Origin: Bolinopsis microptera
Lineage: Eukaryota; Ctenophora; Tentaculata; Lobata; Bolinopsidae
Length of the DNA: 64,000 bases
Direction: 5' to 3'
NCBI RefSeq assembly: GCF_026151205.1
Contig: NC_087083.1
Coordinates: forward strand, 5,744,460 to 5,808,459
Below the pieces are notes generated by a model that was not told the origin of the DNA, made no database searches, and was given only the letters and a program-made list of their open reading frames with translations. A program made the translations under genes and the position numbers. How positions within the stretch are numbered: the first letter of the stretch is position 1; every line of letters starts with the position of its first letter. Shown in pieces: positions 1 through 64,000 of this stretch.

Positions 1-131
1 AGTGTTATATATTATGTAAGTGCTGGTTTATTAGTTTATTAACCAAACTTGTGTTGCATCTAAAATTTTACATTCCGGAAGAACTCAACATGTATTGACC
101 AGTTCATCAATGTTTAACTTTAAGAATAAGA

Positions 132-245
132 TCACGTAACGCGTTACTATACGTGTAACGCGTTACTATACGTGTAACGCGTTACTATACGTTACTATAC
201 GTGTAACGCGTTACGTAAAGTGTTACTATACGTGTAACGCGTTAC
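132..245. repeat. Tandem repeat of a gtaacgcgttac palindromic core
   Basis: The unit cgtgtaacgcgttactata recurs about five times with small length changes. Its core gtaacgcgttac is self-complementary, so each copy is a small palindrome. Related single cores appear downstream, for example near 459-470. No function is apparent. Confidence 0.75.
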
Positions 246-920
246 ATGCCTTCTAGCTAAGATGAAAAACTCCATCTCGTCCTGCGGGCTATCTGCAGTA
301 AGTGCCGGCTACTTCTAGCTAGAACAAAAGGCCGGATCAGTTTCAGTGATACTAACTACGTGATAGTTACATAGTATGACTCATACGTACTGCGTTCTGT
401 GATCTATCCGCAGCACGTTCCGTCTAACTAAAACGAGGACTCCATACCGTAATGTATTACGCGTTACGTGCCGTCTAGCTGAACTTCTTACTATGGCCTC
501 TTTTTTATTGACCCTGGATTTGACTCTTTCTATAATTATGCCGCAATTTGGAGAATAATTTTGTCATTATCCTCGTGACGCATTTAATGACTCTTCTATC
601 ATCTCAAGTAGGTGACTGGGGAATGGATATTCAGGATACAATAGTATAGAAAATACTTGTAGAGTCTGGCGAACTCTATACACAGTCAGGCAGTGTTTCA
701 CAATCAATAAACACCATTGTGGTCTTGATTTCTTTGAGTTTCTAGGCTTTTAAAGTGCCTTTGAGCTTTTGTAAGGCAAAAATGTTTGATGTTGTAAGGT
801 TGTAGAGCACCCTAGTCTAAAGCCATTGGCATTACGATTGCACTTATATTGTACAAGACTAAGCTAAATTCTGTTTAGCAGCATCTTACTCAGAGCTCTA
901 ATTAGAGTTCTCTTAACAGA

Positions 921-942
921 GGGGGGGGGGGGGGGGGGGGGG
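921..942. repeat. Poly-G homopolymer tract
   Basis: An uninterrupted run of about 22 G lies here. It could form a G-quadruplex, and its length is unreliable in any assembly. Confidence 0.85.
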
Positions 943-1266
943 TCAGTACACAAACGTTGGGTCTTATAAAATAGCCACGTATTATAGTTCAGACCTGTAG
1001 CTTTGCAGATGGTATACTGTAACTCATTCGAGTGTTACTTCATCTGTACCCGTCATCCATCATAACCTCAGGTGACATATCTTCATGACTTTAAGAGTTT
1101 AAGCTTTGCCTTCTTCAATATTCTTCTTTGCTCTACTAGAATAAGTTCTTCTAGAGTAAATTGACATTGCTCTATGTTAATTGAACTATGCCAGGGACTG
1201 GAAGCAAATGGCAAATTAGCCCCGAGGATATTTTTTTTCATGCGAGTTATCCATCTTTCATTTCAG

Positions 1267-4200
1267 AGCCTGAGTCAGCAGCACAAATGAGTAAGAATGT
1301 GAAATTAAATCTGAGCTTGAAGACGTCTCTTGCAGGTATGACGTTGATAAATAAAATAATGATAAAGTAAATACTTAAATTAACGTGATACCTCTGAATT
1401 TCTATTCATGTTGGGATATTGAATAATCGGATTTCAAACAGAATTTAATACAGACTAGTTTTCAATTTTTTTCCTTACATAATTTGAACGCATGTTATAT
1501 TTCAGCTGAAATGGTAGACGTACTCAGAGACCAGCTCCAAACAGCCAAAGAACATTTTGCTAAAACAATCGAGGAGGTAAACCTGGAGATATCAAACTTT
1601 GTGGTGCCTGCAGCCACCGACATCAACATGATAAGCGAACATTTTGAAGATTTATTGCGGAATTCCTCTGTTGAGAAAGCCATCCACCAGCTCAGCAGTT
1701 ATTAGCTAATGATTTAGAACTGTTAGGTAGAGGTACAACATCTATAGACATTCAGGCTATGATAGACAACATGCGGGTCAAGTTTGAAGCATCATCTTCC
1801 AAATTCCAAAACGAAACACCAGCTGATGTTGGAGTGAAGGCTTTGGAGGAAGCCATTTCAGAAGTTAAATTCGAGACACTGAAAGTGCTGAAACTTAAAT
1901 TTCAGCTGATCAGATTGAAACATTTAATGTTGAAAGCGAAACATCAGACAGTGAAATCGAAGCACCAGAACTTGACTTCCAAACGACAGTCATTAAAATC
2001 AAACAAACTGTCAGACAAACCAATTTTTAATGATATCTACGATTGTAGTGAAAAACCAGCAAAGGAAGATGAAGAGTTTTTAGAAAAAGCAAGGAAGTTT
2101 TTTGAAGAGGCTTATGATGAACTGATGTTAGTCGAAATGAAAACACCAGATGTTGGAATCGAACTTCCAGATGTTGATGAGTTCTTAGAACAGGCAAAAG
2201 TATTTTTTGGAGAGGCCTACCAAGAGTTGATGTCAATTGAAATTGAAACACCCGCTGTAGAAATCGAAATTCCAGCTTTCGAAGAATTCTTAGAACAGTC
2301 CAAGATTTTCTTTGATAAAGCCTATGAGGAAATGAAGGAAGACGAAATGAAAGCACGAACCGATAAAATCGAAATTGCAACTGACCAGGTTCAAATGCCA
2401 GAATTCGAAATAGAAACACCAGATGATGACCTCAGAACATCAGGAATCGAATTTGGAACACCAGCTGCAGAAATCGAAATTCCAGTTTTTGAAGAACTTT
2501 TAGAACAGTCCAGGATTTTCTTTGAAGAAGCTTACAAGGCAATGACGTTCGACGAATTTAAAGAACCAACCTTTGAAATGGAAATTGCAGCTGACCTAGT
2601 TGCAACGCCAGAATTTGGAATAGAAACACCAGGATTAGATTTCGAAACACCAATTATTAATATCGAAAGACCAACTATTGAAATCGAAACACCAAATGTT
2701 GAAACCAAAGAACGAGCCATCGAATTAGAATCATCATGTGTTGAAATCGAAGAACTAGCAATCGATTTTGAAAATCCAGCAATCGATATCGAAACACCAG
2801 ATGTTGAAATCGAAGAACCAGCAATCGAATTAGAATCACCAAGTGTTGAAATCGAAGAACCAGCAATCGATTTTGAAACACCAACGATTGATATCGAAAC
2901 ACCAAATGTTGAAATAGAAGAACCAACAATCGAATTAGAATCATCAAGTAATGAAATCGAAGAACCAGCAATCGATTTTGAAGCCCCAGCGATTTATATC
3001 GAAACACCAAATGTTGAAATCGAAACACCAGCAATCGAATTAAAAACAGCTGATTTTGAAATCGAAATTCCAGATTTTGAACCTGAAAGACCAGAGGCTG
3101 AGGTGGAAACAAAGACTTTGGATAAAGAAACGCCAGATATTCAAATCAAAATACCAGATGTCGAAATCAAAGCAACAGCTTTAGAGATAGAGATTCCAGC
3201 TGATCAGGTTGAAACATCAAATGTTAAAGATACAACACCAAATCTGGAAATCGAAGCACGGTGTGTCGAATTCGAAAGACAAGCTGAAGAATTTGAAACA
3301 CCAACTGTTGAAATCGAAGCACCAGCTTTAGAGATAGAGATTCCAGCTGATCAGGTTGAACCACCAAATGTTGAAGATTTAACACCAGATTTGGAAATCG
3401 AAGCACCGTTTGTCGAATTTGAAAGACAATCTGAAGAATTTGAAACACCAGCTGTCGAAATCGAAGCACCAGCTTTAGAGATAGAGATTCCAGCTGACCA
3501 GGTTGAAACATCAAATGTTGAAGATTTAACACCAGGTTTGGAAATCGAAGCACCGTTTGTCGAATTCGAAAGACAAGCTGAAGAATTTGAAACACCAACT
3601 GTTGAAATCAAAGCACCAGCTTTAGAGATAGAGATTCCAGCTGATCAGGTTGAACCACCAAATGTTGAAGATTTAACACCAGGTTTGGAAATCGAAGCAC
3701 CGTTTGTCGAATTTGAAAGACAAGCTGAAGAATTTGAAACACCAGCTGTCGAAATCGAAGCACCAGATTTAGAGATAGAGATTCCAGTTGACCAGGTTGA
3801 AACATCAAATGTTGAAGATTCAACACCAGATTCCAAAATTGAAGCATCGTTTGCTGAATTTGAAAGACAAGCTGAAGAATTTGAAACACCAGCTGTCGAA
3901 ATCGGAGCACTAGCTTTAGAGATAGAGATTCCAGCTGACCAGGTTGAAACATCAAATATTGAAGATTTAACACCAGATTTCGAAATCGAAACATCGTTTG
4001 CTGAATTCGAAAGACCAGCTGGTGGTATGAAAATACCAGCTATCGATGATGTCGACCAGCCAACAAAATTATCATCCCATCTGACGGACATGAAGTCTAA
4101 AGTCGAAACACTAAAGTTCGAAATCGAAGACATTTTGTTAAATGCTACAGCACCAGTATTTGAAATTGAAAAGCTACCAATCGAAGCCGAAATCAGAGAG

Positions 4201-7200
4201 CCAGTTGTCGAATTGGAGTCACCTGCCATTGAAATCGAAAACCCGGTTGAAGAAACTGAAACACCAGTAGTTGAAATCAAAGCACCATCTGTAGAAGTCG
4301 AGATTCCAGCTGATCTGGTTGAAACACAAAATGTTGACGTTTTAACACCAGATTACGAAATCGAAGCACCTTTTGTCGAATTTGAAGCACCTGCAATCGA
4401 AATCGAAGCACCCTCTGTAGAAGTTAAAACACCAGCTGTAGAAATCGAAGCACCAGCTGTGGAAGTTGAAACACCAGCTATCGAAATCGAAGCACCAGCT
4501 GTTGAGATTGAAACACCAGCTTTCGAAATCGAAGCACCAGCTGTTGAGATTGAAACACCAGCTATCGAAATCGAAGCACTAGCTGTTGAGATTGAAACAC
4601 CAGCCATCGAAATTGAAGCACCCTCTGTAGAAGTTGAAACACCAGCTATCAAAATCGAAGAACCAACTGTGGAAGTTGAAACACCAGCTGTAGAAATCGA
4701 AGCACCAGCTGTGGAAATTGAAACACCAGCTATCAAAATCGAAGAACCAACTGTGGAAGTTGAAACACCAGCTGTAGAAATCGAAGCACCAGCTGTGGAA
4801 ATTGAAGAAAATGTGGTCAGGTCAACTGCAACAGTTAAAATTGAAACGGCGAAAGCGATTTGGGCAGAGGGTCCGGGATTGATGGACTGTTTTGAGGGTG
4901 ATCAGGGTGACTTTCAAATATTTAACAAACATGCTGGACACGGTATACTGAGTGTGGAAGTGAAGGGATCCAAAGCCAAATCTCAAGTAACTGAATGGAA
5001 GGAAGCGAAGGAGACAGTTACCTGTAGATACAACCCAGAAGTAGCTGGAAAATACACTATCAACATCAAGTGGGAGGACGAGCACATCAAGGGCAGTCCA
5101 TTCAAAATAAAAGTCAGGAAATGTCCAGTGAACCAAAAAGAAACACAAGCTGTTGAATTCGAAGCACCAGCAATTGACTTCGAAACGCCAGCTGTTGACA
5201 TCGAATATCCAGCTGTTCAGGTTGAAATAGATACACCAGATATGGAAGTTCAAACACCAATCGTTGAGGTAGAACAACCAGCTCCTGAAATCAAAAGAAC
5301 GTCGTCCCTCAAAAGAAGGGCCTCTAAACGATTATCGAAATTGTTTCGACCAGCCGCCAAAGTTGAGATGCCAGCTGACAAAGATGAATCACTGTCTCTT
5401 GAAATGGATGAACCAGCAATCGAATTGGAATCACCAACTATTAAATCCGAAGCTGCATCTGGCCAAATCGATACATCAGATGTTGATCTCGAAATACCAG
5501 TCGTCGAAGTGGAGCCATCAGCTCCTGAAATCAAAAGGACGTCTCTCAAAAGAAAGGCTTCTAAAAAATTATCGAAATTGTTTCGACCAGCCGCCAAAAT
5601 TGAGATGCCAGCTAATGAACATGAATCACTGTCTCTTGAAATGGATGAACCAGCAATCGAATTGGAATCACCAACTATTGAAGCCGAAGCTGCATCTGGT
5701 CAAATCGAAGGACCAACTGTAGAAATTGAAATACCAATCATTGAATCCGAAGCTGCATCTGGCCAAATCGATACATCAGATGTTGATCTCGAAATACCAG
5801 TCGTCGAAGTGGAGCCATCAGCTCCTGAAATCAAAAGGACGTCTCTCAAAAGGACGGCTTCTAAAAAATTATCGAAATTGTTTCGACCAGCCGCCAAAAT
5901 TGAGATGCCAGCTGATGAACATGAATCAATGTCTTTTGAAATGGATGAACCAGCAATTGAATTGAAATCACCAACCGTTATAGTTGAAACAGCTGCAATT
6001 GGCCAAATCGACGACGCATCAGCTGTAGAAATCAAAATTTCAACAAACCAGGTTGAAACTCCAGACGTTGACATCGATACACCAGATGTTGATCTCGAAA
6101 CATCGATCGTCGAAGTGGAACCTTCAGCTCCCGAAATCAAGAGAACGTCTCTCAAAAGAAGGGCATCTAAACGATTATCGAAATTATTTCGACCAGCCGC
6201 CAAAATTGAGATGCCAGCTGATGAACATGAATCAATGTCTCTTGAAATGAATGAACCAGCAATTGAATTGGAATCACCAACTGTTGAAGTAGAAGCAGCT
6301 GCAATTGGTCAAATCGATGAAGCACCAGCAGTAGAAATCGAAATTTCAACAAACCAGGTTGAAACTCCAGACATTGACATCGATACACCAAATGTTGATC
6401 TCGAAACATCGGTCATTGAAGTGGAACCTTCAGGTCCTGAAATCGAAAGAACGTCTCTTAAAAGAAGGGCATCTAAACGATTATCGAAATTGTTTCGACC
6501 AGCCGCCAAAGTTGAGATGCCAGCTGATGAACATGAATCAATGTCTCTTGAAATGAATGAACCAGCAATTGAATTGGAATCACCAACTGTTGAAGTTGAA
6601 GCAGCTGCAGCTGGCCAAATCGACGAAGCACTAGCAGTAGAAATCGAAATTTCAACAAACCAGGTTGAAACTCCAGACGTTGACATCGATACACCAAATG
6701 TTGATCTCGAAACACCAGTCGTCGAAGTGGAACCTTCAGCTCCTGAAATCAAAAGAACGTCTCTCAAAAGAAGGGCATCTAAACGATTATCGAAATTGTT
6801 TCGACCAGCCGCCAAAGTTGAGATGCCAGCTGATGAACATGAATCAATGTCTCTTGAAATGGATGAACCAGCAATTGAATTGGAATCACCAATTACTGTT
6901 GAAGTTGAAGCACACGCTGTTGGCCAAATCGACGAAACAACAGCAGTAAAAATCGAAATTTCAGCTGACCAGGTTGAATTGCCAAATGTTAATATCGAAA
7001 CGCCTGCAGTTGTTGAAGTGGAACCTCTAGCTCCCGGAATCGAGAGAAAATCTTTTAAAAGAAGGGCTTCTAAACGGATTTCAAAATTGTTTAAACCAAC
7101 GACCAAAATTGAAAAGCTAGCTGACAAAGATGAAACACCTGTTGAAATTGAAACATTAGGAATCGAATTGGAATCACCAACTATTGAAGTTGAAGCACAT

Positions 7201-10200
7201 GCAGTTGGCCAAATCGACGAAGCAACAGCAGTCAAAATCGAAATTTCAGCTGACCAGGTTGAATTGCCAAATGTTGAAATCGATACACCAGATGTTGATT
7301 TCGAAGCACCAGTCGTCAAAGTGGAACCTCTTGCTCCCGGAATCAAGATAAAATCCTTCAAAAGAAGGGCTTCTAAACGGATTTCAAGATTGTTTCGACC
7401 AGCTGCCAAAATTGAAATGCCAGCTGATGAACATGAATCACTATCTTTTGAAGTAGATACACCAGCAAATGAATTGGAATCACCAAATGTTGAAGAAGAT
7501 GAAGTAACAGCTGCGGAAATGAAAATTTCAGCTGACCAGGTTGAATTGACAGATGTTGAAATCGAAACACCAGATTTTGATTTCGAAGCACCAATCGTTG
7601 AAGTGGAACCTCCAGCTCCCGAAATCAAGAAAACATCTCTCAAAAGAAGGGCTTCTAAACGGATTTCAAAATTATTTCGACCAGCCGTCAAAATTGAAAA
7701 ACCACTGTCTTTTGAAATGGATGCACCAAAAATCGAATTGGACTCTCAAACTTTTGAAGTTAAAGCTTCTGTAGATGGCCAAATCGAGGCACCAGCCGTA
7801 GACAATGTTTCAGCGGAGCAAGTTGAAACGCCAGATGTTATAATTGAAACACCAGATGTTGAAATCGAAACACCTACCGTCGAAGTGGAGTCTCTAGCTC
7901 CCGAAATCAAGAAAACGTCTCTCAAAAGAAGGGCTTCTAAACGAATTTCAAGACTGTTTCGACCAACCGCCAAAATTGAAAAACCAGTTGATGAACATGA
8001 ATCAATGTCTCTTGAATTGGATGCACCATCAATTGAATTGGAGTCACTAACTGTTGAAGATGAAGTACCATCTGTAAAAATACAAATTTCAGCAAAACAG
8101 GACGATACACCAGACCTTGAAATCGATACACCAGACGTTGAAATCGATACACCAGACGTTGAAATCGATACACCAGATGTTGATCTCGAAACGTCAGTCT
8201 TTGAAGTGGAACCACCAGCTCCCGAAATCAAGAAAACATCACTCAAAAGAAAGGCTTCTAAACAGATTTCAAAATTATTTCGACCAGCTGCCAAAATTGA
8301 AAAACCAGTTGATGAACAGGAATCAATGTCTCTTAAAGTGGAAGCCCCTGCAAACGAATTTGAATCTCCAACTTTTGAAGTTGAAGCTTCAGTAGATGGC
8401 CAAATAGAAGCACCAGCTGTAGAAATCGAAATTTCAGCTGAGAAGATTGAAACACCAGATGTTGAAATCGAAACACCTACCGTCGAAGTGGAGTCTTCAG
8501 CTCCTGAAATCGAAACAACTCCTATCAAAAGAAAGAAATCAGGACGATTTTCACGATTGTTTCGACCAGCCACCAAAATTGAGCTGCCAGCTGACGAAGA
8601 TGAAACACCAGCTGTTGGAATAGAAGCCCCAGAAATAGAATTGGACTCTCCAAGTTCTGAAGCTAAAGCTTCTGTAGATAACCAAATAGAAGCACCAGCT
8701 GTAGAAATCGAAATTTCAGCTGAGAAGATTGAAACACCAGATGTTGCAATCGAAACACCAGATGTTGAACTCGAAACACCTACTGTCGAAGTGGAGTCTT
8801 CAGCTCCTGAAATCGAATCAACTCCTATCAAAAGAAAAAAATCGGGACGATTTTCACGATTGTTTCAACCAGCCGCCAAAATTGAGCTGCCAGCTGACGA
8901 AGATGAAACACCAGCTGTTGGAATGGAAGCCCCAGAAATAGAATTGGACTCTCCAAGTTCTGAAGTTAAACGTTCAGTAGATGGCCAAATAGAAGCACCA
9001 GCTGTAGAAATCGAAATTCCAGCTAATAAGATTGAAACACCAGATGTTGAACTCGAAACACCAGATGTTGAAATCGAATCACCAGATGTTGAACTTGAAA
9101 CAACTACCGTCGAAGTGGAGTCTTCAGCTCCTGAAATCAAAACAACTCCTATCAAAAGAAAGAAATCGGGACGATTTTCACGATTGTTTCGACCAGCTGC
9201 CAAAATTGAGCTGCCAGCTGACGAAGATGGATCACCAGCGGTTGGAATGGAAGCCCCAGAAATAGAATTGGACTCTCCAAGTTCTGAAGTTAAACCTTCA
9301 GTAGATGGCCAAATAGAAGCACCAGCTGTAGAAATCGAAATTCCAGCTAATAAGATTGAAACACCAGATGTTGAACTCGAAACACCTACCGTCGTAGTGG
9401 AGTCTTCAGGTCCTGAAATCGAATCAACTCTTACCAAAAGAAAAAAATCTGGACGATTTTCACGATTGTTTCAACCAACCGCCAAAATTGAGCTGTCAGC
9501 TGACGAAGATGGGACATCAGTTGTTGGAATGGAAGCCCCAGAAATAGAATTGGACTCTCCAAGTTCTGAAGTTAAAGCTTCTGTAGATGGTCAAATAGAA
9601 GCACCAGCTGTAGAAATCGAAATTCCAGCTAATAAGATTGAAACACCAGATGTTGAAATCGAATCACCAGATGTTGAAATCGAATCACCAGATGTTGAAC
9701 TCGAAACACCTACCGTCGAAGTGGAGTCTTCAGCTCCTGAAATCAAAACAACTCCTATCAAAAGAAAGAAATCGGGACGATTTTCACGATTGTTTCGACC
9801 AGCCGCCAAAATTGAGCTGTCAGCTGACGAAGATGGGACATCAGTTGTTGGAATGGAAGCCCCAGAAATAGAATTGGACTCTCCAAGTGCTGAAGTTAAA
9901 GCTTCTGTAGATGGTCAAATAGAAGCACCAGCTGTAGAAATCGAAATTCAAGCTAATAAGATTGAAACACCAGATGTTGAACTCGAAACACCAGATGTTG
10001 AACTCGAAATTTCAGCTGAGAAGATTGAAACACCAGATGTTGAAATCGAATCACCAGATGTTGAAATCGAATCACCAGATGTTGAACTTGAAACACCTAC
10101 TGTCGAAGTGGAGTCTTCAGCTCCTGAAATCGAAACAACTCCTATCAAAAGAAAAAAATCGGGACGATTTTCACGATTGTTTCAACCAGCCACCAAAATT

Positions 10201-11412
10201 GAGCTGCCAGCTGACGAAGATGAAACACCAGCTGTTGGAATGGAAGCTTCAGAAATAGAATTGAACTCTCCAAGTTCTGAAGCTAAAGCTTCTGTAGATG
10301 GCCAAATAGAAGCACCAGCTGTAGAAATCGAAATTTCAGCTAATAAGATTGAAACACCAGATGTTGAAATCGAAACACCAGATGTTGAAATCGAAACACC
10401 TACTGTCGTAGTGGAGTCTTCAGGTCCTGAAATCGAAACAACTCCTATCAAAAGAAAGAAATCGGGACGATTTTCACGATTGTTTCGACCAGCCGCCAAA
10501 ATTGAGCTGCCAGCTGACGAAGATGGATCACCAGCGGTTGGAATGGAAGCCCCAGAAATAGAATTGGACTCTCCAAGTTCTGAAGCTAAAGCTTCTGTAG
10601 ATGGCCAAATAGAAGCACCAGCTGTAGAAATCGAAATTTCAGCTAATAAGATTGAAACACCAGATGTTGAAATCGAAACACCTACTGTCGTAGTGGAGTC
10701 TTCAGGTCCTGAAATCAAAACAACTCCTATCAAAAGAAAGAAATCGGGACGATTTTCACGATTGTTTCGACCAGCCGCCAAAATTGAGCTGCCAGCTGAC
10801 GAAGATGGGACATCAGTTGTTGGAATGGAAGCCCCAGAAATAGAATTGGACTCTCCAAGTTCTGAAGTTAAAGCTTCTGTAGATGGTCAAATAGAAGCAC
10901 CAGCTGTAGAAATCGAAATTCCAGCTAATAAGATTGAAACACCAGATGTTGAAATCGAAACACCAGATGTTGAAATCGAAACACCTACTGTCGTAGTGGA
11001 GTCTTCAGGTCCTGAAATCAAAACAACTCCTATCAAAAGAAAGAAATCGGGACGATTTTCACGATTGTTTCGACCAGCCGCCAAAATTGAGCTGCCAGCT
11101 GACGAAGATGGATCACCAGCGGTTGGAATGGAAGCCCCAGAAATAGAATTGGACTCTCCAAGTTCTGAAGCTAAAGCTTCTGTAGATGGCCAAATAGAAG
11201 CACCAGCTGTAGAAATCGAAATTTCAGCTAATAAGATTGAAACACCAGATGTTGAAATCGAAACACCTACTGTCGTAGTGGAGTCTTCAGGTCCTGAAAT
11301 CAAAACAACTCCTATCAAAAGAAAGAAATCGGGACGATTTTCACGATTGTTTCGACCAGCCGCCAAAATTGAGCTGCCAGCTGACGAAGATGAACACCAG
11401 CTGTTGGAATAG
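1267..11412 (+). CDS. Gene A: giant filamin-repeat/acidic-heptad protein with 21 basic LFRP cassettes
   Basis: No named orthologue is recognised. An exon at 1267-1335 (after tttcag, phase-1 donor gtatga) joins an exon from 1506, in the same phases as gene B. The frame that reaches 1669-1705 must change to enter the long frame 1759-11412 (3217 codons), either by a small intron (1670-1755, gttgag...ttcag, phase-consistent) or across a one-base lesion. The protein begins with a helical region. Four FLEQA-type amphipathic motifs follow (nt 2068-2560), then acidic heptads with a 49-residue super-repeat (about 3180-4020). One filamin Ig-like repeat lies at 4855-5130, with GPGLMDCF, AGHGILSVEVKG, VAGKYTINIKW and GSPFKIKV. 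The rest is about 21 units, each with a basic cassette (KRRASKRLSKLFRP or KRKKSGRFSRLFRP) and VEIETP heptads. It is probably an intracellular scaffold or elastic protein (inference). The end at 11412 follows a one-base deletion in the last unit. Confidence 0.8.
1336..1505 (+). other. Intron of gene A
   Basis: The donor gtatga follows GCA-G, and the acceptor atatttcag precedes CTGAAATGG. Both sides are phase 1, and the pair matches the second intron of gene B in position and flanking codons. The sequence is AT-rich with in-frame stops. Confidence 0.75.
3177..4020 (+). repeat. 147-bp tandem coding repeat in gene A
   Basis: There are about six copies of a 49-residue unit built on EIPADQVE..NVEDLTPD..IEAPFVEFERQAEEFETP. 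The DNA spacing between matching positions is 147 bp (for example 3337 to 3484). The unit is seven heptads long. It is homologous to the ten-copy array of gene B, but the copies are more diverged here. Confidence 0.85.
4855..5130 (+). other. Filamin-type Ig-like repeat of gene A
   Basis: The translated segment shows the family's landmarks in order: A.GPGL, the DFQ(I/V)FN strand, AGHG.LSV.VKG, a YNPEVAGKYTINIKW strand pair and HIKGSPFKIKV. Filamin repeats are 90-100-residue Ig-like folds that bind partners by strand addition. Two cysteines (DCF and VTC) occur that typical vertebrate repeats lack. Confidence 0.9.
5281..11412 (+). repeat. Array of about 21 units with basic LFRP cassettes
   Basis: Each unit is roughly 80-120 codons long. 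It holds a basic cassette, then ADE(H/D)E, an acidic heptad stretch of variable length, and (S/P)APEI before the next cassette. Units 1-11 carry the KR(R/K)ASK(R/K)(L/I)SKLFRP type, and units 12-21 carry KRKKSGRFSRLF(R/Q)P. Later units are nearly identical in DNA, which points to recent unequal crossing-over or gene conversion. Confidence 0.9.
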
Positions 11413-11787
11413 AAGCCCCAGAAATAGAATTGGACTCTCCAAGTTCTGAAGCTAAAGCTTCTGTAGATGGCCAAATAGAAGCACCAGCTGTAGAAATCGA
11501 AATTTCAGCTAAGAAGATTCAAACACCAGATGTTGAGATCGAAACACCAGATGTTGAACTCGAAACACCTACTGTCGAAGTGGAGTCTTCAGCTCCTGAA
11601 ATCGAAACAACTCCTATCAAAAGAAAGAAATCAGGACGATTTTCACGATTGTTTTGAGCAGTTGTCAAAATTTAAATTCCAGCTGACGAAGATGGAACAC
11701 ACAACTGTTGAAATCGAAGAATTAGCTGTAGAAATTGAAATTGAAGGTCCAGATGTTGAACTCGAAACAAGTTTTAGAGACTTATAA
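11413..11787 (+). pseudogene. Decayed continuation of the gene A repeat array
   Basis: The repeat reading resumes immediately after the gene A stop in another frame (11430-11657), with DSPSSEAKASVDGQIEAP and a 22nd KRKKSGRFSRLF cassette. There TTT-CGA has become TTT-TGA. Further diverged heptads run to about 11787. The tail was evidently once coding and was cut off by the one-base deletion near 11390. Confidence 0.75.
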
Positions 11788-11817
11788 TGCTGAGTAGCTA
11801 ATTTAAGTTAAAAGTCA

Positions 11818-12296
11818 GACAACGTCTTGACAACGTCTTGACAACGTCTTGACAACGTCTTGACAACGTCTTGACAACGTCTTGACAACGTCTTGACAAC
11901 GTCTTGACAACGTCTTGACAACGTCTTGACAACGTCTTGACAACGTCTTGACAACGTCTTGACAACGTCTTGACAACGTCTTGACAACGTCTTGACAACG
12001 TCTTGACAACGTCTTGACAACGTCTTGACAACGTCTTGACAACGTCTTGACAACGTCTTGACAACGTCTTGACAACGTCTTGACAACGTCTTGACAACGT
12101 CTTGACAACGTCTTGACAATGTCTTGACAACGTCTTGACAACGTCTTGACAACGTCTTGACAACGTCTTGATAACGTCTTGACAACGTCTTGACAATGTC
12201 TTGACATTGTCTTGATAACGTCTTGACAACGTCTTGACAATGTCTTGACAACGTCTTGATAATGTCTTGACAACGTCTTGACAACGTCTTGACAAC
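11818..12296. repeat. 11-bp minisatellite (acaacgtcttg)n
   Basis: About 44 head-to-tail copies of the 11-mer lie here. The left two-thirds are uniform, while variants (acaatgtcttg, ataacgtcttg) cluster on the right from about 12118. All three minus-strand frames stay open because 11 is not a multiple of three, so the long minus-strand frames are artefacts. Confidence 0.95.
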
Positions 12297-13400
12297 AGAT
12301 CAGACATAGTGAGATGAGTTTAAGATATCCAGACTATATTCATGGCTGTACGGTACAGTAGTACCGTTTGAACTGTACATTGTGAATTAATTTAATGGTA
12401 TTTGATATCAATTTCGTTGCTCTATAATACTATATCATATTTGTGAATAAATTATGTACAGAATGTTTGTGATCAGTTAAACATGAAAGTGAAACTAACG
12501 GGCATCTTCTAATTGACTTTTTAAAACTTTCTTTTTATTTTTAGAAGCTATAAATTTTATTGTGAATTACATTTAGATACAAATATTGTATGATTGTTTA
12601 AAAAGAAACAAAAAGTGAAACTTCTGCATTTGAAAAACAAGCTCTTTACACAGTAAAAACATATTGAAGCATCGCATGAAGCAGTTGAAATCAAAACATC
12701 AGCGGCTAAATAGTAGGCTTAACGGGCAAAAATGTCAATTGTCTGCTACCTACTTACCTAGGTTTGGCAGTACAAATCATCAGCCACAATAGTATAAATA
12801 TAATGTACATAGATCCACAATCCACTTTAAAATACAGTTGTGCTAGAACGGAGCTCGAGCTAAGCTTGTTGAGTTATGATGATTTAAAGTTTTTGCATGC
12901 AGTGTGCATGGGAGGACTGCAATAACATTAAATGTCCTAATGCCCACAGCAGGCTTAGTAAATGTGACGGCTCTTACTAATTCGCTCGCCCAAAAATTTC
13001 ACCTGACTTTGGTTTTTATGGTTTTGCAGCCGTACAAAACGGTTTTACATAAACCCTAATCCCAACCCTAACCCTAACCATAACCCCGAAGCTATCCATA
13101 ACCCGTACCACAACCCTAACCCTAACCTGAGCCCTAAACAATCGAATTCATGTTTCACTAGCCTGTCACGTGACCAAAACGGTTTTTTGAGCGAATAGAA
13201 TAGAATTAGTAGGAGCGAATTAGTAAGAGCCCATTTTGCTCCTACTAAATCGCTCCTACTAAAACTCTCCAGGGAAGCATTTTTACCCTGTCCCTACGTC
13301 ATGGCGGGTGATTCGGGATCAGCGTCCAAAAATACACCGATTCAGAGCAATTTCATACCCAAAGGGCCTTTTCACTTAAGAATTTTCTTTTTTTGGGCGA
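12297..13400. other. 3' flank of gene A and intergenic DNA
   Basis: A possible polyadenylation signal aataaa lies at 12446-12451. The interval 12420-12625 matches the 3' flanks of genes B and C (tagata.aaatattgta...attgttt.aaa.agaaa). From about 13030 the DNA changes to C-rich telomere-like repeats. No gene is seen. Confidence 0.6.
13043..13135. repeat. Degenerate telomere-like (ccctaa)n tract
   Basis: Several imperfect ccctaa/accctaa units occur (ccctaatcccaaccctaac, aaccctaacc and others), interspersed with point changes. This looks like an interstitial telomeric repeat (metazoan TTAGGG on the other strand). Confidence 0.6.
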
Positions 13401-13404
13401 GCCC

Positions 13405-14160
13405 GTGGTCACTGAGAGGAAAGTAATATTATTATTTGGTAGTCAGCTTTTATCGCATCAAAAAATATCCGTCACAACTGCAGATACAGCCGATTAAAAT
13501 AGTAAAATGTAGCTCGCACTGAACACAACGTAATTACGTTGTTACCTCAATAACCGATAAAAATTTCGCTCACAAATCTTTGCAGTTTGCACGTGCACGT
13601 GCACAACTGACAACGCGCGTTCAACCCCCTATTTTTATTTAATTTGTACGTGGGCGGTCGTACTAACGAAAATTAAACATAATCTTTCAAATTATAATAT
13701 ACTAAAAAACCCGTGGTCATAGGGAGGAAACTATAAAAAGCTTTTTTTGAAAGTAAGTTTTTATCCATGAAAAAAACATCCATCCCAACCGAAGATACAG
13801 TCGATTTAAATTTAAATGTTAAAACACTTTCAACACAAAGTAATTACCACAAAACTGATCATCAAAATGTCGTTAAAACAATCATTGTACGTGCACGTGC
13901 GCGTTCCAACACCGTTACTTATATGGTTACTATGTAACTTCTTATTCTCATCTAATTTGCACGTGGGTGGTCGTGCAAACAAACAAATTCTCTGAATTAT
14001 AAGTAAGATCATAGATTAAGCCCGTGGTAAAAAAGGGATGAAGCTAGTATAGTAGTTTTTTATTTCTTTGGCAGTCAGTTTTTATCGCATCAAAAAATAT
14101 CCGTCACAACTGAAGATACAGCCGATTAAAATGTAGCTCGCACTGAACAGACCCGTCGCC
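13405..14160. repeat. Three diverged copies of a dispersed repeat
   Basis: Three blocks (starting near 13440, 13753 and 14062) share 'gtcagtttttatcgcatcaa', a 'catccgtcacaactg.agatacagccgatt' core and 'atgtagctcgcactgaac'. A fourth fragment lies at 26155-26220. They contain no coding potential and look like an unclassified non-autonomous repeat. Confidence 0.65.
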
Positions 14161-15907
14161 ACTCTCAGCAGTCAACCATGGCTCATAAAAGCTTAACGCG
14201 GCGCCTGGGTCCGTTCACCAACTGTGCTAATGTGAGTGGCGATGTGGTAAGACCCATTTTAACAGCGTGTATATTGATCAAATACAAGCGCGCTAGCTGC
14301 TAGCATACTTGTATCATTTAATTTTAAATCAAATTTATTCGGAAATATATTTATTGATTATGTATTGAATTGTATCACGTCGTGACCCTCACGGTCGTTT
14401 CACTAGGTTTTACTTTTATCGTCCTGACGATACAGGGGGAGCCGCGCACTCGTGCGCGACGGGTCATACAACGTATGACAACTATTGAATTGGTGATAAA
14501 TAATAAAATTGTCTTTTCTCAAAAAAAAATTGTCTTTTCTCAACACAACGTAATTACCTCATAGTCAGTGTAATAAGCGCCAAGCGCGAGCACAGAATTT
14601 TTTTTCTCCGATTCTACAAAATTTTATACCAATGTTTTAGTCAAGATGTAAATAATTTTTATCCACCGGGTAGCAATGTTAGCTCAGCGTTCATCAAGAT
14701 CGCGATTTTTACGCCGCGCACTCGTAAAACGCATGAAAAAATCGAATTGACGATAGAAATCGAGCGCTATGCGCATATTATTCGCTTTTTCACTGTTATT
14801 TTCTGGTTGATTTCATAAACGTTTTAATTTTGTTTGAAACTCTCGAAACCAAGGATTGTCCACTATTTTACTGCAATTATCTACTTGAAGTTTCTTTTGT
14901 TTTATCAAACAGTTTAAAGTGGAATATTTTCTGTGCTTGATTATACACTGTAATTACATGATAGGGCCTTGCTAATGTAAATTGGCAATTACAGATCACT
15001 TAAGTTTCCAAATTTATCGCTCAGGTTATGACCTATCTTAAAGTTCAACTGCTTGGTTAAATTAAAGCTGGGCACAAATATCATTTTTGCAAAGAATTCA
15101 TTCAAAGACATTTTAAAGCAAGTAAAGTAAGTAAGTACAGCACATAGAATATCCTAGAACTTAGAAGTATATTGTTATTCACTTGATCTTTGATTTTATT
15201 CTGTGTTTCGGAGTTTTTGTTAAGTAGCAGGGTCCCCTGTGTTTTACTGACCAAATTAAGCCGCAAGTCTATGACTGCCTACCTCATTTTAACTTAATTA
15301 AAGAAGTATAGAACTGTATGACGTATGTCTCTCTTACTTTATCCGTTTACCACGTCTGACCGGTTGCCATTTTTCACTCTATGGTTATATACTTCTCTAT
15401 ACATAATTCTGACAGCAAATATAAAAGTGCCAAGTGGGTATCTATGTAATTTTCGTATCATTTTGAATTTAATGGTTACCTTCATACCCAAAGTTTAATG
15501 TTAAATCTCACTGTACCATATTCATTAACTTATAGCTTATAACATATTATATGTTTTGATTTTATGTCCCTATACTAGAAGGGTATTCTTCTAACAGTTT
15601 TTGACTGACTTGAATGTCCTGCACAGCAGTTTGAAGCTTCTTTAAATTATTTTTATTCTTATCGTATTGCTGTGTAAATTTAATTCTAATTCTAATTCAT
15701 TTCTTATTCTCACTTTAATTAATTCTCACTTCGTTACTTTTCATAATGAATGTTTTTGGCACATCAGAATGAGCAAATGAATCGGGAGAAATGCTTCCTC
15801 TGACTCTGTCAAGTAAGTACATTATTTCCAATGTATTTGTTGTTTTGATAATCTTTCTTCGCTCTTATGAGTGGGTCAATCCTTTGTTTTGATGATATTG
15901 TTGACGA

Positions 15908-15957
15908 AGTGAGAATCTCCACTCAGTGTTTTGAAAACACTGAGTTGAGATTCTCAC
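15908..15957. repeat. Short fold-back hairpin
   Basis: The arm gtgagaatctccactcagtg is followed almost directly by its complement cactgagttgagattctcac, with one or two mismatches and a tiny loop (ttttgaaaa). It would extrude as a nearly perfect stem of about 20 bp. Confidence 0.85.
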
Positions 15958-16146
15958 CTTGTCTCAGAATAGATAAAGGGAACCATCAGAAAATAATTTG
16001 GCTTCGATGGAATGAGAAAATTCGAAACAACTTCTGGCCGGGGTTGGAGACCTGGAACGGTTCAAGGGATCCACCAGAAACAAATCTGGCTTTGGCAGAC
16101 TTTCTGAATATCTAAACACACACACTCATCTCCACTTCTGATATAA

Positions 16147-16795
16147 CTCGGTTTCTGTTTGGAGTAAGGAGCTAATTTTGGGCATCAGGCTGTTGAGTTA
16201 TTAGCCCAAGACATATTTTTACGCTCTCGCGAGTAGCAATTACAACAGCTAAAATCAAATTAACTCGGTTTCTGATTGGACTTTGGAGTATAAAAGAGCT
16301 AAATTTGGGCATAAAATCATCATATTAAGTAGAGCGTAATTAACTCCTCAGACTTCAGGTTAATCAGTTACTACTGTTATATGACCACACCCTTTTGAGC
16401 TCTCGTGAGTAACAATAACAGCACTTACAATCAAAATAACTCAGTTTCTGATTAGAGTAAGGAGCTAAACTTGGGCATTGAAGTGTTCTAAATTATCACA
16501 TTGAGTAGGTAGAATGTTATTTAAAAATCTCAGACATCAGGTTATTGAGCTATAATAGCCCAAAAACTATTCTTACGCTCTTGCGAGTAGCAATTGACGC
16601 ACTTCATACTAACTGTTCATCTTGGACATGAAATTGTTCAAAATTATCACATTAAGTGGGGTAGAGCATGGTTTTAAAGTCAACATGCTTTAGATTGTTG
16701 AGTTATTAGTCCATATCCTATTTTACGGATCATCACATTGAGTGTCGTAGAACATGGTATTAAAATCTTCAGACTTTATGCTGTTGCATTTAAGA
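16147..16795. repeat. Diverged tandem repeat of about 175 bp, four copies
   Basis: Each copy begins near 'aactc.gtttctg.ttgga', then reads 'ggagctaa.tttgggcat', a 'cagac.tcaggtt' segment and 'acgctct.gcgagtagcaat'. Starts fall near 16147, 16263, 16439 and 16613; the first copy is shorter. It looks like a degenerate satellite. Confidence 0.7.
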
Positions 16796-16944
16796 AAATA
16801 TATATATTGAAATGTGGTATTTATATCCCGACAACACAAGTAAGGTGGTTAACCATGTCAGAGCGGCTGACTGTGAGTGATGTGAGCAAATGTGTAAAAG
16901 TGAACAAAAGTATTATAACTCATCATAAGGCAAATAATGTTTTA

Positions 16945-17480
16945 GATAATTATATTAATATTATAAAACAAAGTCTTATGATATTGTTATTATCTTAACA
17001 GTTACTGTTGTAACTTACAATTTTAAATTTATATTCCTTGTATTCCTTGTATTCCTTGTATTCCAGTACGTAATATAGGGTGTTAAAGCTGGTATTTCAA
17101 TATTTGCTCAAGTTTCACAGATATCATCAATTGAGTATTGTGACAAAGTAAACTTATTTGTGCGACTGTATGATATTATCATAATTCCCAGTACTTCCAG
17201 ATCATCAAGTAATCCTACTGCACTACTCAGCATTCCTTGTCAGGGTGTCCTAAACATTCCTCATATATTTTCTTAAATGCAACAGTATAAAGTCTGAAGA
17301 TTTTAAAACCAAAATTGAGCAAATATTGAAATACCATGGCTTAAACACCCTATATTACGTACTGGAATACAAGGAATACAAGGAATACGAGGAATATAAA
17401 TTTAAAATCTTAAGTTACAACAGTAACTGTTAAGATGATAACAATATTATAAGGTTTTGATTTATAATATTAATATAATT
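16945..17480. repeat. Large inverted repeat with (attccttgt)n core
   Basis: The left arm (about 16945-17111) and the right arm (about 17313-17480) are reverse complements over roughly 160 bp. Both include tandem attccttgt units and 'tacgtaatatagggtgtt'. About 200 bp of spacer separates them. A second pair, 16762-16802 and 17268-17305, is also inverted but does not nest outside the first, so the structure was rearranged. Confidence 0.8.
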
Positions 17481-18280
17481 TACTGAAAAGAAAAAGAAAG
17501 ATTTTGAAAATAAATATTTAGTTTACCTGCCTACCTTGCCTAGGTCGGTCCAGATGAAATCTGGAACGAGTTTATTTAGTTTACAGTCCCCTGTTAATGC
17601 TTAATTAATTAACACTATTACAACCACGCACCAGTCACATAAATTATTATGTGGTTGTAATACGTTTACAGTGCCACAATTGAAACATCGCAATACTGAA
17701 TACATGGTAAAAAATAGATTAATTATGTCACCAAAAATATTATAACTCTGTTTACTCCTTGCTGGAAGATAATTAGTTTGTCCAAATTTGTATGATGATA
17801 AAGTTAAATTGAATTCTAATAGAGGTATGGTGAACTACAAAATAGGGCATGCATTGTTAATTTCGTCACATAATTTGTTGTGAAAGTTTGTTAATTTTTC
17901 GTTCACATCCACATCCTTATTATTGTTGGAATTGATTAATACAAGAAATATAGTAGCCCATACCAGTTTTCTGCATTAAATTTATATTGTTGAGGCACAA
18001 AATGGTAATTCTGTCACATTTTTTGTGACTAAGCAAAATTTAAGGTAGCATTGTTAAACTTGAGGTTTGATGTGCTGGACAATAATCTACCACTTATTTT
18101 TAAAAGAATATTGAATTCTAATAGAGGTATAGTTCTTCAAAATAGGCACAAGAAAGGTTGACTTCGTCACATCATTTTTTTTTGACAATGTTAATATCAA
18201 CTGTCCTCTCTTGGATCAATCTGACCAAACGTAAAACGAAGGCAATCGGTTTAAATCTCATATGAAATATTTTCAGGTAC

Positions 18281-19423
18281 TGATTCTATAACGAAGTCTA
18301 ATCGTCATCTTCTTACAGTGTTCGATGTCTGTGTGAAGGTAAAATGGTGACATCCTCTGGATCAGGCAGAGGTCGAGTGTTATCGGGATTACTACAGATT
18401 GATGATCCCGCTCATCGGAGAAGATAAAGGCCTTGCTCAGCAATGGGTAGGGTTTGCAGTTTAGATAGCCATGTGGCACGCTGCAACTTAATTATTCGAG
18501 ATTCTTCTCGAATAATTTTCAAGACTTGATGTCAATTTATTATTGGAGAAAAAGAAGATTTATGAAGGTGAATAGATGCCAGGGTCGGATTGAGTTGACA
18601 AAGCTCAAGATGAAAAGGTAATTTAATACTCAGATCATAATGTTTTGTTGCATTTACCTAGAAGTTAATTGTTTTGGAAATATGCTGTGTAATAAAGTAG
18701 TTCTAAAAACATTGAATTAAAGTGGACGCCATCCTTTAGAGAAATTTAAATTTATTACCTTCCCAATCTCGCTTTAACTCTGTATTTTAATGTATTCTTG
18801 TGTAAAATTGTATTGATCCCGTTTGATGCGACAAGGTAAAATGCTCTTACCAGGAAAGGAATTTACTCAACGTTTCAATGTTACAACATCGTATTCATGA
18901 TCTCAAATTATTTGTTATATAGTAGTGTTGAAAGTATTAAAACTGTATGTTAACAAGCATTTAGTTCTTGGAAAGAATTGGCTTATATCTCATAAACTAA
19001 CAATGATTATTTTAATTCAATCAGGATAAGAAGATTAAGAAGCACAAGTTCAACTCCAATACTTGTTAGAACTGGAGAAAGAAGTACCACACCGTACTCA
19101 AAACCCAAACGAGATATCATTGATCTTATTGACGAGGAAGAAACGATGAAAGAACTGCAAGACTGCAAGAGCTCTTAGACAGCTCTCCCACAAAAAGTAC
19201 AGCCAGCACAGACAGTTTTTGCAACCGAAACGATAACCATACATATCAATATCTTCAAAATCAGTATCTAGGACGTGTAAGGTTAGGTTTTATATTTATT
19301 CGCATTTTGAGATGTAACGGCCTTTTCCACATTCAATAGTTCTGAAAATCTGTTTTTGTTTTGCGTCAAATTTCTCTCTCTTCGTTTTAACACTAACAGT
19401 ACTGCACCCCTTGTACTTGTAAC
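18281..19423 (+). other. Probable 5' region of the CR1/L2-like LINE
   Basis: GC content rises from about 18290. At 19023-19190 a + strand frame reads RIRRLRSTSSTPILV, then RDIIDLIDEEETMKELQ, and stops. An 8-bp tandem duplication (ctgcaaga twice, near 19157-19172) breaks the frame, and the reading resumes as ELLDSSPTKSTASTDSF. This resembles the low-complexity N-terminal part of LINE ORF1 proteins. The true 5' end of the element is not resolved. Confidence 0.35.
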
Positions 19424-20506
19424 TTGATGCCCGACCATATAGCCAAGGCTCAAACGGCCTACACTGAAATTTCCGATATATTGGATAGTTTCCCGACTAT
19501 AAATAAAAGCAACAGATCGAAGGAAGACAGTCAAAAGGCGTTTGATAATTCAAAGCTGAAGATTTTCAACCTCATGAAGTCAAGCATTCTGCCTGTTATC
19601 ACTGATAAGGGTGCTACATCATACACTTACATTGTAAAGGAGAATGTGCGAGTATCGGCTGAGATCAAAGATTTGCAGCTCATAATCAGAGAGTTGCAAA
19701 CGGAAAACAAGAGCTTGAATGCCCGAGCAGATACGCTAATTGGGACCTATAGTGACGTTGTTGGTGAAGTCAAGACTGTTTTGGAAAACTGGAAGCAAGA
19801 TCTTGATGTATCAGGTATAGATATGAAGAAAGAAGTGAAGCAGGTCGTTAAAGAACACCTGAAAGAGATTATGACCGAAACTGTCTCCACGATAGTCAAA
19901 ACAGACAAAATGACAAAAACATTTGCTGACGTTGTGAAGAATACAGAAAGTATCATTGGCCGCGAGACGAAGAAATGTTTCGAGAACAGTTTAGCCTCTG
20001 CGCTTAAGGAAAGCCAGTCTGAGATTGTATCTCAGACCACAGCTCGACAGGAAGCTGATGTGTTCGACAAAGAGAAGCGTATCAGGAACGTCGTGATCAC
20101 TACTGTTCCCGAGAGCTCACTAACAGAGATAAAGGACAGGATCGCAGCCGATAAGCTGATAGCTGCCACGGTTCTAGATGTCACAACCGACCAGATAGAA
20201 CGCTGCTACAGAGCTGGTCCCCCTCTCGGGTCTGGCTCTAATAAGGAAAGAACAAAGCCACGACCCCTTGTTGTTGTGCTTGCGACACCAGATCTTGCCC
20301 GTAGCAAGCACAAGTACGGAAATGGCTGCAAGGTTCTCAAGGATGGTGAGGACTACTGGATAAATCCAGACTTATCCCAGGCTGAAAGAAGGGCGAACTA
20401 CGAGGCGCGGCAAAAAAGACGGGAGCGGACGAAGGACAGTGGTTCCAAGGGACTATTGACAGGTGGTACGGAATCGGAAAACTCCGGCAACGTTGCGACC
20501 TATTAG
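19424..20506 (+). CDS. LINE ORF1 protein (CR1/L2-like)
   Basis: The frame has 360 codons. The first half is charged and helical, probably coiled coil (about residues 70-110 and 120-200), as in ORF1 proteins that multimerise on element RNA. From about residue 220 comes an RRM-like region with RIRNVVITTVPES, RCYRAGPP and PRPLVVVLATPD. A basic tail with the pattern INPDLSQAERRANYEARQKR follows, a motif recurrent in ORF1 proteins of CR1/L2/jockey-type LINEs. It should act as a nucleic-acid chaperone in the retrotransposition particle. The initiator is uncertain: an ATG-ATG-like start lies at 19424, but coding-looking sequence exists upstream. ORF2 overlaps the end in the -1 frame. No frameshift or stop is seen. 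Confidence 0.8.
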   Translation: MMPDHIAKAQTAYTEISDILDSFPTINKSNRSKEDSQKAFDNSKLKIFNLMKSSILPVITDKGATSYTYIVKENVRVSAEIKDLQLIIRELQTENKSLNARADTLIGTYSDVVGEVKTVLENWKQDLDVSGIDMKKEVKQVVKEHLKEIMTETVSTIVKTDKMTKTFADVVKNTESIIGRETKKCFENSLASALKESQSEIVSQTTARQEADVFDKEKRIRNVVITTVPESSLTEIKDRIAADKLIAATVLDVTTDQIERCYRAGPPLGSGSNKERTKPRPLVVVLATPDLARSKHKYGNGCKVLKDGEDYWINPDLSQAERRANYEARQKRRERTKDSGSKGLLTGGTESENSGNVATY

Positions 20507-20583
20507 CTGTCTCTAGTTATAACTCTAAACTAAGAAACAATGCTAGTCATTTTCTGAAAGTTTTTTATTCAAATGCAAATGAC

Positions 20584-23508
20584 TTGAAGAATAAAATCAG
20601 TGAACTGCAAATTGTAGCCGAATCCAGCGACTGCAAGGTTTTGGGAATTACAGAAACAATGTTCAGTGCAGATGTGTATGATGCAGAGGTAGCATTAGCG
20701 AACTTTAGGCTGTATAGAGTAGATCGATTAACGGGGAAAGGTGGTGGTTCTTGTATATATGTGCATGATTCTATCCAATCTCACAATGTAACAATAAATG
20801 TACCTGATTGCATATGTGTCATGCTAAATTCTGATTGTATTGATATTGCATTATTTGTTATATACCGATCCCCTTCATTAACAATCGATAAGTGTCAATC
20901 AATGTTATCTAATCTGTCCGTAGCGATTGAAAATCTAGCCCCTAATACCGAACTAATCATGATGGGAGATTTCAATCTTCCTGATGTTGTGTGGGATTTA
21001 GGTGTAGTTAAATGTCCGAATAATTCAATTAATCAAAAATTCCTGATTCAACAGTGCTATCTTGATTTTTTCGCAAAACATGATCTCAGTTGGGTTATCG
21101 GAGACGATGTTAAAACTCGCAGAAGGAAGGTTTTAACAACAGTGCAATCGTCAACTCTTGACAATGTTATGACTTCAGACCCCGCCATATTTCAGGAAGT
21201 TCAAATAACTGCACCGCTGGGAAAATCAGACCATGTGGGAATTATCAGTAAGTGGTCAATTGCTAACCATGATGAGTATGTGACTCAACAGAAGAAGAAT
21301 TGGTCAAAAGCAAACAAAGATCTAATCATTGATACAGCAGGGCCGCTGCAATGGAGTGCCAATCATGACTTGACTATTGAAGAGCACTGGAATCTGATTC
21401 AGGCCAATGCCAACACCATTGCTGAAGCTGTTCCAGTCGTCAAATTGAGGATAAATCGTGCGGGTGCAATAAAATCACGATCGGTCTGGGACAAACCATG
21501 TCTAATCAAGGCACGGAAGCTAAAAGAAAAACTGTGGTCTATTTTTGAAAACGACCCGACATCAAAAAACCTGAATCATGCACTACATCAGCAGAGTGCT
21601 TACGAGAAGAAGCAACAGCAGCTCATGATATGCTATGAGAATAAAGCAGCAGCCCAGCTAAAAATAAATCCAAAAGCTTTCTACAGCTATATGAACTCCA
21701 AGCGCAAGATTAGGGCTGCAATATCTGGAATCAGAGATGCTAGTGGGGATGAACTCCACTCAGCACATGATATGGCTAACCAACTTGGGATTTTCTTTGA
21801 GAGCACGTTTGTAAAGGAGGATCAGGCCTCAATACCTGACCCACTACCCGGAGACAGCGCAAAGGAGACGATTCCTGACCTGAAATTCAATACAAGTGAA
21901 GTTCAAGATCAACTTCGTAAAGTTAACATCTGGAAGTCCGTTGGACCTGATGATATACACCCCAAGCTTTTGAAAACACTAGCCGAAAACAAACAGTTTG
22001 CTGATTCAGTCACAGCACTGTTCCAAAAATGCTACAACGAGGGAAAGATTCCCGAAATCTGGAAGCAGGCAAATGTCACTGCATTGCATAAAAAGGGGGA
22101 TAAATCCCAAGCCAGCAATTATCGCCCTATTAGCCTAACATGCGTTCTTTCCAAGATCTTTGAGAGGTTTTTAAGGAACCATATTCTAACTCACGTATCC
22201 CCCATGATTGTGAATGAACAACACGGTTTCCTACCAAAAAGATCCTGCGTCTCGAACCTACTGGAATGTATGGACATTGTCAGTGAGATACTAGAGAAGG
22301 ACGGGTCAGCTGATATACTGTATCTCGATTTTCAGAAGGCTTTCGATTCTGTACCACACAAACGATTGCTGAGAAAATTACAATCCTTTGGAATATCTGG
22401 CAACACCCTTGCAGTCGTGGAAGACTTTCTAACAGGAAGAACATTTCGCGTCAGGGTTGGATCATCATTTTCTAGAGTGTTTGCTGTAACATCTGGGGTC
22501 CCTCAAGGAACCGTGCTGGGCCCCCTGCTCTTCCTGCTCTTCATAAATGATCTCCCTGATGGAATTGAGAGCTTCGTATCACTCTTTGCTGACGATCTTA
22601 AGCTAGTAACGAGCACAGCTAAGCACAGTGTTGCACAAGATGATATACTGAAACTCAATGCGTGGGAGAAGGAATGGTTCCTAAGATTCAATGTGAAGGA
22701 TGGCAAGTGTAAGGTACTACATATTGGGCGTAACAATCCAATGCACGAGTACTTCATGAATGGGGAATGCCTCCCCCAAGTGAAGGCAGAAAAGGATCTT
22801 GGAGTTCTAACTACCAGAAACCTGGACTGGAGTGATCATATAGATAAGTCCGTGAAAAAAGCAAAGTCTGTTATAGGCTGGATCAAACGAAGTTTGATCT
22901 GCCGTAACAAATTTGTTATGCTAAATGTCTACAGAACTCTAGTTCGACCTCACAACGAATACGCTGTGCAAGTGTGGAATCTACCAGCAGAGCAAGGAAA
23001 CTGGAGGACTATTAAGAAGATAAAAGATGTTCAGAGAGAATTTACACGAATAATCGACGGGATTGGTATCCTACCATACGATGAGAGACTGAGAATCCTC
23101 CAGTTAACAACACTACTGGAGCGCCGTATGAGGGGTGATCTTATTGAAACCTTAAAAATAACGACGGGTAAAGTGGACTATGGACAAGATCTTTTCAGGA
23201 TATCACGTAGCGGTACCAAGATCCTAAAAGATAAAAGAGGAAATCAGGTCCTCAGTAACCGTGTTGCCAATTACTGGAACAAAGTACCAAGTTCGGTTAA
23301 AGAAGCCAGTTCAGTAGATGCATTCAAAGCTCGACTTCAATGTTATAAAAATGAACTGATAGCGAGTGGAGCATCGTCAAAGGGTCACTTCTGGGATCTC
23401 AGCGAAACCTTGATGTCAAAAATAAATACATGTGAGCATGATTCATATGCACATTTCATGTCTAATAACCCATTGATTGCTAAATACCGAGGAATCAATG
23501 TTTCTTGA
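20584..23508 (+). CDS. LINE ORF2: AP endonuclease and reverse transcriptase (CR1/L2-like)
   Basis: The frame has 974 codons and appears intact. The N-terminal third is an APE-type endonuclease with a GITET segment, YRSPS, MMGDFNLPDVVW (GDFN) and KSDHVGI (SDH). The reverse transcriptase follows: GPDDIHPKLLK, HKKGDKSQASNYRPISL, HGFLPKRSC, YLDFQKAFDSVPH (catalytic Asp), GVPQGTVLGPLLFLLFIND and FADDLKL (catalytic Asp pair). The C-terminal part (RNKFVMLNVYRTLVRPH and onward) is the usual thumb-like region. Target-primed reverse transcription is the known role of this family. The frame is open back to about 20350, inside ORF1, without an ATG. Translation may therefore need reinitiation, frameshifting or a non-ATG start; 20584 is only the first TTG codon. 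Confidence 0.9.
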   Translation: MKNKISELQIVAESSDCKVLGITETMFSADVYDAEVALANFRLYRVDRLTGKGGGSCIYVHDSIQSHNVTINVPDCICVMLNSDCIDIALFVIYRSPSLTIDKCQSMLSNLSVAIENLAPNTELIMMGDFNLPDVVWDLGVVKCPNNSINQKFLIQQCYLDFFAKHDLSWVIGDDVKTRRRKVLTTVQSSTLDNVMTSDPAIFQEVQITAPLGKSDHVGIISKWSIANHDEYVTQQKKNWSKANKDLIIDTAGPLQWSANHDLTIEEHWNLIQANANTIAEAVPVVKLRINRAGAIKSRSVWDKPCLIKARKLKEKLWSIFENDPTSKNLNHALHQQSAYEKKQQQLMICYENKAAAQLKINPKAFYSYMNSKRKIRAAISGIRDASGDELHSAHDMANQLGIFFESTFVKEDQASIPDPLPGDSAKETIPDLKFNTSEVQDQLRKVNIWKSVGPDDIHPKLLKTLAENKQFADSVTALFQKCYNEGKIPEIWKQANVTALHKKGDKSQASNYRPISLTCVLSKIFERFLRNHILTHVSPMIVNEQHGFLPKRSCVSNLLECMDIVSEILEKDGSADILYLDFQKAFDSVPHKRLLRKLQSFGISGNTLAVVEDFLTGRTFRVRVGSSFSRVFAVTSGVPQGTVLGPLLFLLFINDLPDGIESFVSLFADDLKLVTSTAKHSVAQDDILKLNAWEKEWFLRFNVKDGKCKVLHIGRNNPMHEYFMNGECLPQVKAEKDLGVLTTRNLDWSDHIDKSVKKAKSVIGWIKRSLICRNKFVMLNVYRTLVRPHNEYAVQVWNLPAEQGNWRTIKKIKDVQREFTRIIDGIGILPYDERLRILQLTTLLERRMRGDLIETLKITTGKVDYGQDLFRISRSGTKILKDKRGNQVLSNRVANYWNKVPSSVKEASSVDAFKARLQCYKNELIASGASSKGHFWDLSETLMSKINTCEHDSYAHFMSNNPLIAKYRGINVS

Positions 23509-23690
23509 TTGTTAAATTCAGAACTACATGTTAACGTCCTAAAAATAATTAATCATTAAATGTTCCGGATAGGAACATTTTTCTTTTTGATAATATTGTG
23601 CGAACTGCAATAGCGTAGAGTGCAGTTGGGTTTCAAGTTTTGTCGAGATGGCCATGTGGCCATAATCCTATTATTATTATTATTAATAAA
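23509..23690 (+). other. LINE 3' UTR and microsatellite tail
   Basis: After the ORF2 stop there is a hairpin at 23558-23580 (aaatgttcc, ggata, ggaacattt) and a short palindrome at 23649-23664 (atggccatgtggccat). An (att)n tail at 23669-23685 follows. CR1/L2-type LINEs usually end in a short tandem repeat rather than poly-A and use a 3' stem-loop for recognition. Confidence 0.7.
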
Positions 23691-26600
23691 TCTGTCGGAA
23701 ATCCGAATTTATCTTACTGCAATCACTTGCTGATATATCAGTTATCTGCGCTTATCGGCAACGGGCCGTTATATTCTATTAATGCTTTTCAAACAAAGTT
23801 ACAACGAATTCTTCATGTCGTGCATCCTGGGTTTGAACAGGATATGGCCGTTTAAAATATTTCCATCACGTTACATTACATAATTCTCAATAAATGTAAT
23901 AGATTTTTAGTGTTGTAATTAGTTTAAAGTTTTAATCGGTCTCGCAGCTCTATTCTATATTTGCCTAACTCATTTAAGAGTGAGCAGACGACAGTATAAA
24001 AAACAGCAGACGACATGGCACCAATTTGGGGAGGACCAACTCCATTTCAACGGATCATACATCTTACATGATTATATATCTTAAACATCGTTTTTGATTT
24101 ATTAGATTTGTTCCATTACATAAGCAAATAAACGGATAGTAATTGTACATCATGTTGCCAGTTATGATAATCCAGGATAACTGCACTGGATAAAGGGAAT
24201 AAAGGTCACTTTTCCTTAACATTTTAAAAGCTTGCACATACCAAGGTAATTTATGTAGTTAAAGTGGATACCTCCCGAACTACCGTAATTTTATGTACTG
24301 AACGGATTAAAAATCTTAAATACGTCCTTCGAGGTCACATTTCACAGGACAAAAAATGCCTACCCATTTTATTTGAATATTAATAAGTTATTTGAATATT
24401 AATAAGTCCGGCATTAACCTGAATTATTCTTAATATCATAACTCGCAAGGTCTTGTGAAAGGATTAGGGAACGTATTTTAACTTAAAAACTTTATTGCTG
24501 ATATCTAACTGAGAAGGAAATCTGCTGTATTTTTGTTATAAATTTATTCGAATCATAGTATATAATATTATGAGTAATGGTTTTTAAAATATTTCTTATC
24601 TGATGATGTGATAAAATTGTTTATGAGAAAGAAACCAGTTTTGAGGCGTAAAAATGAAGAGGACTTAAAGACTGTACATTTTTCACCGTTGAATAAAACT
24701 TAAATATATGGAATGATTAAAAAAAGCAGCCGCAACCTCGCTATTCAGCAAGTCTTGTTGTATGAAACAAATATTATATTGACTGCTAGTAAAATAGACA
24801 TTTCAACTTTTAAATTTTAAACTGTAAAAGCATCTCTCGATTCGATTCGATTTAGGGTCTGATTATATAGCTTCATATTCGATTTGAGCTTCATATATGA
24901 CTGTTAATGACTGTACATATTGTTTTAACTGAAATTAAGTTCAATCAAATGCAATCAAATGCGCCGTTTATTTTTGAAAACACAAAAATAGCAGAGAAAT
25001 TCCCTCTTCCATTAGACATGTAACTTAAACTTCAGTTTGACTTCTGTGCTGCTGTTACTGCTAGGAAGGCATTCTTTTTATTTTACATACAAGCTATAAA
25101 TAATTGCTTATTTTACGGATGTAGTATATCTAAGATTTTATCCAGTATGTATAATATACATACTGGATACAATGTTAGACCTCAACTTATGGCTCTGAAC
25201 TTTTACTCACCGGCCTCACTATAGTTTAGCATGGTTTAAGTAGATAATTAAGCTAGTAGCTGAAAAAATAAGCATGAAACCTGTAGCTTAAAGTCCTTAA
25301 AGTCTGATAATAAAATTCTGGTGAAATACCGGACTTGGATATTAGAATTAGAATTAAATTTGGATATAAACTTATATTGCACCGAGTGCCCATTTCAGAA
25401 AATCACCGAGCACCAGCTCATGTATAATTTAGGCATTTAACCGTTATTAAACGCGCTCATGCCACAACGTTCCGAAAGATATCGCTCTGTCAGAATAAGA
25501 AATTACTGAAGGGCAGTCGTCACTCACCAAATCATGGTGCAAATAGTATTGGATCTCATAAGAGTTGCGAAAATAACAAGAGAGCTTTTCGAATATGTTG
25601 CAAGAAAATCTGACCGAAAGGATCGTGGCCGTACTGCAAAAAGAAAAGGTTCGCCATTTTGTTGTTTGCTGAGAATAAGAACCATATGCTTTTTGGACGA
25701 ATTAGCGCTGGCGCGCGCGCCAAATTTATTAGTTGTATGTAAAAAGTTGATGCGGTAACACTTAAATCTGAACGTGAACTCTTCGTAGCGCGGATCACTG
25801 GAATTTTCATTTTGAAATAACTCGCATACCAATGCAGGAATTCATAATATGAAGGTGTAGGACTCATATCACATCATAACATATTGATGAGATAAATATT
25901 GGTATCAAAATTTTACCAAAAAACTCATCGGATGATGGTAAGAAAACGTTTTTACACATTGACAGTCAAAAACAAAAAAAAATAATATCAGTGTCAAATT
26001 AAGCGAGTGAAAATTGCTACCCGGTGGTTTTCGATGCTTCCGTATCCCCCGCACACTTTAAAAAGCATACAAACGATATTCGGACAAAAAAATTCTGTGC
26101 TCGCGCTTGGCGCTTATTACACTGACTAATAAGTAAGATATAAAATGCCCGTGGTCACAGTACAGATACAGCCAATTAAAATGTAGCTCGCACTGATCAA
26201 AACAACGTAATTACTACAAAAGTACAAAGTCGATCAAAATATCGCTCAAAAATCTAGAGTATTAACGCGTAATCTGTTATACTCTTAAAATATTTGTTTC
26301 AAGACCGTCAACAAGTTCAACTCGGCGTGCGTTTTGGTACAAATTTGAATTGCTTAAATATTAATCGTTTTAGCGTTTAAATGTAAAATTTTGATTTTGA
26401 CCTCAAACTTTAATGTCGGCGCCACAATCGTTTCTTGTATTTTGATTATTTTCTTTGGGAATAGAACTTTGAGTACCTCAATCTTGTGCTATCCTCAGTG
26501 ACCAGGACCCCGTAAAGTGTTAAGCTGTAAGATGGTCATTCTACTATTCTAGGAAAAAAAATCATCAAAACAGTGAAATTTGGGTCGCGGAAAACTAAAA

Positions 26601-27285
26601 TTCGAATATGGCCTACTAGTAGGACATATTCAAAATTTTCATTGCATCAAAATTGTCTCCGGATATACTGGTTCCAGTACCTTGATCTTAAAATATATAT
26701 CTGCTACAGCTGTATACAGTGTCCAGCTCTGTTATCCTTAAAAAGAAAACGTATTTTGTTCAGTGTTCAAGTTGTCAACAAGTTTAAAACATGCGAGACA
26801 TTTTCGATTGATTTTTTCAGCTAATTAAATTATTTGGTCGACCATAATGTACGGGTAACTTTGTATCAATATTGGTTCACATTCATGTATGTGACCAGTA
26901 ACAGGGTCTCAACTCCCATTTAGGGACAATTCCAGATTTAAAATTCAAAAATTACACCCTTAGAAAGTTAGAAGTTGTAACAATAGAATTGTTAACAATT
27001 AAGGTAAAATGTAATGTTACACTTCATTCCAACACACTGCGTGTATCAGATAACATTCCTCCAGATTTAATTATCATTATTATTGAACAGATCACCTCTC
27101 CCAATAGGCGCCGATTAATTAATATTGTGATCCATAGATTTCAGATGATTGAGATAGAAACTACAAAGTCCTTGGAGTGGTTCAACGAATTAGAGCCTAC
27201 TTATAACAGCTCTTAACTTCGTATATACTGGAAAAGCGTTCAAATGTAACAGTTCTATTGTTCTCTTTTGTTTTTAAGAAGCTTA
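23691..27285. other. Intergenic DNA without recognisable genes
   Basis: Frames are short and lack domains. A 25-bp perfect palindrome (ccagtatgta..tacatactgg) lies at 25142-25166. A dispersed-repeat fragment lies at about 26010-26260, related to 13405-14680 (gctacccggtgg, the 'gcgcttggcgcttattacactgac' block, and 'gatacagcc.attaaaatgtagctcgcactga'). Confidence 0.6.
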
Positions 27286-27289
27286 ATTG

Positions 27290-27490
27290 ATACGCTGTGG
27301 ACCATTAGTCAACATTAACAAACTGTATGGTAATCGGTAGCCGTTATTGTTTCTAAATGCCCCTAGGTTAAATAATTGCAGATCAGAGGAGACTTGAGGA
27401 ATTAAGGCAAAGCACTCTCACACAGTTCTCTAACACAGTTTTAACAAAAATTCCTGACATAACAACAAATTCCAACTTTAAGAACAATGG
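27290..27490 (+). promoter_or_regulatory. Conserved upstream block of gene B
   Basis: The sequence runs from 'gtggacca.tagtcaacatta' and 'acaaactgta' through 'gatcagaggagacttgagga' to 'aattcctga...attcc...ttaagaacaat'. It recurs before genes C (40862-41070), D (second half, 53283-53385) and E (56826-57010). The ATG lies about 560 bp downstream. It could be a promoter, enhancer or non-coding first exon; the sequence does not tell which. Confidence 0.6.
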
Positions 27491-27775
27491 ACTTCCATTG
27501 TTAATGTTTCTTACAACTGGAGGATCAATCCCCCTCGCCAGTTAGCATTTCTTGATAACGTTTCCGATATTGCAAATTGTATATGGGCAGAGTGCTCAGT
27601 GCATAGTAACACCTTTTTTAAAAACCTTTCAAAGCAAATCCTTTTTCTGCGAGCTACTAAAATTAGAAAGTCACTTAGAATACCAGTTTTGCGATCAACT
27701 TTCCAACAGCTAATATTAAGCAGTTTTTGAAACAACTGCGTTACAAATGGAAGATTAATTTCAAATAATTTTTCC

Positions 27776-27834
27776 GAAGCTCAAACATTGCTCAAACATT
27801 GCTCAAACATTGCTCAAAGTTCAAACATTGCTTC
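27776..27834. repeat. Short tandem repeat (gctcaaacatt)n
   Basis: Four to five copies of a gctcaaacatt unit stand just upstream of gene B. A single related unit stands at the equivalent place before gene E (near 57675), so the expansion is specific to the gene B copy. Confidence 0.8.
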
Positions 27835-28051
27835 CATTTGGTAAGTCGAACCGGCCTTCTGGGTTGGGATTGATATGCCGTTGATATGTGTTTTAAAACC
27901 CTGTGGTTGATACACTGTACACTGCCCCTTTATTCACTTTGTGATTACGACATAAAGAATTAAAAATAATGTACGTGCTCGTGGTAATTTTACAAAACTG
28001 TTAATTTTATTCCACTTTTAACTAGAGGAATGAAACTTTAAAACGTCACAT

Positions 28052-31000
28052 ATGAGGCGGCGAGGTTACAATAATTCGTTCACAACATTAGAGGACGTCT
28101 CTGAAGCCGATACTGATGTAGAAGGTTAGTTCCTTCACAGCAGGGATTACAGTTACACTGATCTAAAAGATAAATTTGCTTGTCTGTACAATCTGCCGAC
28201 TTAGAGTTATTCATCCCCATTTATAAGCTGACGATAGTAATAGTGTTAATCTGCTTGACAATTTAAGCCCTCAAATTTTGGAGCAAACTACATAATATGT
28301 ATTAAAGTATTAACCGAAATATTGCCCATTCCAGAGCTCGAGTCAGTGGAAATGAGTGCGGATATGGAAGTAGAAGTGAGCCTGGAGGCGTCTCTGCCAT
28401 CAGTGGAACTTAACCATACCTTTGAAACTCATGAACCAGAAACCCCGACAGGTATGAGGTCTATAAAGTAAATATTGATATAATTATAGAGGTACCCTTG
28501 AGATATAAAATAGGGGTTGTTAAGATTTCAATTAAAATATTGATTAGATCGAAGTTCAGTCAGAATTTGATAAAAACCTGTGCTAGTTTTCAATTTGTGC
28601 CCGATTTAAACGATACATTTCAGCTGATGATGTCCTCAGGGAACAACTCCAGGCTGCCGAAGAGAATTTTGTCAAAACAGTAGATGACATACACGTTGAA
28701 ATTGTGGACTTTGTATTGCATGCAGCCACGGATATCAACAGTGAGAAAGTAGCAGCCATAGACAAGCTTTGCATGGAATTTGAAGAATCATCTGCCAAAT
28801 TACAAGACAAAACACCAGCTAATTTTGGAGTAGACAAAGCAACAGAAAATGAAACAAAAGCTCTGGAAGACGCAACTTCTGAGGCTAAAGTCGAGACACT
28901 AAAATTGTTGAAACTGAAATTCCAGTTGATCAGGTTAAAGCACCTAATGTTGATATCGAAACACCAGATGGTAAAATCGAAACAACCAAACAAATCACTC
29001 CGTGAGGATATCTACGATTGTGTTGACCAACCTCCAAAATTGAAAAGCCAGCTGACAGATATGAAGTCTAAAGTAGAGACGCTCAAAGCTGAAGTCAAAG
29101 AAATGATGTTGGATATCGGAGAACCAGAAATACAAGTTGAAAAACCAGAAATGGAAGATGAAGAGTTTTTAGAACAGGCGAAGAAGTTTTTTGAAAAAGC
29201 TAACAAGCAGCTGATGTTAGCTGAACCAAATGTTGAAATTGCAGTTCCAGCTGTCGAAGAGTTTTTAAAACAGGCAAGAAATTTTTTTGAAGAGGCATAT
29301 CAAGACCTGATGTTAGTCGAAATGAAAACACCAGCTGTTGAAACAGGAAAACAAGCTTGTGAACAGTTTCTAGAACAGGCAAAGAATTTCTATCAAGACC
29401 AAGAGGCATTTATAAATATGAGGAGACCAGTAGAATTCAAAACACTAACTGTCGAAGTTGAGGCACAAAATGTCCAAAACGAAGCACCAGATATGAAAAT
29501 CGAAGCACCGGTTGTCGAATCAGAAACACCGACCATGGAAATCGAAAGACCAACAGAAGAAGTTGAAACACCAGCTATCGAAATCGAAGCACGAGCTTTA
29601 GAGATAAAGATTCCAATATGTCAGGTTGGATCGCCAGATTATGAAGTTTTAACACCAGATTCCGAAATCGGAGCACCGTTTGTCGAATTCGAAAGATCAG
29701 CTGAAGAAGTTGAAACATCAGCTGTCGAAATCGAAGCACCAGCTTTAGAGATAGAGATTCCAGCTGACCAGGTTGAATCGCCAGATGATGAAGTTTTAAC
29801 ACCAGATTCCGAAATCGGAGCACCGTTTGTCGAATTCGAAAGATCAGCTGAAGAAGTTGAAACATCAGCTGTCGAAATCGAAGCACCAGCTTTAGAGATA
29901 GAGATTCCAGCTGACCAGGTTGAATCGCCAGATGATGAAGTTTTAACATCAGATTCCGAAATCGGAGCACCGTTTGTCGAATTCGAAAGATCAGCTGAAG
30001 AAGTTGAAACACCAGCTGTCGAAATCGAAGCACCAGCTTTAGAGATAGAGATTCCAGCTGACCAGGTTGAATCGCCAGATGATGAAGTTTTAACATCAGA
30101 TTCCGAAATCGGAGCACCGTTTGTCGAATTCGAAAGATCAGCTGAAGAAGTTGAAACACCAGCTGTCGAAATCGAAGCACCAGCTTTAGAGATAGAGATT
30201 CCAGCTGGTCAGGTTGAATCGCCAGATGATGAAGTTTTAACATCAGATTCCGAAATCGGAGCACCGTTTGTCGAATTTGAAAGACAAGCTGAAGAAGTTG
30301 AAACACCAGCTGTCGAAATCGAAGCACCAGCTTTAGAGATAGAAATTCCAGCTGACCAGGTTGAATCGCCAGATGATGAAGTTTTAACATCAGATTCCGA
30401 AATCGGAGCACCGTTTGTCGAATTTGAAAGATCAGCTGAAGAAGTTGAAACATCAGCTGTCGAAATCGAAGCACCAGCTTTAGAGATAGAGATTCCAGCT
30501 GACCAGGTTGAATCGCCAGATGATGAAGTTTTAACACCAGATTCCGAAATCGGAGCACCGTTTGTCGAATTCGAAAGATCAGCTGAAGAAGTTGAAACAT
30601 CAGCTGTCGAAATCGAAGCACCAGCTTTAGAGATAGAGATTCCAGCTGACCAGGTTGAATCGCCAGATGATGAAGTTTTAACATCAGATTCCGAAATCGG
30701 AGCACCGTTTGTCGAATTCGAAAGATCAGCTGAAGAAGTTGAAACACCAGCTGTCGAAATCGAAGCACCAGCTTTAGAGATAGAGATTCCAGCTGACCAG
30801 GTTGAATCGCCAGATGATGAAGTTTTAACACCAGATTCCGAAATCGGAGCACCGTTTGTCGAATTTGAAAGACAAGCTGAAGAAGTTGAAACACCAGCTG
30901 TCGAAATCGAAGCACCAGCTTTAGAGATAGAGATTCCAGCTGGTCAGGTTAAATCGCCAGATGATGAAGTTTTAACACCAGATTCCGAAATCGGAGCACC

Positions 31001-34000
31001 GTTTGTCGAATTCGAAAGATCAGCAGAAGAAGTTGAAACATCAGCTGTTGAAGTCGAAGCACCAGCTTTAGAGATAGAGATTCCAGCTGATCAGGTTGCA
31101 AAAGTTGAAAGTGAAACGGCGAAAGCGATTTGGGCAGAGGGTCCGGGATTGATGGGCTGCTTTGTGGGTGATCGAGGCTACTTCCAAGTCTTCAACGAAG
31201 ATGCTGGAAAAGGTACACTGAGTATGCGAGTTAAAAGACCCAATGCCAAATCCGACTCCGGGAAGTGGAAGGGCGCGAAACGGGTGATTTCCTGTGATTA
31301 TAACCCAAAAATAGCTGGAGAATACACTATCCAAATTAAGTGGAAGCACGAACATATCAAGGGCAGTCCATTCATAATACAAGTCAATAAACGTCCAGAA
31401 ATCGAAATCGAAGCACCAGATGTTGCAATTGAAGCCCCGGTTGTCGAATCAGAAAGACCAGCTGAGGAAGTTGAAACACCAGCTGAGGAAGTTGAAACAC
31501 CAGCTGAGGAAGTTAAAACACCGGCTGAAGAAGTTGAAACACCGACTGAGGAAGTTGAAACACCTGATATTGCGATCGAAGCCTCGGTTGTCGAATCAGA
31601 AAGACCAGCTGAGGAAGTTGAAACACCGACTGAAGAAGTTGAAACACCAGCTGAGGAAGTTGAAACACCTGATATTGCGATCGAAGCCTCGGTTGTCGAA
31701 TCAGAAACACCAGCTGAGGAAGTTGAAACACCGGCTGAGAAAGTTGAAACACCAGCTGAGGAAGTTGAAACACCTGATATTGCGATCGAAGCCTCGGTTG
31801 TCGAATCAGAAAGACCAGCTGATGAAGTTGAAACACCGGCTGAAGAAGTTGAAACACCAGCTGAGCAAGTTGAAACACCTGATATTGCGATCGAAGCCCC
31901 GGTTGTCGAATCAGAAAGACCAGCTGAGGAAGTTGAAACACCGGCTGAAGAAGTTGAAACATCAGTTGTTGGAATTGAAACACCAGCTGCCGAAAACGAA
32001 ATGCAAGAAGCGATATGGGCAAAAGGTCCAGGCTTGATAAACTGTTTTGTGGGAGATAAGGGTGACTTCAAAGTTTTCACGCAAAATGCAGGACACGGTA
32101 TTCTAAGTGTGGAAGTGAAGGGACCCAGGGGTAAATATCAAGTAAGTAAGTGGAAGGGAGCTAAACAAACCGTAACTTATAGATACAACCCAGAGGCGGC
32201 CGGAAAGTACACTATCAACATCAAGTGGGAGGAAGAACATATCAAGGGTAGTCCATTCAGGATAAAAGCCAGAAAAGGTCCAGCAATCAAAACAGAAACA
32301 CCAGTACTTGAAATCGAAGCACCAGCAATTGAATTAGAAAAACCGGCTGTCGAAATCGATGGATCAGTTGTTGAATCAGAAAGAGCAACTATGGAAACTG
32401 AAAAACCAGCTGTGGAAGTTGAAACACCAGCTGCCGAAATCGAAACGTTGGAGGCGATAACGGCAAAGGGTCCGGGCTTGATAGACTGTTTTGTGGGAGA
32501 TAAGGGCGACTTCGAAGTTATCACCAAAGATGCAGGACATGGTACATTAACTGTGCAAGTGAATGGACCCAGAGGTAAATATCAAGTAATAAAGTGGAGA
32601 GGAGCAAAACGGACAGTAACCTATAGATACAACCCAGAAGTAGCTGGAAAGTACACTATTAACATCAAGTGGGAGGAAGAACATATCGTAGGCAGTCCAT
32701 TTAAGGTAAAAGTCAGGAAACGTTTATCAATAAAAACCACCGAAACACAAAACTTGATATGGGCAGAAGGTTCGGGCTTAATGGACTGTTTTGTGGGTGA
32801 TCCAGGTGACTTAAAGATCTTTAACAGACAACCTGGACAAGGTACAATAAGTGTGCGAGTGAAGGGACCCAGAGCCAGACCTCAAGTAATTAAGTGGAAG
32901 GAAGCGAAACAGACCATTACCTGCAAATACAGTCCAAAAGTAGCGGGAAAGTACGACATCAATATCAAGTGGGAAGAAGAACATATCATAGGCAGTCCAT
33001 TCAAGATAAAAGTCAGGAAACGTTCAGCAAACGAAATCGAAACACCAGCTGTTGAAGTTGAAACACCAGCTGTGGAAGTTGAAACACCAGCTGTGGAAGT
33101 TGAAACGCCAGCTGTCGAAATTGAGGCACCAGCTGTGGAAATCGAGGCACCAGCTGTGGAAGTTGAAGCACCCTCTGTAGAAGTTGAAACACCAGCTTTC
33201 GAAATTGAAGCTTCAGCTGTGAAAGTTGAAACACCAGCCATCGAAATCGAAGCACCCTCTGTAGAAGTTGAAACACCAGCTTTTGAAATCGAAGCACCAG
33301 CTTTGGAAGTTGAAACACCAGCTTTTGAAGTTGAAACACCAGCTATCGAACTCGAAGCAGCAGTTGTGGAAGTTGAAATACCAGCTTTTGAAATTGAAAA
33401 ATCAGCTATCGAAATCGAAGGACCAGCTGTTGAGATTGAAACACAAGCTGTAGAAATCGAGGCACCAGCTGTGGAAGTTGAAACACCAGCTATCGAAATC
33501 GAAGCAGCAGCTGAGGAAATTGAAACACCAGCTATCGAAATCGAAGCACTAGCTGTAGAAGTTAAAACACCAGCTATCGAAATCGAGGCACCAGCGGTTC
33601 AGATTGAAACACCAGCCATCGAAATCGAAGCACTAGCTGTAGAAGTTGAAACACCAGCTATCGAAATCGAGGCACCAGCGGTTGAGATTGAAACACCAGC
33701 CCTCGAAATCGAAGCACCTTCTGTAGACGTTGAAACACCAGATGTAGAAATCGAAGCACCAGCTGTAGAAGTTGAAACGCCAGCTATCGAAATCGAGGCA
33801 CTAGCTGTAGAAGTTGAAACGCCAGCTATCGAAATCGAGGCACCAGCTGTTGAGATTGAAACACCAGCCATCGAAATCGAAGCAACAGCTGTTGAGATTG
33901 AAACACCAGCTATCGAAATCGAAACACCTGCTGTGGAAGTTGAAACATCAGCTATCGAAATCGAAGCAGCAGCTGTTGAGATTGAAACACCAGCCATCGA

Positions 34001-35168
34001 AATCGAAGCACTATCTGTAGAAGTTGAAACACCAGCTATCGAAATCGAGGCACCAGTGGTTGAGATTGAAACACCAGCCATCGAAATCGAAGCACCTTCT
34101 GTAGACATTGAAACGCTAGATGTAGAAATCGAAGCACCAGCTGTAAAAGTTGAAACGCCAGCTATCGAAATCGAGGCACCAGCTGTAGAAGTTGAAACGC
34201 CAGCTATCGAAATCGAGGCACCAGCTGTTGAGATTGAAACACCAGTCATAGAAATCAAAGCAGCAGCTATGGAAATTGAAACACCAGCTGTAGAAATCGA
34301 AGCACCAGCTGTGGAAGTTGAAACACCAGCTATCGAAATCGGGGCACTAGCTGTTGAGATTGAAACACCAGCTATCGAAATCGAAGCACCAGCTGTAGAA
34401 GTTGAAACGCCAGCTTTCGATATCAAAGCAGCAGCTATCGAACTCGAAGCACCAGCTGCTGAAGTTGAAACACCGGCAATCGAAATAGAGGCACCAGCTG
34501 TTGAAGTTGAAACACCAGCATTCGAAATCGATGCACCAGCTGTTGAGATCGAAGCACCAGCTATCGAAATCGTGGCACCAGCTGTTGAGATTGAAACAAC
34601 AGTCATCGAAATTGAAGCAGCAGCTATGGAAATTGAAACACCAGCTGTAGAAATCGAAGCACCAGCTGTGGAAGTTGAAACACCAGCTATCGAAATCGGG
34701 GCACTAGCTGTTGAGATTGAAACAACAGCTATAGAAATCGAAGCACCAGCTGCAGAAGTTCAAACACCAGCTTTAGATATCGAAGCAGTAGCTATCGAAC
34801 TCGAAGCACCAGCTGTTGAAGTTGAAACACCAGCTATAGAAATCGATGCACCAGCTGTTGAGATTGAAACACCAGCTATCGAAATCGAAGCACCAGCTGC
34901 TGAAGTTGAAACACCAGCTTTCAAAATTGCAACTCCAGCTGTGGAAGTTGAAACACCAGCTATCGAAATCGAGGCACCAGCTGTAGAAGTTGAAACACCA
35001 GCTTTCGAAATCAAAGCAGCAGCTATTGAACTCGAAGCACCAGTTGTTGAAGTTGAAACACCAGTTGTAGAAATTGAAGCACCCTCTGCAGAAATCGAAG
35101 CTCCAGCTATCGAAATCGAGGCACTAGCTGTAGAAATCAAAATTTTGGCTGACCAGGCTTACGATTAG
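28052..35168 (+). CDS. Gene B: four-filamin-repeat, acidic-heptad protein (three exons)
   Basis: Predicted join is 28052-28124, 28335-28451 and 28624-35168. All three pieces fit phase 1 and give 2244 residues. Exon 1 starts MRRRGYNNSF, and exon 3 begins with a helical segment (LREQLQAAEENFVKTV). A frame-switched basic stretch and DQPPKL..QLTDMKSK follow, then three FLEQA motifs (29160-29400). A ten-copy 49-residue acidic array spans about 29590-31095. Filamin Ig-like repeats lie at about 31126-31395, 32010-32275, 32455-32722 and 32755-33025. EEVETPA heptads separate the first two, and about 2.1 kb of V-E-(I/V)-E-(A/T)-P-A heptads ends the protein. No LFRP cassette is present in the normal frame. 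No transmembrane segment or signal peptide is seen, so a cytoplasmic scaffold or spring-like role is inferred. Introns are 210 and 172 bp. Confidence 0.85.
29590..31095 (+). repeat. 147-bp coding tandem repeat of gene B, ten copies
   Basis: The unit is 49 residues (EIPADQVESPDDEVLTPDSE, then IGAPFVEFERSAEEVET, then (S/P)AVEIEAPALEI), exactly seven heptads. Ten copies are counted by the EVLT motif. They are nearly identical at the DNA level; differences are mostly T/S and S/Q swaps shared between non-adjacent copies. That pattern suggests gene conversion. Confidence 0.92.
31126..33025 (+). other. Four filamin-type Ig-like repeats of gene B
   Basis: Each has A.G.GL..CFVGD..(Y/D)(F/L), AG.G.(L/I)(S/T), a WK.AK segment, a Y.P..AG.Y.I.IKW strand pair and EEHI.GSPF.(I/V). 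Repeats 2 and 3 have VTYRY where the other two have a cysteine (ISCDY, ITCKY). The last three repeats are nearly contiguous (short linkers of 30-60 residues), so they could act as one rod. The first is set off by about 200 acidic residues. Confidence 0.9.
33030..35160 (+). repeat. C-terminal acidic heptad array of gene B
   Basis: The unit is seven residues (V/I)-E-(I/V)-E-(A/T)-P-A, coded by a 21-bp repeat (gctgttgaaatcgaagcacca and variants) for about 100 units. Hydrophobic and acidic residues alternate with a proline every seventh position, as in AHNAK-like and PEVK-like segments. Other frames across it are open because of this periodicity and are not genes. Confidence 0.92.
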
Positions 35169-35920
35169 TCTTTACAGCTGTTACAGTACATAATTGTGCC
35201 ATTAGAGCATTAGGATTTTAGGACTGAACTTATTGAATAATTTGTATGATACTTGATCTTAATTTAATTGCTTCGCGGGAAACCAGATTTTGTGAATACG
35301 TTATTTACATTAAATGTTTGTGAATAGTGGACCTTGAGGGTGAAAATAACAAGTACAAATATTGATAAACAGACTGGTATTTTTAGTTCGTTTATAATTT
35401 CTTCCGTTTTTCTTGATGCTTAATTATTTTATGCGATTTACACTTTATTACTCCAAAGGTTTTTCGTAATGATTGCAATCTTAGTGAAAGTGAGTGGTGA
35501 AATTAGGTGAAATTTCTCTTAATGTCAGATTATTTACCTTAATTGTTTATCGTCTTCTTATTTTTGAGAAAGTTTATTGTTTATTGCATTTAGATAAAAA
35601 TATTGTATTATTGTTTGAAAAGAAAAAGTAAAACACCTTTTCACGTCACTTCACAACAGCTGAAATTATTTTAACGTGGCCTTCAAAATAGGTCACTATT
35701 GCGTTCTCTCCATCACGCAGGTCTCACAAAAAGTAGTTCTATTAGCTCATTAGCTATTCAGTGAAACGGCAACTCATTCTATCAAGTTTTAAACTAATTT
35801 CACAACTACAATTAAATAGATTTATTGAGGACGTTACAGAAGGAATGTATTTAATGTAATTATGGAGGAGTCCTAACTCTCCTCACGTCCGTAAATGGAG
35901 TTTTCTTTGTATCATATCTG
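35169..35920. other. 3' flank of gene B
   Basis: No coding region is seen. The interval 35275-35640 shares blocks with the 3' flanks of genes A and C (ttgtgaata.tg, tttagata.aaatattgta, attgttt.aaaagaaaaag), consistent with duplication of whole gene units. Confidence 0.6.
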
Positions 35921-35929
35921 TCGTTAAGG

Positions 35930-37230
35930 GTCGCTTATATTAGAGTTTATAAACGAAGGGATATTGATTTGGGGGTGTGGCAGGGAGGAAGGAGGGGACT
36001 TTTTTGTTTGTTTATTAAGTAGGCACATACTCTCAAACTTTATCGTAATATTTTGAATATGGTAGAAAAAAGTAGGTACTAGGTAAGGATAGAAAAGTTC
36101 TTTATAAAGAGGTGGTTCATAGTGAAAATCAGCGGTTTTTACCTGGTCGGTAGACACCATACACTTCAACCTCTGCCAGATTGACCTCTCCTACATACCC
36201 CTCTTTTCTTATTTCAATCTTATCACCAACTCCTTCTTTGAAAAATTCGTAGCATGGTTTTTCTTCCACTATTTTTCCAACGCTAATCTTTGGTCCGTCC
36301 TTATTCACAATGAAAACATAAAATCCCACAATTCTTTCTTTACAGCAGTCCAACCTATTGATCAGTCTGATAGCGGATATTCTGGTTGTGAAAGGTAGGA
36401 AGATCGTTATGCTGAATCCATTAGGATGACCTTTTCCCTCTGTAAAAGTATTGTACTTTCCATCGTAGAGGTTGGTGCTTGGATAGCTAGGGTTTTCGGT
36501 TGTCATTTCAATGCTCTTTATTGCGACATCTGTTGTGAAGGGAAATTTATATTAGGGCTTATATTGACAGAAATGGTATTGAGTTGGGGAGGGGCACTTT
36601 TTTGTCTGTTTATTAAGTGGGCATATGCTCTCAAATTTTATCGTAATATTTTGAAAAATGGAAAACTCCGGTAGGGTAAGAAGATAAATATTCGTGAAAC
36701 ATCCACTAGTAGGGTTAGGATGTCACTGTAACATCCACTAGTAGGGTTAGGATGTCACTGTCACGAAATGGATTGTCTGTGGTATAACAGTTGCAAAGTT
36801 CTTTATAAAGAGGTGGTTCATAGTGAAAATCAGCGGGTTTTACCTGGTCGGTAGACACCGTACACTTCAACCTCTGCCAGATTGACCTCTCCTACATACC
36901 CCTCTTTTCTTATCTCAATCTTATCACCATCTCCTTCTTTGAAAAATTCGTAGTATGATTTTTCTTCCACTATTTTTCCAACGCTAATCTTTGGTCCGTC
37001 CTTATTCACAATGAAAACATAAAATCCCACAATTCTTTCTTTACAGCAGTCCAACCTATTGATCAGTCTGATAGCGGATATTCTGGTTGTGAAAGGTAGG
37101 AAGATCGTTATGCTGAATCCATTAGGATGACCTATCCCCTGTGCAAAACTATCGTAGTTTCCATCGTAGAGGTTGGTGACCGGATAGCTAGCGTCTTCGG
37201 TTGTCATTTCAATGCTCTTTATAACAATAC
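35930..37230. repeat. Segmental tandem duplication of about 0.6-0.7 kb
   Basis: The segment from about 35930 to 36540 matches 36546 to 37230, including one FTP-like exon and its non-coding flank (for example 'tctcaaa.tttatcgtaatattttgaa' and 'gttctttataaagaggtggttcatagtgaaaatcagcgg'). The second copy has extra sequence with a tandem 'catccactagtagggttagg' at about 36699-36770. Confidence 0.85.
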
Positions 37231-38963
37231 GATCTGAAAATTGACAATTATTTATATTGAAATCCAGCTTACACCTGGTAAAACTTTTTAGGTGCCTTCA
37301 GAAGTGTATCTTAATTTGCGCTTAAATTAATTTAAGTTGCACTAATTGAGGAGGTGTTCTAGCAAAATTGTAAAAATGTCGCTCCGGTTTATTTCTCAGA
37401 ATCGTAAGCAAAAGTCGCCCCGATTTATTTCTAAGAATTGTAAGCAAATGTCGCGAAATTGTAACATTTGCGCACGGACCTAACTTTTGCACCATTTTGT
37501 ATTTGAACTGGGGCGACATTCGCTTACAATTCTGAGAAGAAAACATCTACTGCACTAACTATAAAGTAGCTTGCAGTACATCGTGCAAAGGATTTAGCCT
37601 TAGGTTCATCATCTATCGACTATCAATGATGAACTAGCCAGTTTCTATCCATTTTTTCCCGATCATTCATATCCTTATATTATGATTATCGAACAAAATT
37701 GAGAATATTTTCTTTTTTGGAAGTCAAAAAGGTTGGTTGTCAATACGATTAAAATTACTCACTGCTGTAGTCAATGCAGGTGTCACATGAGCAATGTCCT
37801 GCTGTATTCCCGCACCATCCCCCTGGATTACAGCAAGAAGAACCTTCTGGTTGGTCAGGATTGCACTGAGCTGGAGTTCCGTCAGGGAGAGGGTTATCAG
37901 GTCCGCATTTAATGTCATCTCTCCACATCTTTTCTCCTGTAATCAGAGTTTTGAAAAAACAAGAATTTCGCCGCATTTAATCCACGCACGATAAAATATA
38001 CCTATACGGTATACCATTATATTATTGCATTATATTAAATGCACTTTATAGTTTATATGCAATACGTATGTTGAATTATGTTGAACTCCGTGTTACACAG
38101 AGCTATTATAATCTAAAGCAACACACTGAGTGTTACACACTCTTACACTCTAAAGACTCATCGATAAAACCCGGGTAAAGACGAAAGGCTGTGATCAGGG
38201 ATCAGGGCACGTTTTGATTAACAGAGATGAGAGGGAGCAGCAGAGTTGCTTTAGTAAAGCCCTGATCACAGCCTTTCGTCTTTACTCGGGTTTTATCGAT
38301 GAGTCTTATGAATGTTGTAGAAGGTGATTAGGTTGAAAGTCTATTGCTCGCTTCTCTTACGCAGTGGTGTAACGTTACCTGTTGCCCCCCCCCCCCACCC
38401 GCCGAAAATTCGCCCCCATGTTGGCGCTCCTTCCCCTTTTGGCGCCCCTCCCTAAAATTGAACAAATTAGGTGATTTTAGACGATACGCTTAGCTAGTAA
38501 AATCTCTGAAAAAGTGTGTTTCTAGAACAAAACGCTCAGTTTTGCTAGTACCTCAGTTAAGTTTTTCAAAATTGTCCCACACTAAAATGCAGTAAGAGAC
38601 AACGAAGGGGACAATTAAAATACAGTAGGTATATGTACTGATGAACATTTTCCGATTTAATTATCGTGGGACAAAACGTTCCAGTAAACAGAAACATAAA
38701 CAAACAGTAAATTAAACCTACAAATGCTAAACATTACAATTAGAAATCTTTAAAGGTTTTTCTATGTCATCCATTGATCGTAATTAAGGTAACACAGCTG
38801 CACCCAGAAAATTCAGAGATTAGAACTAAGTGTGATAATTATAACCATCTTATAAAATTTCTGATTGTTATCAATCATTAAGAAATTATACCTTAATTAT
38901 TAGGCCTAGATTCTTACCTTGACACATGTCGACATCATTGAGAAGAATAATCACGACCATCAT
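36129..38963 (-). CDS. Secreted hevein-domain plus tandem fucolectin-like (FTP/F5-8C) protein
   Basis: Predicted minus-strand exons are 38963-38918, 37936-37763, 37233-36844 and 36529-36129, all joined in phase 1 with GT-AG borders. Exon 1 gives a short signal peptide (MMVVIILLNDVDMCQ). Exon 2 encodes MWRDDIKCG and a chitin-binding type 1 (hevein-like) domain with CNPD, CCNPGGWCG and HCSCDTCIDY. Exons 3 and 4 are near-identical domains of the fucolectin/tachylectin type (TNLYDGNY, then IRLINRLDCCKERIVGFYV), a family that binds fucose-like sugars with calcium. Such proteins act as extracellular lectins. Each domain exon ends CGACCAG|gtaaaa, so either it splices onward or it reads a few codons to TGA. 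The final exon may therefore lie further downstream. The two domains may be consecutive or alternative. Confidence 0.7.
37763..37936 (-). other. Hevein-like chitin-binding exon
   Basis: The 174-bp exon carries Cys spacing typical of chitin-binding type 1 domains (C..(..)CC.PGGWCG....HC.C..C). The SG(G)WCG-like core that contacts N-acetylglucosamine is present as GGWCG. Splice sites are attacag on the 5' side and gtgagt on the 3' side. Confidence 0.8.
38153..38308. repeat. Fold-back (MITE-like) inverted repeat
   Basis: The left arm (38153-38200, agactcatcgataaaaccc...) and the right arm (38259-38308) are reverse complements over about 48 bp with one mismatch. They flank a spacer of about 58 bp. 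The element lies in an intron of the hevein/FTP gene. Confidence 0.9.
38362..38592. mobile_element. Truncated hAT-like MITE relative
   Basis: It begins cagtggtgtaacgtt and continues with 'aaaaagtgtgtttctaga', 'gcagttttgctagtac'-like and 'aaattgtcccaca' blocks that match the complement of the complete MITE at 57132-57324. It contains extra C-rich sequence and lacks the other end. Confidence 0.7.
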
Positions 38964-39299
38964 AGCATTGCACGGATGGATGAAGTTGTTGAGAAGCTTT
39001 TTCTTCACTTTGGCACGCGTGCGCGGAGAAAGGCGGCGATCCCTCAATTTTGTAGGTGGAATCATTCGGTTGTTCAATGTTACCTTAGCTGTTCGAGAGC
39101 ATGCAAAACAAAACTGTTGGATAGTTTAGTTAGGATCTATAGCCTATACTCTAAAGCAACAGTTGACATTTTCGATAGGTCATTAAATGCGGAATATGAT
39201 TTAAAAAAAGATAACGCTAAAAGGATTTTAAATGACGAAGTTATCTATATCAAGCAATTTTTTTCTCGTTAGCGAAATTAATTGCATTCTCATGTGATA

Positions 39300-40855
39300 G
39301 CGTGCTACGAGACAGTAGAAATGATAAAAGAGTCTTGCTGCACTGTTGTTCTATTTTTATTCCATTTCTTTGGAGTTGGACCTAGTTTAGTGTTTTCGGC
39401 GTAATAAGCCTCTAACAGCCGAAAGGATTATGTGATTAAAGGAGGAAGCCGAGAATCTTTATTTGTGCGTCTGTGTGAACAGGAAGGTGTATATCATTGT
39501 TTTTAAAGGATTGCGGCGCAATAAGCCTCTAACAGCCGAAAGGATTATGTGATTAAAGGAGGAAGCCGAGAATCTTTGTTTGTGCGTCTGTGTGAACAGG
39601 AAGGTGTATAACTGAGTAAATTACTACTAGATGGATGAGACGGCACTCGGCAATTATGGAACTTAATGTAGGACTCAAAGTTATAAAAGGTTACGATTAT
39701 TATGTGCTGCAAGGTATAAGCGATAACCATGTTTACCCACTAAGAGCAACCCAGAAGGCTTGAAGGTGACGTACTGTGAGGGATGGTTCGCAATTTATCA
39801 ACGATTGTAAGTGTCAATTACTATTCATGATTCTACCCATAATTAATGATACAGGCTGCTTATAGTTATAACTGCTTGAAGACGTCCTTAAAGAGGTCTG
39901 GTCAATTTATCAGTGGTTAGGAATAGGGGTAATATACATAATTACAAAATGATAATGGATACTTTGAGTTTATACACAGAATGTTCTGATTTGCCCATTA
40001 CAGGGTCTGTCAGCTATAACAATTCTTTATCAAAGTATCAATTATTATTCATGATGATCCCCTTAATCAATAATGCAGTCTCCAACAGGCTGCTCTTAAC
40101 GGTACACATACGGAAGTTCGACACGTACGGAAGTTCGACAAACCCTAAAGTTCGACTTTTTCGAACTTTGGTGCGCTACTTGGACTATAGTTCGACACGC
40201 ACTGAAGATCGACAAGGCTGTCGAATCTCAGTACGCTACCTGAACAGGTTGTACTAAAGTTCGACGAGAGAACTGCGATTGGGTAGATAAGATGAATATT
40301 CTAATTTAAATCAGCTTTCAACTTATTTCATAACTTTTCATGACAGATTTTCAACAATTATTATGATAATAAAGTTTGATATTATCAAGATGTTAATATA
40401 AACTGTACATAATATAAATAATATTCAAAGTCAACAAGCAACCATGGATCACATTTCAAATAATCCGTCCTTTCGAAGTCATCATGAAACAGGATAATGT
40501 TGTTCAGCCTCCTGGAGACGTCCTTAGATAATAAAGAGGTCAAACAATTTACCGGTGGTTAGGGGTGCTGTTGAGTCGGTAATTTTAACGACATAACGGA
40601 CACTTTAAGTTTTTGCACGGATAACAAACGGGTAACACACGGGTAACCTACAGTAAACAGTAGTCTATAAAAGTATAAAGGCTACTTACTATTTTAAGGA
40701 TTGGATATATTAGGTTGAACATATCAGTGACCATAAATTGATAGTGTGATCCATGGATTTCTGTTAATTGACTCCCTCACTCGAGCGAAAAACCTCATTT
40801 AAAACAACACTTTCCCTTCACACAGACCTCATTAACTTTCTGACAGAGCTTCAAA
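39300..40855. other. Non-coding interval between the lectin-like gene and gene C
   Basis: It holds a two-copy tandem duplication (39397-39610), a cluster of 'gaagttcgac' motifs (40105-40265) and AT-rich sequence. No supported gene is seen. Confidence 0.6.
39397..39610. repeat. Two-copy tandem duplication of about 114 bp
   Basis: The segment 'aataagcctctaacagccga' through 'gtgtgaacaggaaggtgtat' occurs at 39402-39494 and again about 114 bp later with very few differences. It is recent or conserved; no coding content is seen. Confidence 0.88.
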
Positions 40856-40861
40856 TACTTT

Positions 40862-41070
40862 GTTTGAGAAACTCAATAGAAACTATGTGGACCATGAGTC
40901 AACATTAACAAACTGTATGTTAATTGGTAATCGCTATTGTTACTTCTTCTCCTGAACAAACAATTACAGATCAGAGGAGACTTGAGGAATTGCAGAGAGA
41001 GAAAGAAATGTAACACAACTTTTACAAGAATTCCTGACAACAGATTCCAGCTATAAGAACAATAGGCCCC
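40862..41070 (+). promoter_or_regulatory. Conserved upstream block of gene C
   Basis: This is the same block as before genes B and E: 'gagaaactcaatagaaacta', 'tgtggacca.gagtcaacatt', 'aacaaactgtatgttaattg', then 'cagatcagaggagacttgag' and 'attcctga'. The ATG lies about 440 bp downstream. The homology continues more weakly to the start codon (for example 'tttcaaacaaaattctttt'). Confidence 0.6.
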
Positions 41071-41510
41071 CATTAACAGTACCCTTTCTTGAAGATTAAT
41101 CCTCTCAGTGGCAGTGGCGTGATATCGTTTTCAATGTAGTAAATTTTATATGTGAAAAATGCAGTTTAAGATATGATTTTCTTGAAAAACTTTCAAACAA
41201 AATTCTTTTTATTTTTGTGAGCTTTTATTTGAAATCCGCGAATAACGCTCAACATTGTTGTATATTGTAGCAGTGTATATTGTACTGTATATTGTAGTAG
41301 TGGTACTAATATCAGCATCAGTAGCACTAGATACTTAAATAGCAATTCACCACACACGCCCTCTAGTTGGCCTATTATACCTGTTAACAGGTAACACACA
41401 CACAAAAGAATGTATGTGCGTTTTGGTACTTTTACTTACGTGCTTTTTGGTAATTATACTTTTATTTGATTCAATTTCGCCCAGAAGAATGAAACTATAA
41501 ACTGTCAAAT

Positions 41511-44500
41511 ATGGGGCGTCAAACTTACACTGAAGACGCAGAAGTGACGGTGGATGTTAAAGCACAAGCATCTAAAGATGAAGACAGCTATAAATCGAAT
41601 GATTATGAAGAAGAAATCTCAGCTCTGGAAGAATTTATGGCGGGAATTCAAGAGGCTTTTGAATCACTGATACAATCATCAGAAGATGGAAGTAGCAGTA
41701 GTAGTAGCAGTAGTAGTAGTAGTAGTAGTAGTAGTGACGAGGAGGAGTTCTTAGAACAGGCATCGAAGTATTTTATTGAGGCTTATGATGAACTGAACTG
41801 TATCGGATTACTGATGAGTGATACGGACTCGTCTGGTATGGAATCGCCTACAGCTTTTGAAAAATTTGAAAATTCGGTTATCAAAGTGGAAGTGTCATCA
41901 GGGAAAGCTGAAACACCGACTCACGAATTTGAAAATTCAGTTATCGATGTGGAAATATCATCAGAGGAAGGAGAAACACCATCTTACGAATTTGAAAATT
42001 CAGTTATCGAAGTGGAAGACGAAGATGTCCAATTGAAAACATTACCTATTCCGATCAAAGTTATTTCTGTTGAAATCGAAGCCCCAGAAGTCGAAATCGA
42101 AGCACCAGCTGTCGAAATCGAAGAACCAGGTGTCGAAATCGAGGAACCAGCTTTTGAAATCGAAGCCCCAGAAGTCGAAATCGTAGCACTAGCTGTCGAA
42201 ATCGAAGGACCAGGTGTCGAAATCGAAGCACCAGCTTTTCAAATAGAGGCACCGGTAGTCGAATTGGAAACACCTTCCATTGGATTCGAAGGACCAGCTG
42301 TGGAAGTAGAAGCACCAGCTTTCGAAATTGAAGCTCCAGCTATGAAAATTGAAACACCAGCCATCGAAATCGAAGCACCCTCTGTAGAAGTCGAAACACC
42401 AGCTTTTGAAATCGAAGCACCAGCTTTGGAAGTTGAAACACCAGAAATCGAAATCGAATCACCAGCTGTAGAACTAGAAGTTGAAACACCAGCTTTTGAA
42501 ATCGACGCACCAGCTGTAGAACTAGAAGTTGAAAAACAAAAAACCGAAGAAAATGAAGTCATTGAAACGGAAGCAGAAGTCGAAATATCAGCAAATAAAG
42601 AGTTTCTTCCACAGGTTAGAACGTTCTTCCAAGAGCTACTGGATTTCGAAGAACCAGATGTCGAAATTGAAGAACCAGCTGGCGAAATCGAAGAAAATGC
42701 TTTTATTGAAGCGGAAGCACCAGCTGTCGAAATAGAAGAACCAGCTCTTGAAATCGAAGCACCAGCTGTCGAAATCGAAGAAAATGCTTTTATTGAAGCG
42801 GAAGCACCAGTTGTCGAAATAGAAGAACCAGCTCTCGAAATCGAAGCACCAGCTGTCGAAATAGAAGCACCAGTAGTCGAATTCGAAGAGTCAGTCATAC
42901 AAATCGAAAGTCCATCTGACCAGGCTGAAACACCATATGCTGAAACCGAAGCGATAAGAGCAGAGGGTCCGGGGTTGATAGACTGTTTTGTTGGTGATCA
43001 GGGCGACTTTCAAGTCTTCAACAGAAATGCTATACGCGGGACACTTAGTGTACGGGTGAAGAGACCCAAAGCCAAATCTCAAGTAGGTAAATGGAAGGGA
43101 GGAAAACGGACTGTAAACTGTAGATACAACCCAGAAGTAGCTGGAAAGTACATTATCATAATCAAGTGGGACTATCACCATATCAAGGGCAGTCCATTCA
43201 CGTTACAAGTTAGAAATCGTCCAGAAATCGAAACAACAACTGTTGAAATTGAAGCACCAGCAATAGAATTCGGATCGCCAACTGTTGAGGCTGAAGAACC
43301 AGCTGTAGAAAGCGACATTTCCGCTGACCAAGTTAAAACATCAGATGTTGAAATCGAATCTCTAATCGAAACGCCGTGGCCAGTATGGCCATGGGCAGAG
43401 GGTCCGGGCTTGATGGACTGTTTTGTGGGTGATCTGGTTGACTTCCAAGTCTTCAAAGAACAAGCTGGACGCGGCACACTAAGTGTGAGAATTAAGGGAC
43501 CCAATGCCAAATCTCAAGTAAATATATGGAAGGGACCGAAACGGACCGTCACCTGTAGATACAGCCCAGAAGTAGCTGGAAAGTACACCATCAACATCAA
43601 GTGGAAGGACGAACACATCATGGGCAGTCCATTCAACATAAAAGTCAGAAAACACCCAGCAATAGACAGCGGAACAACAGTTGCCGAAATCGAAGCTCCA
43701 GCAATGGAATTCCAATCGCCAACAGTTGAAGCTGATACATCACCTGAAGAAATCGAAATTCCAACGGACCAGATTGAAACCCAAGATGTTGAAATCGAAA
43801 AACCAGCAATTGAATTCAAAACGCCAGCTGTCGAAATCGATACACTCGATGGTGAACTCAAAACACCACCCGTTGAAGTGGAACCTCCAGCGTCCGGGAT
43901 CAAAAAAACGTCTCTTAAAAGAAAGGCCTCTGCACGAATTTCACGATTGTTTCGACCAGCTGCCAAAATTGAGCTGCCAGCTGACGAAGATGGAACACCA
44001 GCTGTTGAAGTGGAAGCCCCTGAAATTGAATTGGAATCTCCAACTTTTGAAGTTGAAGCTTCTGTAGATGGACAAATCGAAGAACCAAAAATGGACATTT
44101 CAGCTGAGAAGATCGAGACGCCGGATGTTGAAATTGAATCACCAGATGTTGAACTCGAAACACCAAATGTTACAGTCGAAGTGGAGTCTTCAGCTCCTGA
44201 AATCGAAACGACACCTATCAAAAGAAAGAAATCAGGAAGATTCTCACGATTGTTTCGACCAGCCGCCAAAATTGAACTGCCAGCTGACGAAGTTGAAACA
44301 CCAGCTTTGGAAATCGATTCACCAGTAATTGGATCACCAACTGTTGAAGCTAATGGACCAGCTGCAGAAATTGAAATTTCAGCTGACCAGATTAAAACTG
44401 CAAAGGTTGAAGTCGCCATTTCAAATGTTGAACTAGAAACCCCAGCCGTCGAAGTAGAGCCAACAGTCTCCGGAATCAAGAAAACATCTCTCAAAAGAAA

Positions 44501-45179
44501 GAAATCGGGACGATTTTCACGATTATTTCGACCAGCCGCCAAAATTGAATTGCCAGCTGACGAACTTGAAACACCAGCTCTCGAAATCGATTCACCAGTA
44601 ATCGAATTGGAATCACCAACTGTTGAAGCTAATGGACCAGCTGCAGAAATTGAAATTTCAGCTGACCAGATTAAAACTGCAAAGGTTGAAGTCGCCATTT
44701 CAGATGTTGAACTAGAAACCCCAGCCGTCGAAGTAGAGCCAACAGTCTCCGGAATCAAGAAAACATCTCTCAAAAGAAAAGCTTCTGCAAGAATGTCAAA
44801 ATTGTTTCGACCAGCTGCTAAAACTAACAAACCAGCTGACAAACTTGAAACACCAACCGTTGAACTCGAAGCACCAGCAATCGAATTGGAATCTGCAATT
44901 GTTGAAGCTGAAGCACCAGCTGCAGAAATCGTAATTTCAGCTGAGCAGGTTGTTGAACTCGAAACCCCAGTCGTCGAAGTGGAACCACCATCTTCTGGAA
45001 ACAAAAGAACATCCCTTAAAAAAAATAAATCGGGACGATTTTCACGATTGTTTCGACCAGCCGCTAAAATTGAAGTGTCAGCTGACAAAGATGGATCACC
45101 AGCTGTTGAAATCGAAGCACCAGAAATCGAATTGGAATCACCAATTGTTAAAGCTGAAGTACCAGCTGCAGAAATTTAA
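41511..45179 (+). CDS. Gene C: two-filamin-repeat protein with poly-Ser and five LFRP cassettes
   Basis: A single exon of 1222 codons starts MGRQTYTEDAEV in a context shared with gene B (gaatgaaact..aa..gtca.atATG). Order: acidic helix, a poly-Ser run from an (agt)n microsatellite (about 41690-41736), one FLEQA motif ending ELNCIG, and acidic heptads. Filamin Ig-like repeats follow at about 42951-43222 and 43382-43654, then five basic cassettes (K(T/R)SLKRKASARISRLFRP or KRKKSGRFSRLFRP) separated by heptads. The stop lies inside a heptad: AAT-TTAAATTTCAG stands where sister units have ATTGAAATTTCAG, so a GAA-to-TAA change probably shortened the protein. The role is inferred as for gene A. Confidence 0.88.
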   Translation: MGRQTYTEDAEVTVDVKAQASKDEDSYKSNDYEEEISALEEFMAGIQEAFESLIQSSEDGSSSSSSSSSSSSSSSDEEEFLEQASKYFIEAYDELNCIGLLMSDTDSSGMESPTAFEKFENSVIKVEVSSGKAETPTHEFENSVIDVEISSEEGETPSYEFENSVIEVEDEDVQLKTLPIPIKVISVEIEAPEVEIEAPAVEIEEPGVEIEEPAFEIEAPEVEIVALAVEIEGPGVEIEAPAFQIEAPVVELETPSIGFEGPAVEVEAPAFEIEAPAMKIETPAIEIEAPSVEVETPAFEIEAPALEVETPEIEIESPAVELEVETPAFEIDAPAVELEVEKQKTEENEVIETEAEVEISANKEFLPQVRTFFQELLDFEEPDVEIEEPAGEIEENAFIEAEAPAVEIEEPALEIEAPAVEIEENAFIEAEAPVVEIEEPALEIEAPAVEIEAPVVEFEESVIQIESPSDQAETPYAETEAIRAEGPGLIDCFVGDQGDFQVFNRNAIRGTLSVRVKRPKAKSQVGKWKGGKRTVNCRYNPEVAGKYIIIIKWDYHHIKGSPFTLQVRNRPEIETTTVEIEAPAIEFGSPTVEAEEPAVESDISADQVKTSDVEIESLIETPWPVWPWAEGPGLMDCFVGDLVDFQVFKEQAGRGTLSVRIKGPNAKSQVNIWKGPKRTVTCRYSPEVAGKYTINIKWKDEHIMGSPFNIKVRKHPAIDSGTTVAEIEAPAMEFQSPTVEADTSPEEIEIPTDQIETQDVEIEKPAIEFKTPAVEIDTLDGELKTPPVEVEPPASGIKKTSLKRKASARISRLFRPAAKIELPADEDGTPAVEVEAPEIELESPTFEVEASVDGQIEEPKMDISAEKIETPDVEIESPDVELETPNVTVEVESSAPEIETTPIKRKKSGRFSRLFRPAAKIELPADEVETPALEIDSPVIGSPTVEANGPAAEIEISADQIKTAKVEVAISNVELETPAVEVEPTVSGIKKTSLKRKKSGRFSRLFRPAAKIELPADELETPALEIDSPVIELESPTVEANGPAAEIEISADQIKTAKVEVAISDVELETPAVEVEPTVSGIKKTSLKRKASARMSKLFRPAAKTNKPADKLETPTVELEAPAIELESAIVEAEAPAAEIVISAEQVVELETPVVEVEPPSSGNKRTSLKKNKSGRFSRLFRPAAKIEVSADKDGSPAVEIEAPEIELESPIVKAEVPAAEI
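41690..41736 (+). repeat. (agt)n microsatellite coding poly-Ser
   Basis: About fifteen consecutive agt/agc triplets encode a serine run just before the FLEQA motif of gene C. The other paralogues lack it. Confidence 0.92.
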
Positions 45180-45850
45180 ATTTCAGTTCACTAGTTTGAA
45201 ACGCCAGATGTTGAAATGGAGAAGTTGATATAATGTCTGACAATAGACCAGACCTGAGACATGCAGTGAGAAAGTGTCAAATATAAAAAATTTCGATATA
45301 AAACCCTCTTTTGTTCTTATCTGATTAGTGACGACTCACGATTGTGGTCGTAAAAAACAATTAAGCGAACACACAATTAGTTTGAATAATGATTTATTTC
45401 TCTACGCAATACCAAATTAGTGAATGAATTATGGACGGAATTTTTGTGATTAGTGAAATATGAGGCTAAAAATAACAATAATCTTTAAAGTAATGTCTAG
45501 ATTAAATTTTAGTAATATTACTAAATATTATATTATTTATTGCATGAAGCTTTTATTGTTAACGCAATCTTGGTTGTTTGTGGTGAAAATTGTCAAATCA
45601 TTTAAAATCTCTTACTATCTTCTTTTTTTAGAAACTCAAAATGTTATTGTTAATAATAATTGTATTTAGAAACAAAATCTCATATTTTTATTCGAAAATA
45701 ATTAAAAAGTGAAACACTTGCAGTTAGAGTTGGCAAAATTTGGGATTATGATTTTATTTTTATCACAAGTTTCGAAATTAACGTCCCTCAAGAGTCAAGA
45801 CTAAAAACACATTTTTTCTTTCTGTCGTCTTGGCTCAGTTTAACTATTAT
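45180..45850. other. 3' flank of gene C
   Basis: The decayed repeat continues a short way (FETPDVEME after two stops, 45205-45230). Non-coding DNA related to the 3' flanks of genes A and B follows (tttttagaaactcaaa, aattaaaaagtgaaacactt). No other gene is seen. Confidence 0.6.
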
Positions 45851-46783
45851 AACACACATAACCCCGGCATGCGCAGGGATTATATTTCAATTTTTCCCGC
45901 GACGCGCGGGAAAAATTTATAATAATTTCGAGTGTGAAGCACGAGGGATTATTATGAAAATAACCCCGACGTGCTTTAGCACGAGGGGTTATTTTAATAT
46001 AACTTAAGCGTGCCGGTGTTATGTGTTATAAACCCCTCCGGGTTAGTGCTAGGACCAACAAATTTGACATTTTACTCTTAATTCTAGCTATATGAGATCA
46101 TTATGGAAAATATGAAATGGAATTGGGGACTACCAAATAAATACAACTAAGGTACTATGACTTTTGAAATTGGGGTTATATCTAAACATTATTCCTCAGT
46201 CAGAACGTTGAATGAATATGAATATCGATAAGGGGCGTCGAGTTAAGCCTGGCAAGCAATAAAAGCTAATAATGATATCGTGTCATGAAGTTCATCAAAG
46301 TAGACGACTATAATACATGGCTTATATCAAACACGACAAAATTAACCGAACCGGACAAAATCAAATGTAACCGTCGAGACAAGTTTTGGAACTGGTCCAA
46401 TTAATGTAAGGGTTTAAGTAATGTAAGCAGTGTGCTGGAGTTTTGCCAGCGCCTGCAATTAGACCGATAAGTAGATCGAGTGTATTTATAGTTCTTACGT
46501 TAAGCCATAGGTCACGTGACATTTTTTACCAATGCGCGTCGCAGTAGTTAGTCACGTGATGCACGTCATCAAAACACGTGACAGTGCGCGGTTGAAATTC
46601 TCATGGAATCTCAAAACAAAACAAATCTTGTTGAGCCAAATTAGCGGGGCGGGATTATAAAAGCTGTGCCGGGGTTATTTATTCAGCGGGAAAAAACTAA
46701 CAGCGTGAGCCGGGATTATGAGAATCTATTTAGCGGGAGCCGGGATTATCAGAATCTTATTCTATCCCGGAGGGGTTTATAAC
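45851..46783 (-). mobile_element. Non-autonomous deletion derivative of the Crypton-like element
   Basis: In inverted orientation this copy carries both ends of the element at 59614-62017: the left end gttataaacccctccgggat (complement at 46764-46783) and the right end with its hairpins (45851-46080). It keeps part of the promoter-like region with cacgtga motifs (46505-46580) and the segment just before the ORF, but lacks the recombinase gene entirely. Confidence 0.85.
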
Positions 46784-47175
46784 GGAAACACCTGGATCAA
46801 TAATTTAACCGCGAATTATTTCACTCCCCAAATGTGAAATCAACACTGAGCACTGAGCAGCCCAAATGGAAATTCTTCCCTCTGTCCAATTTAAGAATTT
46901 ATGGAAATGAGAGCATACCAAGTAATGATTCACACAAAAATCGTCGATAATCAGATTTCCAATTTGGGATTATTTAAAGAAATATAGTGTCGTGTTGGGA
47001 AAATGTCGAGTTACTTATAGTGAGACCAAACCAACTATATTTACCTCAATTCTCTAGTCTTTTCAGACGCAGAATCTTCTACACTCTCTGACTTCTTCTG
47101 ATGTCTGGGACTTACGACCCCAGATGTAGCTTTCAACGACGTTTTAAGGGCCCAACGTTCAGCTGTTCATCAGGG

Positions 47176-48378
47176 TTAAACTGGGCAGGGTCTTTCGGCC
47201 AGCTGCCAGTTGTCACTCCAGGTCTTGTTGTAGCGACTAAGCCAGATAGTGTAGGAACCTTTCAGGGACACCACCGCTGTTGTGTTAAGTGCCCTCTTCT
47301 TCTTTGCCCGGGTGATGTTAAGGAAGTTGAAAATTCGGGGTAATGTGTGGTGGTAGAATCCACGACATCCAACTTCTACTGTAAGGAGATATCCTTCCCA
47401 GCCTGCGGTCTCGATCTCCACCATTAGCTCTTCGTATCTCTTCTCTTTCCGGGATCTCTGGTCCTCAAAGTTCTCCTCGTTTCCACAGGTCAGCTCTATC
47501 AGGATGACTTTCCTGAGTGTGTTAGAGTATATTACCACATCAGGTCTGAGAGCTGTGTTGACGATATGTTGGGGGAATTGTCTTGTCCTTTCGTCCTCAT
47601 CAAACACTAGTTTCCAGTCGTTACCTTCCTCTAGAAGATGGGGTTCTTCTGTAAGCCGTACTTCGGGTTTCCTGTAGGTTCCTTTTCCGGATACGAACTT
47701 CCTCCACTCTCTCTTTACTTCTGTCTTTGGGGTAGCACTGTTTATCTCCCTCAGCTTCTCTGCAATTGGTTGCACGATTACCCTGAGCACCTGATCATGT
47801 CTCCAATTGTATCTTCCTTGTTTAAGCGACACTGGGCAACACGTTAGAATGTGCTTTAGGTTGCACTGCTGACGCCCACAAAGGGGACAGTTGTTCGTGG
47901 AGCTGTAGTTCCAAAGCTGGAGGTTGCTAGGTGTACTTGCAACGTCGTGGATGGCATTTAGGTGGAACTTTGTCAGCTCGGGGCTCAAGGTATACAGCAG
48001 GCTTTGCCAGCCAGTGTCTAGCTGCATGGTGTTCTCCCAGGTTAGAAACTTTCCTTGGACTCTCTTATCGTATAGAGTTTGAAGGAGCTCCTCTTCTTTC
48101 AGAGACTTAAGTATCTCCACCAGTTGCTCCTTTTTGTTCTTCTTCCTCCTCTGATCACCGAATCCAATACCGGCTCCTTCCCTGGTCTGCACGTAGCCAA
48201 TCAGTTCTTTGAAGTAGAGGTCTCTCTCCCTATTAGTCAGCTCCTTGGTGTAGTCCCATCTCTTCTTGTCTCTGTTGGTGTTTTCTCTGTACTCGAAAAC
48301 CTCCCTCACTTTGGGGTCAACTGATGTCTTCAGCATATAGGCCTTGGACACCTGTAGACATTTGTACAGGTTGGAGAT
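47176..48378 (-). pseudogene. C-terminal half of R2/NeSL-like polyprotein: zinc knuckle and restriction-like endonuclease
   Basis: This continues the reverse-transcriptase frame after a single amber codon at 48381-48379. About 400 codons include CPLCGRQQCNLKHILTCC with GRYNWRHDQVL, the CCHC-type motif that precedes the endonuclease in R2-group LINEs. RPDVVIYS, then VILIELTCGNEEN (a PD..(D/E)-type nuclease core) and RYEELMVEIETAGWEGYL follow. These proteins cut a specific or semi-specific genomic site to prime reverse transcription. The product is broken only by the upstream stop and frameshift. Confidence 0.8.
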
Positions 48379-49620
48379 CTACTTTAACGATAGTCCAAAG
48401 TGGTCTTTTGATCTGTACAGCACACTATTCGATATGGAAGTAGTAACTCCAAGCCATTTCTTCAAGTATCTGGTACAAAGAGCCTCTAGTGTCTGGATGA
48501 ATGATACTGGGAGGTTGTATATCATAATATTCCACTGTACTTTGCTAGTTAGCATGTGGTTGTAGATCCAGCACTTGCTTGGTCCAGAGAGCTCCGCCAT
48601 GTCTACTTTTTCCAGCTGGCCTGAAAGTTGAGTGGTGATTAGCTCTCTCGTCTCATCTTGGCCCAGGTTGACGTAAATCCAGTGACCAAGGAACTTTATC
48701 GGTGTGTCACCAAGGTACGCTACTTTCTCGTTTGCAATGATGATCTCAGGGTCAAACGATCTGTAGGTATTGTCCACTACCTTCATTCCGAGAGCAATAC
48801 ACTTGCTGGGTTTAGCTCTCATCGTCCTTGTCCATGCTAAGAATTCCTCCATTTGCCCGACCAGCCTCTTCATTTTGTCGAGTCTGTCAGACAGCAGGGT
48901 GAGATCATCTGCAAAAGCTCTGTTTGTAGTTGGCTCAGAGCTGAACGACGGCTTGTATCCCAGTGTTCTGTCGACCTGAAGTAAATCCAAGAGTAGGTTG
49001 AATGCTATTAAGAAAAGCACGACAGAAAGCGGGTCCCCTTGAAACAACCCGATTAGGTAGTAGAACCACTCACTCTTCCACTTCTTCGTCTTCACCCGTA
49101 CTACCAGTTCGTCGTAGTACTTGACAATATATTGGACCACTTCTTCCGGGAACTTGTAGTGCCGAAGCGCAAACACTATCAGCTCATGGGGTACTCTCCC
49201 ATAAGCATTCATAAGATCCACCCATACTGCATACACCTGTCTTCTCTTACTCTTTGCATCCCGCAGTTCCTCCATGAGCGCTTGTGTGTGTTCTATGCAT
49301 CCTGGCATCTTGCGCAGGAAGCCTTTTTGCACAGAGGTATCGATGTACTTATTGGTGGTCATGTAGTCGAGCATTTTATCAGCTAGCATACCCATTGCCA
49401 CTTTCCCGCTGGTGTTAGTCATAGTGATGTTCCTAAACTTGCCAGGGTCACTAAGGTCCGTGGTCTTGGGAAGTAGGATGCTTTCTCCAATTTTCCACTG
49501 CAGGGGGACACTGTTTGATAACCAGAGTTTACTAATACACGCATACAATAGTTCTCTCAGCCTGGCACACCTTTTGTAAACTATGTATGGCACTCCGTTG
49601 GGCCCTGGTGAAGATCCATT
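48379..49620 (-). pseudogene. Reverse transcriptase region of R2/NeSL-like LINE
   Basis: The frame encodes GPNGVPYIVYKRC, then LLPKTTDLSDPGKFRNITM, QKGFLRKMPGC, VWVDLMNAYGRVPHELI, GLFQGDPLSVVLFLIAFN and FADDLTLLS. These are the reverse-transcriptase blocks, with both catalytic Asp positions intact. It is the same frame as the endonuclease part but is offset by one base from the zinc-finger part, the shift lying near 49600-49630. The frame ends at an amber codon right after FGLSLK. Confidence 0.85.
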
Positions 49621-50633
49621 GCGTCGTGTTTGATCTTCTTTTCAAACTCTTCGTAAGAAGGTACTGTGCACACAAAGGGGTACACTGGGTTTTTGGCATC
49701 TGGTATTCCTGCCATCTTTTCGAAGACATAACATCTATCTCGGTCCATGTATTCCTTGGGGTAGTATCTGTCAGCTTCTTCCTTGCCGAAGGTAGGCTCT
49801 CCCGAGATCTTCTCATCAAGGAGTCTTTTACTGTAGTCATAGGGGTTCCTCCTGAAGCGTTGGGTCTCCTTCTTCTTTTCTTTCTTTTTCCTCTTCTTCA
49901 ACTGTTCACGCCTAGACTTGTTGTGGATTCTCACTAGTCTCCAGTACTGCGCTCTTACTGCTTTGGCACCACCAGAAGTGACTCCGCCCTCTCTCACAGC
50001 CTCTCTATACTCGCGTGCTGTATCCTTCTTCTTTTTCCTGAGGGTCTTGGTGACTGGTCCTTCCTTATTGGGCTTGTCAAGGTATGGTTTCCGTTCTTCC
50101 TGTCCATATCTGTCAGCCAAGTACTCGTAGATAGTAAGTTCCATAGTCTTTAGCTCTTTCTCTGGGTCTTTACCCTTCACTATGTTCCCGATGGCAATGC
50201 TAAGGTCTTCATCAATTCCTTTCCATTCATTCATCTTGTTTGCCTGTGGTAAGGATAACTTTAGAGTATCCTTCAGTTCTATCTGTTCTGGGGGTTTGTC
50301 TTTCGCAGAGAAACTAGCTGAGCAGGCTTCTGTCATTGTAGCACTGTGGTTTGATTCCGGGCTTGACTTCAGCTCCGACTTACAGTAGCGATCTCCCTCA
50401 GCTGGTCCAACATCCACTTCCGTTTCTGTATTCTCAGCAGCACGAAGCTCGTCTTGCGGTCTCAGTTTGCATCTCCACTGGTGTTTGGCGACTTGTTTGA
50501 ACCCCTTCCCACACCACTCACATACTTGAGGTTTATCCTTAGGTGGTTCAGCCTCAGAGGTTTCATTACCAGGTTGTCGGGTCTGTTCCCCTGAGGTCAG
50601 ATCATTTATTCTCCCACCCCGTCCAGTGATCAT
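49581..50633 (-). pseudogene. N-terminal zinc-finger region of R2/NeSL-like LINE
   Basis: About 340 codons on the minus strand carry a CEWCGKGFKQVAKHQWRC zinc finger (C2HC type) near the start. A long charged helical region rich in Lys/Glu (KKRKKKEKKKE) and Arg follows. N-terminal zinc fingers that read the target DNA are typical of R2/NeSL-group elements. The correct protein continues into the next frame, so this part runs out in the spurious tail GPTECHT. Confidence 0.75.
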
Positions 50634-51090
50634 GTGGGCATTTTTCTTATTGTTTGCTGGAGTGTTGATTGTTATACACAGCTCTGCCGTGTATTCCGGC
50701 TAATCGCCCTACTAAGGCTATCAGCTTCGGGTCTTTCCCCTGTGGTCAGCAGTCTTTCCAGGCCGTCAGCAGTCTTTCCATGCCGTCATCTGCCTTTGGC
50801 AGTCGTCAACTAGTCTTTCCTAGCCGTCGTCAAGGCTTTCCCTCCTTGCAGAGCAAATCCATGTCCATGTTTGAGACCAAACCAACTATATTTACCTCAA
50901 TTCTCTAGTCTTTTCAGACGCAGAATCTTCTACACTCTCTGACTTCTTCTGATGTCTGGGACTTACGACCCCAGATGTAGCTTTCAACGACGTTTTAAGG
51001 GCCCAACGTTCAGCTGTTCATCAGGGTTAAACTGGGCAGGGTCTTTCGGCCAGCTGCCAGTTGTCACTCCAGGTCTTGTTGTAGCGACTA

Positions 51091-51570
51091 CTAAATCCTG
51101 TAATACAGGATTTAATTTTTAAATCGAACTAATAGTCTTGCGCAATCGAAATAAATAAATATTGTTATATCTTGACACTATGGAACCTCCTTCCACGACA
51201 AGTGAAGCCTAACTGCTGCTAGGACCCTTCAAGGTATCACCTGCATGATTTTTGGAGATGGTTCCCGATACCCCGCCAACCAAAGGATAGACCGCCATCA
51301 CCAACAACTCACTCTTGGAATGCAATCTACAGAAAGATTTGAACCAGGAATGATCGGAGGACATACTGGTTACTGTTGTCCAGAAGCAATCCCTGCCAAA
51401 CCAACCTAAAATACCTAAAAAATACCACTTTAGGGTTATACGGGTTTCTGCTAATGCTAATAATGCTAATAATTATGCTAATAATATAATTGATACTTGA
51501 TTTGAACCAGAAATTTCATCCACTTTCCATCATAGGATATAACATACATTTCGATAGCAATTTACTCTAG
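51091..51570. other. Interval downstream of the LINE truncated copy
   Basis: A short hairpin (aaatcctgtaatacaggattt) lies at 51093-51113, directly beside the end of the 219-bp repeat. No gene is recognised. Confidence 0.6.
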
Positions 51571-52330
51571 TTATTTACGCTCTATAGTCGCTGTACTGGC
51601 AGGAAATATGAAAGGGGAAATAGAACGTTGTAGAGTAAGCAAGTGAAACAGTGCGAGCAGCTGGTGTGAAGACAGATTGACCAGGTGAGAAGGTGAAAGG
51701 AGCTGCAGGGTGAGACAAAGCAGATGTGAAGACAGATTCACCAGGTGAGAAGGCGAGAGGAGCTGCAGGGTGAGACAGAGCAGATGTGAAGACAGATTCG
51801 CCAGGCGAGAAGGTGAGAGGAGCTGCAGGGTGAGACAAAGCAGATGTGAAGACAGATTCACCAGGTGAGAAGGCGAGAGGAGCTGCAGAGTGAGACAAAG
51901 CAGATGTGAAGACAGATTCGCCAGGCGAGAAGGTGAGAGGAGCTGCAGGGTGAAACAGAGCAGATGTGAAGACAGATTCACCAGGTGAGAAGGTGAGAGG
52001 AGCTGCAGGGTGAGACTCGTGATATGCTGGTTGAGAGGCTTCACAAAAGGTAAAGGCTTAACAAAAATGGGTCCTCCAACGATACCGTTTTGGAAGTAAT
52101 TCGAAGCCTGACCGCTTTCATATAAAAAATGAAATTTCTCTTCAATATCGTTCCGCTGATTTGGGTTTTCGCCGGTATTCGTCCTCTGATGGTTAAAAAA
52201 GTTTGATTTCCATACAGTATTGTAAAACATTCAGAGCATTTGTACGGTTTTGCACTGGTATGAGTCATCTGATGGTTAAGCAAGTTTGATTTTTGGCTTG
52301 AACTGTAGGAACATTCAATGTATACATTTG
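51571..52330 (-). pseudogene. C2H2 zinc-finger remnant running into a 60-bp minisatellite
   Basis: Minus-strand fragments read ECSYSSSQKSNLLNHQMTH, then TSAKPYKCSECF, and in a second frame TVWKSNFFNHQRTNTGENP. These are two adjacent C2H2 fingers with a linker, split by a frameshift and missing a zinc-ligating cysteine. Downstream, the same reading enters 20-residue repeats (LTLQLLSPSHLVNLSSHLLC), which is simply the minisatellite translated. It is probably a decayed gene or a fragment. Confidence 0.6.
51655..52015. repeat. 60-bp minisatellite, about six copies
   Basis: The unit contains cagatgtgaagacagattc, ccaggtgagaaggcgagagg and agctgcagggtgagacaaag. Copies start every 60 bp from about 51660 to 51960, with few substitutions. 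As 60 is a multiple of three, a frame stays open through it. Confidence 0.93.
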
Positions 52331-52628
52331 ACCACGTGAGACGGATTATACATGCACCTGACTGTCATGCTGCTATGCCTATTGGTCGAGAATGTCCTTC
52401 GCCAACCAATAGCAAGACTAGGAGTCGGGGGCTATACTAAGAGACCTGAGGTTTTCCTGCTACACAGCACACATGATAAACATCTAACTAGACATCTAGA
52501 CATGTAATGATACAATTGCGATAATAATAATTAATTATGTTAGATAACAATATATCTCACATGAGTATGAGTTTCGCTTCTCACTCAGGTGCGGTACTAT
52601 CATATGCGTTCCAAACAATAGCAACACG

Positions 52629-52770
52629 TCATGTTACCAAGTCAACACTTGTTACCAATTCAACACCTGTTACCAAGTCAACACCTGTTACCAAGTCAAC
52701 ACCTGTTACCATGGTAACACATGTTACCTGTTACAAAGTCAACACCTAGTGTTACCATGGTAAAACATGT
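52629..52770. repeat. 18-bp minisatellite (gttaccaagtcaacacct)n
   Basis: Five or more copies of the 18-mer lie here. They decay into gttaccatggtaac palindromes on the right side. No coding role is apparent. Confidence 0.85.
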
Positions 52771-52917
52771 TACCACGATGGTGTGGTAACAAGGTCATAG
52801 TAAACGAGTGTAGCTGTGTAAGTGTGTAATTGTGTAAGTACCATGCGCGTGTAACAAATTGGTTAACATTTTGTTAAAATCTCCTGGAGTTGTTTTCGGG
52901 ATTTCTAGCATATTCCA

Positions 52918-52990
52918 GGACAGGGTCGGGATGGTATGAGTCCGCTGATGACGACTTAAGTTTTTTCTTTGTCTCAATCCAGGGCTAGCA
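52918..52990 (-). pseudogene. Second C2H2 zinc-finger fragment
   Basis: The minus strand reads LRQRKNLSRHQRTHTIP, the helix and His-His part of a C2H2 finger with the start of a linker, and then stops resembling the family. It lies about 600 bp from the other remnant and in the same orientation, so both may come from one lost gene. Confidence 0.5.
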
Positions 52991-53151
52991 TTTCAATTTC
53001 AGCTGCTACTGTTTCATTGAAATTTGTATTGGCTAATTCTAAGTGTGTACAAGCTTAAATGCCTGAAAACTATTACAATTATTGTAATCTGGCTCCCACA
53101 GAGATTCGTTTTTGTTTTGAGAAGTTCAATCGTTACTCTTTTTTGAACATT

Positions 53152-53274
53152 AATAACATAAAAACTGTTCCTTTATTGGCCACCGTAATTTTACGGCCTA
53201 TGTTGTATAATGGCATTATACAACATAGGCCGTAAAATTACGGTGGCAAATAAAGGAACAGTTTTTATGTTATT
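53152..53274. repeat. Nearly perfect 123-bp fold-back element
   Basis: The left arm (aataacataaaaactgttcc...) and the right arm (...ggaacagtttttatgttatt) are complementary over about 60 bp each with almost no loop (atggcat). Only one or two mismatches are seen. This is a palindromic MITE-like element just upstream of gene D. Confidence 0.93.
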
Positions 53275-53282
53275 GATGCCAA

Positions 53283-53385
53283 ATCAAAGGAGACTGGAGG
53301 GAGAGCAGTCTTACACAATTTTAACATAAATTCCTGAAATTCCAGCAGATCCCAACTTTAAAATTAAAGAACAATAGCCATTTTG
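53283..53385 (+). promoter_or_regulatory. Conserved upstream block of gene D (partial)
   Basis: Only the second half of the shared block is present (aggagactggagggagagca, cacaattttaacataaattc, ctgaaat.ccagcagatccca). A further match to the gene E flank lies before the fold-back element (atctggctcccacagagat, near 53088). The middle part is missing, where the fold-back element sits. Confidence 0.5.
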
Positions 53386-53784
53386 TTTCATCTTTTTTTG
53401 ATAATGTTTTCGATGTTGTAAATTTCATATGAAACTAGTACAGGACACTTTCTTGAAGAAAAAAAAAAGAAATAATAATTTCTGTGGGCTGCCAAAATAA
53501 GATTTTATATTCACTTCCTGTAAGTTTTGACATCCTCTAAATGCGCGTTTCCAGTCGGGAAAAATCTGGCTAACAGGAAAATTTATTGATATCTTACCGT
53601 TTCCGGTCCCTAACTCTAAACCGGTTTGACCATAATTGATAATAATTGATGATAGGTACCAGGTACGTGGCACGTGCCCATTAACCTTTTCTACTTGTGA
53701 TAGATACGTATAAGAATAATTTACGTGCTTTTAATTGGTACTTCAACAAACTATCTAATATTATTTTACTCAGAAGAATAAAAG

Positions 53785-56316
53785 ATGGATGCAGAATTAT
53801 TGATGATTTTAGACGCAGGGGCAGAATATGGCCACAAATCGACAGTCGAGGAAGAGTTTCTAGAACAAACGAGGAAGTTTTTTCTAGAGACTTATCAAGA
53901 GCTGAATTGTATCGGAGCTCCAATGACTAATACTCCGACACCAGATGAAGAAAGATCAGTTATTGAAGAAGAAGCATCAGATGTCGAAATCGAAGCACCA
54001 GCAGTCGAATCGGAAACACCAGCCATGAAATTCACAACGCCAGATGTTGAAGTTGAAACATCAAATGTTGAAATAGAAGCAACAGCTGTTGAAACCGAAG
54101 CAACAGCTGTTGAATTGGAAACTAAAGCCACGGAAATCGAAGATCCAGTAGTGGTAGTTGAAACAGCGGGTGTCAGCTGGTTGTTTGACCTGGTTAAAAC
54201 TGCAGAAGCAGGAATTGAAAGTTTCAGTGAAACAGTAGCTGCTGGAATTGAAACAGTAGCGGCTGGAATTGAAATTCTAGCCCTGGAAGACGACACTACA
54301 GAGGTCGAAGAAGAACCACTAGAAGTTGAAGACATTATATCTGAAGTTGTAGCGGAAGTGGTGAATATTGGAGAAGAAGCGGTCGAAATCAAGTCACCAA
54401 CTGCAAAAGAGAAACGTGAAACGCTGAAAAAGATACGAGCAGAAGGTCCGGGCTTAATGGACTGTTTTGTGGGTGATCTAACCTACTTCCAAATATTTAA
54501 AAAACATGCTGGACACGGTACACTTAGTGTCCAAATAAAAGCACCAAAAGCCAAATCTCAAGTTAGTGAATGGAAGGGAGCGAAACGGATCGTTACCTGT
54601 ATATACAACCCAGAAGTAGCTGGAAAGTACATAATCAACATCAAGTGGGAGAAGGAACACATAAAAGGCAGTCCATTCAAAATCAAAGTTGATCGTCCAA
54701 TCGAAATTTTTGATTGGACGTTAGAAATCGAAAGTTTAGCTGACGAGGACGAAACAGTTCCATATATTGAAATCGATGAAGTACCAGTTGACCAGACTGA
54801 AATTCCAGCCATCAAAATCGAATTTCCTGATGTTGAACTCGAAACATCAGCCGTCGAAGTGGAGCCACCCGCTTCCGGGACCAAAAAAACAGCTCTCAAA
54901 AGAAAGAAACCGGGACTATTTTTTCGATTGTTCCGACCAGCCGCCAAAATTGAAATGCCAGCTGACAGTGACAAAGATGAAACACCAGAAGTAGAAGCTG
55001 AAGCACTAAATGTCCGAAACGAGGGACAAGATAACGAAATCGAAGCACCGGTTGTCGAATCAGAAACACCAACTATGGAAATCGAAAGACCAGCTGACGA
55101 AGATGAAACACCAAATGTCGAAATTGAAATGCCAACTGTCAAAGATGAAACACCAGAAGTCGAAGCTGAAGCACTAAATGTCCAAAACGAGGTACTAGAT
55201 AACGAAATCGAAGCACCGGTTGTCGAATCAGAAACACCAACCATGGAAATCGAAAGGCCAGCTGAAGAAGTTGAAACACCAGCTGTCGAAATCGACTTAT
55301 CAGATGTTGCAGTTGAACTCGAACTCACCGAGGAGGAACCACAAGCTGTTAAAATAAAACCTTTCACACGATTTTTACGATTGTTTCGACCAGCAAAAGT
55401 TGATAAGCCAGCTCACGAACATGAAACTGTTGAAGTTGAAAAAAGAAATGTTGAACTGTTCAGATCAGCTGTCGAAGTGGAAATAACGGCATTGAAAAAA
55501 GAAAGGCCAGTTATCGAATTTGAAACAGCAGCTGTTGAAGTGGAAAAACCAAATGTCCAAGTTAATACACCAATTGCTGAAGTTGAAATACCAGATGTTG
55601 AATTCGGAAGACCAGTTGTTGAAGTGGAAATTAAGACTTTGGAAATAGAAACGACAGTTGTTAAAATTGAAACGCCAACAATTGATTATGAAACGCCAGC
55701 CGTCAAACTCGAATTACCATATTATGTCGAAATCGAAACAACAAATATTGATCTTGGAAAACCAGCTGTCGAATTGGAAATAAGGACTTTGCAAATAGAA
55801 ACGCCAATCGTTGCAATCGAAATGCCAGCAATTGAATATGAAAGGTCAGCCGTCGAAATAGAATCGCCAAATGTTGAAGCAGAACTTAAACTTGAAGTGG
55901 AGCCACAAGCTGTTAAAATTAAGACTTTTGCACGATTCTTACGATTGTTTCGACCAGCAAAAGTTTATATGACCGCTGACGAACATGAAACTGTTGAAGT
56001 TGAAGCACCAAGTGTTGAATTCGAAAGATCAGCTGTCGAAGTGGAAATAACGGCATTGGAAAAAGAAACTCCGATTGTTGAGGTTAAAACACCAAAATTA
56101 GTTGAAATCCAATCTGACACACCAATTGTTGGAAATCAAACACCACATATTTTTGAACAGAAAAGACCAGCTGTCGAAGTGGAAACAAAGACTTTGGAAA
56201 TAGAAACGCCAGTTGTCGAAATTGAGTCACCAGCTGACCAGGTTGAAAGAACAAATGTTGAATTTGAAACAATAGCCGTGGAAGCACAATTTTACATTAC
56301 CCGTGTCCACACATAG
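53785..56316 (+). CDS. Gene D: one-filamin-repeat acidic protein with divergent LFRP cassettes
   Basis: A single exon of 843 codons starts MDAELLMILDAGAEYG. One FLEQT-type motif (EEEFLEQTRKFFLETYQELN, ending CIG) follows, then acidic heptads and a non-repetitive helical stretch (WLFDLVKTAEAGIESFSETV). The filamin Ig-like repeat is at about 54431-54690 (GPGLMDCFVGD, AGHGTLSVQIK, VAGKYIINIKW, IKGSPFKIKV). Three basic cassettes follow: KKTALKRKKPGLFFRLFRP, then PFTRFLRLFRPAK and TFARFLRLFRPAK. The last two have lost the SLKR-type serine sites. Heptads near the end are the most diverged of the family. A possible aataaa signal lies near 56517. The role is inferred as for gene A. Confidence 0.88.
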   Translation: MDAELLMILDAGAEYGHKSTVEEEFLEQTRKFFLETYQELNCIGAPMTNTPTPDEERSVIEEEASDVEIEAPAVESETPAMKFTTPDVEVETSNVEIEATAVETEATAVELETKATEIEDPVVVVETAGVSWLFDLVKTAEAGIESFSETVAAGIETVAAGIEILALEDDTTEVEEEPLEVEDIISEVVAEVVNIGEEAVEIKSPTAKEKRETLKKIRAEGPGLMDCFVGDLTYFQIFKKHAGHGTLSVQIKAPKAKSQVSEWKGAKRIVTCIYNPEVAGKYIINIKWEKEHIKGSPFKIKVDRPIEIFDWTLEIESLADEDETVPYIEIDEVPVDQTEIPAIKIEFPDVELETSAVEVEPPASGTKKTALKRKKPGLFFRLFRPAAKIEMPADSDKDETPEVEAEALNVRNEGQDNEIEAPVVESETPTMEIERPADEDETPNVEIEMPTVKDETPEVEAEALNVQNEVLDNEIEAPVVESETPTMEIERPAEEVETPAVEIDLSDVAVELELTEEEPQAVKIKPFTRFLRLFRPAKVDKPAHEHETVEVEKRNVELFRSAVEVEITALKKERPVIEFETAAVEVEKPNVQVNTPIAEVEIPDVEFGRPVVEVEIKTLEIETTVVKIETPTIDYETPAVKLELPYYVEIETTNIDLGKPAVELEIRTLQIETPIVAIEMPAIEYERSAVEIESPNVEAELKLEVEPQAVKIKTFARFLRLFRPAKVYMTADEHETVEVEAPSVEFERSAVEVEITALEKETPIVEVKTPKLVEIQSDTPIVGNQTPHIFEQKRPAVEVETKTLEIETPVVEIESPADQVERTNVEFETIAVEAQFYITRVHT

Positions 56317-57131
56317 CACATTTCGCAATTTTGCACAACGTCTCATTTTGAATTGGCATGGGATATTAATTTATAATGAAACATATTAGTAGTTGATTCA
56401 TTTTGGTTTAACTTCAATATCCGCCCGGGTTAGTGAATTAATAACTTAATAACCTTGCAACGAGCTCTGATCAGTTTAAATTAATGTTTCTGTTTTTGAC
56501 GTTTTTTAAATATGAAAATAAAATCTCAAATTAACAACAACAACGTTTGGCTATTTTAAAATTAATACGTATAAAATAACGATAAATAAATGTCCATGTT
56601 AATTATGTTTATGATTTTAAATTGATTTCGATTATGAAATATTGTATTATGTAACTGGCTTTTAGTTTTAGGTAATAACCAATAGAAACACTTATAATCT
56701 GACTCCCACAGAGATCAGATATTGATTAATTGATCATTTTGTTTAGCGATTCCATTTCAAAATAGTTTTCCTCCTTAACGTTATAGCAGCACTTGCTCAC
56801 AAAGCTTTAAAATGCTTTGTTTACCACTTTGTTCGAGAAACTCAATAGAAACTATGTGGACCAGGACTTAACATTAACAAACAGTATGTTAATTGGTAAC
56901 CGCTATTGTTGTGAGGAGACTGGAGGGAAAGCACACAATGTTTACACAATGTTTACATAAATTCCTGAAATACCAACAAATTCCAATTTTAAGAACATTA
57001 GCCTTCCATAGCCCGCTTTTTGCCGTTTTAACTAGTGTTTATGATTTTATGATCAGTGAATTAAGTGAATTGTTGTGTTTGTAACATTCAATTTCGTTCG
57101 TTTTTTAAAAAGATTTTAGTTTAAATCTATG
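56317..57131. other. Interval between genes D and E
   Basis: It holds the 3' flank of gene D (with aaaataaaatctcaaatt) and the conserved upstream block of gene E (56826-57010). No other gene is seen. Confidence 0.6.
56826..57010 (+). promoter_or_regulatory. Conserved upstream block of gene E
   Basis: It contains gagaaactcaatagaaacta, tgtggaccaggacttaacat, aacaaacagtatgttaattg, gtaaccgctattgtt and gaggagactggaggga, then attcctgaaataccaacaaa and ttttaagaacatta. It is close to the block before gene C. The ATG is about 760 bp downstream, further than in the other genes because the MITE was inserted between them. Confidence 0.6.
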
Positions 57132-57324
57132 CAGTGGCGTAACGAAGGTTCTCACCGACCCCGCTGTGTGGGGGGGGGGGGGGGAGGCATCAAATCGTCG
57201 TTTGAATGTGGGACAATTTGGAAAAACTTGACTACGGTACTAGCAAAACTGCGCGTTTTGCTCTAGAAACACACTTTTTTAGAGAGGGGGGATGGGGGCA
57301 CCAACAGGCAACGTTACGCCACTG
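57132..57324. mobile_element. hAT-like MITE with 8-bp target duplication
   Basis: The 193-bp element has terminal inverted repeats cagtggcgtaacg / cgttacgccactg. It is flanked by aatctatg on the left and aatttatg on the right, an 8-bp duplication with one mismatch, as expected for hAT transposons. It has no coding capacity and includes a poly-G run (57170-57184). Confidence 0.88.
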
Positions 57325-57768
57325 AATTTATGTCAATTTTTGTTTTTCATCTAGTACGAATTAAATTTGTTTGTAATGTCAGACTGAAGAAGATGCCGAA
57401 CATCCGAAATATTTCGTTTAAATAAATTTGGCGTTTCATTTGTCGATCGCAACTACAGAAGAAGAAATTAAATTTAAAATTTGTTATTTGTGCAGAGTAA
57501 TACATCATTTTCTGAAGACGATTCACAAAAGTAGTTTGAAAGCTTAATAAAGTTTTCGCATCACTTATATGTTTTAAGCAAACCCCCTCCAGGATCATTT
57601 TCTGGGAAGCTTATTCAAAGCAAATAGCTAAAAAGGAATAAATATTTCGACTTTTCTGATAAATTGTTTCAAAGCTTCAACATTGCTTTCAATTTCATTC
57701 AATAATAAAATAATTCAACTCTTTGGTACTTTTGTTAAGTATTTGACTTTATTTCACTTACAAGAAAA

Positions 57769-59484
57769 ATGATTGAAGGCGGAGATATGTCAAACGAAGC
57801 AGCAGTTGAAGATGACTCGACAGATGAACAAGACTTTTTAGAACAAGCGAGGAAATATTTACAAGAGACTTATCAAGAGCTGAAATGTACCGGAGCTCCA
57901 TTGACTGATAATGAAACACCTTTAACTGAAACACGAGGTGTCGATATTAAAACATCAGTTATCGAAGTGGAAACACCAGCTGTTCAAACCGAAACTCTTT
58001 CTGTCGAAATCGAAGCACCAGCAGTCAAATTGGAAACAGGAGCCATGGGATGCGAAACAGCAGATTTTGAAGTTGAAACATCAGATGATGAAATTGAAGA
58101 AAGATCAGTTATTGAAGAAGCTGTACTGGAAACAGTAGCCATGGAATGCGAATCACCAGATGTTGAAGTTCTAACATCAGATGTTGAAATTAAAGAAGGA
58201 TCAGTTATTGAAGAAGAATTAGCATCAGATGTCGAAATCGAAACGCCGTGGCCAATATGGGCAGAGGGTCCGGGCTTGATGGACTGCTTTGTCGGTGATC
58301 AGGGCTTCTTTAAAGTCTTCACCGGAGATGCCGGACAAGGTACACTTAGTGTGCAATTGAAGAAACCTAAAACCAAAGCTCGAGTAAGAAAGTGGAAGGG
58401 AGTGAAAGAGACCGTTACCTGTAGATACAACCCAGAAGTAGCTGGAAAGTACATTATCAAAATCAAGTGGGATGACGAACATATAATAGGCAGTCCATTC
58501 ACGATACAAGTCAGAATTAAACGTTCAGCAATTGAAATCGAAACACCAGCTGTCGAAATCGAAGCACCGGCTGTTGAAGTTGAAACAGCAGCCATGGAAT
58601 ACGAAACAGCAAATGTTGAAGATGAAGTATCAGATGTTGAAATTGACGAAAGATCAGTTATTGAAGAAGAAGCACCAATTGCCAAAACTGAAGCTCCGGT
58701 TGTCGAAGTTGAAACGATAGCTATGGACATAGAAAGACGGTGGCCAGCTCTTGAAATTGAAACGCCGTGGCCAGTATGGGCAGAGGGTCCGGGCTTGATG
58801 GACTGCTTTGTCGGTGATCAGAGTTACTTTCAAATCTTCACCGGAGATGCCGGACAAGGTACACTAAGTGTGCAATTGAAGAAACCCTTAGCCATACCTC
58901 GACTGAGAAAGTGGAAGGGAGTAAAAGTTAGTGAATGGAGGGGAGCCAAACGGACTGTAACCTGTTGCTACAACTCAGAAGTAGCTGGAAAGTACATTAT
59001 AAAAATCAAGTGGGAGGATGAGCACATTATGGGCAGTCCATTTAAAATACAAATCAGAAAACGTCCAGCAATCAAAATCGAAACACCTACTGTTGAAGTC
59101 CAAGTACTAGCAATTGAAGCGGTTGAAGTCAAGTTACCAACTGTAAAAGAGAAACGTGAAACGCTGAAAAAGATACGAGCAGAAGGTCCGGGCTTAATGG
59201 ACTGTTTGGTGGGTGATCTAACCTACTTCCAAATATTTAAAAAACATGCTGGACACGGTACACTTAGTGTGCAAGTAAAAACACCAAAAGCCAAATCTCA
59301 AGTTAGTGAATGGGAGGGAGCGAAACGGACCATTTCTTGTAGATACAACCCAGAAGTAGCTGGAAAGTACATTATCGTAATAAAGTGGGAGAAGGAACAC
59401 ATAATGGGCAGTCCATTTAGCATAAAAGTCAGGGAACGTCCAGCTAAATCTATTAAATTTGAAATGCCTGCTGTCGAATCATGA
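57769..59484 (+). CDS. Gene E: compact three-filamin-repeat protein
   Basis: A single exon of 571 codons starts MIEGGDMSNEA. One FLEQA motif (EQDFLEQARKYLQETYQELK, then CTGAP) and short acidic linkers follow. Filamin Ig-like repeats lie at about 58250-58518, 58771-59070 and 59171-59442, each with GPGLMDC, AG.GTLSVQ(L/V)K, EVAGKYII.IKW and GSPF. A Trp-Pro segment (ETPWP(I/V)WAEGPG) precedes the first two, as in the second repeat of gene C. Repeat 2 has an internal duplication (RKWKGVKVSEWRGAKR). No LFRP cassettes are present and heptads are few, so this is the least expanded member. The protein ends within a heptad at TGA. Confidence 0.9.
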   Translation: MIEGGDMSNEAAVEDDSTDEQDFLEQARKYLQETYQELKCTGAPLTDNETPLTETRGVDIKTSVIEVETPAVQTETLSVEIEAPAVKLETGAMGCETADFEVETSDDEIEERSVIEEAVLETVAMECESPDVEVLTSDVEIKEGSVIEEELASDVEIETPWPIWAEGPGLMDCFVGDQGFFKVFTGDAGQGTLSVQLKKPKTKARVRKWKGVKETVTCRYNPEVAGKYIIKIKWDDEHIIGSPFTIQVRIKRSAIEIETPAVEIEAPAVEVETAAMEYETANVEDEVSDVEIDERSVIEEEAPIAKTEAPVVEVETIAMDIERRWPALEIETPWPVWAEGPGLMDCFVGDQSYFQIFTGDAGQGTLSVQLKKPLAIPRLRKWKGVKVSEWRGAKRTVTCCYNSEVAGKYIIKIKWEDEHIMGSPFKIQIRKRPAIKIETPTVEVQVLAIEAVEVKLPTVKEKRETLKKIRAEGPGLMDCLVGDLTYFQIFKKHAGHGTLSVQVKTPKAKSQVSEWEGAKRTISCRYNPEVAGKYIIVIKWEKEHIMGSPFSIKVRERPAKSIKFEMPAVES

Positions 59485-60069
59485 TCTGAAACGTAAAATT
59501 CAAGATCAGAACAACAGATGTTGATACTGACATGGATGACTTTACGATTACCAGACTTGAGAGACTGTACGGCATTGGGAAACAAGTGTTACATGCCACC
59601 CTGGCCTTCAGATGTTATAAACCCCTCCGGGATAGAATAAGATTCTGATAATCCCGGCTCCCGCTAAATAGATTTTGATAATCCCGGCTCCCGCTGTTAG
59701 TTTTTACCCGCTGAATGAATAACCCCGGCATAATTTCTATAATCCCGCCCCGCTATTTGGTTCGACCCGGTTCATTTATTTAACAGATATTAATTTGTGT
59801 TTCATGAATAAGGCTAGTTTTAATCTTCCCACGAGAATATCTGTTCGGCGCATAATTAATGTCACGTGTCCTGATGACACGTATCACGTGACCTCCCAGT
59901 GCGACGCGCATTCGTCAAAAATAACACGTGACCTATAACCTAAAGTAAGAAATATAGATCAGCTTGGCACGTGCCCGGAGTTGGCAAAGTTCCAGCACGC
60001 TCCTTGTTATTGAATATCTTGGACCAGTTCCAAAACCTGTTCATTAGTTTCGTTTGACCGTTATTGCGC

Positions 60070-61457
60070 ATGGATCTTAGTTCAGCCTCAGAGGAGGATA
60101 ACCCCTTGTTTGATGTTAGAGTGGAGGAACTTCTCCAAAACCGTACACCAGCTTCAACCATCAAAGTGAACAATTGGGCAGAAAACAAATTTGATACCTG
60201 GCTGGAAACCACGAGCTTTCCCTATCTATCCTTTGAAGATGTTGACTACGACAGATTGAATTACATAATGGAGCGCTTTCTTTGCGACGTGGGGGAGAAA
60301 TTGAAATACCGCTCAATGCATTCCGTTATAACTGCCTTGAATAGGAAGCTCAAGGAAAGGTCCGTCGACCAAGACCTTTTTGTGACCAAACGGTACGAGC
60401 GGTTCAGGCGAGTGTATGATGGGTGGCTAAAAGAAAAACAGGCGTCTGATGTCAGTTCTCCAACTAATAAGGCTGGTTACATCACAGAGGCCGAGGAAGA
60501 AAGATTGTGGGATAGTGGAGTATTCGGGATCAGCACACCCATTCAGCTGCTAACCACAGTAATGTTTCTGTTGTGCAAAATATTCACGCTCCGTGGTGGA
60601 GATGAGTTGAAACAACTTAAATCCGGTGATATCACGATCACAAAGCTTAAAGACAGGTGTGAAGTTTGGTACAGAGAACGCAGGTCAAAGAATAAACAAC
60701 CGGGTTTGAAGAGCATTAACAAAGAACGGAAACAGGTGCAGCATTTTCATGATCCAATCAACGAGTCATACTCGAGATCGTTTTCCTTTGTTTATCAAGT
60801 GTTTCTGAGTAAATCTCACCCCAAAGTGTCCGATCCTGAGTCGAAACTGCAACTCCTTCAACATTGTTTAACTTTGAAAAAATGTAAGAACTTACAGGAA
60901 GCTAAAGTGTGGTTCTGTAACCGGAGAGTAGTGGGGAAGAATTACCCAAAAGAACTATTCGAAAGAGCGATGGAAGAAGCTAAAATAGATCACAAAGGCA
61001 GGAACCTCTCTCTGCGATCTATCAGACCCTCCTCAATACACAGGATGGCAAAGAATAACGTTCACCCCGAAAAGATGAGGAAAAGAACCGGTCACTCTTC
61101 CATCTCTGCCCTGAACCAGTACACACGGTAAAAATAAAAATATTATAATTAACCCAGTTTAACTAAGTTTTTGAAATTTCAGCTAGTTAATTTCAACCTT
61201 AAAATGTCAATTATTTACAATGCTTAAGTTTAACTTTATACTATGAGTATGATTGAGCTCAATTAATTTTTTTGAATTTCAGATTCGAACAAGAGCTATC
61301 AGCAGAAGAAATTTCAACCATTCTCGCATCCCCACCGTGCAGACTGAAGGTGTTTGGATTCCGACTACCCAATCGTCGAGATATTCCAAAACCCAGCATG
61401 CAAACTTGTTTCCTCCTGCTAATTACTTGTTTGCTATTAAAAGTAGCCTTTTTCTGA
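60070..61457 (+). CDS. Crypton-like tyrosine recombinase (two exons)
   Basis: Predicted join is 60070-61127 and 61283-61457 (phase 2, donor gtaaaa, acceptor gaatttcag), 410 residues. The N-terminal helical part (ASTIKVNNWAENKFDTWLET) matches the DNA-binding region of Crypton and KIAA1958-like proteins. The catalytic part has FTLRGGDEL (first Arg), LSLRSIRPSSIHRM (second Arg), KRTGHSS (His) and LNQYTR (Tyr nucleophile). Family members usually have His in the H-x-x-R position, but Leu stands here, which may reduce activity. Exon 2 adds FEQELSAEEISTILASPP and ends in a hydrophobic stretch. Cryptons commonly contain introns. The upstream TTG at 60064 is not a likely start. Confidence 0.82.
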
Positions 61458-61825
61458 TAACAGACTCCGGATTTGATGTATTAAATCTGCTACCTTTTTG
61501 GTTTTAATTTTACATATCGATGAACCGAGATCTTGGACAATCCTAAATTCAAATAATTGTTTATTTTGAGTTTTACTATTAACTTGTTTGCTAATGAAAG
61601 TAGCCTTTTTCGGACTACAGAATCCAGATTTTGTGAATTAAATCGATTACCTTATTGGTTCTATAAATTCTATTTATCTAATTTTATATACTTCTATCTG
61701 ACTAATTCTAATGAATTTCAATATACGGCTATTACTTCTTCAATTCCATTACGAATAATCATGATGATTACCTCCAATAACAAGAATTAAGAGTAAAATA
61801 TAAAATTTGTTGGTCCTAGCACTAA

Positions 61826-62017
61826 CCCGGAGGGGTTTATAACACATAACACCGGCAAGCTTAAGTTATATTAAAATAACCCCTCGTGCTAAAGCACGTC
61901 GGGGTTATTTTCATAATAATTCCTCGTGCTTCGCACTCGAAATTATTATCAATTTTTCCCGCGCGTCGCGGGAAAAATTGAAATATAATCCCTGCGCATG
62001 CCGGGGTTATGTGTGTT
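61826..62017. repeat. Hairpin cluster at the right end of the Crypton-like element
   Basis: In order: the inverted copy of the left end, then ataacccctcgtgctaaagc with its complement, then a 'taataattcctcgtgcttcg' stem, and caatttttcccgcg with its complement cgcgggaaaaattg. The last part is the gcatgccggggttat end. The same set occurs in the deletion derivative, so it is probably needed for mobilisation. Confidence 0.85.
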
Positions 62018-64000
62018 GTAAACTGGTCTTAGTAAACTAACTAGCATAACTATACGTGGTCTACGTGGCGAGATAGTGGGCGTTCCTAACTTATGACAGT
62101 CTACACTCAGTTGTATCAAACGATCGGGAAGTGTGTCCCGATATCAAACACAGAAAAGGAGAGAAGTGTGGCTCTGCAATTTGGTTGTATCATAAGCGTT
62201 GCCCAGTGTTGCCCAGTAGTGAGACGTATTATTATTTGTAAATTGTTTATTTTAATTTCATTGCTATACGCTAGGTACCGATTATTAAATTATTTGTTTG
62301 TTTGTTTGTGTATTATAGAACCCGTCCCCAATCTCGTATTGGAAAATGATTAAACTCAATACTGAGTGTGAATACGGGTGGTACCTGCAAGGGTATTCAT
62401 TAAGCATTCAGAGTTCTTCAGCTAGATTATTTTAGTAATTTTCGGTCGATATCAGATCTCGACCCCGCACTTCCAAAATGAAAATTTCCTAATTTTGTGC
62501 ACATAGTAACAAAAAATTATGTGTTCATTATATTATCGAAACTCAAAACATAAAATCAGTGTTGTAATTTTAAGAAATTCACTGATTGCTTTATTCTGCT
62601 TGAAAGTCGCGAATGAAAAGTATGTGAGGTCGATACCAAACCGATTATTGAGCAATGATAGCTAAGTAGTTGGCCGAAATACTCTAGGAAAGTAGTGAAT
62701 GAAATAAAACGGAATAAAAGTCAAAGTACATGATAAACTGAAACCAAATTTCCAAATCACGGAGTCTATAAATATATCCTGTAAACAAAAACCCTATTAA
62801 ATTATTTAAACACATATTGATAAATAACAGTGCAGTATCATTTGTCGCAAGAAATCAGAATAATCAGAAATTATTTGGAACTCCCAAAAACTGTCATATT
62901 GATAAACATGATGGAATTTTTCGTGAGCTAATTTTTTTTGTAATTCTTTGTGTAGAGTATAATACGGTCACCAAATGATTTGCTAACATGAAGAAAGTGT
63001 GTTATACTGAGTCTATGCCTACAGACTATAATGTTATCTAACTTTAATTATGATAGCCATAATACATCTAATCGTGACAAATGCAACTAAAATGTAAAAT
63101 ATTTTACGGACAAATGATCCCAGTAGGACTCCCAACCCACTGCTTCAGCGGGTAGTTGATGCACCTTTCACAGGCAAGAGCTACTTTGGTCTACTTGCTG
63201 TGAGGTGTCAACTGCCAATGCGACTAATAAGTGACTCAATTTAATTTCTTGAAGGATTGCGATCTATAGCTTGGCGATCAGTTATTCGTTTGCCAAGATT
63301 TACTCTCTTTTAATTTCGTTTTTTACAACGATGCGAAGTGCACAAATTTGATTAAACGAATAACGGCCGATTGTTCGAAAAGGTGCGGTATAAGGTCAAT
63401 AGTGCGATTCCGCACCCACCGCACTTCATTTTATGTGTTGCCTTTGTTTGGTGGTGACTGGTGAATGATATGCTACATCATATAAATTTAAATATTTGTA
63501 TTTGTTTTCATTAACTCATTCACAAAACCAGTTCCACTCCTACCTACTAATTAAGTAATTAGCACCTCAGAAATTTACCATTTTATGAGGTTTATTTAAG
63601 TTGCTACTTCTCCGAGTCTGGATTGCTGTCATGCCATTCACATTCCAACCTCATCATCAACATACACTACACGGAACTGGGAAGAGTTAGTTTCAATCTA
63701 GCCTGCTTGTGGCCCCGACAATCAAATACCAAAAGCTGGTTAGCTTGGCGCCTGGAGCATACATCTCTAAATGAAAGGTTACGTCATTAGTTTGTACTCT
63801 ACTAGAGTAGGAGGTGTGTATTAAACTAGAGTCTCTAGTTTAATACAAACCTTCGCCTCATCAAACTTTAATCATTGATTGTTTTACTATCGGTCGGACA
63901 TTATTATAATTACAACGTTCAGCTTACAAAACTATGTAAATATTTCTCAATCCATTTTTACTTTTGTGCTGATAAATATACATTATGATTCTTTTAAATA
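62018..64000. other. Intergenic DNA without recognisable genes
   Basis: Short AT-rich frames only. A short palindrome lies at about 63818-63846 (tgtattaaactagag / ctctagtttaataca). I see no coding region, RNA gene or complete mobile element here. Confidence 0.6.

Follow-up and report, generated by a model that had tools for sequence, protein, structure and literature searches.

CH-less Filamin-repeat genes with acidic heptad chains in the ctenophore Bolinopsis microptera: a candidate family of docking scaffolds

Filamins (human FLNA/B/C and the Dictyostelium gelation factor) combine an N-terminal actin-binding CH pair with long contiguous rods of Filamin Ig-like repeats. A stretch of 64,000 nucleotides from Bolinopsis microptera (the window) encodes proteins that share this repeat, but in which no CH domain was found and only one to four repeats occur, with linkers of at least about 17 residues between them. 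The locus raises the question of what a filamin module might do when placed on a long acidic chain.

The family and its gene models

The window was initially described as holding a tandem family of five same-strand paralogues. Five long plus-strand open reading frames are present (genes A to E, Table 1), but they are the window's share of a larger family: a Filamin-heptad cluster that extends over approximately 123 kb and comprises some 12 genes, with a total of 19 Filamin matches, and two related genes that have no Filamin repeat on contig C4. Heptad matches are found at only two loci in this genome. A decayed copy lies at about C12:5724625-5725490, and the frame is broken at the 3' end of gene A and in gene g2.

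In all six genes modelled, including A and B, a short exon 1 leads into a giant exon with the frame kept, and splice sites and frames are common to the six models. Gene A also has a short exon 2, after which we infer a GT-AG intron at 1577-1755; the alternative is a change of frame, with an ATG start at 1759. The feature had been taken to begin at 1267, which is replaced here by 1287, the first position of the proposed exon 1 of gene A. An acceptor-like CAG was seen by eye directly upstream of the gene C coding ORF.

Table 1. Positions of family features in the window
Feature	Position	Strand	Remarks
Gene A proposed exon 1, MSKNVKLNLSLKTSLA...	1287..1335	+	donor CAG/GTATGA (cut after CAG); joins in frame, with no internal stop
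Gene A short exon 2	1506..1576	+	
ORF A, stop to stop	1675-11412	+	
Gene A giant exon	1756..11412	+	carries a single Filamin repeat, heptads and 20 or more basic modules; model total 3258 aa
Filamin repeat, gene A	4849..5106	+	
Gene A basic-module array	5311..11412	+	KR[KR]xSxRxSRLFRPAAKIE, spacing mostly ~100 residues
Gene B exon 1, MSADMEVEVSLEASLPSVELNHTFETHEPETPT	28352..28451	+	
ORF B, stop to stop	28587-35168	+	
Gene B giant exon	28624..35168	+	four Filamin repeats, heptads; model 2214 aa
Filamin repeat B1	31119..31373	+	
Filamin repeat B2	32010..32261	+	
Filamin repeat B3	32454..32705	+	
Filamin repeat B4	32757..33005	+	
Gene B heptad array	33025..35138	+	50 copies of a 42-bp DNA unit; least difference at codon position 2
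ORF C, stop to stop	41493-45179	+	
Gene C coding ORF	41511..45179	+	1222 aa
Filamin repeat C1	42945..43202	+	
Filamin repeat C2	43395..43637	+	
Gene C basic-module region	43917..45179	+	five basic modules
ORF D, stop to stop	53782-56316	+	
Gene D coding ORF	53785..56316	+	843 aa, one basic module
Filamin repeat, gene D	54427..54681	+	
ORF E, stop to stop	57739-59484	+	
Gene E coding ORF	57769..59484	+	571 aa
Filamin repeat E1	58258..58503	+	
Filamin repeat E2	58774..59046	+	8-residue insertion
Filamin repeat E3	59167..59418	+	

Filamin modules without CH domains

Matches above the Pfam cut-off were obtained with hmmscan in 5/5 window genes (Filamin E-values 2.6e-13 to 2.3e-58), and the separate Filamin stretches reproduced the counts of 1, 4, 2, 1 and 3 repeats first proposed for A to E. 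Matches are closest together in B3-B4, where 17 residues intervene; all other pairs are at least 40 apart. In a tree with 20 other domains of the same genome and seven human domains, the 19 cluster domains formed one clade (support 0.988). The consensus of the cluster domain matched 48 distinct PDB sequences, all of them filamin, gelation factor or chimeras of these. For chains of about one domain, the top matches were 2d7o of Filamin-C (56.5 bits) and, from Filamin-A, 2bp3 and 2aav (53.9 bits). Among the alignments shown, the highest scores went to the second domain of 2k7p (Filamin-A, 51.0) and to that of 5dcp (Filamin-B, 50.8). Several of the best-matching PDB domains are, we assume, repeat 17, a group A repeat; filamin group A repeats dock integrin tails and other partners. 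AlphaFold2 modelling of the cluster domain from a 19-row alignment reached a pLDDT of 40.

The CH-less architecture that had been claimed was borne out. CH was absent from the Pfam hits of A to E, and none of 40 genome-wide CH matches lay within C12 5.69-5.82 Mb, the nearest on C12 being at 7.41 Mb, at a distance of some 1.6 Mb, in an exon-wise search that weak exons can escape. Of the three findings named at the outset as able to overturn the reading, the two looked for, a nearby CH domain and a failed Filamin HMM match, did not occur. A Cys is invariant in the Filamin modules and, with the acidic repeats, could suggest polymers of extracellular matrix or mucus. Such a role is very improbable: no signal-peptide-like start was seen by eye at the modelled N-termini, and the Filamin repeats known to us are cytoplasmic.

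CH-less filamin-repeat products are already known from Caenorhabditis elegans FLN-2, where Ig repeats are interspersed with large regions of low homology, the closest likeness is to Drosophila jitterbug, and FLN-2C and FLN-2D are without an actin-binding domain (PMC3143143). FLN-2C/D are isoforms of a locus that encodes this domain and whose full form has at least 23 repeats, and the FLN-2 linkers are of low homology. In contrast, entire genes are CH-less here, with regular acidic heptads as linkers. No description of this family was apparent in the largely open-access literature covered on ctenophore filamin and AHNAK and on tandem filamin genes.

Signs of selection

In 171 of 171 pairs of Filamin domains dN/dS was below 1 (median 0.36), and by this comparison of sequences the cluster Filamin domains are under purifying selection. 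The cluster genes look real because of this result and of the in-frame exon 1 join in 6/6 models. An unconditioned lag test was applied to the heptad arrays for codon-position bias. Codon position 2 differed least in 10/12 arrays, significantly so in the more diverged ones; differences at positions 1/2/3 were 0.232/0.085/0.276 in the 42-bp array of gene B and 0.456/0.277/0.502 in C4 gene h2. The bias was not significant in five of the 12, and in the 147-bp array of gene A position 3, not position 2, differed least. Two non-coding arrays served as controls, and one of them (60 bp, read in an arbitrary frame) reached p=0.05 on 21 differences, so that weak p-values of this test mean little. A codon table of the regex-picked heptads was dropped as evidence of selection, as the regex itself fixes residues.

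The tandem arrays have units that are multiples of 21 bp and other multiples of 3, raising the speculation that they are mostly expanding minisatellites, open for that reason, in ageing duplicates of little function. The decayed copy, the frame breaks and the five arrays without significant bias are all in keeping with this. Nevertheless, it is improbable in view of the dN/dS values of the Filamin domains, the shared splice sites and frames, the codon-position bias of the diverged arrays and the 14 open ORFs, themselves chosen for openness, in which many Glu codons are a single change away from a stop.

Basic Ser-containing modules are repeated in A, C and D, an observation absent from the preliminary description. 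By regex there are 31 copies, with one or more in each of six of the 12 cluster genes, and their sequence parts are KRRAS/KRKKS plus RFSRLFR. These modules are only weakly constrained (median dN/dS 0.63; below 1 in 88% of 187 usable pairs). The short N-terminal motif noted earlier was recovered by regex in 5/5 window genes. It is helix-like (FLEQARKFFEEAYQEL type), occurring three times in A and once in each of B to E, and is present in many family members; a role as a PKA anchor is no more than speculation from a pattern seen by eye. In addition, g4 and g6, both upstream cluster members, have a hydrophobic, transmembrane-like C-terminal segment.

Acidic chains and their possible roles

The heptads have a consensus of about VEIE[T/A]PA and a general form of [V/I]E[V/I]ExPx. 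The acidic proline heptads of the preliminary description were confirmed by residue autocorrelation, which at lag 7 (0.16-0.41) exceeded that at lags 5, 6, 8 and 9 in 14/14 proteins (12 cluster genes and the two genes of C4). Net charge is negative in all 14 (gene A, -464). Composition over 4935 residues of regex-picked heptads from the 12 cluster genes is E 23.6, P 14.5, V 13.1, I 12.6, A 10.9 and K 3.4 percent, the share of P being inflated because the regex requires it. The term 'PEVK-like' is therefore only partly apt, as the heptads are rich in E, P, V, I and A but poor in K. Pfam matches on the repeats to DUF4097, MoeA_C and 'beta helical trimerization', none with a stretch that passes alone, were taken as compositional, as was PF12815 (Spt5 nonapeptide repeat) on C4 gene h2 (E 2.2e-54, best stretch one residue). 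On a charge-hydropathy plot 10/14 whole proteins fell within the 'folded' area, no more than 0.05 from the boundary, and a 'disordered spacer' is thus not established.

The layout had been placed nearer to AHNAK or titin than to filamin. The likeness to AHNAK is reasonable as a comparison of layout; that to titin, and to elastic chains, is weaker since the heptads are K-poor and strongly acidic. The heptads presumably resemble AHNAK repeats, and we know of no Filamin repeats in AHNAK itself. The titin/connectin PEVK region is likewise a long chain, rich in P, E and V, that goes together with Ig-like modules, but K is part of its composition. AHNAK and periaxin have an N-terminal PDZ domain, and titin has I-set, Fn3 and kinase domains, whereas a Pfam scan of A to E (E <= 0.01) found none of these and the Ig-like modules are of Filamin type. 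AHNAK, AHNAK2 and periaxin are giant, repetitive, charged, membrane-associated scaffolds (PMC7072810, PMC8833689), and the periaxin motif is a pentapeptide (PMC7072810), in contrast with the period of seven found here.

The shared build is mostly an acidic heptad chain with 0-4 CH-less Filamin modules. The best explanation, to which we give about an even chance on sequence grounds, is a ctenophore family of long, probably intracellular polyanionic scaffolds similar to AHNAK and periaxin, with Filamin modules as docking sites. The heptads would be extended polyanionic spacers, forming a rod or brush, and the Filamin modules would dock partners by analogy with filamin group A repeats. Basic modules may bind either acidic membrane or the acidic chain of the same protein, with release upon phosphorylation. 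The length of the spacer, the number of docking sites and the membrane anchoring vary among paralogues, which would therefore determine how far one cortical network reaches and with what valency. Any contact with actin would be made via partners and not CH domains.

The heptads could instead fold as regular beta structure, giving a stiff polyionic rod that acts as a spacer and not a spring. VEIE alternates hydrophobic and acidic residues, AHNAK2 repeats are predicted to be linked antiparallel beta-strands (PMC8833689), and AlphaFold2 placed predicted strands every seven residues in one heptad stretch run as a single sequence (pLDDT 65, pTM 0.57). That model is not trusted: for perfect repeats AlphaFold2 is reported to yield often unrealistic beta-solenoids (PMC11795689), and Foldseek gave 0 PDB matches at E <= 0.001. 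Stacked Glu ladders without counter-ions also look implausible, and the rod is quite unlikely.

It is unlikely, too, that the heptads are load-bearing springs, elastic in series, anchored at both ends by the Filamin modules, the helix and the membrane parts, and serving in the muscle, tentacles or comb tissue of ctenophores as titin does elsewhere. Family proteins of 286 to 3258 aa with long repeats and Pro every seven residues would suit a spring, connectitin is reported absent from ctenophores (PMC12198301), and a second locus at C8:5.737-5.752 Mb pairs filamin with long GPDGKPLL repeats. However, no actin or myosin anchor was seen, and the heptads are K-poor and highly acidic.

Ctenophores have been proposed as the sister group to all other animals. 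It is doubtful, though conceivable, that they combined filamin modules with giant repeat chains independently at least twice (acidic VEIETPA heptads on C12 and GPDGKPLL on C8), and so gained tension-bearing or cortex-spanning elastic scaffolds of their own. If the scaffold genes are expressed as read, a filamin docking module would have lost its tie to actin binding and found a new use on AHNAK-like chains. The tandem array would then be a natural series relating scaffold reach and valency to cell mechanics, and may have a bearing on how ctenophore tissues are elastic without titin-type proteins.

Window genes and extent of the family

Five forward-strand genes with 1, 4, 2, 1 and 3 filamin repeats had been proposed in the preliminary description, and this pattern was borne out by Pfam Filamin matches, with whole-protein E-values across genes A to E of 2.6e-13 to 2.3e-58. 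Outside the Filamin repeats, the bulk of these proteins consists of VEIETPA-type heptads, together with helix-like motifs at the N-terminus. Gene E is the poorest in heptads (12 by regular expression), and a KR-rich, serine-containing repeat (the basic module) is present among the window genes in A, C and D.

Feature coordinates (window positions unless a contig is named; C4, contig carrying the Filamin-less relatives h1 and h2)
Feature	Position	Strand	Content
Gene A	1287-11412	+	1 Pfam Filamin repeat
Gene B	28352-35168	+	4 Pfam Filamin repeats
Gene C	41511-45179	+	2 Pfam Filamin repeats
Gene D	53785-56316	+	1 Pfam Filamin repeat
Gene E	57769-59484	+	3 Pfam Filamin repeats
Second reverse-transcriptase element	47176-50699	-	Spread over several ORFs
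C4 heptad locus	C4:6494457-6512200		h1 and h2, Filamin-less, tail in common

The same description had regarded the tandem family as one of five; the window genes stand, but the family size does not, since the flanks add seven members, six upstream (g1-g6) and one downstream (F). Of 79 Filamin matches in the genome searched (264.65 Mb, 232 contigs), 19 lie in this cluster, spanning C12:5692116 to 5813507 (C12, contig NC_087083.1, of which the window is 5744460-5808459); g4 has no Filamin match. The total of 12 cluster genes is approximate, because a second Filamin in g2 lies in another, overlapping frame and reading the flanks revealed no exon 1 for g3. The helix motif was found by regular expression in seven of the 12 (g1, g4 and A-E) and by sequence search in g2. 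By hydropathy alone (Kyte-Doolittle, 19-residue maxima), a hydrophobic C-terminal segment is predicted in g4 (2.46) and g6 (3.44), and the maximum is at most 1.36 in all five window genes.

A heptad query (E <= 1e-9) gave 122 matches among the 150 of 1503 candidates scored, all falling in the C12 cluster or at C4:6.495-6.512 Mb. The latter locus contains two long heptad ORFs, h1 (1089 aa) and h2 (1893 aa), with no Filamin match in either. By eye, they have a common C-terminal tail (NMDS...EEFRKFI.KSDI.YR), and the exon-2 start of h2 is the same as in A and B; h1 also has an internal stretch reaching 2.21 by Kyte-Doolittle hydropathy alone.

The architecture of the family is observed directly, and its gene structure in part. 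A short peptide, for example MSADMEVEVSLEASLPSVELNHTFE..., is encoded by exon 1, whose donor is CAG/GTATGA (GTAAGA in g2) and which joins in phase 1 to a giant exon starting after TTTCAG. The join was stop-free in six of six genes tried (g2, g4, g6, A, B and F; in g2 from one of two ATGs tried), the giant ORFs being open beforehand; what the join contributes is agreement of frame and the likeness of the exon-1 peptides. In C, D and E the ATG start lies within the ORF, and both ATGs tried for h2 gave stops. Gene A needs a second intron at 1577-1755 (GT-AG, phase 0), or else a start at 1759, and its 3' end is uncertain because the repeat runs on out of frame for about one module past the stop at 11412. 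Apart from itself, a DNA query with exon 1 of gene B matched g6 at 93% and, at 72%, a copy at C12:5724676; this copy is a decayed member, with only short broken frames in its surroundings.

Other elements of the window and genome

An 11-bp minisatellite (11818-12296, 43.5 copies) directly follows gene A. Over 3337 bases, a LINE with endonuclease and reverse transcriptase (19397-23508) shares 99.55% identity with a copy lying 3' of gene F and was therefore recently active. The ORF at 60058-61131 encodes a DUF3504/phage-integrase-like tyrosine recombinase, which we take to be Crypton-like. Elsewhere in the genome, an aequorin query gave 55 photoprotein matches, mostly in tandem arrays and with a few of them partial or broken, on contigs C1, C2, C3, C5, C9, C10 and C13, compared with 10 full-length genes in Mnemiopsis (PMC3570280). 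One of these photoproteins matched the ctenophore proteins berovin (E 1.2e-121) and mnemiopsin 1 (2.4e-121) far better than any hydrozoan one, the best of which was obelin (2.9e-20), and the genome is accordingly a ctenophore's.

Linkers, basic modules and selection

The heptads are composed of E (23.6%), P (14.5%), V (13.1%), I (12.6%), A (10.9%) and K (3.4%), and all 14 proteins carry a negative net charge, lowest in A (-464). The 31 basic modules found by regular expression (A 20, C 5, g4 3, and one each in D, g5 and g6) are a minimum, at least one further module in A having been missed. Their core is KR[KR]xSxR(F/I/L)SRLFRPAAKIE, with variants, in which KRRAS is presumably like a PKA site. 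The basic-aromatic stretch of the module is, we assume, like MARCKS-type membrane/calmodulin motifs.

The Filamin domains are under selection at the protein level, with dN/dS (Nei-Gojobori, 19 domains) below 1 in all 171 pairs, which are not independent (median 0.36, range 0.069-0.855). For the 20 basic modules of gene A the median was 0.63, with 88% below 1 (187 of 190 pairs usable). In 12 heptad arrays, successive units were compared with no picking by sequence, and codon position 2 differed least in 10; positions 2 and 3 tie in the gene B 105-bp array, and position 3, not 2, differs least in the gene A 147-bp array. Codon-position p-values are rough because neighbouring comparisons are not independent; bias was significant in the gene B 42-bp array (0.232/0.085/0.276 by position, p 7e-16), the gene A 42-bp array (p 0.03), the gene C 21-bp (p 0.006) and 84-bp (p 0.05) arrays, and those of h2 (p 5e-27), g6 (p 9e-5) and g2 (p 0.008). 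The arrays without significant bias (p 0.07-0.34) were the 147-bp and 105-bp ones of both A and B and that of F, and two non-coding control arrays gave p 0.78 and p 0.05. On our reading, residue class (hydrophobic, acidic, Pro) is kept in the heptads, with V/I and T/A interchanging.

Origin of the Filamin repeats and comparable systems

In a FastTree analysis of 46 domains, the 19 from the cluster formed one clade (support 0.988), adjoined by human FLNA3; the set also included seven human repeats and, from the 60 remaining matches in this genome, 20 domains (25 taken, five shorter than 68 residues discarded). Matches to CH, the actin-binding domain of ordinary filamins, lie near Filamin matches at C8:14.55, C9:2.35 and C9:6.79 Mb, and these loci look like ordinary filamins; the tree, with one domain only from the three, does not single out the source filamin. 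The closest PDB chains by sequence, each about one domain long, were Filamin-C 2d7o (56.5 bits) and Filamin-A 2bp3 and 2aav (53.9). Several of the best chains are, we take it, repeat 17, which belongs to group A. Group A filamin repeats bear the ligand-binding CD face (PMC3143143). An AHNAK/periaxin-like scaffold would best explain the family: the proteins would be located inside the cell, with Filamin modules that may dock partners, heptads serving as putative spacers and basic modules possibly acting as a switch.

CH-less filamin products are known in C. elegans (FLN-2C/D and FLN-1C), where FLN-2 also has large low-homology stretches (PMC3143143); AHNAK and periaxin are giant repetitive scaffolds (PMC7072810, PMC8833689). 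Among the papers listed in the literature searches, none was seen to describe separate CH-less genes that combine acidic heptads in regular series with basic modules and, in some members, a membrane tail. Because CH-less filamins and AHNAK/periaxin are known and this combination was not found, the family is counted as a new variant, not a new kind.

A Filamin repeat run also occurs at C7:12341908-12360561, where there is an ORF of 3914 aa along with several that overlap, and no CH match lies nearby in the genome search. At C8:5736859-5752411, again with no nearby CH match in that search, three consecutive ORFs carry Filamin repeats near both ends (six and four separate stretches in two scanned pieces) and, by eye, about three thousand residues of GPDGKPLL-type repeats in the middle. 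This is apparently an independent filamin-plus-long-repeat gene or gene group; if the three ORFs are one gene, this genome would contain two fusions of Filamin modules with giant repeat chains.
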